A stretch of DNA of 64,000 bases, from contig CM034233.1 in the NCBI GenBank assembly GCA_019916065.1, positions 41,828,862 to 41,892,861 on the forward strand, read 5' to 3'. This document shows, one piece after another, positions 1 to 64,000 of the stretch. The DNA comes from Vitellaria paradoxa. Its lineage: Eukaryota; Streptophyta; Magnoliopsida; Ericales; Sapotaceae. The notes beneath the pieces are model-generated. The model was given only the letters and a program-made list of their open reading frames with translations. It ran no database searches and was not told the DNA's origin. The position numbers and the translations under genes are program-made. Positions within the stretch are counted from its first letter, which is position 1. Each line of letters begins with the position of its first letter.

Positions 1-1172
1 TTACGTGACGTTTGTAATTTCTTTTGGGATGAACCTTACCTTGACAAGTATTGCCCAGATCAAATCATGAGACGATGCATTCCCGATAATGAAATTCATA
101 GTATCATTGAGTTCTGTCACACTTTAGCCTGTGGAGGCCACTTCTCTTCAAAGAAAACTACCGCTAAAATTCTTCAATGCAGATTTTATTGGCCTTCCAT
201 GTTTAAAGATGTGCATGACTATTGTTTGAGATGTGATCGTTGTCATAGGAGCCCTATCTAGACGTAATGAGATGCCTCAAAATCCCATAATCACTTTAGA
301 AAATTTTGATTGTTGGGGGATAGATTTTATGGGCCCATTCCTTAAGTCGTTTGGCTTTGAATATAATTATGTGTCAAAGTGGGTAGAGGCCATGGCCACT
401 CGCACCAATGACCACCGAGTAGTGGTCAAGTTCTTAAAAGAACATATCTTTTCTCGTTTTGGGATGCCTCGAGCAATCATTAGTGATGGAGGTAAGCATT
501 TTTATAATAGACCAGTTGGCATCTTAATGCGTAAATATGGTGTGACACACAAAGTAGGAACTGCCTACCATCCACAAAATAGTGGCCAAGTTGAATTAGC
601 AAATAGGGAGATCAAGAGTATTATTGAAAAGACCGTCAATCCCATTCGAAAAGATTGGTCTTTAAGATTAGTTGATGCATTGTGGGCATATCAGACGGCT
701 TATAAAACCATTTTGGGTGCGTTTTCCTATCGTCTTGTTTATGGCAAGGCTTATCACTTACCCGTTGAGATGGAACATAGTGCTTATTGGGCCATCCGGC
801 AATTTAATGAAAGTATAGATGATGCCGGTAAACTTAGAAAGTTTCAACTCAATGAGCTAGAGGAAGTGAGAAACGATGCTTTTGAAAATGCAAAACTTTC
901 CAAGGCTAAGATGAAGGAATTACATGACAAGCACATTTGTAGGAAATCCTTCCACGTTGGCCAAAAAGTTTTGATGCATGATTCAAAGTTACATCTATTT
1001 CCGGGAAAACTTCGATCTAGGTGGTGTGGTCCATTCGTTATACTTTCCATCTCAGGACATGGTGTGTGTGAGGTTCACAACCCACGCAACAACACGTCTC
1101 AAACCTTATCTAGAAAATTTTGTGGCAGAAATTGAAACATGGGATCTTTTGAATCCCCCACTTTTGGAGTAA
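1..1172 (+). pseudogene. Ty3/gypsy pol 3' end: integrase, broken
   Basis: Integrase of an LTR retrotransposon, which joins element cDNA to the host chromosome. Bases 1-250 encode the HHCC zinc-binding domain, ending CLRCDRCHR, followed by a stop at about 261. A frame change near 250 leads into the catalytic core at 290-800. The acidic triad is present: D in GIDFMGPF, D in IISDGGKHF and E in [15 protein letters not shown]-type C-terminal module ([10 protein letters not shown]) follows near 1015-1050. A second frame change near 1085-1100 moves the last segment ([18 protein letters not shown]) to another frame ending at 1172. All integrase parts are present, but at least two frameshifts prevent a continuous product. 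Confidence 0.88.
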
Positions 1173-1337
1173 AATGAAATTAGAATGTAGTTGTACTTGT
1201 ATCATAGTAGGTTAGGATAGGATTTATTTTTCTTTCTTTTCTTTTCTTTTTTTCCTTGTTTTAGAATCTTTTTTTTTGAGTCTAAATCTTCTTTAGGTAT
1301 TTCAAACAACATAGATTAAATTTTGAAAAGAAACAAT

Positions 1338-1455
1338 CAATGGTCCGGACCCCCTAGACCAAAGGGTCTAGACCATAGTGTACATGCTGAACCGGTTGTT
1401 GAAGTGATAATGTTAGACGGTCCGAACCCCCTACCCGAGACGGTTCAGACCCTGC
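1338..1455. repeat. GGTCCGGACC palindromic motif cluster, copy 1
   Basis: The 10-bp palindrome GGTCCGGACC and near variants (GGTCTAGACC, GGTCCGAACC, GGTTCAGACC) recur four times with CCCC runs between them. The same motif set recurs inside the 3' LTR of the same element at 6385-6500. Confidence 0.75.
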
Positions 1456-1920
1456 AACTTCTTAAAACCCACAATTTGGCCCCTTTATGCCCTAGATCCT
1501 CTCTTGTAACTCCAATTCCTCTCAAGCCTGCTCTTCTTATTCGGCGATTCCTTCAAAATCCAACTCTTTTGGTGGTTGTTTAGCATCTTTCAGCTCTTAA
1601 ATTTGCGTCTAGGCTGCCCAAGGTATGCTTCTTTCAAGATTTGAGCCCTAGGTAGTTTATATGTTCATTCTTCCTTAAGCCCGAGCTTCAAAGCACCAAG
1701 GGTTCTAAATTTCTTGCATAAGGGAGCTCTATTTTGAGTTCTTAACAATTGGTAGGAAGGAACTATTCATCTTGAGTGAATTCCTTCACCTTCTACCACT
1801 CTCCCTCACCGTGGGTCACAACTTGGGTTCAAGGGTTCAAAGAACCCAATGTTTTAACTTGTTCTTAATTTTCAAAAGTCTTATTTTACAATTAACATTG
1901 GGAATTTGTTAATCGAATCT

Positions 1921-2115
1921 ATGGTGGATGTTGCATGGCCGCCAAGATTGTTGAATTTGTTGAACCCAAGTCATGGTGGATGATGTATGGCCACCATAAG
2001 ATTAAATTTGTTGAACCCATATCATGGTGGATGTTGTTATGGCCACCACGAGGCTTGAAATTGTTGAATTTGTTACGAACATCAATGATGGATATTGTAC
2101 GGCCACCTAGTTTGT
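1921..2115 (+). repeat. Minisatellite, about 51-bp unit, about 3.5 copies
   Basis: Units start at about 1921, 1972, 2023 and 2084 with ATGGTGGATG or a close variant. Each continues with TATGGCCACCA-like sequence and an AATTTGTTGAAC segment. The third unit is about 10 bp longer and the fourth is partial. It lies between pol and the first extra ORF. Confidence 0.8.
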
Positions 2116-2243
2116 CTATTTTGCACATGCTCACTCTGATTTTAATATAAATATTTCATTAGAATGGGCCACTGAACTTGTGTGGACATAGGGGTTGCAT
2201 AGCTATTCATTGAATATTTCCTTTTGTATTTTGTGTAGCTCCC

Positions 2244-3356
2244 ATGGCCCCAAGAACTAAGAAGCCTACAAATAGACAATTAGGGACCACATCATTTGAT
2301 AGAAGTCAATTTTGGAAGGGAGAAGCTGAACAAAAATATGATGATACTTTGGGAAATAAGTCAGTAGTGATTGAGCGTTTTTGGCAAATCGATCTATTTA
2401 GGCGTAGTGAATTCATGCTCGAACAAAATTTTGAAAGGAGGTAGTGGATGAATGTGGCAAAATTTCATGCTTATTGTATAGTTGAGTTGGTCAAGGAATT
2501 CTTTGTCAATTTCAAAGAAAAATCGATTATAAGGCGGAAAGGTAGAGAAGACTCATCAGTTGGGTCAGGGGAGTTGAAATTACACTTACACCAGATGACT
2601 TTGTGGTAGTTTTTCAAGTACCTAGAGTTGCAAACCCAGAATTTACTTATCCAGTTGAGGGTACTCCTCCTTTCCTAACCGTGGTGTCAGAAATCTTAGG
2701 AGAGGGCCAAGAATGGGCTGGGGAATATAGGAAACCCGCATCAGTGCTGAAAGATAAATACTGGGCATTACACATGTTCTCCTGTTCCAACCTATTACCT
2801 CAAAACAGGAACTCTGATTGTACCCCCCTTAGAGCCAGACTTATTTATGCAATTGGAACTGGGATGACAATTGACTTACCCTCATATATTTGGCACCAAA
2901 TAGCATACACTTATGAGCACCCTAGAGCTCTAGCAGCCTTGCCCTTTGGCGGAGCACTCACGGAGATTTTTAGAAGGAAAGGAGCTCATATCACAGATGA
3001 CCTACCTATAGCCTCAAGGCTTCAACCATTCAACATCACATCCTATGTCAAATCCAGAGGCTTGATTTCAAAGAAGAAAAGGAAAGTAGAGGAGTCTGAG
3101 GAAGAGGGTGAACCATCCTATAGCCTAGAGGAGTGAGAGGGGGAGGCAGATGAGGATGAAGAGGAAATTACCAATGTTGAATTAGCCAATCAGATTGGAG
3201 CTCTAGTTGAACGTCTTAGTATCATGGAGCAAAATCAAGAAGTTGACCACCAGCTATTGCTGCGCATACACCAAAGCCAACAGACTCAGGGCCACCTCTT
3301 ACAAAGCATCTTGGATTACATTAGAGAGTCTCATCCATCGTCCCCCCTGCAGTGAT
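2244..3356 (+). pseudogene. Athila-like extra ORF1 (aORF1), broken
   Basis: This ORF occupies the env-like position between pol and the 3' LTR. Its wording (VIERFWQIDLF, TPDDF, HMFSCSNLL, YAIGTGMTIDLP) recalls plant transposon ORFs of the 'putative plant transposon protein' (PF20167) or ATHILA ORF-1 type; function is unknown. The N-terminal part (2244-2444) ends in TAG. The frame then shifts near 2530-2600, and 2603-3136 carries the core. That segment ends in TGA, but the frame stays open to 3356 with an acidic stretch and a probable coiled coil (IGALVERLSIMEQNQ). KKKRKVEESEEE near 3075-3105 resembles a monopartite nuclear localisation signal. A homologue at 10066 supports it as a real conserved ORF. 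Confidence 0.75.
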
Positions 3357-3672
3357 TGATTTTATGTTTCTTTTCTTTCTGAGAGTTTAGGAGTGAACCT
3401 TTTTGCTTGTTTTGTAATCCTAAAACTCTTTACTTTACCTTAGCCAGTGGGATGAATGTATACTTATGCTTTATTACTTTAATTTGATACTTTGAGTTAT
3501 TTTATATTTTATTGGTACCGTTCTTTTGATTCTTAAGCATATTGATGTTACTTTGTGTTGGATTGTGGGTTGCTTATATCCTTAAAATTCTATTTTCCTA
3601 TTCTCTGCAAAGAACAGGTACTGCATCTCTGGTCCAATTGACAACAAATGTAAACAAGGGGAACCTAGTAAT
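3357..3672 (+). other. Spacer between aORF1 and aORF2
   Basis: T-rich non-coding sequence. A pyrimidine-rich run at 3585-3606 ends in AACAG at 3613-3617, resembling a 3' splice acceptor. The aORF2 frame is open from that point, before its first start codon. Confidence 0.5.
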
Positions 3673-4389
3673 TTGATTATGTGTAGGAAACGTAAGTGGG
3701 ATGATATAACCTTCTTATCCAGCGAGGAGAGTGAGTTTGAGAGTTCAGAGGTTGACTGGGAAGGGTGGCCTGAGGGCTATTTCTTAGAAAGCAATTCACT
3801 ACCCTTACCACTTATATATCTTCCACTTATGCACATAACACCTGACCAACTCCTTGACGGGCAATGGTGCAACAAAGTTGATCTTCAAGAACTCTTAGAG
3901 ATGGAATGGGCTGAGGTAACTATAGCTGATGAGTGGTTAGATGCACCCTTTTACGTCACAGACACCGATACTATTGAATCTAAAACGAGTTCCCTGTCTG
4001 AGTATCATGATATGCCACCCCTAGAAGACGTCCCTGATAATGAAAGTATTGCCATTGAGTCTAGGGAAGGTAGTGATGTTTACAACGAGTTGGACCAAGA
4101 TGATGTTTTTGCTACTTCATTGCAACTCCTTTTTGAGTATCATCCTGCTTTTGATTCTATTGAAGACAACTCGAGGTATTTCTTAACCTTTCTTTATCTT
4201 TTATGTTTCTTTCATTTATATTATTCTTTTTGTTATGTCATTTCTATTCATACTCTTTTCCATTTAGGTTGGGGGGTTTGTATGTATTCATCATCATGCT
4301 CATTTTGCATACTACGACCTCACATATGCTTCATAGTTCTCACATTGAGGGCAATGTTTAAGTTAGGTTGGGGGGTAGAATTCGCATGA
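3673..4389 (+). CDS. Athila-like extra ORF2 (aORF2), unknown protein
   Basis: An uninterrupted ORF of about 238 codons; the annotated start is a TTG and the first ATG is at 3679. The N-terminus is basic (MCRKRKWDD), then acidic (SSEESEFESSEVDWEGWPEG). A central part with SNSLPLP and VTIADEWLDAPF can be aligned with the ORF at 11297-11680 of element 2 (GNSMPIP, LDLDDEWMKP). I know no family for it. From about 4177 the translation becomes hydrophobic, but the nucleotide sequence there reads GAG|GTATTT, like a splice donor, followed by two purine tracts. The homologue stops at the equivalent point, so the real protein probably ends or is spliced near 4176. Function unknown. Confidence 0.55.
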   Translation: MIMCRKRKWDDITFLSSEESEFESSEVDWEGWPEGYFLESNSLPLPLIYLPLMHITPDQLLDGQWCNKVDLQELLEMEWAEVTIADEWLDAPFYVTDTDTIESKTSSLSEYHDMPPLEDVPDNESIAIESREGSDVYNELDQDDVFATSLQLLFEYHPAFDSIEDNSRYFLTFLYLLCFFHLYYSFCYVISIHTLFHLGWGVCMYSSSCSFCILRPHICFIVLTLRAMFKLGWGVEFA

Positions 4390-6093
4390 TGATACTTAAA
4401 ATTGAAAAATTTTTCAAATTTTGAGCATGTTTGAGCTTAAATATATGAATTTAGCACTTGTACACTTACATGCTAGACCTTTTTTTGGTTTGATTGATTA
4501 TGGAATTGAGTGAGAGAGTGATAAGCAAATCTTGTTCAAGCATTAATAGGAAACTTAATTCAAGTGGAGTGTGTGATAATTTTGTGCATTTTTAGACTAT
4601 CATGGTGAAAAGTTTATGTGCTTAGGAGTAGACTTTATTTGACATTGGTTAATTGAGCATCCTTGGACTAAGTGGAGACTTATACCCCTTAATGGTGAGC
4701 TTTTGAGCCTTTTATCCTTTTCTTAAGGGATTGCACATAATCACAACTCTTTTGCTCTTCACTTTGGTTTTCAATACACCAATTGCATCACACTTGCATG
4801 AGTTTCACTTGACACATTATGAGTTGTTGTAAATTTTGAACATGATGCTAGGCCATCTTTGCTATTGTTGGGCCCTTTTTATCCTTCTTTGACATGAAAT
4901 TACCCTAGGAACCAACTTGAAGCCTTCTAATAAAGTGTGTGATAATTATATATATATATATATATATATATTTTGGCTTCCACCTCATATATTATCCCTT
5001 AATCTTGTTCACACACTTTTAATCCTTACCCTCACATGTTTTGGGTTGTGAGAAGTGCCTCAATATCAATGATGTGAATGGGGGTTAGGAATAGAAACTT
5101 TTAAAAGCATATTGAGATGGAATATTGGGTGGAGAATTCATCGTATGTTTATTTCATTATTAAAAAAAAGAAAAAAAGAAAAGAAAATGAAACAAATAAG
5201 TTTTTCATTCCTTTTTGCTTGTGTAATTTTGGGACTTGTGCATTGTATTATAATTATTAAAATGTCCCATGAGTAGTTTGTACGTTTGTGAATAAGCTTC
5301 TTGTTGAAGTTCTTCTTATGGTTGGAAAGGAAATGGGTAGTTTGGGACTTGTATGCACTTGAACATCCTTATCCCAAGACATGTGTTTTGATTTCCATAT
5401 CTTCCATTGTTAACCATTACCCCTAGCCAAGTTATAACCAAAACAAAGACCTAGTGGAATCTAAGCAAGCAACTCTTGTATTGTGCATGTAGTGATCTTG
5501 TGTAAGTTCTGTGGTGTGATATCTGACACATGCATTGGAACATGGTTATGAGCTGTCCACTTTGAATTTCGTTTCAATTTACTCTCTCCTTTGTGGGGTT
5601 ATGTGCAACTAGGATAGCATTATATGCTAATAGGTATGTGTGAACCCTCTATGAGTGAATTCCTTTCTATGAGTGGTACCTTGTGAGCTTTTGAAGTCAA
5701 AACTTAGTTCTGTTTATGCTCTTGCGACCTTGTTGAATGAATGAAACAATTTGGCACACATGTTCTTTCTACTTTGATAGTCCATGCATTTATGTTTAGC
5801 ACTTGAAAATTACACATGATATTTGGGTTTTGTAACTTAATTCATTTTTTATCTTGATCACTCGTTAACACATTAAGACCAAACTATAGAATTTTGTGGG
5901 TAGATTCACTGTAAACCCTCACGAGACCTTACTCGTCCACTAGGGGGAACCTAGGGGTTTAAAGGGCTTGCTGCACGTAGCTAAGTGCAGCCATGATTCC
6001 GATGAAAAGAGAAATAGAATAGTAGTTACATTACATTTTAATAAAGAACATCGTGCATCTCATTTTAATAAAGAGTATTGCTAGGGACTAGCA
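4390..6093 (+). other. Long non-coding 3' tail of element 1
   Basis: No ORF of note. It lies between aORF2 and the 3' LTR and aligns loosely in composition and order with 11681-13750 of element 2 (shared phrases near CACTCGTTAACACATT and TTGTGGGTAGATT). A TA microsatellite lies at 4947-4972. Confidence 0.65.
4947..4972. repeat. (TA)n microsatellite
   Basis: An uninterrupted run of about 13 TA dinucleotides in the non-coding tail of element 1. Confidence 0.9.
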
Positions 6094-6110
6094 ATGTTCA
6101 AGTTGGGGGG
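6094..6110 (+). promoter_or_regulatory. Polypurine tract of Athila-like element 1
   Basis: TTCAAGTTGGGGGG lies directly before the TGTGATTACA that opens the 3' LTR, the usual place for the plus-strand primer. Similar TTGGGGGGT tracts lie at 4266-4276 and 4367-4376 in the same element. Confidence 0.75.
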
Positions 6111-6384
6111 TGTGATTACACTTGAAAAGTGTAATTACAAGCTTCTTAATTTAACACTTAGCAGTGCATTTGAATAAATAGAGTTGAAGTTTTATTGTTA
6201 TTTTGTCACTTATGCTCCTATCTTTTTAATTGCAGGAAAAAGGGCAAAAAGGTTGAAGTTTATAGCTATGGGAATGACCTAGAGGATGAAGAAAAAGTCA
6301 TGATTCAAACCCCACTTTGGATAGTTAAGACTAGCCCAAAGACCCAAAGTGAAGGAGGAAGAGAAGCAACACAAAACGCACTTG

Positions 6385-6500
6385 GTGGTCCAGACCCCCA
6401 GATCAAATGGTCCGGACCACAGTAAGATAGCTCAGCCAAGAATTGGAGGAAGACCATTCTATGGTCCGAACCCCCTCCCCAAATGGTCCGGACCACCGTG
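6385..6500. repeat. GGTCCGGACC palindromic motif cluster, copy 2 (in LTR)
   Basis: The motifs GGTCCAGACC, GGTCCGGACC, GGTCCGAACC and GGTCCGGACC occur within 116 bp upstream of the LTR TATA-like box. They are the same set as at 1338-1455. Confidence 0.75.
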
Positions 6501-6545
6501 TATCCGGATATGCGACTTTGAAACACATCTTCTAGGGTTTCTTTG

Positions 6546-6558
6546 CAATATAAAAGGA
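6546..6558 (+). promoter_or_regulatory. TATA-like box of Athila-like LTR
   Basis: AATATAAAAGGAC lies about 440 bp into the LTR, just after the GGTCCGGACC cluster. This is the usual spacing for a U3 promoter. Inference only. Confidence 0.45.
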
Positions 6559-7612
6559 CTTTATGTGTAGCCGTGTAGGAGAGAACCCTTTTTTCACAAT
6601 TCTTCAGATACTTTGAGAGTTAGATTAGTTTTCAGATTAGTTTTGAGAGTGTTTTGTTATTCTTAAAGATTGTTCATGGATGCCTTGGAAGCTCTTTTAT
6701 TCTGCGTAGCTGTGATATTTCATTATTTTCTCTCCAAACAATTTACATTGTAAGTTTTATTTCAGTTCGTTCCTTAATCTTATGTTTCGTTTGTTTCAAT
6801 CGATAGATCAAATGTTTGAATTCGTATTTATTGCTTTCGTTTTGTTTAAAATGGTTATAGCGTAAAACATGTTCTTGATTCAACGAATCAAGAAAAGGTA
6901 GTTCACAAAAACACCTTGGGATGTTCGTAGTCCCTTCGCATGGGTTGTAAAACTTCATTCGAAGGGATCTACTCAATCTAAACTTATTTTAACTTGTTTT
7001 GAAGACATTCGAAACCAAAAATTCTTAACCATATTCATTTGAAATCACTGGTATGAGTTTTTGATTATAACTATTTAAACACTTTCAAACAAGATTAAAA
7101 ATAAGAATTGAATTCACATCTAGTTTCGTTTGTTTAAAAAACTTTCGAAAACAAAGGTCATTAACCATATTCATTTGAAATCACTGGTACTGACCTTTGA
7201 TTTAATCATTCTTAACATTTTTCAAACTAAACCCTAATCTAGATTTGAATCTAAACATCTCAAGGTGAAGTAGTGAACTACTTGGACTTGAAGTTGAATC
7301 AAGAACCTAGTTCATATTAAATTTGCAATTCGATTTAATTTTCATCATACTTACTTTACCTTGAAATTTAAAGTAATGTTTTTAAATTTAGTTAAATTTC
7401 TCGAGATATTGCTTAGTTCATTAAAAACCTTGAATTCTTAAGTTTATTAGTTTAATTACTTTAAAATAGAATTCCAAACCTTACTTGAAATTAAATTTAG
7501 AATTTCCTTCATAACTTAGAAACTAAATAACATTAGGCTCCCTGTGAATTTGACCTCGGACTCACCGAGTTTAAAACTACGACTGCCTTCTTGCACTTGA
7601 GAGGTAGAACCC

Positions 7613-9160
7613 AAACACTTTTTAGAGTTGGTCAGTCGTTAAAGTACTTGTTGGCCAAACAAGAGGCCAAACCACGATTAATCCACTGGATTCTAATTCT
7701 ACAAGAGCTTGACCTCAAAATTAGACATAAGAAAGGTGTGGAGAATGTCATCATAGATCACCTATCTCGCTTGCTAGAGGAAACTCATACGAAGGATGAG
7801 ACCCAAATCAACAATAGCTTCCCTACGAGTAGCTATTCAATGTAATCACAATTTTGTCAACCACACTTCTGTGGTATGCTAACATTGCGAACTATTTGGT
7901 AATTGGGCAAATGCCCACCAAATGGAATTTAACGGATCGAAAAAAAATTTTGAGAAATATTTCGAGTGTTTTTCTGGGATGATTCGCATCTTGTCATATA
8001 TTACCCTGATCAAATGGTGAGACGATGCATCCCTGATTGGGAAGTCCCTACTATTATACAATTCTACCATAACCATACTTGTAGTGGCCAATTCTCTACT
8101 TTGAAAACATTTGCTAAAATTCTATAGTGTGGCTTTTACTGGCCCATTCTATTTAAAGATGTGTAAAATTTTTGCACCTCTTGTGATCGATGTTAGAGGC
8201 TGGAAAGTTTGACTTGCTAGAGCATGATATCATTGTCCCCCATTTTGGTACTAGAGGTCTTTGATTGCTGTGGCATCAATTTCATAGTACCTTTTCCGAT
8301 ATCTATTGAATTTGAGTGCATCCTGGTGGTTGTCAATTATGTGTCCAAATAGGTTAAAGCAATTGCGGCAAGGACAAATGATCATAAAATAGTACTCAAA
8401 TTCTTCCATGAAAACATCTTCTCTTATTTTGGAGTGCCTCGCACCATCATTAGTGATAGTGATAAACATTTCTATAATGGACCAATAGGATTACTTACGC
8501 ATAAATATGGAGTTGTTCATAAAGTAGACATGCCCTACCACCCTCAAACAAGTGGACTAGCTAAGCTTGCCAACAAAGAGATTAAGCAAATCCTCGAGAA
8601 AAAGGTAAACCCAAACCCTAAAGACTAATTTCTATGCTTGATTGATTCCCTATAGGCCTATCATACTATATATAAAATCACATTAGGGATGTCATCATAC
8701 TGGCTAGTTTACGGAAAGCCACGCCATCTACCCGTCAAACTAGAACACGAGGCCTATTAGGCCATCAAACAGTTCAATGCTAATATTGATGAGGAAGGGC
8801 TTCATCATAAGCTACAACTGGCAAAAATGGATGAGTTAAGAAACAATGCATTTGAAAATATTGCAAGGATATCCAAGGAGAGAATGAAGAGATTTCATGA
8901 TAAATGCATCGCAAAGAGGGTGTTTCATGAAGGACAAAAGGTGCTACTCTATAGATCACGGCTTCATCTATTCCCAGGAAAGTTTCAATCTAAGTGGGTT
9001 AGGGCATTCATTGTTTGCACTGTGTCTGAAAATGGAGCCATTGAAATCGAAAACCTAAAGAACAAGAATTGCTTCAAAGTGAACAGGCATTGCTTGAAGA
9101 CATATTTGGACAATTTTGTTATCTCAATCGAAACATGGGATCTCCAGGAATCCCCCACCA
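7613..9160 (+). pseudogene. Ty3/gypsy RNase H end and integrase, heavily broken
   Basis: The first part (7620-7790) is the C-terminal RNase H block (SLKYLLAKQ, LDLKIRHKKGVENVIIDHLSRL). From about 7960 an integrase follows, with zinc-binding remnants (MRRCIPDWEV at 8015-8045) and core pieces. The second D is kept in IISDSDKHF. The third acidic position appears changed in SGLAKLANKEIK, where G-x-x-E-L is replaced by A-K. The C-terminal segment (8827-9160) includes LYRSRLHLFPGKFQSKWV and YLDNFVISIETWDL. There are stops near 8127, 8166, 8350, 8626 and 8757, among others. Confidence 0.85.
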
Positions 9161-10053
9161 TTCGAGTAATCTCCTTAGAATCTCCATATTTTTTGTTTGT
9201 ACCATTTTTTTCTTCCTTTTAGTTAATAGTTTAGTGTTATCATTTTTTCCTTCTTGAGGAGGAGATGTGAAAAAAGAGAAAATGCCTAAAATAGACTTGG
9301 TATTTCGACTATCATCCAGTGCCCAAACCTCCCAAAATTTTCCTCCTGGCGTCTAGATGTGGCGGCCAGACACGACCTTTGAGAGCCCTCCTTTGGCCAG
9401 TTAACTCACATACAAGGCTTTTTTTTCTCTTTATCTCTCTTTCTCTCTATCTCTCTATTCTCTCATGGCTCCTCTCTCTAACCTATCCCTTTTCAGCCAA
9501 AATCTGGTGAATCTTTGGCAGTTAAAGGTTGATTCAAGTTCTTCTCAACATTCTTGAACATTCTTGGGCGATTTTAATTGTCAAATGTTCAAGAATCCAG
9601 GAGTCTTATGGTGTTCTTTGTGTTCTTCACAAGTTCATCATCTTCTAACTACTTGAGGTAATACTCTTAGATTTTTTGGAAGTATTTATCTTGAAAAAAA
9701 CCCTTGTTCATGAGAAGACTTGCTTGTGAGGTCTTCATTTTCTTCAAATCTTTTTTTCTTTGCAAAGACTAGCCTATATTGTCTTTTGATCTAGTTTTTT
9801 TTGAAAAGTGTAGTATTAATATGAAATACTTCGCATTTTGGCAAAATAGATTAGGCCACTATTAGTGGGTGGACTTAGGATTTTCCATATGTGAAAAGGC
9901 AGTACAAAATAAGCTATAACCATTTTTAAAAATTTTTCCCATGAGTTTTCATCACCTTTTAATTTTTTAAAATAATAATAATAAATAAAAACCAGGGCCC
10001 ACATGAACTAATTTGGAATATTCTTGTATTGTTTATTTATTTTTAAAGAGACG
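9161..10053 (+). other. Post-pol spacer of element 2
   Basis: It corresponds in position to 1173-2243. It contains a CTCTCTCT-rich run at 9428-9475 and no convincing gene. The GGTCCGGACC cluster and the minisatellite of element 1 are not present here. Confidence 0.65.
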
Positions 10054-10065
10054 GGTCCCTAAAAA

Positions 10066-11095
10066 TTGGCTGCTAAACGTGGTAGTTCTTCACAAAGTTA
10101 TGATCACCGTAAGTTCAACTCTAAGACTGCCAAAATTTCATATGGCCAGTTTTGGGAAAGTAAAGCTATAGTTATAGAAAGAACTTGGGAAATAGAACGC
10201 TTTAGGGGGAATGAGTTCCAATGGAACCAAAATTTCGAGGAATGTGGGTGGAGACTTTTTGTCCAATTCTACCCTCAGTGTGTGCCTGAGGTGGTTAGAA
10301 AATTTTTTGCAAATGTCATACTAGTTGAAGAGAGTGAAGAAGGAGCTGATGAGATTGTCAGCTATGTAAGAGGAACTGACATAAAAATAACCCCTGATTC
10401 CTTTGCCATGTTGTTTAATCTACCCTATCCTAGGTGGCCAGATTTCCTATGCTCACTTGGAGAGGCACCTAGGATGCGTCAAATTTTTGTAGAGATATTG
10501 AGGGAAGGGGTAGAGTGGCCAGGAGCTGGCCAAGTTAAGGTGTTAGACCTTAAGGATATATATTGGACTCTACATATGTTTAGTTGCTTTAACCTCATTG
10601 CACTCCACTTCTAATTATGGGGACAAGAGAGAAACTCTACTTTATGCCATTGGGACAGGAACGATCATAGACCTATCTTAGTTATTATTGGATCAACTGC
10701 ATGACTTTCACCAGCACCCTTAGAAGTAGAGTAGGATACCCTATAGGGGTATGCTTGCTCATATCATTAGGCTGAAAGGAGTGAAAATCACTGATAACCT
10801 TTTAGTTGAAAAAGGCTCGCAAACCCTAAATTATGCATCCTTTGCCAAGGCCAGACCTTAAGGATAGCAAATAAAGAGGTTAGCAACGAGTTTGCAACAG
10901 GAGGTTGGGAGCAGCTCCCAAGTAGTAGCTGAGGACAAGGATGAAGTCACCAATAAGCAGATTGCAGATATGCTACAGAGCCAGGGTGAGACTAGTGGGT
11001 GAATTGACAAGCGCATGGGACACTTGGAGATAGTGGAGGATGAGAATTACCGCATGCTCAAGAGCATCTATGAGTACCATTATGTACAAAAGCAA
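10066..11095 (+). pseudogene. aORF1 homologue of element 2, broken
   Basis: Homologue of the ORF at 2244-3356. The open part 10066-10614 (182 codons) contains VIERTWEIERFRGNEF, TPDSFAMLFNLPYPRW and IYWTLHMFSC, which match element 1 block by block. After the stop at 10612 the homology continues in another frame (RETLLYAIGTGTIIDLS), with stops near 10678 and 10723. The C-terminal equivalent with a helical character runs to about 11095. Its start is not a clear ATG: the upstream frame reads from GGTCCCTAAAAATTGGCTGC. Function unknown, as for its partner. Confidence 0.7.
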
Positions 11096-11296
11096 CCTAA
11101 AACTCATTCATTTCAGACTTGGGATTGTACTGCATTATCTACTTTTTCTGTATTATATTAGTGCTTGTTTCTTTTTCTTTTTCATTTCCCTTTTTATTAT
11201 TTCTTTCTTTTCTTTTATTTATTTTATTTTTATCTTGCATCCACCTCTGTTGTTATTATGGTCTTGTGAATATCATTAAATCCATTATGCATTGTT

Positions 11297-11680
11297 TTTA
11301 AAGATAGGAAATCAAAAAGGATTAAACTGGATGAAACTAAAAAGCCAAAATCATATGAGCAATTGAGTGGCATAATTGCAAATAGGAAGTTGTTTGAGGT
11401 AGCTGAGGCTGACAAAGACACAATAGAAATTGCTATTGACTCATGGACCGATGAGGAGTTTATGGAGGGTAATAGTATGCCCATCCCTAATTGCCACCGA
11501 CCTATAAGAGTTATATTTCCACACAAGCATTTTAGGCACCATGGGAAAGAGGTTGACACGGCCGACTGGGAAGATGCTCCCAAACTTGACCTAGATGATG
11601 AATGGATGAAACCTTATCCCACTACCCTTACTACTTTTATTCAATATTGCTATGAAATGTGTGCCTATGCTACTAGGTAA
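11297..11680 (+). CDS. aORF2 homologue of element 2, unknown protein
   Basis: An open frame of about 127 codons ending in TAG-GTAATA at 11678. The segment DSWTDEEFMEGNSMPIP and the later DLDDEWMKP align with DWEGWPEGYFLESNSLPLP and IADEWLDAP in element 1. A basic N-terminus (KSKRIKLDETKKPKS) follows directly after an AG at 11296 (AAAGATAG), which resembles a splice acceptor. There is no clear ATG at the N-terminus, so the protein, if made, may come from a spliced message. Survival of this frame in an otherwise ruined element is notable, though it is short enough to survive by chance. Confidence 0.5.
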   Translation, partial: FKDRKSKRIKLDETKKPKSYEQLSGIIANRKLFEVAEADKDTIEIAIDSWTDEEFMEGNSMPIPNCHRPIRVIFPHKHFRHHGKEVDTADWEDAPKLDLDDEWMKPYPTTLTTFIQYCYEMCAYATR

Positions 11681-13751
11681 TATTTACCCTACTCACTTTT
11701 TTCCTATTATTCACATTATTCTGCATATTGTCATATCTTATGAATATGTTGTATCTCATATTGGGGGTGGGTAAACTTAAGAAATGCATGTTAGTCCATT
11801 TTAATGCTTAGTTAAGATTATTTTATGCCTATTATCATGCTCCCATGCACACTATAGACCTACATTATTTATTTTGACATATTGGGGATAATGTGTATTT
11901 TAAGTTAGGGGGTGGAACCATGTGGTCGCATGAATGAATGGAACATTACTTTTTCAATATTTTCTCAAAAATAAGGCAAATTTTGAACTTAAGGGCTTGA
12001 ATTTATAGTAAGTGGAACTCACTTGCATAATCTCAGTTAGTTTTAGCATAGTATTTTTTTTTTTTGGTAACTCGAAATCCACACTAGTTTATTACAACCC
12101 TTAACGAACTGTGTAACCGATAGGTAAACCAGGGAGATGTATATTCCCCTCATGCACATCCCTATCTTTAAGGTTCTTGGTTAGATTAGTATTAACTGGC
12201 ATAAGAATAATGGTTTGATTTCAGTTTTTAATTAGAAATGAAATTCAAAATGAGCATAAACCTTTTTAAGTACATTGGTATCTAGTCATTTAATATTGTT
12301 GAAATGAGAGTGTGTTAAGAATTAGAACTCATAAGAATTTGTTACCCAAGTATGCTAAGGCATAGGTAAAGAATTAAGAACCTTACATTCAGTGAGCTTT
12401 AGAGCCTTATCTTTTCTTCATGAGAGCTTACATAAAAAAATCCTATGATTTTATTTCATCTCACTATTTATTGAATAGCTTCATAACATTAGTTTGTTTT
12501 GGCATTGAATGCACAAAATACTTTGTTCAACACACACAATTGGACTAGTGTCTCTGAAAAATGCTCTTAGCCTTTAGTGTGATGTTAGGCCATCTTCGAA
12601 AATGTTGGAGCCTGTATACCCTTTCTTGATTACGTTATCCTAGAAGCAACTTGAAGCCTTGAAAAAAAACATATAAATAACAATTTTTTTTTTTTTTTTG
12701 TTTAGCCACATCAAATAACCCTTAGCCTTAGTTATTTAGGTAAGCCACCCTTTTGCATGTCATAGGATATTGGTGCAACGTTTGTGATAAGGTGAATAAG
12801 GGAGGAACTTGTAAGGAAAGAAAGTGGTAGTGAACAAATTGTTTAGATTTATGGGATTATTACATTAAGGAGATCATCATTATCTGTCCCGTAAGATTTT
12901 ATTTTCTTTCATCTTAAAAAAAATCAAAAGCTTCAGCTATTGGTATCCAAGTGGTTGTGTAAGAGAGTAAAGAGAAAGAAGTTGAGGGAGAGGGGTAAGA
13001 ATGAAACTTGATGCACCATTGGTTCAAATCCCTTAAACATGCACTTTGATTCACTATCCTTTATTGTTTACCCAACACCCCACGGCGAAGTTACAACCCA
13101 GTGAAAGACTTAACAAACTTTAGGTGAAAGGCATTTGTATGAACATTGATCTAATTTGTGTTAGTTACATAAAGTTATCTTGATACATACATTAATATGT
13201 TCCTTTATGAAGCTATACTCACATATACTTGAATTCTTTCATTCACGTCTTGATTAGATTCAGTGCACAAAATTGTTTTGCATTCATGCATTAACCATGA
13301 GTGAAACCTTTTCTAGAGTGAATTCAATTCTTGAGTGAACAACCTAGTGAGATTTGGAGTCAAAGCCGTAATTTTAGGCCATGCTTGGTAATTGGTTTGC
13401 ATGAGTAATATGAACTAACACATTTGAGTTTAGATGACCAAAAATTATTAAGTTTGATAGATGTTGAAAAAAGAGTTTATTCAATTTTTGGACATTGTGA
13501 CTTACTTATCACTAAAATTGAACCAAGATTCCTTTAACCAATTGATACTGAACTAAGAACTGGTTATGAATTTTGTGGGTAGATTTATTGCAAACCCTCA
13601 GAAGACTTTACTTGTCCAGTAAAAGAAACCTAGGGGTTTTAAAGTCTTACTGCACATAGTTAAGTGTAGCCGTGTTTCCAACAAAAAAAGAAGTAAAATC
13701 GCAGTTTTTCTTTCTCTTCAATAATCTTATTGCTAAGGACTAGTAATAGGT
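11681..13751 (+). other. Long non-coding 3' tail of element 2
   Basis: No credible ORF. It holds purine tracts at about 11760 (TTGGGGGTGGGT) and 11905 (TTAGGGGGTGG), equivalent to those at 4266 and 4367 of element 1, and a minus-strand SINE at 12051-12180. Confidence 0.65.
12051..12180 (-). mobile_element. SINE, 5'-truncated, minus strand
   Basis: It opens on the plus strand with a T run followed by GGTAACTCGAAATCC. Read on the minus strand it ends in a CGAGTTACC-A(n) tail and matches the 3' half of the SINE at 19108-19368 (TTTACCTATCGGTTA, AGTTCGTTAAGGGTTG). Imperfect flanking repeats TTAGCATAGTATT and TTAGATTAGTATT may be an old target duplication. Confidence 0.65.
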
Positions 13752-13763
13752 AAGTTGGGGGGG
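13752..13763 (+). promoter_or_regulatory. Polypurine tract of Athila-like element 2
   Basis: AAGTTGGGGGGG directly precedes the LTR start TGTAAAAGTGCAATCC, in the same arrangement as at 6094-6110. Confidence 0.7.
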
Positions 13764-14292
13764 TGTAAAAGTGCAATCCTAAACCTTGATTTCTATTGTT
13801 ATTAACTGCAATTACTCTTATATTTTATATGTTTTACTATGATTTCGGGACATTTATAGAAGTTTATTCTTTTATGCAGATATTGGTAGGAAAAAGCTAG
13901 GATTTTGTTGGAAATCTTTACAAGGGGCGAAGGAGGATCAAAACAAGATAAAAGAAGCAGAAAAAGGTGGACTTAGTCCGAACGCCATTGGGCAGTAGCC
14001 TCAGCTTCTCAACACTTAAGAAGATTTCTCCTTCATTTGTACCTAGTGTACAAATAGTGCTCCACCACCAAAATTTTAAGGATTTTTCGGGATCTTTTAT
14101 AAGTACCTAGCTTGTATTTAGTTTTTGGAGAATAGTTTTTTACACTTTAGTTTAGTTTTCTTTCAATTTTCCATAGATTAGAGAGTGTTCTTGAGTGTTT
14201 ACTTTGAACTTTGGATTGAAGTTTGGATTACACATCAATTCTTTCAATACAATTGTAGATTTTCTTTCATCCAATGGAGTTTGTCTTACTAT
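13764..14292 (+). repeat. 3' LTR of element 2, truncated
   Basis: It matches the first ~560 bp of the complete LTR at 16302 almost throughout (for example CTAAACCTTGATTTCT, GGATCTTTTATAA, TGGAGTTTGTCTTACT). It breaks off after GTCTTACT, where copia sequence begins. The remaining LTR part does not reappear directly on the far side. Confidence 0.75.
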
Positions 14293-14299
14293 TGAGATG

Positions 14300-15460
14300 A
14301 AGCATGCTTACATGAAATGAACATCCTATGCTTCAGCTATTGGGAGCTTAACGTATGCAATTGTATGCACTAGGCAAGATATAGCACATACAAGAGAGGT
14401 GTGAGCAGGTATGTCTCTCGACGAGCCTGTCAATGCGCCAACTAGGCGTAGCCTAGTTAAAGTTTGTTTTAAGGCCAAAAAACCTTGTTTAATCCCTTTT
14501 TGGAGTAGTTTTTCTGGTGATGTACAATTTTGCAATTTTTGATGATTTAATTGGGCTGTTGGTTTTTAGGGATTTGACCTCACCCCTAAAGCATAAAGTA
14601 ATTGTGTCCTTGGTTCAAGAGCCCAAGTTAGCCTGTTTTGGTTTGGTGGAGTCTCTGTTTGGATGTTAATATGGCCTTTTCATGTCATGGCACTTAAATG
14701 CCTTATTAACATTAATTAGTCTGGGTTCATTTTGAACTTTGTATTTGTCTAGTTCTTTAGACTGCTTCTTGGTTTTCTATAAGGGCTTTGAGCTTCAATA
14801 TAACATTAGGGATATGCCTCGGTGATATTTTGTACTTTATTTCATTAATTTGATTCTTTCTTACTTTAAAAAAAAAAAAAAGTGAACAGGTATATGTGTA
14901 ATCTAGGTAAATTACCTTTAAAAAAAATCCAAGTAAACATCATTAGGAAATAATGAAATAGATCTTTCGCTATTTGTGAGGTACCTCAGATGGGGATCTA
15001 TTTCAAAGGAGAAGGTCTAAAATTTTAGGGTTATATTGATTCAGGTTTGGCTGGTGATGTTGATAACAAAAAAAAGTACTACAAGGTATGTCTATACCTC
15101 AGGTGGTACAACTGTGAGTTAGATCTCTAAGTTGTAGAAGATTATGGCTCTATCTACCATAGAAATAGAATACGTTGCAATCAAAGAGGCTAGCAACGAG
15201 ATGTTGGGGAAAGAATAAAAGGATAATATTTTTTATAGTGACAGTCAGAGTGCTATTCATCTTCAGAAGAGTCTAGCTTTTCATGCAAGAACAAAACATA
15301 ATCATTTGAGATATTATTTCATCTGCTTTCTCCTAGAAAATAGTACATTGTTACTTTAAAAGATCCATGGAAATGAAAATCCAGCTTATATGTTAACCAA
15401 GACAATCATTGTCGATAAACTAAGGTTGTGCACAGCTTCAATTGGTTTGGAAGTTTAAAG
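14300..15460 (+). pseudogene. copia pol fragment (RNase H region), broken
   Basis: In broken frames it encodes a copia RT-RNase H end. The pieces are YASAIGSLTYAIVCTRQDIAH (14330-14392), then after the LINE GYIDSGLAGDVDN near 15035, the DSQSAIH-type block near 15240 and the NPAYMLTKTI-type block near 15380. These correspond to the ASAVGSLMYAM, SQSAIHLAK and NPADMLTK blocks of Tork-type copia proteins. Several stops and frameshifts make it non-functional. Confidence 0.75.
14415..14881 (+). mobile_element. LINE 3' end, 5'-truncated, with poly(A)
   Basis: A 467-bp insert with no ORF that ends in ACTTTAAAAAAAAAAAAA. It is flanked by a 14-bp target duplication with two mismatches: GTGAGCAGGTATGT (14401-14414) and GTGAACAGGTATAT (14882-14895). 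The 3' end (TTTGTACTTTATTTCATTAATTT before the A tail) resembles plant L1 LINE 3' UTRs. It splits the copia-H RNase H region. Confidence 0.75.
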
Positions 15461-15551
15461 CTTGAGATTGTGTTGTTGGCCAGTTGATTCGTATTGTTGA
15501 AGAAGTTTGTACAGTGAGAGCATGTTTTTTGGTAACCTCCAAGTGAGAGAT

Positions 15552-15905
15552 TGTTGGGTTTGTGAAGTCTAAAAAACATCGTTTGGATTCAGTTTTGACT
15601 CGATCCAAAAAAGTTACATAGGTTGATATGGACGTATGCTGAGCCTTATTATTGGGTTCTAGGCAAGTGTATTATTTAAGGTTTTTTCTTTTCGGTACAA
15701 AAACCTTGTTTTGTCTCTTATACAATTGATTAAGAATTTTGATAATAAGAGCGATCAACTAGCAACACCGTAGATGTAGCCCTAGTGGTTAACCACATAA
15801 ATTTTTTTTGTCTCTTCTGTGTGATTTTATTTTTCAATTCTATTCTTAATTTAATTATTTTGTTGACATTCTTAGGAATCACAAAAATTTATTCAATTTT
15901 CCAAC
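15552..15905 (+). repeat. LTR of copia-H
   Basis: It starts TGTTGGGTTTGTG after the AGTGAGAGAT purine-rich stretch and ends CCAACA. Its first 130 bp recur inverted at 18280-18409. Confidence 0.7.
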
Positions 15906-16301
15906 ATTTTTGTCAAATTCTATTATTTTGGGTTAGATTTTAGATGATATAAAAGTCCCAAAATTTAGGTTATCAAATGAAATCAAATTTAACTCAAAAA
16001 ATCTTATTTTAATTCGAAAAATAAGAATTAGTCAGAATTTTTACCAGATGAAATCAAATCCTATCAAATCCACCATTCCAAACAAAGTGTAATGGATTTG
16101 AAGCAAACTACATATATATCTTCAAATATATATATTGAGTAAGCTACATGGAGACTCATTTAATTAAAGATAATTTCTCCATACTATCCTTAATTATAAA
16201 ACCCTATAGTTTGACCCCCCTAAACTATGGAAATGGGATCTCGTTCAAGAATCTCTAACAAAATTAGGTTTTTTAAGTCCAAAATACCATTATATGATAA
16301 T
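15906..16301. other. AT-rich spacer, nothing recognised
   Basis: About 400 bp of AT-rich sequence between the copia-H LTR and the Athila-family LTR. No ORF or repeat that I can assign. Confidence 0.6.
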
Positions 16302-17683
16302 TGATTACACTTGAAAAGTGTAATCCTAAACCTTGATTTCTATTTTTTTAACTAAAATTACTCTTATGTTTAATATGTTTTACTTTGATTTCTGGATATT
16401 TATAGAAGTTTGGTCTTCTATGCAAATATCAGTACGAAAAAAGTTAGGATTTTGCTGGAAATCTTTACAAGGGACAAGGAGGATCAAAACATGGAAAAAG
16501 TAGTAGAAGAAATGTGGACTTATTTGGACGGCATTGGGCGGTGGGCTTAGTTTCTCAACACTTAGGTAGATTTTTCCCTCATTCGTACGCAGCGTCCGCC
16601 AGCAAAAGTTTTAGGGTTTTTCAGGATCTTTTATAAATACCTAGCTTGTATTCAGTTTTTGGAGAGTCGTGTTTTACATTTTAGTTTAGTTTTCTTTCAA
16701 TTTTCCTTAGTTTAGAGAGTATTCTTAAGTGTTTACTTTAAAGTTTGGATTACACAACAATTATCTTGAGTGTTTACTTTGAAGTTTGTATTGAAGTTTG
16801 GATTACACAATAGTTCTTCCAATACAATTGCTGATTTTCTTTCATCTAATGGAGTTTGTCTTACTCCCTTTCTCTTTTATTTGCTATTTGATTTATTTGT
16901 AATGCTAGAGTAGTTTTCTTTTCTTGATTCAACCCATCAGTGATGGGTAGGACCTTGTTCTTGCATGGATGGGTTTAAACCTAAAATGCAACGTGAAAGT
17001 TGTATGTTGAGGTTTCTAGATCTGCTTTCTATTGTTTTCAAAACCCTAAAAAACATGTGTAGTTGATCATATTGCCTTGAAATCACTGATAACTACATGT
17101 GATTAGAACTTTCAAATTTTGAAAATATAAGAAACAAATTTAGACCAAAAATGAAAGAGCGATAATATCTTTCCAATTTTTTCTATCCTAAACATGATTT
17201 TAAAACTGTACTTTGGATCTTTGGCTTTCACGAAAACATCTTTCCGGTCTACTTTTCCTAAATGCGACTCAGTAATTTTCACATCCATTATAAGGGCAAG
17301 AGATCTACCTTGATTTGTAGGTAGGATCAAGATCTTTCAATTATCTTGAATACCTAGTTTTATTGCTTATATTGTTTAGTTTTTTTTTTTTTTTCATTTA
17401 GAACTTTAATATTTCATTAGTTAGTGTATAAATCATTTAAGTTCATGAATTTTAGTTTAGTTTAATAATTGCAATTTAATTTATTCATTTAGTAGTTAGT
17501 TAATCAACTCTTTCAAAATCCAAATCCATTTACTTTTCCTATTAATTTTTTTTTTAAAAAAAAAAAAGAGAAATCATTAGGTAGAAGAACTTAGAAAACC
17601 CTAGTGTTCACTCTCATAATTTCCTGTGGATACGATCTTGATATCACTAACTAAAACTACACCATCCGCCCTTATATTTGGGG
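16302..17683 (+). repeat. Complete Athila-family LTR (LTR-B)
   Basis: It starts TGATTACACTTG with the same terminal inverted repeat as the LTR at 6111 (arms at 16304-16312 and 16316-16324). It matches LTR-A (13764-14292) over its first half and ends CTTATATTTGGGG. An internal duplication of TGTTTACTTT(G)AAGTTTG occurs near 16730-16790. No polypurine tract precedes it and no internal region follows it, so it is a solo LTR or a rearrangement product. Confidence 0.75.
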
Positions 17684-17710
17684 CTTAATTCAACTGCACT
17701 ATTGGGAACC

Positions 17711-18275
17711 CCCCAATATATTGGCAAAAGGTATAGTTTTATCTGGTGAGTCTAGAATTGTATCCATTGGGAATCAAAAATTTGAAACCCATAGTTCTTT
17801 GAGATTCAATTACTTGATCTATTGTAATGGAAAGCAATAAAAATTAGATTAGATTTCGAAGTCATGTGAGTTCAAATTAATCAACTAAAAATAATCTATT
17901 AAATTACAAAATTAAACTAAATTAAAAATATAATTAATTAAAACAGAAATCAACATAAAAAGTCTTGATTCAACCTACAAATTTGGGTAGATTCACATAT
18001 TGAATTAATTAGATGTGAAGAAAAATTCTCGGTTTAAGACTCGCATTTAGGAAAAATAAACTAGAAAGATGTTATTGTGAAAACCAATTTGTCCAAAGTA
18101 TAGTTTTAAAATCACGTTTAGAATTAAAGAACCGAAAGAATAATCTTGATTTTATAATTGGTGTAAATTATGTTTCTTTAATTCTAAGTTATTTTGAAAG
18201 TTTTAATCATGTAAGATCATCAATGATTTCAAGAAAATATGATCGATCTCACAAATTTTTGAAAGTCTTGAAAAA
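17711..18275 (-). repeat. Inverted partial Athila-family LTR (LTR-C)
   Basis: The reverse complement matches the 3' half of LTR-B. Shared blocks include GATCATATT, CTTGAAATCA, ATGATTTTAAAACT, ACATCTTTC, TTTTCCTAAATGCGA and the end ATATTGGGG. It faces LTR-B tail to tail across 27 bp (17684-17710). Its 5' half is absent: at about 18275 it abuts an inverted copia-H LTR piece. Confidence 0.7.
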
Positions 18276-18279
18276 AAAT

Positions 18280-18409
18280 CCTAAATAATACATCAAGCCC
18301 AAAGTCCATTAATAAGGCTCAGTAAATATTCAAATCGAACTGCACCACTTTTTCGGATCTGGTCAAAACGGAATCCAAACCATATTTTTTAGACTCCACA
18401 AACCCAATA
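18280..18409 (-). repeat. Inverted copia-H LTR fragment
   Basis: The reverse complement begins CTATTGGGTTTGTGGAGTC and matches the first 130 bp of the LTR at 15552 (AAAAAACAT, TTTGGATTC, GTTTTGAC, TGAGCCTTATTA, GTATTATTTA). Confidence 0.75.
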
Positions 18410-19107
18410 GAGAATTCAATTTTTGTTAAGCCGTCTATATAAGCGGACAAACTTATCTTCATATATCACATTTACCATATTTTCTATTTCCTATTAACAT
18501 GATCAAATTTGATATTTCTCTTAAATCAATTAAATTCAAATTTTAAATTCAAAGGTATTCCCAACACAAAAATTTCATTTATCAAATTAAATCAATTATT
18601 TATTTTAAAATCAAATCAATTCTAAGATGGGAATGTTTCCAAACGGAGCATTAATGAATTCTTAAAAGGAACTCATTTTGCATAATTTAAAGACTCAAAG
18701 AGCAGAGTTTTATAGGGGGTGTTTGATTGGCAAAAGTTAGACAAAAATTGCAGTAAAAGTACAAAGAATTGATGTAAAAGTAATATGTGGTAAAATTTGA
18801 TTGGAAGAAAATACAAAAAATTAGTAAAAGATGGTGAGTCTTGGTTGATTTTGACCATCCATACACCCCCATAATTGAAGGGTGTGAAGTGAAAATCACT
18901 TTTAGATTTCCAAGTCTAATAAACCCTCAATTATAAAGAAGTGTAATTTTAAATTAATCACTCAACACGTGAAGATAATAAATTGAAGGTAGGATGATCA
19001 AACATAAAATTAATATAGGACACGTTTTTAATCTAGTAGTGGTTCAACATAAAATAAAATAAAAAATTGAATTTTTTTTTTCATAGGAATTCAATATATT
19101 TTTTTTT
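18410..19107. other. AT-rich intergenic sequence
   Basis: No gene seen. A stretch beginning GGGGGTGTTTGATTGG at about 18715 resembles the ends of many plant MITEs, but I could not find a matching inverted end, so it is not called. Confidence 0.5.
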
Positions 19108-19368
19108 ATTATGACCAACTACCCCAGAGCAGTTGGCTAGAGCTGTTGGCTTTCGCAAGGGAGATTAGGAGTTTGACTCCAAGGTCTAACAAACCTTGAA
19201 GATTCCCACACAAGGCATAAGTCTTGGATTTAACCGCTTCACGTGGTTTGTGGGGTATTGCACGGGCCCCCAGTTTACTTATCAGTTATGTAGTTCGTTG
19301 AAGGCTGCATTAAGTCAATGGCGTTCCGAGTTACCCCAAAAAAATTAAAAAAGAAAAAAAAAAGAGAG
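19108..19368 (+). mobile_element. tRNA-derived SINE (full or nearly full length)
   Basis: A pol III-type head is visible: an A-box-like AGAGCAGTTGGCTAGAGC at about 19125 and a B-box-like GGAGTTTGACTCC at 19169-19181. The body ends in CGAGTTACCCCA followed by an A-rich tail and a GA run. It is the longest copy of a SINE family that recurs at 12051, 19382, 40412 and 63335. A SINE needs LINE enzymes in trans to move. Confidence 0.7.
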
Positions 19369-19381
19369 AGAGAAGCTAAGC

Positions 19382-19532
19382 CTTGGATTTAACTTCGCGC
19401 AGTTTGTGAGGTATTGCGCGAACTCTCAATTTACCCATCAGTTACGTGAATCATTGAGAGCTGCATTAAATTGGTAGGGTTTCTAGGTCACCAAAAAAAC
19501 AAAACGAAACAAACAAAAAAAACAAAGAAAGA
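19382..19532 (+). mobile_element. SINE, 5'-truncated, with perfect target duplication
   Basis: It matches the 3' half of the SINE just upstream (TTGGATTTAAC, GGTATTGC, CATCAGTTA, GCTGCATTAA) and ends GGTCACC plus an A-rich tail. It is flanked by the 13-bp direct repeat AGAGAAGCTAAGC at 19369-19381 and 19533-19545. The insertion landed in the tail of the first SINE. Confidence 0.8.
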
Positions 19533-19939
19533 AGAGAAGCTAAGCAAAGAGGAAAGAAGCAAAAAGGCATATAGGTGAGGTGTAACTCTTGCAAAGTGAG
19601 ATATAACGATACAATTAAAAATTTAATGAATTGTAATACAATTTTTAAAATGAAAAGTATACTATGTCATGATATAAATATAGAATAATAATTTATATAA
19701 ATATAGTTTATATGTATTTTATTTCATAATAGATATGTATAAATATTAAACGAAATCAATTAGATTGAGTGAGTTTATTTTATTTTTTTTATTTAGGTTC
19801 ACTTTATTTATTAGATGAATAAGTTAACTCGAGAAATTTGAGGTTGACGTTGCCAGTAGATCAAGATTGTTAGATTAAAATTAAACGGTCTAACTATATT
19901 TATATATTTTTAATTATGTAAATATATTTGAACAGTTGA
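19533..19939. other. AT-rich intergenic sequence
   Basis: No gene or assignable repeat. It ends in the 16-bp left target duplication of the LINE (19924-19939). Confidence 0.6.
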
Positions 19940-21416
19940 GCTCAGGTTTCAGCTTGGAGAACTTCTTGGCAAATACTTATGTGTGCCACTAATCTCTACA
20001 AAGCTTAAACATGAGGACTGCAAGGAACTAATTGGAAAAGTCACTAAAAGAGTCAAGAGCTGAACTGCAAAATGCCTCTCCTATGCTGGTAGAATGATAT
20101 TGGTCAAGTATATCCTATTCAGTATACAAGTTTATTGGAGCATTCACTTCATCCTCCCAAAAAAAGTATGCAATGCTCTTGAGCAAATCTTGAGGAGATT
20201 TCTATGGTCTGGTGTTGAGCTAAAACAATGGGGGAGCAAGGTTGCATGGGCAGAAGTTTGCAAGCCAAAAAAAGAAGAGGGTCTTGGCATAAGAAGACTT
20301 GGAGAATGGAACAAGACATCCATGATGGGCATATTTGCGCATTGTGCACCAAGAGCCCTTCCCTATGGGTTGAATGGTGCCACTCTAATCTTCTCAAAGG
20401 GAAATGTTTTTGGGAGGTAAAGCAGCCATCTGATTGTTATTGGACTTGGAGGAAATTACTTAAACTTAGAGAGGAGGCAAGAAGCATATCCAAATATAAA
20501 GTTGGGAAAGGTAATTCAATCTCCTTATGGTATTCTAATTGGCATCCTCTTGGGCCTTTAATTCCCAAATATGGACCTAGGATAGCCTATGATGCCGGAT
20601 TGGCAAGAGATGTAAGAGTTGGCCAAATTGTTGAAAATGGGAGATGGAAATGGGCCTACCCATGCATATGGGAATTGAGGGAAATAATACTCGAGCACCC
20701 ACCTAATTATCTACCAAATACCAACTTTGAAGACAAGTTCGTTTGGAATGCTTCAAAGAATGGAGTTTATGGGGCGGCTACAACATGGAATGCAATCTGT
20801 GAGAAAAGTCAAAAGATACCTTGGCATCATTTGTTATGGTTTACCCATCATATTCCCTGATATAGTTTCATACTTTGGCTTGCTATAAGAGAAAGATTAT
20901 ACACAAAGGATAGAACGATTGGTTGGGGCATGAGTATAGATCCCACTTGTGTGCTTTGTGGTAGTGATCATAAAACCATGGACCACCTATTCTTCAAATG
21001 CTCTTTTGCGGCTGATTTGAGGGCTACCATTCTAAGTAAGTGCTCCATTGTCAAACCCACACAATCTTGGAAACTTGAAGTCGCATGGGCCACGGGTAAA
21101 TTTAGTGGAAAGCATCCTACCCGTACACTCTTTAAACTTGCTTGGGCCGGCTTGGTGTATCACATATGGGAAGAAAGAAACAAAAGAATCTTCAAGGGGC
21201 AATCTTCATCTATAGAAACTATTATACAGATAATTGAGTATGAAGTTAGAATTAAACTCTCCCAAATGCATGTCAAATTGGTTAGTGTAGATCTTAATTT
21301 GCTTAATAGTTGGGGAATCCACTAGTTACTTGTATCTGTTACACGGGGAATGCCCCCAAGATATTGTACATAATTCTCCCATTAATCCAAAATACGCTTA
21401 TTTACAAAAAAAAAAA
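19940..21416 (+). mobile_element. L1-type LINE, 5'-truncated
   Basis: A 1,477-bp insert ending in ACAAAAAAAAAAA. It has a perfect 16-bp target duplication ATATTTGAACAGTTGA at 19924-19939 and 21417-21432. It contains only the C-terminal part of ORF2. The perfect duplication argues for a fairly recent insertion, although the ORF is already broken. Confidence 0.88.
19960..21325 (+). pseudogene. LINE ORF2 C-terminal part (RT thumb and zf-RVT)
   Basis: From 19960 the reading gives the RT C-terminal region (LLGKYLCVPLISTKL, CLSYAGRMILVKYILFS), with a stop near 20060. The frame 20094-20420 continues with RRFLWSGVELKQWGSKVAW. A frameshift near 20310-20400 leads into 20228-20860, and a TGA at 20858-20860 is followed by the zf-RVT block in the same frame (LAIRERLYTKDRTIGWGM, CVLCGSDHKTMDHLFFKC) to 21325. 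The order thumb, connector, CxxC...H..C zinc domain is standard for plant L1 ORF2. The catalytic RT core and endonuclease are missing, so it is dead on arrival. Confidence 0.85.
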
Positions 21417-21432
21417 ATATTTGAACAGTTGA

Positions 21433-23139
21433 ATACCAAGCCGACATCATCAGCCTTCTGTTTTTTAAGCCTAGAGTCGTTGCAAGAATGAAGTGGTCAG
21501 TTCCTTTGCAAGATATGCCCTTCCTTTGATGTTGAATGGTTGAGGTCTCCTCTTGCCTTGGTATTTTATCGGGCCGACCATCACTTGAGCTAACCAACTC
21601 AGTTGTTATTGTTAATATTCTTGTGCACTCAATGGAATGATAGGGTGCAGGTCACATCCGTTTACCGATCAAAGGAAACAAGATCTAACATTCTTGAGGA
21701 AGTATCATCCAAATAGGCTGAATACTAACGGCATCAGTATTATTGAGTAAATATGGGTTGCAACGTTACGCCGACATGTAATCTAATATTAGGGGGTAAA
21801 ATTTTTAATAATAAAAAATTAACAATCAAGTTATTAGAATTATTACACAGACGCATACACGAGTATCAAGTAAAATCAAGCTGAATAAAATTAAACCAAA
21901 TTTTAACTTATTTGAACTCGACTAGAACAATATAAAGTTATAAAATAAACTAAGTTACTCTAATCATGTTCAAGTTTGATTTGATTATAAATTCACTCGA
22001 GTTTTGCTTAAAATATAAACAACATGAACCACATTTTTACGCTAGTTATATTATTGAATCTAATCAGAGTTTAGTTTAATAAACTAATACTTAATAAATA
22101 TAATGTAAATATCAAACTGTTCAAGTTCAACTCAGTACTAATTCAAACAATTCAAATTTGACCAAAAAAGTTAACAAACCAAACCTAATCCATTATTTTT
22201 TGACGTCCATTAAATTTAACAGGTCTAATCCAAACTCTCTATTACTTGAATCAATTCATTTACAACCTAAACAAATAGTACCTAACTTGAATTTGGCTCA
22301 AGCTTGAATTTTTCTTTGAGCTCGAACTCAGTTTAGTAAAAAACAAACTAAACTCGAATTTAACTCATAAATACATTAACTGGCCAATAACATCATTTTG
22401 ATTTAAAATATCATAATCAAAAGTGAATAGTTTGATCAAACTAAAATAGCATCATTTAGTAAACCAATAACATCATTTTGGTTTAAATATTATAACCAAA
22501 AATGAATAATTTGATTAAACTAAAATAGCATTGTTTCATTCAACCAAAATATCATTTATCTAAAATATTATAACATATATATATTATTTTTTTTCGAACC
22601 GACTTGCAAGCTGTAAAGGTGAACACTTAGTGGCTCAAATTTGACCTGAACTTTAACCAAGGCATATGAAATGCTTGAACTTGATGACCCATTTGCGACT
22701 ATGAAATTAAACTCTACCTTAGTCTCAACTGAATCAAGCTCGGTTCGTGGCCACTCCTACAGTATAGTGATATGGCAAAACAATTGCACTGAATATTTTT
22801 CCCATTCAGACATTCAGGGAACTGGAATTAAAAGCTGAGTACAAGTCACATCACTTGAATGAACTATCTTGATTTTCTTGGCCGTAGATTGGTATATTTT
22901 ACATACAGATTGGACTAGCCAATTGCTAGCCGGGAAGAGACAAAATTGCAAAATCTCAAAACCAGCACTCGCACGAAATAAGCAAAAAATAAAAATAAGA
23001 ATGATATACATATTTAAATCTCACAAACGTGCTACCGTAGTATGCAGCAATTCTTGGATATGTATGTAAATTGAAAGCTTCTAGAAGTAAAAGGCATACA
23101 ATGAGAGAATTGCAGCCTCAGTTGAGTATCGATAATGTT
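21433..23139. other. Intergenic sequence and 3' flank of the myosin gene
   Basis: AT-rich, with no coding region that I can support. The part next to 23139 must hold the myosin 3' UTR on the minus strand. No polyadenylation signal could be chosen with confidence. A tandem duplication lies at 22382-22541. Confidence 0.6.
22382..22541. repeat. Tandem duplication, about 80-bp unit
   Basis: Two adjacent units begin CCAATAACATCATTTTG and run through AATAGTTTGATCAAACTAAAATAGCAT-like sequence. They differ at scattered positions. A partial third unit (CCAAAATATCATTTATC) follows. Confidence 0.75.
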
Positions 23140-23790
23140 TTAATTTATCCTCGAGCTATTCCTTCTTCCCCACCACTTCTTTCTCACCTTGTCACCAGCC
23201 CCTTCTTCACTTCCAAGCTTGTGCAGAATTACCTTCGTCTCCCGTAGTCTTACCCCGTAATCCTTCTTCCATGCTTCAAACATCTGTTTCAATCTCCGAA
23301 GTTCACGATCTGGGTTCAGACTTGCCTCAACCTGACCTGACTTTACCTCCACCAAGAACTTAGCATCATCCCCGAATACTTGACTCCTCTGTTCAAATTC
23401 TTCAGCCAACCGACTTAAAACACTAAGACCTGCACTCATTGGTCTCATTCCGTTGTTCTCGGGACCCTTGAAATTGCTTCCAGTTTCCCAACTGTCATCA
23501 TTTAGATTAACTGATGCATCAGAATTTCTCTCAGAATCATCAACAGCCAGGCTTGTCTTCGCAATGGAAAGGCTGGATTGGAGTGATCTCATTTGTTTCT
23601 GCCAGACTTCTTCCATGGACTTCATTTTCAACTCGTATTCAGACCACCGGTTCTCATACTGTTGGAGCCGTTGGTGGAGGATGTCATTCTCCTCTTCTTT
23701 CTCCCTTAAGGCAGCCTCAGCTTTAAGAACTCTGCGTTGTAGCTCAACAAGGAATGATGATTTCACCACCACTTCATCTGACTCATTTCC
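23140..23790 (-). CDS. Class VIII myosin, last coding exon (coiled coil and tail)
   Basis: The C-terminal 216 codons of a plant class VIII myosin, an actin motor of cell-wall junctions, plasmodesmata and endocytic sites as known for the family. The segment ELQRRVLKAEAALREKEEEN, then LHQRLQQYENRW, forms the coiled coil. The tail has PMSAGLSVLSRLAEEFEQRS, QVFGDDAKFLVEVKSGQ and PDRELRRLKQMFEAWKKDYG, and ends KKWWGRRNSSRIN before TAA at 23140-23142. All are hallmarks of myosin VIII tails. The acceptor is TCATGCAG|GGAAATGAG at 23791/23790. The upstream ATG in the intron (23796) is not the start. It joins in phase 0 to the exon ending at 59494. It shows no stops or frameshifts and is the only clearly intact host coding sequence. 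Confidence 0.95.
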   Translation of the reverse strand, partial: GNESDEVVVKSSFLVELQRRVLKAEAALREKEEENDILHQRLQQYENRWSEYELKMKSMEEVWQKQMRSLQSSLSIAKTSLAVDDSERNSDASVNLNDDSWETGSNFKGPENNGMRPMSAGLSVLSRLAEEFEQRSQVFGDDAKFLVEVKSGQVEASLNPDRELRRLKQMFEAWKKDYGVRLRETKVILHKLGSEEGAGDKVRKKWWGRRNSSRIN

Positions 23791-24124
23791 CTGCATGACT
23801 CAATGTCATCTCATATGCATTAGACAAAGGAAACACAAGAAGAAACAAAGCAACACAACAGTGAAAACTGTAGCCATTCATGACTGCATAATATCATCCA
23901 CTAAATAAATAGCAAAATATAATGGAATGTATGTGACCAAGAAAAGAATAATAAGGTAGATGTATGGGAAAATGAGAAAAGAAAGAATTAAGAATGACAG
24001 GATTCCTAATATGGTAGAAATAACACTAACTAAATTTAAATTAAGGGAAAATCGAGTAAAAGTGGCTTGGTCATCTACAACACAGATAATAGATGTAACA
24101 TTTAGAAGTGATAGAATCCAAATC

Positions 24125-24217
24125 TAGGCTCTAAATAGATCTAATTGGCGTCAACAAATCCATATAGCCGACCCTATGTAGTGGGAAAAGGCTTGGTTTG
24201 GTTTGGTTTGGTTTGGT
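24125..24217 (+). mobile_element. RTE-type LINE 3' tip, 93 bp
   Basis: It carries only the last 93 bp of an RTE element (ATCTAATTGGCGTC, ATATAGCCGACCC, TGTAGTGGGAAAAGG) with a (TTTGG)n tail instead of poly(A). It is flanked by the perfect 13-bp duplication TAGAATCCAAATC at 24112-24124 and 24218-24230. The same 3' end occurs in the longer copy at 46253-46775. Confidence 0.85.
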
Positions 24218-24230
24218 TAGAATCCAAATC

Positions 24231-24600
24231 ATAATTAATGTGAGAGGACAAGTGGAACAAAACTAATATAGGTGAAAATAATTAGAAAAGACATAAACAC
24301 AATGTAATTTAGTGAAAGAAAAGGCACTTAACCAAGCAGAATGGAGAAAAGAATATCCATGTTGCCGATTCCATTTAGCTTAGAAAATGCAAAATTGAGT
24401 TCAGTATCATAACTAATGTGAGAAGACAAACTAACGTGAGAGGACAAGTCGAACAAGACCAATATGGGTAAACATAATAAGAAAAAACGTGACAAATTTA
24501 ATAGAAGAAATGGCAATTAGCCAAGCAAAATGGAGAAAAATATCTATGTTGCCGATTCCATTTAGTTTGGAAAACATTAAATTGAGTTGAGTTGAGTTAC
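24231..24600. repeat. Tandem duplication, about 185-bp unit
   Basis: Two units share AATGTGAGAGGACAAGT, CAAGCARAATGGAGAAAA and ATGTTGCCGATTCCATTTAG. Each ends in a TTGAGTT run. The end GCCGATTCCATTTAG with a short TTGAG tail looks like another RTE-type 3' end, so the units may be duplicated LINE remnants. Confidence 0.6.
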
Positions 24601-25102
24601 AAAGACAGAAAATATAATTCATGTTTCTCATGTAATTGGTTTTGATCAATTAATCCATGCAAGTGGAAATGCAATTGTACAGATAATACATTTTATCCTG
24701 TTTAATATATTATTCTAGCTCTGCTTTTTACTTACCTCACCTCATAACTTATTCACCAAACACGAGAAACAATTCTACAGATTGCAGATATATACTCTCC
24801 TGGCTTATTCAATGATAATAAAAACAGCATGGCGACTCCTGAGGCTAATGGAACAGATGCAATAATTCTCATGCTTCATTTAAAAAAAATACATTTGAAG
24901 CATAGAGAAAAAGAATAATACTCCCTTCAGCTGAGGTAACAGAAAAGGGAGGCCTGTATAACTAAAAAAACATTTCAATAGTCTCCATTACACCAAAGTT
25001 GGTTTATGGTGTAGTGAGAAGAGAACGAAGGAAGAAAAACAGCCATCCTTCATGACTTCTTTGGTTCTTCCCTATGGCATCTTACTTCAATAATAGAAAT
25101 GC
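24601..25102. other. Unoccupied intron sequence
   Basis: AT-rich intron sequence between the RTE-like repeats and copia-C. No feature recognised. Confidence 0.6.
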
Positions 25103-25259
25103 TAGAGGATATTGTAAATATAGAGGACTAGGGCTAGTTTATTCTCTTTCCTAGAATAGGAGATTAGATTATGATTTTATTTCCTATCTTGTAAATGCTA
25201 TTGTGAATATATATGCATGTGTTGAGACCCAAAAGGTGTTAAGCCATTCTATTCATCAT
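25103..25259 (+). repeat. 5' LTR of copia-C, left part (rest at 32529-32547)
   Basis: It matches 47492-47644 up to ATTCTATTCATC. The missing end (TATCTATTTCTTTGACA) lies at 32531-32547, on the far side of copia-A. Confidence 0.75.
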
Positions 25260-25529
25260 TGAAGAAAAGAATAATTTCTCTCTTACTATTACAAGGCCAA
25301 TATGGCAGAATTTATATACAATCCCTAGTCCTCTGTTTAGAAAAGTTGTACCATAAAAGGTAGTAATTGAAGGCATTGGTTACCTTAATTACAGCCACTA
25401 ATTACCCTATTTACGGCTGCTATAATTACCTTAATTACAGCCTAAATTAGAGCCTAATTCTCTGTCTATTTTCTAACAGTTACAATAATTAAATTCCCTA
25501 AATCTGCAACGCAATCTCAGTTTTCAACA
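25260..25529 (-). repeat. 3' LTR of copia-A
   Basis: On the minus strand it starts TGTTGAAAACTG and ends TTCTTTTCTTCA. The purine tract on its internal side is the complement of CTCCCCCTCAAGCTGGC (25530-25546). Confidence 0.88.
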
Positions 25530-25536
25530 CTCCCCC

Positions 25537-28500
25537 TCAAGCTGGCTTGAAAATATTTTCCATAGTCAGCTTGCCAATTAAGTAGTTGAACTGCCCCTTG
25601 TACAATCCTTTTGTTAGAACATCTGCAATCTGCTCAGCAGTAGGTATATAGGTCATGCTGATTACTCCAATTTTCTCTTTGATGAAATGCTTGTCGACTT
25701 CCACGTGTTTAGTTCTGTCATGAAGAACCGGGTTGTGTGCAATTGCAATTGCTGCCTTGTTATCACAATACACTTTCAGTGGTAAAGTGTTTTGAACTCT
25801 TAGGTCTTCTAGTAACCTCTTGATCCACAAAATTTCACAAATTCCATTAGCAACTGATCTAAATTCCGCTTCAGCGCTACACCTTGTGACCACACTTTGT
25901 TTTTTACTCCGCCAGGTAACCAAGTTCCCTCCAACAAATGTGCAGTAGCCGGAGGTAGATTTCCGATCAATGATGTAACCAGTCAAATCTGCATCTGTGT
26001 AACTGTTCTATATTCACCATGTCCTCGGGTTTAGCATGTTGAAGCTTCTGATTGGGTTCAGTTGGAGTTTCAGCCGATCTACATCCAAGTAAACCTGTTT
26101 CACTAAGCAAATCAAGTGTGTATTTGCGTTGAGTGACAAATATACCTTCCTTGGACCTTGCAAACTCCATACCAAGGAAGTATTTTAAAGCTCCTAGGTC
26201 TTTTATCTCGAAATCTTTGGCAAGGCCCTTCTTCAATCTTCCAAACTCGCCAATATCATCTCCTATCAAAATAATGTCAGCCACGTAAACAATCAAAATA
26301 GCAACTTTACCTTCTCTTGAGTGTTTATAAAACATAGTGTGACATGCTTGACTTTGACAGTAGCCATGACTTTTAACAACCTTTTCAAAGCGTTCAAACC
26401 ACGCTCTTGGAGATTGTTTAAGACCATTTTTTTTTTTTAATTTACAAACTTTGTCCTCTCCAAACTTCTTTTCAAATCCTGGAGGCAAACTCATATACAC
26501 TTCTTCCTCAAGATCTCCATTCAAAAAAGCATTTTTTACATCCAATTGATATAAGGGCCAACCATAATTAATAGCTAAGGACAGAAGTACTCGAATTGAA
26601 TTCATCTTTGCGACTGGAGCAAACGTTTCTTGGTAGTCAATTCCAAGAGTTTGTGTAAACTCCTTTGCCATAAGTCTTGCCTTATTCCTTTCTATAGTTC
26701 CATCAGCTTTACATTTAACTGTAGACACCCATTTGCAACCAACGGTCTTCTTTCCTTCCGATAGTCTCACCAATTCCCAAGTTCCATTTTTTCCCAGAGC
26801 ATTCATCTCTTCCATATCTGCTAGTTTCCAATTCGGGTTATCCAGTGCCTCTTTAATAGTTCTCGGAACAAATAGGTTAGACACATTTGAAATAAAAGCT
26901 GTATAACTATTGGAAAGTCTATCATAAGATAGATATTTTGCAATGGGATGTTGGGTACATTTTCGTACACCTTTTCTAATGGCTATAGGGAGATAATAAT
27001 AAGTGGGTTTATCAATTGGTGGAAGTGAAGATGAAGAAAGGTTTGGATTAAGACTAGAGTTACTTGAATTACTTGGACCCTCTTCCAGGGATTCTGATTG
27101 ACTTTGTGATAGAACAGTTGGCAAATCTTTATTCTTGTGATGAGTTTTCCTCGAGTATAAACCAAGCACTCAGGTTCAGGAACATTTTGTTCCTTATGTA
27201 GTGTTTCTCCCCCTACTTGTGAGTCATCTAAGTTTGGTAAACTTAGATTAGGATGTCCTTGATTCTTCATATTTTTATCATCCTATTGTTGTTTTTGTTT
27301 ATCAACATCTAAAGGGGAAGATGGAAAATAAGGTTTGGTAAGGGATCCAAAGTTGTTTTCCAAAAAATTTCTTCATTCTCAATCTCCCCTTGAAGACAAT
27401 TTTTGGAAAAATAGGATTGATTTTCCACAAAGGTGACATCCATACTCACAAATTTTTTTTTTGTTTGAGATTGTAACATTTGTATCCCTTTTTGTTTGAA
27501 GCATAGCCAATGAAAGCACAATTTTCAACTCTAAGATCTAGTTTATATCGAAAAATACTTGGTATATGAACATAAGCAATGCATTCGAATATTTTCAATG
27601 GCAAATCTAAAGTAATCCTACATCTCTGGGAAAGGTTTTTTAGAAGTAATCTAGGGGTGTCACATATTGTAAAATACGAGTAAGCATTCGATTTATTAAG
27701 TACGAAGCTGCCAAAACTGCATCTCCCCATAAATATTTTGGAATGTGCATTGAAAGCATTATGGCACTAGCCACCTCAAGTAGAAGCTTGTTTTTTCTTT
27801 TAGCAATACTATTTTGCTGAGGAGTGTCACGACAGGTGGATTGATGTAAAATGCCTTTTTCTTGAAAAAAATTTCCTAGATATTTATTAAAATACTCTTT
27901 CCCATTATCCGAGTGAAACAAACAAATTTTTGATCCAAATTGATTTTCAACCATTTTGTGAAAAATTTGAAACACATTTTTAACTTCAGATTTGTCATTC
28001 ATCAAATACACCCAACAAAGACGGGTATGATCATCTACAAAAGCAACAAACCATTTTTTTCCAGTCACAATAGTGACCGTAGAAGGATCCCACACATCAT
28101 TGTGAATCAAATAGAATGGCTTAGAAGTACGGTATGTTTTTGTCAAATAAGCAGCTCTTTGGCTTTTAGATAGAAAACAACTTTCACAATGAAAGGAATA
28201 ACAATCCAAAGTTTTGAACAAATCAAGAAATAGATATTTTAAATATGGAAAACTAGGATGTCCTAGTCTACGATGCCCAAGCATTATTTCGTCACGAACT
28301 GAGATTGAACTAACACTACCACTATAGCCTTGAGCATTTTTATTCTCGGAAAAATAGTCATCAAAGTAGTAAAGAGCATTGACCATTCTAGCACTGCCAA
28401 TCATCCTCCTCGAGTTCTAGTCCTAAAATTCACAATGAGAGTCAAAGAAAATAACACGACAATTAGAGTCCTTGGAGATTTTACTGACAGATAACAGATT

Positions 28501-29419
28501 ACAGGTCAATTTTGGAACATGAAGGACAGATTTAAGTGTTATATTTTTTGAGAGTTTAATTTGACCTTTTTCTGCAATAGGTGTAAAGCTACCATTAGCA
28601 ATCCTAATTCTTTCTGTATTAGACAAACATGAATATTTATGGAATAAATTGGAAAAAGAAGTCATGTGGTCGGATGCCCCTGAATCAATGATCCAAGGGG
28701 CAAATTTTTGGCTACAAGATAGAGCATTGGAATTGCTACCTGTTTGTGCAAGAGCACTACTAGGAGTACTGGATAGTGAATTGGACCTTAGCAACTTTAG
28801 TAGATAATCCATCTGCTCCTTAGAGAAATGACTTGTCTCGACTTCATTTGCATGGGAGGTTTCTTGGGTTGGCTTGTCAGTAGGTTTGTTGCTCTTCTAG
28901 TTTGCAGGCTTCCCATGAATCTTCCAACAGTTGTCTCAGGTATGATGTGGCTTATTGCAAACATCACACCATATCTGAGACCTTTCATTTTGCTTTCGTG
29001 GATTAAAGACATTGTTTGCAGCTGAATCTGATGCAATACGGGCTGAATTCTCCACTGGGGCAACAATCCCTTTTTTCTCCAAGCATCACGTTCCTTTGGA
29101 TTTCTTCCCTTCTAACTTCAGCAAAGACTTCACCAATAGCTAGTAATGGTTGACAACCAATGATTCTTCTCCTGACCTCATCGAATTCTATGTTCAAACC
29201 AGCCAAGAACTTGTAAATTCGATGATCTTCGACCAGCTTTATGTTATGATTACAGTCCTTCGGTGATTTCCACTCGTAATTATTGAATAAATCCAAATCT
29301 TGCCACAATCTCTTCAAGGAATTGAAGTATTTGGTGACACTATCCTCTCCTTGACGGATCTCACCAAGCTTTATTGTTAATTTATAAATTTGGGACTGAT
29401 TTTCCAAGTCTGAATACAT
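25537..29419 (-). pseudogene. copia-A gag-pol, broken (main part)
   Basis: Read right to left, gag comes first (YSDLENQSQIYKL, LAGLNIEFDEVRRRI), then a zinc-knuckle remnant (IWCDVCNKPHH), protease (WIIDSGASDHMT near 28700), integrase (GHRRLGHPSFPYLK, HNDVWDPSTV, FHSDNGKEYFN, with ERKN changed to AKRKN) at 28310-27640, RT (26880-25990) and RNase H (25986-25537). The RT box reads VYVAD instead of YVDD, so a catalytic aspartate is lost. Frames change repeatedly (near 29050, 28800, 27700, 27500, 27250 and 25980). The element cannot make its own enzymes. Confidence 0.88.
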
Positions 29420-29446
29420 TTGGCTGACATTATCCCAGAGTTCTTT

Positions 29447-31872
29447 TTTTTTTTTTTGAAAAGGATAAATAAAAATTTTATTTCAGAAGACCTGAATAAG
29501 CATCAGGAAGATGCTTACTGTACAATAGAGCTGTACATATTAGCCCAAAACCAAATATCAGCTCAAATTATCAAGGAAGTTTTAGAAAGAAAAAAGGTTT
29601 AGATCACTTCCTTCCCCTGCCCACCCATATAGAGAACTGAAGAATACACTCTTAATCTTCAAAACAGTCCTCGAGTCTTCTTAAAAAATCCTCCTGTTAC
29701 GCTCTTTCCAAATAATCCAAAAGAGGCAAAAAGGAACCAAGTTCCAAATCTTCTTTGAACTCTCTTCCAAAGATTGCCCCCACCAAGTCAGCAGAAAGCT
29801 CCCAAGATCTACTGGGAAGCTAAATTGAACTCCAAAACAAATAAAAATCAAGCTCCATAATTCTGACAACCAGTTGCAGTGAAGAAAAAAATGATCAATG
29901 GTTTCCTCTTGACTTAGATACAGCGGGCACCGCAGCGCTGCAGGTTGTCTAATGTCAAAATCCTACCATTGATGGTACACCAAAAGAAGAAAATAATTCG
30001 CGTAGGTACTCCAGTTTTCCATATTTTTAGCCAAGGAAAAACCTCATTACTATTGTCACCTTGTAGGAAGGAAGGACTTCACCGAGAATTCCTTGTTCCT
30101 TGATTGCTTCTAAATGACTGCATCAGCTACCATAGACAACTTGATAGTACGTAATAATTCTAGTAAAGACAATAAACTGTCAAACTCCCAGTCGTTAACA
30201 TTTCTTCGCAGCTTCACAGTCCAACAAGTTTGAGTGCCAACCCCATTGCAGTAATCCGAGACTCTTAGCTTCTTTATTAGTTGCAATTGCAAAGATTTCA
30301 GGAAATATGTCTAAAAGACATCCAAAACCAGACCAATTTTTCTTCCAAAAGTATATTCTATCACCTTTCCCAACTTGCCATATGATACATCTACTAAAAA
30401 TCTACCATAAGCCTCTTATACCATGCCATAAAGCTGTGTCGTAAGGACTATACACAGAAGCTGAGGTCCACTCTCCAAGACATTCACCATATTTGGTTGC
30501 AATCATCTTTTTCCAGAGCCTGTTTTCCTCCTGGGCATATCTCCAAAGCCATTTTCCTAATAAGGCCTCATTGTTTAATTTCAATTGCTGAGGACCTACT
30601 CCACCTGCCTTCAAAAGTTTACAAACTTCCTTCCACTTCACAAGACTAAATTTGTGAACCTTTTCACTTCTACCCCATAGAAAATCCCTTTGCAACCTTT
30701 CCAATTCCTCAATTACAGAGATTGGAACTGTGAATAAAGAGAGGAAATAAGTGGGTAGGCTAGTAAGAACACTCTTAATAAGTGTAATCCTAGCCCCAGC
30801 CGATAGATATTTGAGCTTCCACCCATCCAACCTACTCCTGCATCTCTCCAAAACTGGACCCCAAATATGTTTTGATTTGTAGGGAGCTCCCAAAGGCAAA
30901 CCAAGGTAAGTAGTAGGAAAGGAACCAACCTTACAACCCATAATATTTGCAAATCCACTCAAATCATCCAGAACACCAACAGCCATGACCTCAGACTTTT
31001 GGAGTTTTATCTTTAACCGCTTCGAAACCCAACAAAGTGCAGCGTAGATGTCCTAATTGTAGCATGTTAGCCCCACAAAAAATGATAGAATCATCGGCAA
31101 ATAACAGATGGGATATGCTGAGAGGAGATCTATCATTACCGACAACAAAACCTTTAATAAAGCTAGCATTTTCTATATTATGCAACATTCTACTAAGGAC
31201 TTCCATTATTAAGATGAAAAGAAAAGGAGAGAGGGGATCTCCTTGCCTTAAACCTCGGGAAGAAGCAAAAAAGCCTTCGGGAGAACCATTAATCAAGACT
31301 GAAAATTTGACAATTGAAATGCACCAATGAATCCATTGACACCATTTGTTACCAAAACCCATTTTACCTAACAAATAAATCAAAAAGTTCTAATTTACAT
31401 GGTCAAAGGCTTTCTCTAAATCCAGTTTGCAAACAATACCTGTCTCCTTCTTCTTAATCTTTGAATCCAAAATCTCATTAGTTATCAAAACAACATCTAA
31501 AATCTGCCTGCCGCTCACGAATGCATTCTGAGAAGCTGAAATTGGAGGGTCCAAAACTAATTTAAGTCTATTAGCAAGTACTTTAGAAAGAATTTTATAG
31601 AAAGTCCCAACCAGGCTAATGGGCCTAAAATCCTTAACTTCTACTGCACTAGGTTTCTTTGGAACAAGAGCAATGAATATAGAGTTCATACTCCTAACAA
31701 ATCTGCCATGTTGATGGAATTCTGCAAAAAACTGTAATAAATCCTCTTTGAAAATATTCCAGCAGCTTTGAAAAAATGCAATGGTCCACCCGTCAGGCCC
31801 TGGTGCTTGTTCTCCATTAAGACCCTTAAGAGCTTGGTATATTTCTTCTTTAGTGAATTGATTCTCTAAGCT
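29447..31872 (-). mobile_element. L1-type LINE inside copia-A, 5'-truncated
   Basis: A 2,426-bp minus-strand insert whose poly(A) shows as a T run at 29447-29457. It is flanked by the 13-bp duplication CCCAGAGTTCTTT at 29434-29446 and 31873-31885. It splits copia-A gag at KELW. The endonuclease and ORF1 are missing. It is a different copy from the LINE at 19940 but of the same general class. Confidence 0.9.
29680..31872 (-). pseudogene. LINE reverse transcriptase and zf-RVT, broken
   Basis: On the minus strand from 31872: [20 protein letters not shown] (RT motif 0/1), [32 protein letters not shown] (31400), then [15 protein letters not shown] and [10 protein letters not shown] with the catalytic ADD pair (31120). 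The thumb and connector (TYLGLPLGAP, RDFLWGRSEK, LGKWLWRYAQEE) run to 30402. Remains of the zf-RVT region run to about 29680 (FCLFWIIWKERNRRIF). Stops at about 31388 and 30988 split the RT into three frames. The RT active site is present but the protein is broken and truncated. Confidence 0.88.
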
Positions 31873-31885
31873 CCCAGAGTTCTTT

Positions 31886-32194
31886 AGCTGTTGGATAACA
31901 TAAGTAATTGGAGCTGATGTCCTCCATGGAATTGACCAACCAAGTCATTACTATAGAGTTTTCAGCATCCCATGTCATAAAGGATGGATCTTCCTTCACC
32001 GGTTCCTTCTTTTCTCCAGTCAGGTACCCAATTTTTCCATGCCCCCGAATGTACATTCAAACAGATTGGGACCATCGTAAAAAATTATCACCATTCAATT
32101 TGATGTTGGTGATTTGGACAGAATAAGAATAAGAATGAGAGTTGGGAGGAAGGGTTTCTGGATTTTTTTGGAGGGCTAGGGCTTCGGATGGCAT
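31886..32194 (-). pseudogene. copia-A gag N-terminus
   Basis: The ATG at 32194 opens MPSEALALQKNPET, then ITNIKLNGDNFLRWSQSV, the usual copia gag start. An in-frame TGA near 32058 follows SQSV. After it come [26 protein letters not shown] and TAKELWE, up to the LINE insertion. The sequence continues across the LINE at 29433 with LWDNVSQM, giving an uninterrupted match to gag. Confidence 0.88.
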
Positions 32195-32247
32195 TGTGAA
32201 TGGCGGTTGAAGGAATTCTAGGGTTTTTGTCAGAGAATAAGTCCCTG

Positions 32248-32259
32248 CTCTGATACCAT
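32248..32259 (-). promoter_or_regulatory. Primer-binding site of copia-A (tRNA-Met type)
   Basis: TGGTATCAGAGC on the minus strand, directly after the 5' LTR. It is complementary to the 3' end of initiator tRNA-Met, as in most plant copia elements. Confidence 0.9.
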
Positions 32260-32528
32260 GAAGAAAAGAATAATTTCTCTCTTACTATTACAAGGCCAAT
32301 ATGGTAGAATTTATATACAATCCCTAGTCATCTGTTTAGGAAAGTTGTACCATAAAAGGCAGTAATTGAAGGCATTGATTACCTTAATTACAGCCACTAA
32401 TTACCCTATTTACAACTGTTATAATTACCTTAATTACAGCATAAATTAGAGCCTAATTCTCTGTCTATTTTCTAACAGTTACAATAATTAAATTCCCTAA
32501 ATCTGCAACACAATTTCAGTTTTCAATA
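32260..32528 (-). repeat. 5' LTR of copia-A
   Basis: It matches 25260-25529 with about 12 substitutions. Its first dinucleotide on the minus strand reads TA instead of TG. Confidence 0.88.
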
Positions 32529-32548
32529 ATTATCTATTTCTTTGACAT

Positions 32549-32560
32549 TGTATCAGAGTA
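32549..32560 (+). promoter_or_regulatory. Primer-binding site of copia-C, split by copia-B
   Basis: TGTATCAGAGTA follows the 5' LTR end TTTGACA and resembles TGGTATCAGAGC. The last five bases (GAGTA, 32556-32560) are the target duplication of copia-B and recur at 42035-42039. Confidence 0.75.
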
Positions 32561-32781
32561 TGAAATTAGACGAAGTATTTATTCTGTATTTCTTGAATAA
32601 TTCTATACATGCTATACCTCCCTATTTAGAGTACAATAGAATATCTATAGAAGGAAACAAACCCCTAGAAATCTACTCCTATTATCTCCCATACAGAATA
32701 TAAAAAAGAAATGTTTCCGAATCTAATTCTACCTCACAACGATAATTCAATTACAATTCCTCAATCATTGGGATTTCAGCA
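32561..32781 (-). repeat. 3' LTR of copia-B
   Basis: It matches 41836-42034 (ATTCTATRCAT, ATAGAAGGAAACAAACCC, TTCAATTACAAT, ATTGGGATTTC). It has about 24 extra bp (near 32610-32635) missing from the other LTR. Confidence 0.85.
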
Positions 32782-34976
32782 CTCCCCTTCAAATTGGATC
32801 ATACATATTAATCATATCCGACTTGCAAATGAAATCATTGAAGTTTTGTCTTGGTAGTCCTTTGGCAAAGATGTCAAACTTTTTGTTCTTTTGTAGGAAT
32901 ATAAGTCATACAAATAGTTCCGATCTTCCACTGTTCCTTGATAAAATGTCGGTCCACCTCTATATGTTTAGTCCTGTCTTGCTGAACTAGATTGAAAGAG
33001 ATGTTGATGGCTGCCTCATTATCACAATATAGTTTGATAGGAAACTCCACCTTGATTTGTAGTTCTCTCAAGAGTCTTTGAATCCACAGTCCTTTACACA
33101 TTCCTTGTGCAACAGCTCTAAACTCAGCTTCAACACTACTTCTTGCCACAGCATTTTGTTTTTTACTTCTCCATCTCACCAAATTTTCCCATACGAAAGA
33201 GAAGTATCTAGCAGTAGATCTTCTACCCAATTAGCATTTGTGAAAATTTCTACTTACTTGCTTTCCCCCTTTTTGAACAGTAAGCCCCCGCCTGGGGAGC
33301 CTTTGAGAGACCTAAGGATCTTGTAGACAACCTCTAGGTAACCTTCCTTCAGTGAGTGCATATGTTGGCTCGCTACACTTATCGCAATGGCAATATCAAG
33401 TCTAGTACGTGAAAGGTAAATTAGTTTGCCTACTAACCTCTGATACCTTTCCCTATCAACCAATTTTTAACCTGTTCTGTTCTCTTCCTGCTTCAATAGG
33501 AGTCTCACTTGGTTTGCAACCAACCATGCCAGTTTCAATCAGAAGATCGAGTACATACTTCCTTTGAGAAACACCAACGCCCTTCTTTGATTCGGTCACC
33601 TCCATTCTCAGAAAGTATTACATCTGGCCCAAGCCTTTGACTTCAAACTCGATAGCTAAGACCTCCTTCAATCTTTCTATCTCCGCTTGATAATCACCAG
33701 TGAGAATAATATCATTGACATACACAATTTGAATTGTCTTCTTTCCATCTCTGGAGTCCTGAAAAACATTGTATGATCTGACAACTGTCCCTATTGATAT
33801 CCTTGCTCTTAAACCACTTTTGCAAATCTGTCAAACCAACCTCTTGAAGATTGTTTGAGTCTATATAGGGACTTTTTGAGTTTGCAAGCTAGATTTTCTT
33901 AACCCCTTTTACAAAATCTTGGTGGCAACGTCATGTAGAGCTCTTCTTCTAACTCTCCATCCAGGAAAGCATTATTGATGATGTCTAACTGTGAAGTTGC
34001 CAATCCAAATTGGCTACTAAAAGACAATAGGACCCGAATGGTGTTAAGTTTTTCCACTGGTGCAAAGGTCTCCGCGCAGTTAATGCCATAGTTTTAAGCG
34101 AAACCTTTCGCTACCAACCAGGCTTTGTATCATTCTATTGTACCATCAACTCTATACTTCACTGTGAACATCCATTTGCAGCCCACCAATTTCTTACCTC
34201 TCAATAGATCGATCACTTCCCAAATCCCATTTTTCTCCACTACTCTCATTTCCTCCATTATTGCCTCCATCCAGAAATATTCAAGGCTACCTAAATATTC
34301 TTAGGAAATTTTATGCTAGTCAAGATTAGAGGTAAAAGTACGACACCATGTAGACAAAGCAACTTTGAAAAAGGATGGAAAGTACACGAATGAGGTTGTC
34401 TTCTAAGAGCAATAGATAAATCAATATCATCAAGTTTAGATCTGTTCAAGAGAGATTCTATTCACCTAATCTGAAGTTGAAGGAGACTCATGATTGCTTG
34501 GATCTATCACTGAGTCTAATTCCGGTGGTGCCGGTGCGTGGGGTTCTCTCGAGACTTAGATTCCAGCCTCCTAGAGTCAACATCTTCTTATCACTTTGTT
34601 TTCTTGCATCTGCCCCTAAATTCAAGTGTCCTTCAATCTATGGCAGAGAAGGGGAAGATAGTGTAGAAGTAGTGTTTTGGTGGGAGGATTAAAGTCCACA
34701 TCGATGTCAAAAAACCGAGTTTTAGTAATATTCTTCCCCTGAAGTAAGAACCTTGAGTAGTAGGGAATTTTTCAAAGAAGGTAACATCGAGGCTAACAAA
34801 GATTTTGTGGGTAGCTGGATGATAGCACTTGTAACCTTTCTGGATAGGAGAATAGCCAATAAACACTCATTTAAGGGCTTGAGGATCCAATTTATTACGA
34901 TGATGAACATGAATATGGACAAAAGTTGTATAGTCGAAGACTTTGAGAGGAAGAGTAGAGCTTAGCCGAGTGGTAG
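32782..34976 (-). pseudogene. copia-B pol 3' half (linker, RT, RNase H)
   Basis: Right to left: post-integrase linker ([18 protein letters not shown] at 34866-34800), then RT from about 34310. The RT active box reads VYVNDIILTG near 33710 instead of YVDD. Next come PSETPIEAG near 33510, GKLIYLSRTRLDIAIAI (33420) and RNase H (33230-32874) with RWRSKKQNAVARSS and LYCDNEAAINIS. Several frameshifts and stops (near 33235 and 33620) break it. The order and wording are those of a copia polyprotein. Confidence 0.83.
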
Positions 34977-34981
34977 GAAAG

Positions 34982-35270
34982 TGTCGGATAGTTAGGAAAA
35001 TCAAACCTAGAAATTAGTTCCTGATTTCTAGGAAATTAGTTTCTGATTTCTAGAGATTTGATAATGATTTTATTGTATTAAATAAGGAGATAGCAAAAAT
35101 CTCCATAATTAGTTTCATTCCATAGTTATCCCTTAAATTAAGGGATTGATTGTTGCTAGAAATATGGGATTCAATGGTAGGATTGTTACCATGTTTCTCT
35201 ATATATTCTAGCTTCTTTCTCATCAGAAAATAAGTAGAAGATGATTATTTCTTTTTCTCCAAAACCTTCA
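34982..35270 (+). repeat. 5' LTR of copia-D
   Basis: It starts TGTCGGATAG and ends AAACCTTCA directly before the primer-binding site. It contains TCTCTATATATTC (TATA-like) near 35203. A tandem piece GAAATTAGTTYCTGATTTCTAG occurs twice near 35011-35053 but only once in the other LTR. Confidence 0.93.
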
Positions 35271-35282
35271 TGGTATCAAAGC
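35271..35282 (+). promoter_or_regulatory. Primer-binding site of copia-D (tRNA-Met type)
   Basis: TGGTATCAAAGC directly after the 5' LTR. One base differs from the common TGGTATCAGAGC. Confidence 0.85.
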
Positions 35283-35388
35283 TTCTCTTGATCTGATTAT
35301 AAAATGGTCAAAATGGCCATGACAGGAGCTGGAAGAACCACAGGTTCTTCTGACACGAACTGCAGAGAGTTCTAATCAAGGGACAGCC

Positions 35389-38300
35389 ATGACCAACAGT
35401 GGAGTAGACCAATTTTTCCAGAAATCTTCATTCCATTTAACCTCTCACAAATTAAATAGAAAAAACTACTTGGAGTGGGCTCAATCCGTGAAACTTGCAA
35501 TCGATGAAAGGGGGAAGCTTGGGTATTTGACTGGCGAAATGGAACGACCAGTGGAAGGAGACCCAAAGCTAAGTACATGAAGATCGGAAAACTCCCTAAT
35601 CATTGCCTAGCTCATCAACTCGATGGAGCAAACCATAGGTAAACCTTATCTCTTTCTACCCAATGCAAAAGATGTATGGGAGGCCGTTCAAGAAACACAT
35701 TCAGATTTAGAAAACTCGTCTCAGATTTTTTATTTGAAAACCAAACTTTGGCAATCCAAACAAGGTGAAAAAGAAGTTACTGTTTATTACAATGAAATGG
35801 CCTCATTGTGGCAAGAATTAGATCAGTGTTATAATGATGAATGGGAGTGTCCTGCTGATAGTGTGAAAGTAAAGAAGAGAGAAGAGAATGACCATGTGTA
35901 TCTATTCTTGGCTGGCCTCAATCATGATCGGGATGAGGCCAGGGCTCGGATCCTTGGAAAAAAACCTCTGCCATCACTCCGTGAAGCATTCTCTAAGATT
36001 AGAAGAGAAGAAACCAGAAGGAAAGTGATGCTAAGCAATCGAGAATCAAAACCTGCCACAAAAACTGAGAATTCAGCCCTTGTTTCAAAGAGTAGTGAAC
36101 CTGAAGGGGACAAAAGAAAGAAGCCTTGGTGCAATCACTGCAACCCTGGACATACAAAAGAAACATGCTAGAAGATCCATGGAAAGGCATCAAATTGGAG
36201 GAAGAAATCTGGGAATAACAGCCGTGCATTTCAAGCCACTCGTGAAGAAAATCAGGGGCAACAAGTCAATTCAGAAGTGTCTCCTTTTACAAGGGAACAA
36301 CTAGAGCATTTGCACAAATATTTTCAATTTCCACAACCCACAATAAATTCTTCTTGCTCTTTGGCCCAAAAAGGTACATTTGCTATTGCTCTCCTTAGTG
36401 TCAATCCTAGTCAAACCAACTCTTGGATCATAGATTCCGGAGCAACTGATCATATGACAATTTGCTCCAACCTTTTCTCAACTTACAGCCCATGTGCAGG
36501 GAACAAAAAAGTTAAGGCTGCAGATGGTTCTCTCTCAACAATAGCTGGGATGGGATCTATTGTTATATCTCCTTCCTTAACTCTGCATAATGTCCTTCAT
36601 GTACCTAAATTGTCTTGCAATCTTTTGTCAATTAGTAAGTTAACTAATGATCTCAAGTGTCAAGCTAATTTCTATTCCTCTCGGTGTGAGTTTCAGGATC
36701 TAGTCTCGGGGAGGACGATTGGCAATGCTAGAGAAAGAGGAGGTCTCTATTTCTTTGAAGATGGAATTGAGTCGAGTAAAAAAGTTCAAATAACTTGTTT
36801 TCAATCTATTTCTGTTTCTAGTGACAATAATGTTATGCTATGGCATTATAGATTAGGACATCCAAATTTTCATTATTTAAAGCACTTGTTTCCAAATTTG
36901 TTTAAAAATAAAAGTCCATCTTCATTTCAATGTAAGATCTGTGAATTAGCTAAACACCATCGTTCAAGTTTCCCTCCAAAACCATACCAAGCATCAAAAC
37001 CCTTTACACTTATCCACAGAGATGTATGGGGACCAACTAAAGTTTCAACAATTTCGGGAAAAAAATGGTTTGTTAGCTTTATTGATGATCACACAAGAGT
37101 AAGTTGGGTATATTTCCTAAAAAAAAAAATCCGAAGTAGAAGAGGTTTTCAAAAATTTTTATACCATGGTGGAAACACAATTTCAAGAAAAATAAAAATT
37201 TTTAGAATCGACAATGGCAAAGAATACTTTAACAAGGTCTTAGGGAAATATTTTTTGGAGAAAGGTATAATACATCAAAGTTCCTACAATGATACACCTC
37301 AACAAAATGGGGTGGCTGAACGGAAAAACAAACACCTTTTAGAAGTTGCTAGAGCACTTTCACTTACAAATAAGATTCCTAAGTATCTTTGGGGTAAAGC
37401 TATTCTTACAACCACATATCTTATAAATCGAATGCCTAAAAAAATTTTAAACTTCCAGACACCTCTAAGTGTTTTTCAAAAAAAATTTTCCATATCCAAA
37501 TTGTCTTCTAACTTACCACTAAGGGTGTTTGGATGCCTTGCTTTTGTTCATATTCATGCTCACAACCGCAGCAAATTAGATCCAAAGGCAAGGAAGTGTG
37601 TCTTTGTTGGCTAAGCTCCAAATCAAAAAGGCTACAAATGCTATGATACTATTTCAAAAAAATTGGTTGTCACCATGGATGTAACCTTTTTTGAGTCCAA
37701 ACCTTTCTTTGAAACTCATCTTCAGGGGGAGAACCTAGTTGAAGATTCGGATTATGTCTTACAACCAATAATGAAGGATGAACCAAATTTTTTCATCAAC
37801 ACAGAACTAAGTGTTTTAACTAATGACGACCCAAGTCTAAATTCTATAGAGCTAGCTAACAAACTTGACAGGATCAGTAATAGAACGACAACGGGTACCA
37901 AAGAGCTTCTTGTTTACTCGAGGAAAAAACAAATTTTAAGGAATGAGACCGATGCTTCTCAGCAATGCTAAGAATCTGAACCTGAGACTGATCAAAACTT
38001 CACTGAATCCCCAGGTAACTCCCAGTCTGAATCTGTCCAAGATAATACTTCCAATTCCAATTCTAAGTCTAGTTTCCTTGATCTTGACATTCCTATTGCT
38101 AAAGGAAAGGCTGTCAGAACTTGTACCAAACACCCCTTGTCAAATTTTGTTTCCTATACACATCTGTCATCCTCCTTCTTTGCATTCACTTCACAATTGT
38201 CTTGTGTGGAAATTCCAAAGAATATACAAGGTGCTCTACAAGTTCCTGAATGGAAGGAGGCTATTCTTGAAGAGATGAGGGCCATTGAGAAAAATAAAAC

Positions 38301-39744
38301 ATGGGAGACAATGGATCTGCCAAGAGAGAAGAAAACAGTTGGGTGTAAATGGGTGTTTACAATCAAATACAAATCAGATGGATCAATTTAAAGATACAAG
38401 GCACGCTTGGTGGCCAAAGGTTTCACTCAAACATATGGTATTGACTACCTTGAAACCTTTGCACCAATGGCAAAGTTAAACACAATAAGAGTACTCTTGT
38501 CAATTGCAGCCAACCTTGAATGGCCTCTACAACAACTAGACGTAAAAGATGCATTCCTTAATGGAGACTTAGAGGAAGAAGTTTACATGGATCCACCACC
38601 AGGATTTGACAAGAAGTTTGGATCGAAAGTTTGCAAATTAAAAAAATCCTTATACAGTTTAAAGCAATCACCAAGAGCTTGGTTCAAGAAGTTCACTCAA
38701 TTTGTAAAAGGCCAAGGATACATTCAGGGACAAACTGATCATACCATGCTCACAAAGCATTCCAATAAGAAGATAGCCATTCTCATAGTATATATGGACG
38801 ATATTATTTTGACTGGGGATGACATGACTGAAATGGAGTGGTTAAAAAGGAGTCTTGCATCTCAATTTGAGATTAAAGACTTGGGGTCACTAAGATATTT
38901 CCTTGGAATGGAAGTAGCTTGATCAAAGAAAGCGATTGTAGTATCACAAAGGAAATATGTTATTGATTTACTCAATGAAACGGGAATGAGTGGTTGTCGT
39001 CCCGTAGAGACTCCAATAGATCCAAACCAGAAGTGTGGAGAGAAGAAAGGTGATCCAGTGGATACAACACGGTACCAAAAGTTAGTTGGTAAACTTATTT
39101 ACTTGTCACATACACGACCTAATATTGCGTTTGCAGTGAGTCTTGTGAGTCAATTTATGCATTCTCCTCATGAACAACACCTTGAAGCCGTGTATTGAAT
39201 TCTAAGGTATTTGAAGAGCTCACCAGGAAAAGGTCTTTTTTTCAAGAAGAATGATCAACGAGGCATTGAGGCATATACAGATGCAAATTGGGCAGGCTCA
39301 GTCATTGATAGGAAATCAACATCAAGTTATTGTACCTTTGTATGGGGAAACCTAGTGACTTGGAGAAGCAAGAAACAAAGTGTAGTTACTAGAACTAGTG
39401 CAGAAGCATAATACCGACCAATGGCTCATGGGGTGTGCGAGATGATGTGGCTGAAACGAGTTTTGGAAGAACTAAAGAGACCTATGACCATGCCTATGAA
39501 ATTATACTGTGACAACAAAGCAACTATTAACATTGCACACAATCCAGTTCAACATAATAGAACAAAACATGTTGAAATTGACAGGCACTTTATAAAGGAA
39601 AAGCTTGAAGTAGGAGTTATCTGTAGGCCATTTGTTCCAACATCACAACAAATAGCTAATATTCTCACAAAAGGATTATTTAGACCTAACTACGAGTTTC
39701 TCATCAGCAAGTTGGGCATGATAGATAACTATGCACCAACTTGA
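35389..39744 (+). pseudogene. copia-D gag-pol, one frame with nine stops
   Basis: A single frame from ATG 35389 to TGA 39742 carries every domain in order. Gag has a zinc knuckle (CNHCNPGHTKETC at 36130). Protease has WIIDSGATDHMT at 36424. Integrase runs 36820-37600 with GHPNFHYLK, CKIC, and D, D, E in HRDVWGP, FRIDNGKEYFN and NGVAERKN. RT runs 38250-38920 with YMDDIILTGDD. RNase H ends at 39741. Stops begin at 35578, 35608, 36169, 37612, 37969, 38389, 38920, 39196 and 39409. Six of these could come from C-to-T or G-to-A changes in W, Q or R codons. Between about 37117 and 37195 the correct wording is in another frame, so two compensating indels are present. The catalytic residues are otherwise kept. 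Confidence 0.92.
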
Positions 39745-39751
39745 GGGGGAG
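39738..39751 (+). promoter_or_regulatory. Polypurine tract of copia-D
   Basis: AACTTGAGGGGGAG directly precedes TGTCGGACAG of the 3' LTR. Confidence 0.85.
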
Positions 39752-40026
39752 TGTCGGACAGTTAGGAAAATCAAACCTAGAAATTAGGAAATTAGTTTCT
39801 GATTTCTAGAGATTTGATAATGATTTTATTGTATTAAATAAGGAGATAGCAGAAATCTCTATAATTAGTTTCATTCCATAGTTATCCCTTAAATTAAGGG
39901 ACTGATTGTTGCTAGAAATATGGGATTCAATGGTAGGATTGTTACCATGTTTCTTTATATATTCTAGCTTCTTTCTCATCAGAAAATAAGTAGAAGATGA
40001 TTATTTCTTTTTCTCCAAAACCTTCA
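39752..40026 (+). repeat. 3' LTR of copia-D
   Basis: It matches 34982-35270 with five transitions and one short deletion. It ends AACCTTCA before the right GAAAG duplication. Confidence 0.93.
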
Positions 40027-40031
40027 GAAAG

Positions 40032-40743
40032 AAATCTTGAAACGTTTGGAAAGGTGTAGCAAATGATAGGACCCTACTTGGCATTCTATTGATAAGATAA
40101 GTAGCTATTAGAATGGCCTCGCCCCAGAAGAGTTTGGGTATGTTGGTAGTGAAGAGTAAGGCTCGGGCAACTTCAAGAATGTGTCTACTTTTTTCTTTTG
40201 GCAAACCCATATTGTTACGGAGTATCAACACAAGAGCTTGCATGTTCTTGAAGATAGGTGCCCAATATATAGTTAAGTACTCAGTCCCACTATCAGTTCG
40301 CAAGATTTGGACTTGTGTCTGAAATTGTGTTTGGATCATAAAATGGAAATTGATAAAAACCGAACACGCCTCAGTTTTTTCATGTAACAGATAAACCCAA
40401 CAAATACGAGTTTTTTTTTTTTTTTGAAAGGTGACCTAACAAATACGAGTATAATCATCAATAGAAGTAATAAACCATTTTGTGTAGGTTCGGTTAAGAG
40501 TGTGAGACGAACCTCACAAATCACTGTGAATTGTAGAAAATGGCTTAGAGGTTTATATGTAGATGTGAAAAATGAAGTGCAATAGCATTTTGCAAATTCA
40601 CAAGACTTATATTGAAAATCAAAGGCCATTTTATTCGAGCAAATAAAAGGGAACAAACGTTTCATATATTGAAAGTTTGGATGGCCCAGTCTATAATGCC
40701 ATAACAAAAGTTCTGTAAAATGATTTACTAAATGGCTTGACAA
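40032..40743 (-). pseudogene. copia-B integrase fragment
   Basis: The minus strand carries the integrase zinc-binding and core parts: WHYRLGHPNFQYMKRLF (40705-40650), YKSCEFAKC, then core pieces and, in 40339-40032, LRTDSGTEYL, NNMGLPKEKSRHILEVARAL (the NGV-AERKN region altered) and EAILIATYLINRMPS. It continues in copia-B on the other side of copia-D at 34976. Frames are broken near 40340 and 40450. Confidence 0.83.
40412..40437 (-). mobile_element. Very short SINE insertion (26 bp)
   Basis: The insert is a T run plus GAAAGGTGACCT. On the minus strand it reads AGGTCACCTTTC-A(n), like the end of the SINE at 19382 (TAGGTCACC-A(n)). It is flanked by the perfect 13-bp repeat AACAAATACGAGT at 40399-40411 and 40438-40450. 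It interrupts the copia-B integrase. Confidence 0.75.
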
Positions 40744-40744
40744 C

Positions 40745-40930
40745 TAAATGAGTTGTCTCATATTGTTATTTATAATCATACGTAATAATTACACAATAAA
40801 TATTGTACAGATAACCTAGACTAGATACATTATTTCTAGACTACATCACCCCTAGATACATAAATACTAAGGTACATCACCCCTAAGTACGTCATCCCTA
40901 GATACATCAACCCTAAGTATATCATTGGTT
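40745..40930. repeat. Short-period repeat in copia-B
   Basis: Variants of TACATCACCCCTAAG / TACATCANCCCTAGA occur about five times between 40840 and 40925. It replaces sequence that should hold the protease region of copia-B. Confidence 0.6.
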
Positions 40931-41330
40931 CAAAGAGCAGACATCTCGACTTTCATAGCAATATGCCACCCAAGGTGAGAAAATGCTTCAGAAATAGTGT
41001 TAGGAATAAAAACAGATGATAAAGATGTAACAAATGAATGATATAAGAGTGACAACGCATCATAAGATACAAAATTAAAGATAGGATGAGAAGCACAAAA
41101 ACTTCTACCTTTTCGAAGAGCAATAAGAATATCTCAATCACTTACAGGAGCAGGCGATATGGGAGGAGCTGGCAGCAAAGCATAGGAAGCAGGAAATAGA
41201 GTAATCACTACTTGACACTGAGTGTATACCTGCAAATCAGAACAAGACAAACGACTAGATCGAAGGAATATGATGACTGGCTGAAATAGACTCAGCTGGG
41301 ATGAACGCTTCCCAAACATCCTCTACTATA
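40931..41330 (-). pseudogene. Foreign copia linker/RT N-terminal fragment
   Basis: The minus strand encodes ILIALRKGRSFCASHPIFNF, VSYDALSLLYHSFVTSLSS and SEAFSHLGWHIAMKVEMSAL. This is the stretch just before RT in copia proteins (compare LPIALRKGTRSCTxHPISNFVSYD). copia-B already has its own version of this stretch at 34480-34250, so this piece comes from another element. Confidence 0.65.
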
Positions 41331-41645
41331 GGTAGGAACAATTATGTCTTTCCAATTGATGGTTCGTGGAATTTATCAACCACGAAGTCACTAATGAATT
41401 TTCCTACCACCATCGTTGGTGGGCAACCACATCAAAGGAAAGAGATTGCTTCGTCTCACCCGTAAGATACCCCAACTTATTGTTGATGTCAATGACATGC
41501 TTAATGGATTGAGCCTATCTGCGGAAATTTGTTCCATTCAACTTCTTGATAGTGAGTTGAATGGAGGAGTTATCCACTCCAATTGGACTCGTGAAGGAGT
41601 TGACTTCCATTTTACCCTCAAATGTCTTGGCTGCCATAGATAACT
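41331..41645 (-). pseudogene. copia-B gag N-terminus
   Basis: On the minus strand ATG near 41615 reads MEVNSFTSPIGVDNSS, then IQLTIKKLNGTNFRR, a stop, AQSIKHVIDINNKLGYLTG. This is the usual copia gag opening (KLNGxNxxxW...GYLTG), with the expected W codon now a stop. Gag is truncated after about 41460. Confidence 0.8.
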
Positions 41646-41835
41646 CGGTTTCAGGCAAACCTTAGGGTTTTGACAATTGACGATGAAGAGGCGACGAGGA
41701 CGATTGTCGGATGAAAAGTGTCTGTTGCGAGGGTTTCAACGATTGAGAGTCGCTAACGACAAAGCCAATGTTGCTTGCGAAGACAACACTAACGGCAGCA
41801 CTAATACAGAGTTTTGGGTCTCTACTCTGATACCA

Positions 41836-42034
41836 TGAAATCAACGAAAGTATTTGTTCCATATTTCCTGAATAATTCTATGCATACAATAGAACATCCA
41901 TAGAAGGAAACAAACCCATAAAAATCTACTCTTAATATCTTGTATACAATATATAAAAAAGAAACGTTTCCTAATATGATTCTACCTCCCAACAAAAATT
42001 CAATTACAATCCGTAAATCATTGGGATTTCTACA
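41836..42034 (-). repeat. 5' LTR of copia-B
   Basis: It matches 32561-32781. On the minus strand it is followed directly by TGGTATCAGAGT (41835-41824), a tRNA-Met-type primer-binding site. The right flank GAGTA at 42035-42039 completes the target duplication. Confidence 0.87.
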
Positions 42035-42039
42035 GAGTA

Positions 42040-42949
42040 GACATCATAATTCACAATGTTTTGTTATGTTTTTGTGTCAGTAACAAGAATCATACACCAG
42101 TTGTTCATCATTGACAAGTCTTCATCGCCTTCATCACCTCTCGTCGTCATCGTTGGAGTTTAGTCCATCATCATTGAACTTAGCAACACATAAATTTAAA
42201 TCTTCCATGATCGTCGACAAGCATCTTCCATCATCGACTTCAACCTCGTTAGCATCAATTGCATCATTGTTGATGACTCTTAGCCTTTAATAAATGTCGA
42301 TGAAATCCAGCCTCGCTCATCGATGAGCCCTTAATTGACGCCCTTAGCCTTACCCTCTAGTCAGTAATCGCAACCCTCAATCGGTGCTTGCCTTGTTAGC
42401 TCCTTCATTGTTAATTGACTGCCCAAGTCAGAAGCCAACGCAAGACAACAAGTACCGAGCAGCCCATCGTTGTTATTCACTAGCAACCATTGACCAAACT
42501 CCAACTTGCATCAGCATCATCTCTCAAGTGTCATTGTTATCACCTCGTGAACAAACAATTGCTAGTTGACCAAATAACTAACTTCAAGTTGAAATCAGAT
42601 CGAACGGCGATGATCCCATTAAGGATTGAACGACATCACAGCCTCTAGCTATCCTCACCTTGCTTGATATTGAGGGTTCTCTATGATAGTCAATCACATG
42701 TCATCATTTATGTTGGTTACTCCAAAGTTAAATATCTTGAATAGGAATATCCTATTCTAGGGGTTTAAATCCTATTCTAGAAGAGGTCTATTGTATTCGA
42801 GTTTTATATTTGTTCTCGACCACCAAATTGAGTGTTATTATTGGTTCATATATAATAGTGACTATTTCTAGTGAGAAGTATTCTGAGTTCCTATAATATC
42901 AGGCTGCTCATTAGGCATCTCTCCTTAATACTTCTTTTGCACACCAATA
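42040..42949 (+). other. Leader / gag-less region of copia-C
   Basis: It is rich in CATCATT, CGTCGTC and related triplets (42090-42300). No gag homology is readable. A stretch near 42730-42850 (CCTATTCTAG, ATATTTGTTCTCGACCA) resembles parts of the copia-C LTR and may be a diverged LTR piece, but this is not secure. Confidence 0.5.
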
Positions 42950-45900
42950 CCCAAACTGTTTTCTTATGTTCAATCTTTGTCTACCATTCTCATCACAACT
43001 AATGGTTATAGTAACCCAATAGATGAAATTGGTATAATTCAACATCTTCTTTCTTTTTCTTTGTCATCTATGTTATATGTTCTATCATTTTCATATAATC
43101 TCATGTATGTCAGTGAACTTACCAAACAAATAAACTGTTCAATAACCTTTTTCCTTAATTCTTGTATTATTCAGGATATGAAAACAAATGAGAATATTGT
43201 CAAAGGACATTAAGCTAAAGGAATGTACTATCTTAATACCCTATCTATGCAAACCCCTACATCTTGTTTTGCAATTGCCTCTCGAATAGAAATTCATTGT
43301 CACCTTGATCATTTTTCTCTTGCTCGACTATCTTACTTTGAGTCAGGCACAATCATTAAATTGGTAAATCGTGTCATTTAAAAAAACATCATTGTGCATC
43401 TTCCCCTTAGAGTAAATAATAAGGCTTGCAATCCATTTAATTTGATTCATTAAAATATTTGGGGTTTGAATCCTAGTCTTAAAATAGGTGTTTCAGTACT
43501 TTGTCACATTTGTATATGATTTCTTTCCAAATATCTTGGCCTTATTTAATGAAAGATTGTTGGGAATTTTTCTACATTTTTAAATCTTTTAACACTAAAA
43601 CTAATACTCAATTTGGTATACTTATTAAATCTCTTTGTAGTGACAATGCAGATAGCACTTTTCAAAACCTTTCACCCACTTTATATCTCTTCGTGGAATG
43701 CTTCATTAATCCTATTACTCTCACACTCCACAACAAAATAGGGTTGCAGAGAGAGAACTCGCATCTTATTGGGACATCATGCTGTTTACTATTTTAAATG
43801 AATGTACCACGAACCTATTGGGGAGATGTTGGCATACCTTCTGATCAACAAGATGCATTCATCCATTTTACATGATCAATCTCCCCGTTCCATCTTGTTT
43901 CCTAAATAGCCCATTTGTCATATCTCACCATGCACATTCGAATGTGTAGCTTTCTTTGACCAGCTTGATGGTAAGGTTGATAGAATGACTCCACGAGCCC
44001 ATAAATGTATTTTTAATGAGGTATTCATGTCTAGAAAAGGGATATAAATGTTCCATTTCATCTCTTAATTGGTACTTTGTATGTGCTGATGTCACGTTCT
44101 TTGAGTCCACCATATTCTCCTCCAAGTCTCAGATTGTGTCTTCCCTTGATGCAAGTTTTTCCTTACCAGTTATTCCATCTTAACTTGTGTCTTCTCTTAA
44201 GAAGAGTGGTCCCTTACCGATTCTTTCTTCTCAATATGTGTCCTCTCCTACTAGTTGTCTATCTCATCCTAATTTTCAAATATATACCAGATATCCAGTA
44301 GTTGAGCCTTCTTTTACAGCTTTAGATGCTTCACCCTCCTCGCTTGCATCTCTAATACCTAAAAATGATTTAGATTTACCCATTGTTATCTGCAAAGGTA
44401 CACATACATGTAATTCTCATTCCATTTCCCAATTTGTGTCATATCATACCTTATCTCATTCTTGTCATACCTTTGTTTCCAATTTATCCTCTATTTCTAC
44501 CCCTAACTCTATGCATGAAATTTCGTCCCACTCTACAGTCTACACGGTGTTCTACCATGGAGAATGAGATGTCCACTCTTTGAGCAAATGATACTTTAGA
44601 TTTGATTAATCTTCCTCCCAAAAAAGTTAGTTGTTGGATGTAGATGATCTACTGAATGAAGGTTCATCCTAATACCTCTCTTGATCAATTGAAACCTCAT
44701 TTGTTTGCTAAGGAGTATACACAGGTATGTAGATTGGATATCTCTGTGACTTTTTTTCCTATTGCTAAAATCATACTTGTTCATCTCCTTATTTCTTTAG
44801 CCGCCATCTATCACTAACCTCTTCGTCAACTTGATGCTTAAGAATGCATTTCTGCATGGTGATCTAGAGGAAGAAGTCTAAATAGAACAACCACTTGGGT
44901 TAGTCTGGGTCAGCTGACAAGCTCAAAAAATCATTGTATGACCTAAAGCCATCTCCTTGTGCATGGTTTGGTAGGTTCAACACTACGGCAATGGACTTTA
45001 GACTAACTCGATGTGCTGTTGATTATTTCATCTTTTATTGTCATTATACTCATGAAAGAATATTGCTCTTAGTATACGTATATGACATTGTTATTGCAAG
45101 TGGTGATACTCGACATCTTACGTATCACCAAGTTGAAGTCATTCCTTCAAAGTATGTTCAGCACTAACGATTGGGGTCAATTAAATATACTTATTGGTTA
45201 TTAAGACAGCCCGATGATGCAAAGGTATTTCTCTCCCAGAGAAAATATGGTTTAGACCTATTTTCTAAAATAGGCGTGCTAGGTTCTAAATCTATAGATA
45301 CTCACGAAGCTAGTATCGATAACGGGGACCTGTTGGAGAATCCAGTTAATATAAAAGATTGGTTGGAAAACTAAACTACTTAATAACGACGAGACTTAAA
45401 TTTCATTACCTATGAGTGTGATTAATTAGTTTCTAGAATAATCTCATATTAGTCATTGGGATGCAGTTGTTTGACCCTGAAGATATTTAAATGGAGCACT
45501 TGGGGAAAGGCTTGTTATATCAGGATAATAGACATATTTCAATGCAAGGGTATACGAATATAGATTAAGTAGGATCACCATTAAGGATGGTAAATTTAAC
45601 ACACCCTGACAGGTACTCGTCCGACCCTAATCCAATAAGTGCAGTTATTTTTAAATTTTGCGGGTAATGGGGTGAATTATGGTATAAAAATAAAATAATC
45701 GTATGGTTCGGGAGCGTGGGGATGGTAAATGTAGTGTCTCTGACGAGTATTACTCGAACCTGTACTGATTACCTTGATTACAAGATGCCTAATGGGTATT
45801 ACCCGATCACCGCCCAAATTACCACACCACTAACTCATTTATTAGGTGTCTAGCGTGTATTACCTGATTACTCATCTAAATTACTCAATTACTAGCCAAA

Positions 45901-46252
45901 ATTATCGATACCTGAATTTATGCAAATAATACCATCGATTTGGATACTAAATTATATATATATATTATGTTCAAAGAACGGAGTCCATTTAATTAAATAC
46001 CAAATAACTCAAGATTCTAATATCAAATAATTTATTTAAGAGTTAGTATTTGGTTCTCAATGTAACAAATGAACACGAATTCATATTTTTTTTAAACTTA
46101 ATTATAATAGAGGTTTTAGACGAGATCAAATGTAAAATTTTTTTAAAATTTTATTTTTATAAAAAAGTAATATAATAAATTTTACAAAATAAAAAATATT
46201 TAAAAATTTTATTCAAGGATAATTTTTTTAGTCTTTTAAGATGTAAAATTAA

Positions 46253-46775
46253 GGAGTACCAAATGGAGGAATGTTTCGGAGGTTTTGTGCGACCGAAAAA
46301 TCCCCCTCAAGGTGAAAGGAAAGTATTATAAGGTAGCGGTTAGACCAGTGCTGCTATATGGATCAAAGTGTTGGGCAGTAAAGCATAATCATGGTCAAAA
46401 GATGGCAGTTGCGGAGATGAGGATGCTAAGGTGGATATGTGGGATTACAAGGAAAGATAGGATTAGGAACGAGGAGATTAAGGGCAAAGTAGGAATAGCA
46501 CCAATTGAAGATAAAATGTGAGAAAACTAATTAAGATGATTTAGCCATGTTAGAAGGCGTCCAGCAGAGGCACCTGTTAGAAAGTGTGAAAGTATAGAGA
46601 TTGCTAAGAGTAGGAGAGGTAGAGGAAGACCCAAGAGAAGCTAGAAAAAAACTATTAAACATGACCTGACCTACCTAGATCTATCAGAGGACATGGCCTT
46701 AAATAGATCTAATTGGCGTCGACAAATCCATATAGCCGACCCCATGTAGTGGGAAAAAAGTTTGGTTTGGTTTGG
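46253..46775 (+). mobile_element. RTE-type LINE, 5'-truncated, 523 bp
   Basis: It has an RT C-terminal remnant plus the RTE 3' end and a (TTTGG)n tail. It is flanked by the perfect 17-bp repeat TTAAGATGTAAAATTAA at 46236-46252 and 46776-46792; the first bases may belong to the tail. It has the same 3' end as the 93-bp copy at 24125. Confidence 0.9.
46285..46521 (+). pseudogene. RTE reverse transcriptase C-terminal remnant
   Basis: It encodes CDRKIPLKVKGKYYKVAVRP, then LLYGSKCWAVKHNHGQKMAV and MRMLRWICGITRKDRIRNE, the very conserved C-terminal block of plant RTE LINE proteins. The catalytic domain is absent because of 5' truncation. The frame ends in TGA at 46519, after which homologous words continue (FSHVRRRP-like near 46545) in broken form. 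Confidence 0.85.
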
Positions 46776-47491
46776 TTAAGATGTAAAATTAATTATTGTA
46801 TTCGAAGAAGTTTTTAATCCGTGTTCTGGATTTAACCACCTCACATTTGAAGGCTATGGGTACCCTAATACCCAATGGGCGTCCGATTACCCAATGGGTT
46901 AGAAGATGCTAGCCAGTTAAAAATTCCCATCGAGCACCCGCTTGGTCCAAGTACTTTTTTTACCCAACGGATTCAGGGACTATATAAGCAATACTTAACC
47001 TTGACCCGATCCAATCTGTTACCATCTCTATTCACCATCAGTTAGACAGTCTACTATTGGTTATTACATTTTTATTGGAGGCAATCTAATGCTATGAAAG
47101 AGCAAGAAGCAGACACTAGTAGCAAGGCTCAGTACAAAATCAGAATTTAAAGCCATGGCTCATACTTCATATGGGTTACTCTAGGTAAAATATATGATGA
47201 ATGAGTTAGAAGTCCATTACCTATATAACCTATAAAGTTTTTGTGCAATAATCAGGCTACTGTTCATAATGTTTCCTATCCAGTATTTGATGAGAGGACT
47301 AAGCATACTGAAGCAGACTGTCACTTTGTCAGAGAAAAGGCATTGCAAAACCACTATTAAGACTAGTCATGCCAAATCTGAAAACCAGCTTGCTAATTTG
47401 TTTAGTAAAGCTCTTGAAGGGTCTCGAGTTCAATACGTTCGTAACAAATGCGGAATGCATGATATATATGTTCCATCTTAAGGGGGAGCGA

Positions 47492-47644
47492 TAGAGAAAA
47501 CTGTAAATATAGATGATTGGGCCCAATATTCTTCTTTCGCAATATAGGAGATTAAATTATGATTCTATACATGTATTATGAATATATATTTGTTCTGCGA
47601 CCAAAAGAGAGTTAAGCCATTCCATTCATTCTCTATTTTTGACA
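47492..47644 (+). repeat. 3' LTR of copia-C
   Basis: It follows the purine tract TAAGGGGGAGCGA (47479-47491). It matches 25103-25259 plus 32529-32547 and ends TTTTTGACA. Confidence 0.72.
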
Positions 47645-47666
47645 AAAAGAATCATAAGGTTACAGG

Positions 47667-47884
47667 TGTAGGAAAATATTGTAATAATTGTATTCCCATA
47701 TTTAAGGGATTTAAATTTCTATAATTAAGAGATTTAAATTTCTATAATTATGGGATTTAATTAGGATTTAATTTGACAATTTTTCTATTTTGTAGTTAGG
47801 GTTAAATGTATATAAATAGCCTCGTGGGGATCAATGAAGCTCTTTAGGAAATATTTTCTATTATTTGTTTAGCCTTCATTGCCA
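47667..47884 (+). repeat. 5' LTR of copia-E
   Basis: It starts TGTAGGAAAATATTG. It contains GATTTAAATTTCTATAATTA twice in tandem (47708-47755) and a TATATAAATAG box near 47811. It matches 59128-59345; the 3' end is diverged. No clear tRNA-Met primer site follows it. Confidence 0.8.
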
Positions 47885-48789
47885 GGCAAAATTTTATTTT
47901 TCGGCCATAATTGCTATTTCAGCCTTAATTGTTGTTTGATTCAAAGCTATTGTTGCTGCAAGTATCATCGGTAGATCATCGCCGCTAGTCAAATCTTCAA
48001 TCAGGGATGAAGACTCGTACTATTGGCATCATTCCCTCAGTCAAAGTCAATTCCTTCCAACGTTTCTATTGGTTTAACGATCTATAGTCCTTGTCCACTG
48101 TTGATCGTTGACAATTGCCACCGAAAGTCGACATTCAGAAATAGTCGACCTTAACTCTCGCTGGAACATCATTGAATCTTCAATCAACGGTTACAGTCCA
48201 TTCAATCGACGTTGAAATCTCCAATTGACAGTTGCGTTAGTGTCGTCGACGTAGATTGGTTCAGTCATTCCTTTCATTTCAACAATCAGAAGTCTCTAAC
48301 GTTGCTGTCAGCTACCATCGATCTTCAATTGTTGTTCACGATTGTCGATCGTTCGTTGGCGATTGCTGATTGTCGCCGTGGACGATTGCCGATTGTCACT
48401 TGTTGACGATTGACGACTGTTGATTATTGTTCGTCAATAGTCACCATCGAAAGTCGCAGCTTCTATCACTGTTCTCTATCATCGACTGCAGAAGCTAATT
48501 AGGAACCCTAGTCAACTTTGTTGTTCTCATTGATCAAAGCAAAAACTCTTTGTAAAGCAGCGATCGTTCTTTTTTTTTCTCTCGGTCACTGTGAGTGTTG
48601 CTCAGACCACTATAGATCTCTGTAAGGCTCATATTTATCATAGTAATCAATTCCCTCTAGTTTTAAGAGCCAGTTTGTGTATTTACTATCGTGTCAGACA
48701 CAAAAGAGACTACCGCTTAACCTGCTGTTTAGACCGAAGAACTATAACAAATCCAAGTTGCATATCATTTAAACGGAAAGAATTACTTA
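47885..48789 (+). other. Leader of copia-E with GATTG/CAATC-rich sequence
   Basis: No gag homology before about 48790. The stretch 48060-48450 is dense in CGATTG, CAATCG, GTCGAC and GATTGTCG words in both orientations. Confidence 0.6.
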
Positions 48790-51682
48790 AAATGGTCCCA
48801 CCCTATTTGAACCCTTTGGAAAGGCAAGGGCAAGATAAGTCATCTTACAGGAGCAGGGCCAAAGCCGGGCGATCTAAAATTTGATGCCTGGGAAGAGGAA
48901 TATTCGATGATTATGGCATGGTTGTGAAATTCTATGACTCTTGAGATAAGTGATACCTGTCTGTTCTTGGCCACTGCAAAGGATATCTGGGAGACTACTC
49001 AACAAACGTGTTGAAAGGCCAGAGATGCAGCTCATATGTACGAGTTCAAGGTCAAGACTACAGCAACAAAATATATGCTAAAAAACCTGTGGCAAGAACT
49101 TGACCATTATAGATTAATCGAGACGAAGTGTCCTGATGATGCAATAGTTCTAAAGAACTGCAATGAGAAAGACCTAGTTTATGATTTCCTTGCCGGACTT
49201 AACATTGAATTCAATCAAGTCAAAATTCAAATACTTAGTAAGAATAAAGTTCACTCTTTGAATGAGGTAATTTCTATCGTTCGAGCAGAAGAAAGCAAAA
49301 GAGGAGTCATACTTCAATCTCCAACCTTAGAAGGCTCAGCTATGGAAGCTAGCAAAGGGAATCTCAAACTAACTTGGAACAAACAATACCCTCTGAGAAA
49401 GGAAGGGTTGACGTATCAGTGAATCCAACACAAGACAACAAGGATAGTTTGTGGTTTACCCACTGTAAGAAACCAAGACACTTTCGGAAGATGTGTTGGA
49501 AACTTCATGGCAAACCCTCTAGTAAAGAGTGGGGAAACAAAGAGGGACAGAAAAAAATAGTGGGCAAGTAAACATGGTCAGAGTACAGTAGAATGAGACA
49601 AAAAGTCAGGAGTAAGTAGATTTTAATCGAGATGAGATCAAGAAGCAAAAAGTTTTGCTTGGAACTCTTGAAAAACCTTTAGGTACCTGCTCTTTGCTAC
49701 ATTACTCTTGAAAAACCTTCAAGCACCTGCTCTTTGCTACATTCAGGTAAGCTTCCTATTTCCATTAGATTAAATGTCTCGGATGAAACCTTTGCTAGTT
49801 CTTGCGTCATGGATTCGGGGGCCACTGACCACATGACCCACTCCTCACAGAACTTTAGCACATATGACCCTTGTCTGAGTAATCGGAAATTGCCACTGCA
49901 GATGTTTCATTAACCATAGTAGCAGGTCTAAGAGATGTTCAAATCAATCACTCACTTGTCCTAAAAAATGTTCTTCATATTCCCAAGCTATTCACTAATC
50001 TTATTTCTATACAAAAATTTGCTCAAGATTTGTGTTGCAACATCATTTTTCACCCTACTTATTGTATATTTCAGGACCGAGAATTGGAGAAGACGATTGG
50101 ACGTACTAAGGAACAAGACGGACTTTATTACCTCTAGCTGCCAAGTAATCTGAAGAATAACAAAAGTAAATCAACTTTATCATTTCTTTCTGAGCGTTAC
50201 TCATCCAATAAAAAAAATGTCTGGTTATATCATCGTAGATTTGGACATCCATCATACATAACTCTTAAAGTTCTATTTCCTTCTCTGTGTAAAGGGTTAG
50301 AGATCGAGAAATTTCAGTGTGATGTGTGTGAGCTTACGAAACACAAACGTGTACCTTTACCCATTAGCAATAAAAGAAGTTCAATTCCTTTTTATATCTT
50401 ACTCAAAGTGATATTTGGGAACTTCTCCTATTCATAATGTTTTTGGTGCACGCTAGTTTGTGTCATCCATTGATGATTGTACTAGAGTTTCTTGGATTTT
50501 TCTACTTAAAAACAAATCTGATGTGAGTTTTGTTCTCCCAAATTTCCATGCAACGAAACAAAATCAATTTGGGGTTAAAATCAAACAGTTTCGTTCTGCT
50601 GATGCAAGAGATTACTTAAACCAAACCTTGACTCCATTTTTTCAAAGGGAAGGAATAATTCATGAGTCTTCATGTATCAACACTCGACAACAAAATGGAG
50701 TCGTTGAAAGAAAGAATTGCCATCTTCTTGATACCACTCGAGCTTTCCTAATTCAAAACAATGTGCCTAAGTCTTATTGGGGGAAAGCAGTTCAAACATC
50801 AGCATATCTCATAAATAGGTTATATTCTCGAGTCTTGAATTTTTAGAATCCCATGGAAAAGCTTTCAAAATTCTATCCTAACTTAAGTATTTCCAACCAT
50901 CTCATTCCTAAAACATTTGGGTGTATATCATTTGTCCATGTTCACAATTCAAACAGAGGTAAATTAGACCCTCGAACAATCAAATGTGTTTGTGTAGGAT
51001 ATTCTCCAAATCAGAAGGGCTATAAGTGCTACCATCTACCTTCCAAGAAATTCTTTACTACTACAGATGTCATCTTTCATGAAAGTGAATCCTACTTTTC
51101 CACTCCTTATCTTCCAAAGGAGAACCTAATCATGGAAGATAAGAATTTCTTTCTTATTGACATTCCTTCATCAACTAAACCTGTGTCCCCTACTATTCCT
51201 GTACCTCATAGTCCTATTAATGAATCTGTCTCTAAACCTGAACCTACCTTTGAACCAGCTCTTGCTCAGTTGCCTCAATTTGCTAATGTGTACTTGAGGA
51301 AGAAGTATCCCATCCTTCACCAATCCAAGAATCTCGACTTCTAGAAATGAGGTAACAATTTCTAATTTTCCTTTACAAACTGGGTCAAAAAGTAACTCTT
51401 ATAGCAATCTAGATCAGGATCTTCCTATTGCTATTAGGAAAGGAACTAGAAAATGTACCCAAAGCCCCTTATATCCGCTCTCTAATGTTATATCACTTGA
51501 GAAATTTTCACCTTCCCATAGAAGTTTTCTTGTGAATCTAAACAACATTTCTACTCCTACCACACTATCCGAGGCATTATCTAATGAAAATTGGAAGCAA
51601 ATTATGAATGCAGAGATGGAAGCCTTAGAAAAGAACAAAACATGAGAACTGGTAAGTCTACCTGCGGGAAAAAAACCGATGG
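48790..51682 (+). pseudogene. copia-E gag, protease and integrase, broken
   Basis: Gag (48790-49570) shows LVYDFLAGLNIEFNQVKIQI and a defective zinc knuckle (FTHCKKPRHFRKMCWKLHGK, with the first Cys lost). Protease has VMDSGATDHMTHSS at 49808. GAG-pre-integrase has YHRRFGHPSYITLK near 50230 and CDVCELTKHKR. Integrase (50460-50846) keeps D in SSIDDCTR and E in GVVERKNC, but the second site reads RSADARDYLN, where a D is expected at the first A. The linker (50853-51344) has [20 protein letters not shown] starts at 51590 (NWKQIMNAEMEALEKNKT) and stops at GKKPMG, where copia-F enters. Confidence 0.85.
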
Positions 51683-51686
51683 GATA

Positions 51687-51881
51687 AGTTGAGAGAAATA
51701 AAGAAAAAAGGGAGAATTGAATTGTCTCCTCTCTTCTCCCTTAACTCTTATTTATAATCAAAATCTTACACCAAATAAGAAAACACTCAGAAAAGGAAAT
51801 ACAGCAATCCAAACTTGTAAGGAAATGAAATAATAACAGATTACTTGTAAGGAAACAAGAATAAAATCCTATATCGTAACA
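51687..51881 (-). repeat. 3' LTR of copia-F
   Basis: On the minus strand it starts TGTTACGATATAGG and ends TCTCTCAACT. The purine tract CTTGAGGAGGAG (minus strand, 51893-51882) precedes it. Confidence 0.9.
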
Positions 51882-51973
51882 CTCCTCCTCAAGCTAGAGC
51901 ATAAATGTCAGAAATGCCCAGCTTGGATGAGAGACTCTGAAATGAGGAGCGAGGCAATGGCTTGGTGAGAAGA

Positions 51974-54900
51974 TCAGCCAATTGACGAGAATCGAACAAA
52001 CGGAGCACTCAGATCTTTACGAAGCACCAAATCCCGAATAAAGTGGCAATTCACCTCAATATGCTTGGTATATTCGTGAAACACAGGATTACTAGCAATA
52101 AAGATGTTAGCTTGATTGTCACAATGCATTGCCATGGGAGTAGGAACATCAATACCAAAATCACGAAACAGAGAACAAACCCATAGCATCTCAGAGGCAA
52201 TATGAGCCATAGCACGGTACTCAACTTCAGCACTTGAACGAGCCACGACTTGTTGTTTCTTGCTATTGCCAACAAAGGTACAGTAGCCTGAAGTTGACCG
52301 GCGATCATCTCGGTTCCCAGCCCAATCAGTATCACTGTAACTTGTTATGGAAAGAGAAGAAGGTCGGTATAAGAGACCACGGCCAGGAGCACCCTTCAAG
52401 TAACGTAAAATACAACATACTGTTTCGAAGTATGTAGAACGAGGAGCATGCATAAATTGACTAACAATATGCACCGCATAGGTAATGTCAGGCCGAATGA
52501 TTGTGAGATAGATCAATTTTCCCACTAGGCGGCGATAACAACTCACATCAGAGAATAGTAAACCAGTAGTCGTATCAAGTTTGAGAGATGCATCCATAGG
52601 AGTGTCAACGGGTCGAGAACCAAGGAAGCCAGTCTCAGATAAAGAATCTAAAACATACTTGCGCTGAGAGAGCATGAGGCCTGCACTGGATCATGCTATT
52701 TCTATGTCAAGAAAATAGTGAAGGACACCCAAGTCTTTGGTATGAAAGTGTCGACTTAAATAGGTTTTCAAAGCAGCAATACCGGTGACGTTATCACCCG
52801 AGATAATGATGTCGTCAACATACACAATCAACACAATGGTACCAAAAGAAGAGTGCTGGATAAAGACAGAATGATTTGAGGTAGATCGTTGCAGACCATA
52901 TTTCAACAAAACCTAACTGAAGCAATCAAACCAAGCACGAGAGGATTGTTTCTGACCATATAGGGCACGACGTAACCGGCAAACCAAGTGTTCACTCCCA
53001 GAAACCACATAGCCAGGTGGTTGATCCATATAAACCTCCTATTGAAGGGCACCATGAAGAAAGGCATTTTTAATATCCAACTGGTAAAGAGGCCAAGATT
53101 GACTTACAGCCACAGCAAGAAGAAGGCGAACAGAATTAAGCCGAGCAACTGGATAAAAAGTCTCCAGATAATCAATGCCATATATCTAAGTATAACTTTT
53201 TGCAACAAGTTGAGCTTTAAGTCGCTCAACTGAGCCATCTAAGAGATACTTAACATTATAAAACTAACGACATCCCACTAATTGCTTCCCTGGAGGTAAT
53301 GGTGCCAAATCCCAGGTATGATTTTTATAAAATGCTTCCCTTTCTTCATCCATGGCGTGCTTCCATCCAGGAGAAGATAGTGCGGCTTTATATGAAGCTG
53401 GAATAAAAACAGAAGACAAAGTACACACAAAGGAATACAAACAAGGAAAAGTACGATGATAGGAAACAAATTTAGCAATGGAATGCTGTGTGCAAGCACG
53501 TTTACCTCAACGCAGAGCAATGGGTAAATCATCATCAGAGGTAGGAGAAACGGTAGTTGGAACCTCAGACAAATTGGTAGATTGAGATGGGCCATAAGAA
53601 ACAACGAGTCTGTCCTGATTCCGCTGATACACTTACATTTGAGAGGATGGATGTTGCTGAGACTCCTACAACGAAGGTTGAAATATGGGTAAAGGTAATA
53701 TAGGATTAGTCTCCCCCTCACAAGTAGGATAGGACTCCCCCTGAATACTAGAGATAAGATCATAAGATAATTGAGTCCCAGAGGTAGAGAAGAAGGGGGT
53801 TGACTCAAAAAAAGTAATATCTGCGCTCACAAAATATCGACGAGATGCCAGATGATAACAACGGTACCCTTTTTGTGTACGAGAATAGCCCAAGAAAATA
53901 CATTTTCGAGAATGAGGAGATAGCTAATCTAAACTAGGATCAAGAACATGAACAAAGGCCACACAACCAAAGACACGAGGAGTAAGAGGAAAGGGGTTAC
54001 CATCTGGATACAGGATAGAAATGGGAGACTTGTTACCTAAGACAGTGGAAGGCATACGGTTGATGAGAGAACATGTAGTGAGAACAACATCGCCCCAAAA
54101 AGGTTTGGACACCTGTATATTAAACATCATATTACAAGCAACATCAAGTAAATGACGGTGTTTACATTCGGCAACACTATTTTGCTGTGACATATGGACA
54201 CAAGGTTTGGTGAATAATATCCCGATCAACACAAAAAGAGTCTATAACAGATTGCAGGTATTCAAGAGTATTATTAGAACGAAAAATTTTTATGTCTCTC
54301 AAATTGGGTAGAAATCTCATTATAAAAACAAGTCACAATATAAGGCAATTCAGATCTATTTTTCATCAAAAATAACCAAGTCATGCCAGAGTAATCATCA
54401 ACAAAAATAACAAAATACTGATAACCATTAATACTAGAAATGCGAGAAGGTCCCCAAATATCAGTATGAACTAAATCAAAAGGTTCTGGTTTACGACTGA
54501 CACCATGACTAGGAAAGAAACTACGGTGATGTTTACCAAATTGACAAACTTCACATTCTAGACTCGATACAAGACTTAAATTAGAAATACCAGACTTCAA
54601 TTTATTCAAAGAAGGATGACCAAGGCGAAAATGCTATTGCATCGAAGAAACAATTGCACTCAAAACCGATGAAGCTGTGGAAGGAAGACTAGTAGGATCC
54701 AGGTAGTAGAGTCCGCCTTTCTCATGCCCCAAACTAATCGTCCTCTTGGTCTTGAGGTCCTGAAACACACAAGAAGTAGGAAAAAAATGTTACGGAACAA
54801 TGTAAGGTTTTAGTCAACTGGCTAACAGATAACAAATTAAATGAAAAATTAGACACATAAAGACTTTGAAGCAATTTGACTGAGGAATGGGGAGAGAGAA

Positions 54901-56080
54901 CTCCTTGTCCTTGTACGGGACAAGAAGATCCATCAGCTAGAACAACATGATGAGAAATGGGATTTAAATGAGAGAAGAATGAAGAGTTACCAAAGATATG
55001 AGAGCTTGCACCAGAATCAATCACCCAGAAAGGTGGCACGGAAGCAATACAAGTAACATTACTTGAATTGGCTAATGTAGCAGTGGAAGTAAATGGGTGA
55101 GACGTCCGAAGGGCTTGTAATAATTCACTGAGTTGAGTACTAAGGTCAGTGGTAGTAGTTGAAGTCTCTGACTAGGTGGAAGCCACAGGAGTAGGATTAT
55201 TGAACACGTGATGAATTTGATATGGCTTACCATACTTAGCCCAACAATATGGCTCAGTGTGATTGGTCCGTCCACAATTAGAACACTTACAATCTCCTCG
55301 CCCTTGAGAAGACCGACCACCACGAGCTGAAACTCGTGATGTGCAACTACGTCCTCGCATACTACCGCGAAAGACTCTTTGAGCAGTGTTATTTGAGATC
55401 AAAGCAGAGATTTCTGAAGTAGTGGTCTAAACCAATGTATGACGCCCTAAAGATGATCTCAACATGTGAGAATAGGCATTAGCAGCAGTAGGCAAGGTTT
55501 CACTGGCAAGAATTTAATCTTTAAAACCACATAAATCTGAATCAAACTCAGAGAGAAGAGAGGCAATCATAAAATCTTCCCAGTGTCGCTTTTGTTGCTC
55601 AAGGTTTGTAGTAAAGGGCCTATGTTGTAACAACTGATCCCATAGATTTTTTAGAATACTATAATATCCTGAAAGAGGACGACCTGCTTGTTTAATTGTA
55701 AAAATCTACTCATATAATTCAAAAACTCTTTAAACATTACTTTGCTGGGAGAATGAGTCAGTAAGGGAATCCCAAATTTTCTTTGAAAAATCACAGAATT
55801 CTACGGTTGTAGCAATATGAGATTCCAAACAGTGCCATAGCCACCCCATAACAATAGAGTCTTCACTAAGCCAATCATCATATGCACTATCATCAGACTT
55901 AAGTGGAAGATCAATAAGAAGTTTTAGTTTCTTCTTCCCACGAAGAAACACCTTCACCGCATGGGCCCAGGCCAAATAATTTAACCCATTCAATTTCTTA
56001 GAAGTAATTGATCGAGAGATATCTTCATCTTCCATTAATATGGATTTCGGTTCAGTAGCAATAGCTTTCCATTCAACCAT
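51974..56080 (-). pseudogene. copia-F gag-pol, nearly one frame, with stops
   Basis: Right to left: gag from ATG 56080 (SITSKKLNGLNYLAWAHAVK, SEDSIVMGWLWHCLES), then a zinc knuckle CSNCGRTNHTEPYC (55290) and protease WVIDSGASSHIFGNS (55025). GAG-pre-integrase and the start of integrase are in 54609-54274 in another frame (CEVCQFGKHHRSFF, HTDIWGPSRI, IFVDDYSGMTW). The rest of integrase is in 54232-53924 (SVAECKHRHLLDVA, the E kept but the ERKN motif altered). The linker is 53893-53520. RT has VYVDDIIISGDN (52820, intact) and RNase H runs 52675-51980 (GYCTFVGNSKKQQVVARSSA). Retrofit-like wording. It has several stops and a frame change around 54270-54730. Confidence 0.88.
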
Positions 56081-56089
56081 AGGTTAAGA

Positions 56090-56850
56090 GGAAACCAAAA
56101 TCAACAAAACAAAAAAAGAAATACCAATAGTCACAGGCCAGCGAAGATGAACAAGTCAGCAAAAGAGACTAAAACAGCAACCAAGGATCAACAAGCATCA
56201 CAGAGGCATCAAAGAAAGCATCAGTCGGCACCGATAGCAAGGATCACCATATCATCAATCGACTACCACAGATCAAAGGGCAGTAGCAGCAGAGATCGAA
56301 GAACAGACCAAAGAAAAGATGGAGAACAACAACATGATCATCAAACAAGAGTTACCAGATTACCAGATCATCAATTGGCTCCCACAGATCAACGAACAGC
56401 AGCAGAGAACGAAGAACAGATCGAAAAACAGAGACAAAACTGAAAAACAGCAACAGATCATCAAGGTTCATTGACAGATCATCAACCCAGAGGTTACCGG
56501 CAACATAGAGGACTCCCTTCCATCAGGCGATCGCCGTTGTGTGTCACCGATGAGACGCCGAAAGGCCACGCGCCTACACACACCGAAAGGCCACGCGCCT
56601 ACACACGCCGAACAGAAGAGGGCGCGTGAGACTTGAGCGCTGGTGGCGAACTACGCGTGGGGATGCGTCGAACCTTCGCCAGCGACGGGTTCAGGTGGGT
56701 CACGATCGTCGGTGGACGACGACTCTTCAATGGTGGTCAGCATCCGACTCCGATGGCCAGAAAGTCGCCGACGGCGAGATTCCTTCTCCGGCACGTCTAT
56801 GCTCACTGTTTTTCTTTTTTTTTCTTTTTTTTTTTCTTGAAATCAGATTT
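56090..56850 (-). other. Leader of copia-F
   Basis: The region between 5' LTR and gag is rich in AGATCATCAA and GATCGAAGAACAGA repeats (plus-strand view 56160-56480) and GC-richer near 56520-56790. No coding homology. A long poly-T/C tract on the plus strand lies at 56811-56836. Confidence 0.6.
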
Positions 56851-56853
56851 GAT

Positions 56854-56865
56854 GCACTGATGCCA
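56854..56865 (-). promoter_or_regulatory. Primer-binding site of copia-F
   Basis: On the minus strand TGGCATCAGTGC directly follows the LTR end CTCAACT. It differs from TGGTATCAGAGC at two positions. Confidence 0.75.
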
Positions 56866-57060
56866 AGTTGAGAGAAATAAAGAAAAAAGGAAGAATTGAA
56901 TTGTCTCCTCTCTTCTCCCTTGACTCTTATTTATAATCAAAATCTTACAACAAATAAGGAAAAACTCAGAAAAGGAAATACAGCAATCCAAACTTGTAAG
57001 GAAATGAAATAATAACAAATAACTTGTAAGGAAACAAGAATAAAATCCTATATCCTAACA
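56866..57060 (-). repeat. 5' LTR of copia-F
   Basis: It matches 51687-51881 with about 8 substitutions. On the minus strand it starts TGTTAGGATATAGG. Confidence 0.9.
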
Positions 57061-57065
57061 GGATA

Positions 57066-59118
57066 TAAATGGATTTATACAGTGAAATACCGAGCATATG
57101 GGTCACTAGGGAGGTAAAAGACAAGGTTAGTAGCCAAGGGATATACTTAAACATATGGTGTGGACTATCAGGAGACATTTGCTCCCGTGCCAAAATGAAT
57201 ACTGTCAAAGTTTTGCCATCCTTGGGAGTGAATTATGGCTGAGGGTTGCAACCTATGAAGCACGGATACGGATACGGAAGCAAGTACGGGTACGGGTACG
57301 GGTACAGATATAGGATACGGCAATTTTCAAAAAATGAGGATACAGGTACAGCAAAGATACGGAAAAAAATAAAATAAAATATATATTTTATTTAAAATAA
57401 TTTTGAAGATAGCATCTATATACTACTAAACATTTTATAAATAACAATTATATAACTTTAAAAATACTATTCAATCCATAAATTAACATCATTCATATTC
57501 AAAACTACCAACATCATTCATACACAAAACACAAATATAACAAAAAGTATCAAATACAATTTCATACATCCCAAAATAAAAATAGTTTTTTCATTTCCTA
57601 AATTTTAGTTAGATCAAACTTCAATCATATCAATCTATTTTAGTTAATTATAGTTTGGCTTCTACTAAAATTTTATCATATCAATTGTACCCCCAAAAAG
57701 GTTTAAAATATTACATTTGGACTCCCGCCGTATCCTGGAAGTATCCTTCCCGTATCCTAGCCGTATCTTATACAAAATTTAAAATAAAAAATTAGGATAC
57801 GCCATACGTATCCGGCCGTATCCTAGCCGTATCCGTATCCTCGAAATTTTCGATACGAGTGCAGCGCCTAATTTGAAGTATCTGTGCTTCATAGGTTGCA
57901 ACAATATAATGTGAAAAATGCATTCTTGTATGGATATCTCGAAGAAGAAATTTATATGGAAATTCCACCTAGATATGGAAATAACATGGCTACTAATCAA
58001 GTGTGTAGACTGAAGAAAGCTTTATACGGGCTCAAACAGTCTCCAAGGGCGTGATTTGGAAGATTCACAAAAGTTATGACAGGCATGGGATACAAATAAA
58101 GTCAAAGGGATCATACGTTATTTGTCGAGCAATCAAGTTAAGGGAGAGTGACAGCTCTTCTAGTATATGTAGATGATATAATTGTAACTGGGAGATGATG
58201 AGAAGAAGAGAGAATCATTAAGAACATGTTTGGCCAAAGAAGTCGAGATCAAAGAATTAAGAAGACTAAAGTACGTCTTAGGAATTGAAGTGCACACTCA
58301 AGGCATGGAATTTTTATCTCTCAATAGAAGTACATCACGGATCTACTGAAAGAGACAAGAAAATTGGCATGTAAACAAGCAAGCACAACAATAGATCCCA
58401 ATCACAAACTTGGAGAAGCTGAGGAAGATGATTCAAAGGACAAGGAGATGTATTAATGCCTAGCAGGTAGACTCGTTTATCTTTCCCACACAAGGTCAGA
58501 TATAGCTTATGCAATCAGTGTGATCAGTTAGTTTATGCACAATCCCAAGGAAGTTCATATGCAAGCTGCAAAACGAGTACTACAGTATCTCAAAGGGACT
58601 CCAGGTAAGGGGATTCTATTCAAAAAAGGCACGAGGCTGATAATTGAAGCATATTAGATGCAGAATATGCCGGATCAGTGACTGACAGAAGATCAACTTC
58701 TAGTTACTGCACATTTTTTGGTGAGAATCTTGTGACATGAAAGAATAAGAAACAAAATGTGATAGCAAAATCAAGTGCTGAAGCAGAGTTTAGAGCAATG
58801 GCTTAGGGCACTTGTGAACTATTGTGGCTAAAAATCATCTAGGAGATTTGAAGGTTCGATGGGTTAGCCCTATGAGACTATATTGTGATAATAAATCTAC
58901 AATTAGCATAGTACATAATCCTATGCAGCATGATCAAACAAAACATATTGAAGTAGACCGGCACTTCATCATAGAGAAGTTAGACAGTGGCTTGATTTGT
59001 ACGCCTTACATGTCTACTGATCAACAACTTACAATTGTACTTATCAAAAGCTTGAGCAATACGAAGTTTCAAACAAATGTATTCAAGTTTGGAATAGAAA
59101 ATATCTATTCACCAACCT
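57066..59118 (+). pseudogene. copia-E RT and RNase H, broken
   Basis: The RT frame resumes after copia-F at KWIYTVKYRAYGSLG, is interrupted by the MITE between LQ and [11 protein letters not shown], and continues with [13 protein letters not shown] and VYVDDIIVTG (58160, box intact). RNase H shows LYCDNKSTISIVHNP (58880) and KHIEVDRHFIIEKL, ending near 59118. Stops are frequent (near 58050, 58100, 58195, 58455, 58530 and 58655). Non-functional. Confidence 0.85.
57253..57894. mobile_element. hAT-like MITE with GTATCCG subterminal repeats
   Basis: Terminal inverted repeats CTATGAAGCACGGATAC and (inverted) CTATGAAGCACAGATAC. Perfect 8-bp duplication GTTGCAAC at 57245-57252 and 57895-57902, the size typical of hAT transposons. 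Both ends are packed with GGATACGG / CCGTATCC words, while the middle is AT-rich without an ORF. Excision restores the copia-E RT frame ([10 protein letters not shown]). Confidence 0.85.
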
Positions 59119-59127
59119 GAGGGAGAG

Positions 59128-59345
59128 TGTAAGAAAATATTGTAATAATTGTATTCCAATAATTAAGGGATTTAAATTTCTATAATTAAGAGATTTAAAT
59201 TTCTATAATTATGGGATCTGATTAGGAATTGATTAGGATTTAATTTGACAGTTTTCCTATTTTGCAGTTAGGGTATATAAATAGCATTGTGGTGATCAAT
59301 GAAAATACAGAAAATTTTTCTTCAATCTGTCTTCTTTCTTCCACA
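59128..59345 (+). repeat. 3' LTR of copia-E
   Basis: It follows the purine tract CCTGAGGGAGAG and starts TGTAAGAAAATATTG. It contains the same tandem GATTTAAATTTCTATAATTA pair as the 5' LTR and ends TTCTTCCACA. Confidence 0.83.
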
Positions 59346-59493
59346 GCAGGTAAATGGTAAAAATAAATGTAAGGTAAAGTCAATTTCTAGCAATCTTGCT
59401 GAACAAATTTCAGGCATTACCATAAACAAGCATTGAATAAAAGAATTTAACCGTTATAGAAAGAGTAACAGCCAGGGCAGAGTCGAAGAGTAC

Positions 59494-59561
59494 CTTTTTG
59501 CCTCCAAATTGTAATATTCCAATGTCTCTTGAGCATCTTCTGACCAACCAGCCGCGAATAA
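59494..59561 (-). CDS. Class VIII myosin, penultimate exon (IQ motif end)
   Basis: A 68-nt exon encoding IRGWLVRRCSRDIGILQFGG plus KK, the segment that follows the last IQ residues in class VIII myosins. The acceptor is ATTTTGCAG|TTATT at 59562/59561 and the donor is AAAAAG|GTACT at 59494/59493. The first codon (V) is completed by the G that ends the exon at 63810, so the IQ motif IQS-VIRGWLVRR is split by the intron. At the 3' side it joins in phase 0 to GNESDEV of the last exon. Size and phase agree exactly (2 + 66 nt). It is isolated between two blocks of retrotransposons and would be easy to miss in gene prediction. Confidence 0.93.
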
Positions 59562-59744
59562 CTGCAAAATAGCTGAATCAGGAACATGAAAAATACAAAT
59601 AGTGTAGTAATGTAAATGACCTCATTCAGCAAATGTCAGACTGGGTCTACCCTGTAGTAATGGATTTCACTAATGGTTTCAAAATTGATCCCAAATCATA
59701 CCAATTATACATTTTTTAAATTACATCTTGACAATTCTAAACCG

Positions 59745-59832
59745 TATAAAACATTATTTTTTGTATTGGAGAGCATATCTAATTGGTTTGCATCAAGTTC
59801 TATTTATAATGAATTATGAAACTAAAATTGGA
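59745..59832. repeat. ~85-bp direct repeat, copy 1
   Basis: AAAACATTATTTTTTGTATT through TATAATGAATTATGAAACTAAA. It matches 62957-63040 with scattered differences. The pair brackets copia-G. Confidence 0.75.
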
Positions 59833-59909
59833 TATACGAAGGTTTGACTCCCAATATGACTATTAGAAGATATTAGTATTATTAGCGAATATTGAGTTTT
59901 CCTTTCTTG

Positions 59910-60049
59910 TGTTGACAGCCATAATTGGTTGTATTTCCTTTTCCCTTAAATTTATTTCCTTTTATGATTGTAACATTTAATTATAAATAAGAATGCTTGG
60001 AGAGGGGAGAAAACATACTCCTCAATTTCTTTGCTTTGATATTCTAACA
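59910..60049 (+). repeat. 5' LTR of copia-G
   Basis: A 140-bp LTR starting TGTTGACAGCC and ending TATTCTAACA, directly before the primer-binding site. Confidence 0.75.
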
Positions 60050-60061
60050 TGGTATCAGAGC
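60050..60061 (+). promoter_or_regulatory. Primer-binding site of copia-G (tRNA-Met type)
   Basis: TGGTATCAGAGC, the standard plant copia primer site, directly after the LTR end. Confidence 0.9.
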
Positions 60062-60719
60062 AGAGAAAATAAAAAAAAAAAGGAACAGATACATAAAAAG
60101 AAGAGAGAGAAAATATCCAAATCGCTGCTGGTTCTGCCGCCGGTGAACTTTCCGACGACCAAAGTCACCGGCCGACGGTACCTTGGAGCTCGCCAGTGAC
60201 CGGCGAACAAACCCTAGAAGGCTGGTTGCCTAACGAAGCCACGGTTGATCTCACGCGCCACCTCTTGTCACTGCGTCAGCCCTCACGTGCCAAGATATCT
60301 CCGGCGCGTGCAGGCGCATGACCCACCGGCCGACTACCGGCTTCTTCTACGGCGGTCGCCTAGCTTACGCGGTTGTGATGGTTACTTGCTTGCTCAGTAT
60401 TATCCTCACCTGATGGCCCTATTTGTTTCATCTAAGGACTGGTCCTTCGCCCACTGCTCTTCTCGCTGACTGGTCCTTCGCCCACTACTCTTCCTGCTGG
60501 TCCTTTATGATTCGTTGGCTCCTGTGATGTTTCCCTTTAATTGGTGAATAATTGCCTTGTTCTTTTGCTAGTTGGTGGATTACTTGATCTTGCTGTTGGT
60601 TCGCTGCTTTGTTGATTCCCTTTAATTAGTGGAGGTTGATTCCTGGTTTTAGCCGTGTGCCTTTGCTGGTCCTCATTAATTGGTTGGTGTTGATTCTTTA
60701 AAACCCTAGTCCTATTATG

Positions 60720-61905
60720 GCAAAATCAGAAGATCAAATCTTCAATCAAACTGTTTTTCTCAGGGCTGATGATGTTCCTTGCTCTATTACACCCAAGAAA
60801 TTAAATGGAGACAATTATTTGGGTTAGGCACATGCAGTTAAACCTTTCTCCGAGGTAAGAACAAACTGAAATATCTTACTGATGAAGCACCTCCCTCAAC
60901 TGAGCCTACATATGATGTTTGAATGAGTAAAGATGCAATCGTAATGGGCCTTCTGTAGCATAGTTTAGAGGACTCTGTTGCCACCACAGTTGAATTTTGT
61001 GATTCCTCTAAACGGATATGGGAGTGCCTTGCTAAATCCTATTCTCAAAAGAGCAATGTTTCTCAGGTTTATGAGTTATACGAGCAGATGTTCTTAGCCA
61101 AACAAGGTGACAAATCTCTATCTGAATATTATAGTCATTTAAAAAGTTTATGGGAACAATTGTTGCCATATCGTCCCTTTAGTACAGACTTACTGCAGCA
61201 GAAGAAATACTGGGAAGAGTTTATGATAGCTAACTTTTTATCTGGCCTCAATCCTGACCTCTGAGGATTCAAGGATCAAATTTTAGCAAGCAAGACATTG
61301 CCCACTGCAACTAGTGCTTACTCCCGTATCCAGCGATCTTCATTGGGTAATCGTTCCTCCAACCCTGATAATACAACTTTATCTGCAGATTCTTCTGCTC
61401 TAGTTAGCCAGCATAATCGTGGGGGGTCTTCTCGTGGCTCCCGTGGTGGACGGAACAATCGTGGTGGTTCTAGAGGTGGAGGACGATCTTCCGGAAATAA
61501 GGGTGAACGCAAGTGTACTTTTTGTGATGGAATAAACCATAGAGAACCCTATTATTGGAAAAAGTATGATAAACCAAAGCAAGCACATCATGTCAATGAT
61601 CATGGTTCTACACAGCCTTCAGTGCCTCCAACTAGTACTCCCACGTCTGATTCTCAAGAGACATATACTCTGAGTTCCTCTCAGCTCCAAGAGCTCATCC
61701 AGTCGTTACGTGTTTCTACTCCCTCTACCTCCACTGCCATTTTGGCAAATTCAGGTAACCCTACTCTTGTGACCTCTACCTCTTCCCCCTAGATTATTAA
61801 TTCTGGAACCAATTCACATATGTCTGGTAATTCTTCTTTATTCTCTAATCTTCGTCCTCTTAATCATAATATAGTACTAGCCGATGGATCATCTCGTCGG
61901 GAGTA
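60720..61905 (+). pseudogene. copia-G gag and protease start, broken
   Basis: Gag opens MAKSEDQIFNQTVFLRADD, CSITPKKLNGDNYLG, then a stop replaces the usual W before AHAV. Further stops and frame changes occur near 60850, 60920, 60955 and 61262. The last part (61298-61792) is open and encodes a Ser/Gly/Arg-rich stretch, a zinc-knuckle remnant CTFCDGINHREPYYW (the last Cys replaced by Tyr) and a Pro/Ser/Thr-rich tail. The protease motif follows as INSGTNSHMSGNSS, with D of DSG changed to N. The sequence ends abruptly near 61905 ([10 protein letters not shown]). Confidence 0.83.
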
Positions 61906-61980
61906 GAATAACCAGGGGGTTGATCCATATAGACCTCTTCTTGTAGTTGACCATGAAGGAAGGCATTTTTAATGTCAGAC
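61905..61980 (-). pseudogene. copia RT fragment in opposite orientation
   Basis: The minus strand reads [20 protein letters not shown] then PPGY, the RT block after motif A in copia proteins. The equivalent in copia-F lies at 53010-53080. It joins the copia-G protease head to head at about 61905. Confidence 0.8.
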
Positions 61981-62956
61981 CTTTCCAATCATCTCGATAA
62001 TTGGACCAGAATAAAAAATCCAAATAGATTTTGAGCTTGACGGAGCAATGTTGCATGGAGGTAGAAAGGCCCGTGAGTTGTATATTGCTGTTGATTGGTC
62101 ATGTCATATAGGCTCAAGTCAGATATCCAATTAATTAATTCCCTCAATTTCTCTAATTGAAGATACAAAGAATATTGAGATATTGATAGAATATTGACTT
62201 CCAACACTGCTCCATAAGATGAGCGTGGATGAATCTGCACTGCTCATTTTAAATACGGAGAATCTTCAAACTCGAGAGCAATATTTGTTGGACTGCAAAA
62301 TTAAACCTTGCTTCAAAACTTGAACTGGAATATTAGGAACAAAACCAGATAAATCAATTTGATTTATCGAAACATGTATTTAAGAGATAACAAAAACAAA
62401 GGAGCATGAGCATTGGCAAAAAGACTTCAACAAACAAGAGTGATGCAGACAAATAATGCAAAATATTTGATTTGGCAACATGGATAAGCCAACTCAACTT
62501 ATTGTGATAGTCAAACACAAGACTAAAGTTGTCAAGCACAAAGGTGGCCAAGTATCAAATCTCTATCAATAAGAAATTGGGTTTTGCTGCTAAAGCACCA
62601 AACAGGGATATATCATTAAACTCAACCATCCCCCCCCCCCAAAAAAAAAAAAAACAAAACTTTAGACAAATAGAAACAATGTTTGTGGAAAAAAAAAAAA
62701 TGCAAATATAGGCAACAAAATATGCAGCGAATCTGCTACAGACTACAAAGTGATGGAAAACAAGCTGCAAAACTGCAGCAAACTGCCTGGAAACTACTGC
62801 AAATTTCAAGCAAAACAACTGTGAAAACATTGCTGCAAAAGACAGCTGATAACCTACAATGCAAACTGCAGTAATTATACGAGATCAACGACTTCCTTAT
62901 TGCCCACCAGCAAAGCGGAAATCAGTGGAGAAATTCAATATAGGCTTTGACATGCA
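61981..62956. other. Intron sequence of unknown origin
   Basis: No recognised coding family. It includes a C11/A14 homopolymer tract at 62630-62654 and a stretch rich in CTGCAAA words at 62720-62875. It may be part of the rearranged copia-G block because it lies inside the 85-bp direct repeats. Confidence 0.5.
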
Positions 62957-63040
62957 AAGAAACATTATTTTCTGTATTGGAGAACATACCCAATTGGTTT
63001 GCCTCAGCTTCAATTTATAATGAACAATTAAACTAAATAT
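62957..63040. repeat. ~85-bp direct repeat, copy 2
   Basis: AGAAACATTATTTTCTGTAT through TATAATGAACAATTAAACTAAA, the partner of 59745-59832. Confidence 0.75.
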
Positions 63041-63334
63041 GGTCAAAACACAAACTATTCTTCAAAACACTTAATGTCATTAATTGCATTTTAACCACTG
63101 TTTAGGTATTTTCACACAAGCAAGTTGGTGGTTTGTGCTTCAAATCCTAGCTTAAAATATGATCACAACCTTTCCAAAACCAGAACATTTTTGAGCTTTT
63201 TGTGAACTCATTCATCAAGCATATTACTAAGCACTAGGACTTACTTTATACAGCTCTAGAACGGATTTGAGATTCAATTTTGTAAAATATAAGAAAGATA
63301 GCTATTATGTTACATTAACGATTTTTAATAGTTA

Positions 63335-63350
63335 ATTACCCAAAAAAAAA
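63335..63350 (+). mobile_element. Near-zero-length SINE insertion (16 bp)
   Basis: The insert is ATTACCCAAAAAAAAA only. It is flanked by a perfect 18-bp direct repeat AACGATTTTTAATAGTTA (63317-63334 and 63351-63368). TTACCC-A(n) is the 3' end of the SINE at 19108 (GAGTTACCCCA-A(n)). This looks like target-primed insertion with almost complete 5' truncation. Confidence 0.7.
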
Positions 63351-63368
63351 AACGATTTTTAATAGTTA

Positions 63369-63809
63369 CTTTTAAAGTAGTGGAGCCACCACTTCCTAAA
63401 GCAGTAAAGCCAAATACAAATGAAGGATTTCAAACCATTCAAATTTGTGTTGAAATCTGTATCTAAAATTTGAGCAATTCTCCTTAAATAAATAGCATCA
63501 CATCCCTAAATTTCAAATTCACAAGTACAAGTGCAACCTTAGAGTGCATTTGGAACGTGGATTTATGAAAGAAAAACAAAAGCAAAGCACAAGGTACAAA
63601 AACAGAATAAAGTTCCCAAAAAAAAAACTTTAAATTTATTTCATTTTTTTATTTGGATTAGAAAAATGAACATATATTTTTAAATGATTGTATTTTTATT
63701 TGTTTAATCATAAAAAAGAATATATATAAGTATTTCATTTTCCTAGCATTTTCTTTTTCGTTGACAAATCATTAATCCAGTTTAAAGATATTAAGCAAAG
63801 ATAGATTAC
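63369..63809. other. AT-rich intron sequence
   Basis: Nothing recognised up to the donor site of the IQ exon at 63809. Confidence 0.6.
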
Positions 63810-63956
63810 CTGACTGTATTAGAATTGATGCATTACAAACATCTATGAATCTTCTTCTGTCAATCCTGCCTTTCATTCGCTTTTGTATGACCACAGCGGC
63901 TCTCTGACTCTGTAGGAGGAATGCATATTCCTTTCTAGTTCTCCCTCCCCGTATAA
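63810..63956 (-). CDS. Class VIII myosin, IQ-motif exon
   Basis: A 147-nt exon encoding the neck, where calmodulin-like light chains bind. It reads RTRKEYAFLLQSQRAAVVIQ, then KRMKGRIDRRRF and NASILIQS. The motif VIQKRMKGRIDRRR fits IQxxxRGxxxR, and ILIQS starts the next IQ motif. The acceptor is TTCTTACAG|TTATA at 63957/63956 and the donor is CAGTCAG|GTAATC at 63810/63809. Two nt of a split codon open it and one nt closes it (2 + 144 + 1). The motor domain exons lie beyond the right edge of the window. Confidence 0.93.
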
Positions 63957-64000
63957 CTGTAAGAATAGAATTAGAAAAATCATTCTCACAAGTTCGGCTG

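What the first reader, a model, noticed from the sequence alone, without database searches (positions are those of the whole stretch)
23140..63956. Class VIII myosin gene spread over more than 40 kb by a 35.7-kb intron
Three intact exons on the minus strand join in exact phase (2+144+1, 2+66, 651 nt) with GT/AG borders. They encode the IQ neck, coiled coil and tail of a class VIII myosin. The intron between the last two is 35,703 bp, of which about 34.2 kb is nested retrotransposons. If the gene is expressed, the spliceosome must join a 68-nt exon across this distance. If not, this is a recent gene loss. The clean exons suggest it is still under selection.
Basis: partly seen in the sequence, partly recalled or inferred. 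Interest (0 to 1): 0.8.

Follow-up and report, generated by a model that had tools for sequence, protein, structure and literature searches.

The report
Plant myosin gene swollen by retrotransposons
An intact plant motor-protein gene (class VIII myosin) has been stretched to about 105 kb because retrotransposons piled up in its introns, one of which reached 35.7 kb; this is a clear but ordinary example of something already known in flowering plants.

Summary
The three exons join in phase with GT/AG borders around a 35,703-bp intron. In the plant's own assembly the gene continues beyond the window. My model has 23 exons, 22 of 22 introns GT-AG, no internal stop and 1,171 aa over 104,878 bp, with class VIII domains and the WW terminus. 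A duplicate on contig C5 keeps all 22 intron positions and phases in 30.7 kb; there the same intron is 1,310 bp. About 28.4 kb of the giant intron lies within paired LTRs: one element holds a LINE-type piece, two hold another LTR element. A partly identified 5.6-kb stretch would make 34.0 kb.

Gene loss is disfavoured: dN/dS is 0.135, and this copy shows no excess of changes at invariant sites (20 against 32 of 786 in its duplicate, p 0.13). Expression is untested. Introns of this size and content are in print for flowering plants: grape, 3-100 kb; Sapria, over 100 kb; Cornus officinalis, 13,567 over 12 kb. A good new example of a known process.

The parts
63810..63956 (-). exon 21 of 23 (147 nt), IQ neck
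   Evidence: IQ family
59562..63809 (-). intron 21, 4,248 bp (354 bp in the C5 duplicate); holds a copia-type gag fragment at 60959-61261 (+)
59494..59561 (-). exon 22 of 23 (68 nt)
23791..59493 (-). intron 22, 35,703 bp, phase 0, GT-AG (1,310 bp in the C5 duplicate)
23140..23790 (-). exon 23 of 23 (651 nt with TAA): tail, ends with the WW motif
47666..59305 (+). LTR element D (SH3_retrovirus domain at 50847-51344; copia type by inspection of its frames), interrupted by C; 5-bp TSD TACAG; LTR K2P 0.063; exact LTR ends uncertain
51687..57060 (-). LTR element C nested in D; TSD GGATA; LTRs 95.9% identical, K2P 0.042; its one tested frame (51974-52690) had no Pfam hit
42031..47665 (.). degenerate stretch: copia reverse-transcriptase piece at 44904-45164 (+); 46258-46780 recurs at 87-91% identity in intron 11 of this gene and at the C7 locus; the rest unclassified
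32560..42030 (-). old LTR element E (gag-pre-integrase piece 40339-40743), interrupted by B; LTR K2P 0.18; no clear TSD
34982..40026 (+). LTR element B (copia domains) nested in E; TSD GAAAG; LTR K2P 0.019
25260..32525 (-). LTR element A (RVT_2, rve, gag-pre-integrase); TSD ATCAT/ATAAT (4 of 5); LTR K2P 0.043
30402..31944 (-). LINE-type piece inside element A: RVT_1 at 31390-31944; the frame 30402-31052 had no Pfam hit (LINE call by inspection)

Best explanation
This is the 3' end of a complete class VIII myosin gene (annotated as myosin-1 / ATM1 in relatives) of an Ericales-like eudicot. It is one of two similar copies left by an old duplication (inferred from their similarity; no tree built). 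After that duplication, LTR retrotransposons (copia type where domains could be recognised) and a LINE-type element inserted one after another into introns of this copy, some into each other. Intron 22 thereby grew to 35.7 kb and the coding region to 105 kb. Shown: intact full-length frame, splice sites, conserved intron positions, purifying selection, nested elements of different ages. Inferred: that the whole unit is transcribed and the elements are removed by ordinary GT-AG splicing, probably while the intron carries silencing marks handled by IBM2-type factors, as known in Arabidopsis and rice.
For: The 23-exon model has no internal stop and 22 of 22 GT-AG introns, and includes a 14-nt microexon found in 4 of 4 class VIII loci of this genome. 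Motor, SH3_VIII-1_N and IQ domains are present, and the protein matches Camellia P0122 at 1,025 of 1,173 positions. The C5 duplicate has the same 22 intron positions and phases; most short introns are alike while the longest differ by up to 27-fold. NG86: dS 0.533, dN 0.072, ratio 0.135; exons 21-23 give 0.137. At 786 columns invariant in 8 outgroup proteins, this copy alone differs at 20 and C5 alone at 32; the difference is not significant (p 0.126), so it shows no acceleration rather than slower change. LTR divergences are 0.019-0.18, all below the dS of the duplicates; exact 5-bp TSDs were seen for B, C and D, 4 of 5 bases for A, none clear for E. Five further LTR-like direct pairs lie in introns 9, 11, 14 (two) and 17.
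Against: No transcript was available. Among the 120 hits listed by each protein search the highest identity was 91% and 89%, so no same-species sequence was seen and expression of this copy is unproven. The C5 duplicate is also intact and could carry much of the function. The dN/dS is a pairwise average over the whole time since duplication. If neutral change in exons runs at half the LTR rate, a frame unconstrained since A and C landed would stay free of stops in 23-24% of simulations, about 2% if frameshifts are counted too. On the donor side of intron 22 almost no intron sequence aligns with C5. One paper says introns over 20 kb are seldom seen in angiosperms.
Confidence: 0.88

Rival explanations
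1. Recent gene loss: the copy stopped being useful once its introns grew too large, and its exons have not yet decayed.
For: An intact duplicate exists on C5. An LTR-like pair in intron 14 is 99.5% identical and element B has K2P 0.019, so recent insertions could in principle have silenced the gene. A frame unconstrained only since B landed would stay stop-free in 29% of simulations at full rate and 53% at half rate.
Against: No stop, no frameshift and no broken splice site over 23 exons. No excess of changes at invariant sites (20 against 32 of 786, p 0.126). Had constraint ended when D (K2P 0.063) or E (0.18) landed, stop-free frames occur in 1.4% and 0% of 2,000 simulations at full rate, 10.2% and 0.2% at half rate.
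Confidence: 0.07
2. Assembly artefact: exons 22 and 23 were joined across a false contig merge.
For: Repeat-rich stretches are the classic place for misjoins (general knowledge). On the donor side of intron 22 the alignment to C5 hardly passes the exon.
Against: No N in 134 kb. All 23 exons lie in order on one strand. On the acceptor side about 108 bp of intron (23791-23898) aligns with C5. TSDs flank elements A, B, C and D. No raw reads could be examined.
Confidence: 0.03
3. The giant intron causes regular early polyadenylation, so the gene makes mainly a tail-less myosin ending just after exon 22.
For: In rice, genes with heterochromatic introns show premature intronic polyadenylation when OsIBM2 is lost, similar to Arabidopsis ibm2 (PMC7145194, passages read).
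Against: Exon 23 is itself under purifying selection (dN/dS 0.111), so the tail is used by at least part of the product. No transcript data here.
Confidence: 0.04

Closest known systems
Class VIII myosins of land plants (myosin-1 / ATM1 type)
   Same: N-terminal extension in one exon, SH3-like domain, motor, IQ neck, tail ending with WW (criteria PMC3850447 section 7)
   Different: Only the intron lengths were found unusual: 105 kb coding span against 30.7 kb in its own duplicate
TE-expanded introns of grapevine (PMC3058033; parts 1 and 2 of 5 of the text read)
   Same: Large introns with over 80% repeats, LTR elements and LINEs among the dominant types, copia about 6.5 times gypsy; 2,697 introns of 3-100 kb mapped from ESTs
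   Different: Another species; there spliced ESTs prove the splicing, here no transcript is at hand
Genes with very long introns in Sapria himalayana (PMC10246380) and Cornus officinalis (PMC12860560), passages read
   Same: Angiosperm genes with very long introns: 23 Sapria genes with introns over 100 kb; 13,567 C. officinalis introns over 12 kb
   Different: Sapria is an endoparasite and C. officinalis has a 2.85-Gb genome (listing); the present genome is 667 Mb

Membership tests
Class VIII myosin | Myosin motor domain, full length | tested here: met
   PF00063 positions 1-679 of 679, E 9.3e-245
Class VIII myosin | N-terminal SH3-like domain of the VIII type | tested here: met
   PF25369 SH3_VIII-1_N, E 8.3e-27
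Class VIII myosin | Three to four IQ motifs | tested here: inconclusive
   The IQ family matches (E 1.2e-11; 2 stretches in the 287-aa part), but motifs were not counted against the paper's alignment
Class VIII myosin | C-terminal motif with two tryptophans | tested here: met
   The protein ends KKWWGRRNSSRIN; criterion from PMC3850447 section 7
Class VIII myosin | N-terminal extension (MyTH8) encoded by one exon | tested here: met
   Exon 1 is 375 nt / 125 aa and precedes the SH3 domain at 127-171; the MyTH8 motifs were not compared
Class VIII myosin | Coiled-coil regions in the tail | not tested
   No coiled-coil prediction was run
Class VIII subtype B (PMC3850447) | Tail after the last neck intron in a single exon | tested here: met
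   Exon 23 codes the last 216 aa without an intron; criterion from a passage; no tree was built
TE-expanded spliceosomal intron | Same intron position in a relative, enlarged by datable TE insertions | tested here: met
   Same position and phase in C5, 1,310 against 35,703 bp; LTR pairs and TSDs
TE-expanded spliceosomal intron | Spliced transcript across the intron | not testable with these tools
   No RNA data for this species

The most novel reading that the evidence does not exclude
The two duplicates differ mainly in intron load (101 against 27 kb), yet the loaded copy shows no relaxation. Its long, probably late-spliced and silenced introns may have become a regulatory device (slow transcription, or tissue-dependent early 3' ends giving a tail-less motor) that helps keep both copies.
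Probability: 0.05. Interest if true: 0.55.

Novelty: new member of a known kind. Interest (0 to 1): 0.22.

Why it matters
It is a clean within-genome comparison: one intact gene pair, identical intron positions, and a 27-fold difference in one intron built by datable insertions. It indicates that a conserved frame can stay under selection while an intron grows by more than 30 kb, and it gives a test bed for splicing of short exons (68 nt here, 14 nt elsewhere in the gene) in a gene with long introns. It does not change what is known about plant introns.

Tried and rejected
A first model lacked the 14-nt microexon and forced a false junction; inspection of the four class VIII loci corrected it. 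A first set of LTR divergences (from the BLAST identities, used in the simulation) overstated the ages of B, D and E; the gap-free K2P values replace them, and the simulation was rerun. Rfam and tRNA scans of the window found nothing. I looked for the homologous last intron in the second class VIII pair (C7, C2), but no convincing match to the tail exon came up. A genome-wide copy count for the intron's repeats, and a matK search meant to help name the plant, could not be run because the genome server did not answer. The species is therefore given only as Ericales-like, from the best matches to Camellia, Davidia, Actinidia and Diospyros (that Davidia belongs to Cornales is recalled). For these I lowered the main confidence from 0.90 to 0.88 and raised gene loss from 0.06 to 0.07 and assembly error from 0.02 to 0.03.
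Full report
What was checked. The three minus-strand exons are present at the stated places: 63956-63810, 59561-59494 and 23790-23140. They join in one frame to 287 aa with GT/AG borders. The last intron is 35,703 bp. The joined product matches plant myosins: the top hit is 81% identical over 93% of the query, and an Actinidia rufa protein is 91% identical over 76% of it (196 hits, 120 listed).

The whole gene. The plant's own assembly is held: 667 Mb in 71 contigs, with the window at C1:41828862-41892861. I fetched 70 kb beyond the window and three other class VIII loci; the C1 stretch of 134 kb has no N. Guided by Camellia protein P0122, I built models for this gene and for its nearest duplicate on C5. 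Both first models had an odd junction where four of five database proteins printed read FLLEK. A 14-nt exon coding FLLEK, with AG before and GT after it, lies in the gap in 4 of 4 class VIII loci. Microexons that code part of the myosin motor domain are in print for plants (PMC8831610, passages read). The corrected models have 23 exons each. C1 codes 1,171 aa over 104,878 bp and C5 codes 1,172 aa over 30,733 bp. Both have one stop, at the end, and all 22 introns GT-AG; all 22 intron positions and phases agree.

Class. The C1 protein has PF00063 over its full length, PF25369 SH3_VIII-1_N and IQ, and ends with a WW motif. PMC3850447 gives these among the class VIII features (section 7 read). A tail in a single exon fits its subtype B (passage read). 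I built no tree, ran no coiled-coil prediction and did not count IQ motifs against that paper.

Intron lengths. Introns total 101,362 bp in C1 and 27,214 bp in C5. Most short introns are nearly equal (81/81, 93/92, 150/155, 121/124, 85/84, 136/130). The large gains are in introns 5 (9,122/1,997), 9 (8,403/2,666), 11 (9,086/3,252), 14 (17,715/6,640), 17 (8,459/1,624), 21 (4,248/354) and 22 (35,703/1,310). C5 is the longer copy in seven of 22 introns (4, 6, 7, 12, 16, 19, 20), at most by 956 bp. So the growth is gene-wide and strongest in intron 22. The motor-domain hits were grouped into loci by me; the spans are lower bounds, as 65 of 169 candidates were scored. The motor part of C1 spans 57.9 kb, the three other class VIII loci 30.9, 22.1 and 14.0 kb, and twelve other groups 0.8-13.8 kb, some of them clearly partial.

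What fills intron 22. Five LTR pairs were found, with these Kimura distances: A 0.043, B 0.019, C 0.042, D 0.063, E 0.18. B, C and D have exact 5-bp target duplications and A has 4 of 5; for E none was clear, and the ends of D are uncertain. B lies in E and C lies in D. A RVT_1 frame of LINE type (type by inspection) lies in A. Pfam domains: A, RVT_2, rve and gag-pre-integrase, with a gag match below its cut-off; B, Pol_BBD, gag-pre-integrase, SH3_retrovirus and RVT_2, with rve below its cut-off; D, SH3_retrovirus in one of three frames tested; E, gag-pre-integrase in one of three; C, none in the one frame tested. The spans cover 28,377 bp. In the 5,635 bp at 42031-47665, one of four frames tested gave RVT_2, and 46258-46780 recurs at 87-91% identity in intron 11 of this gene and at the C7 locus. 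With that stretch the sum is 34,012 of 35,703 bp. Ancestral intron sequence is alignable with C5 for about 108 bp on the acceptor side (23791-23898). On the donor side the alignment ends about five bases into the intron, apart from a weak 16-bp match at 59351-59366. Five more LTR-like pairs lie in introns 9, 11, 14 (two, one 99.5% identical) and 17. All LTR distances in intron 22 are below the synonymous distance of the duplicates (0.533), so the growth is probably later than the duplication; different rates for repeats and exons make this an ordering only.

Selection. Pairwise NG86 gives dS 0.533, dN 0.072, ratio 0.135 for the whole frame; exons 21-23 give 0.137 and exon 23 alone 0.111; exon 1 is looser at 0.363. 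At 786 columns that are invariant in eight outgroup proteins, C1 alone differs at 20 and C5 alone at 32; for the motor and neck the counts are 8 and 19 of 570, for the last part 6 and 13 of 189. None is significant at 0.05 (p 0.126, 0.052, 0.167). The copy with the giant intron thus shows no acceleration. A random-mutation simulation (2,000 runs per row; transitions twice transversions and indels 10% of substitutions, both assumed) asks how often the frame would stay open if constraint had ended when an element landed. At full LTR rate no stop arises in 29% of runs for B, 7% for C, 6% for A, 1.4% for D and 0% for E. At half rate the values are 53, 24, 23, 10 and 0.2%. Requiring no frameshift as well lowers these to 3.7, 0.05, 0.1, 0 and 0% (full) and 17.7, 2.0, 1.9, 0.3 and 0% (half). 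So loss at or before the D insertion is unlikely, loss at the time of A and C is unlikely if frameshifts are counted, and loss after the youngest insertions cannot be excluded by this argument.

What is not shown. No transcript of this species was available, and none of the 120 proteins listed by either search was more than 91% or 89% identical. That the intron is spliced is therefore inferred from the intact gene and from what is known elsewhere.

Comparison with the literature. In grape, 2,697 introns of 3-100 kb were identified from mapped ESTs. Over 80% of their content is repeats, with LTR elements and LINEs among the dominant types and copia about 6.5 times gypsy (PMC3058033, parts 1 and 2 of 5 read). 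Sapria has 23 genes with introns over 100 kb (PMC10246380), and C. officinalis has 13,567 introns over 12 kb (PMC12860560; passages). A paper on pine says that introns as long as its own (15.4% over 20 kb) are seldom found in angiosperms (PMC10082083, passage). The present intron is thus in the tail of the known range but not outside it. In rice and Arabidopsis, loss of IBM2 leads to early polyadenylation in genes with silenced introns (PMC7145194, passages); this is the likely setting here, untested.

Verdict. Real, well supported, under selection since the duplication, and ordinary in kind. Interest is low to moderate because of the clean duplicate comparison.

Noticed in passing
L013:9144-9157 (-), L021:7095-7108 (-), L016:5446-5459 (+), L026:5974-5987 (-); converted by hand from the oriented positions: A 14-nt microexon coding FLLEK in the motor domain is kept in all four class VIII loci; a Rhododendron protein in the database (P0132) reads other residues there, as if the microexon had been missed in its annotation.
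   Followed up: partly
Intron 14 of the same gene, outside the window: positions 52796-53002 and 57679-57885 of the oriented C1 stretch: An LTR-like pair 99.5% identical, pointing to a very recent insertion in another intron of this gene.
   Followed up: no
G000 C2:46407209-46409344 (+) and C2:50541047-50543182 (-): Two other myosin head loci with the same hit lengths and E-values on opposite strands about 4 Mb apart: a recent inverted duplication or an assembly duplicate.
   Followed up: no
1-23139: The stretch downstream of the gene is also rich in mobile elements: an integrase match (230-1135), two Transposase_32 matches (2546-3136; 10063-10614, the latter below its cut-off) and a zf-RVT piece (20861-21325); three other frames tested had no hit.
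   Followed up: partly
22384-22574: A tandem repeat of 79-bp units (2.4 copies) about 0.6 kb downstream of the myosin stop codon.
   Followed up: no
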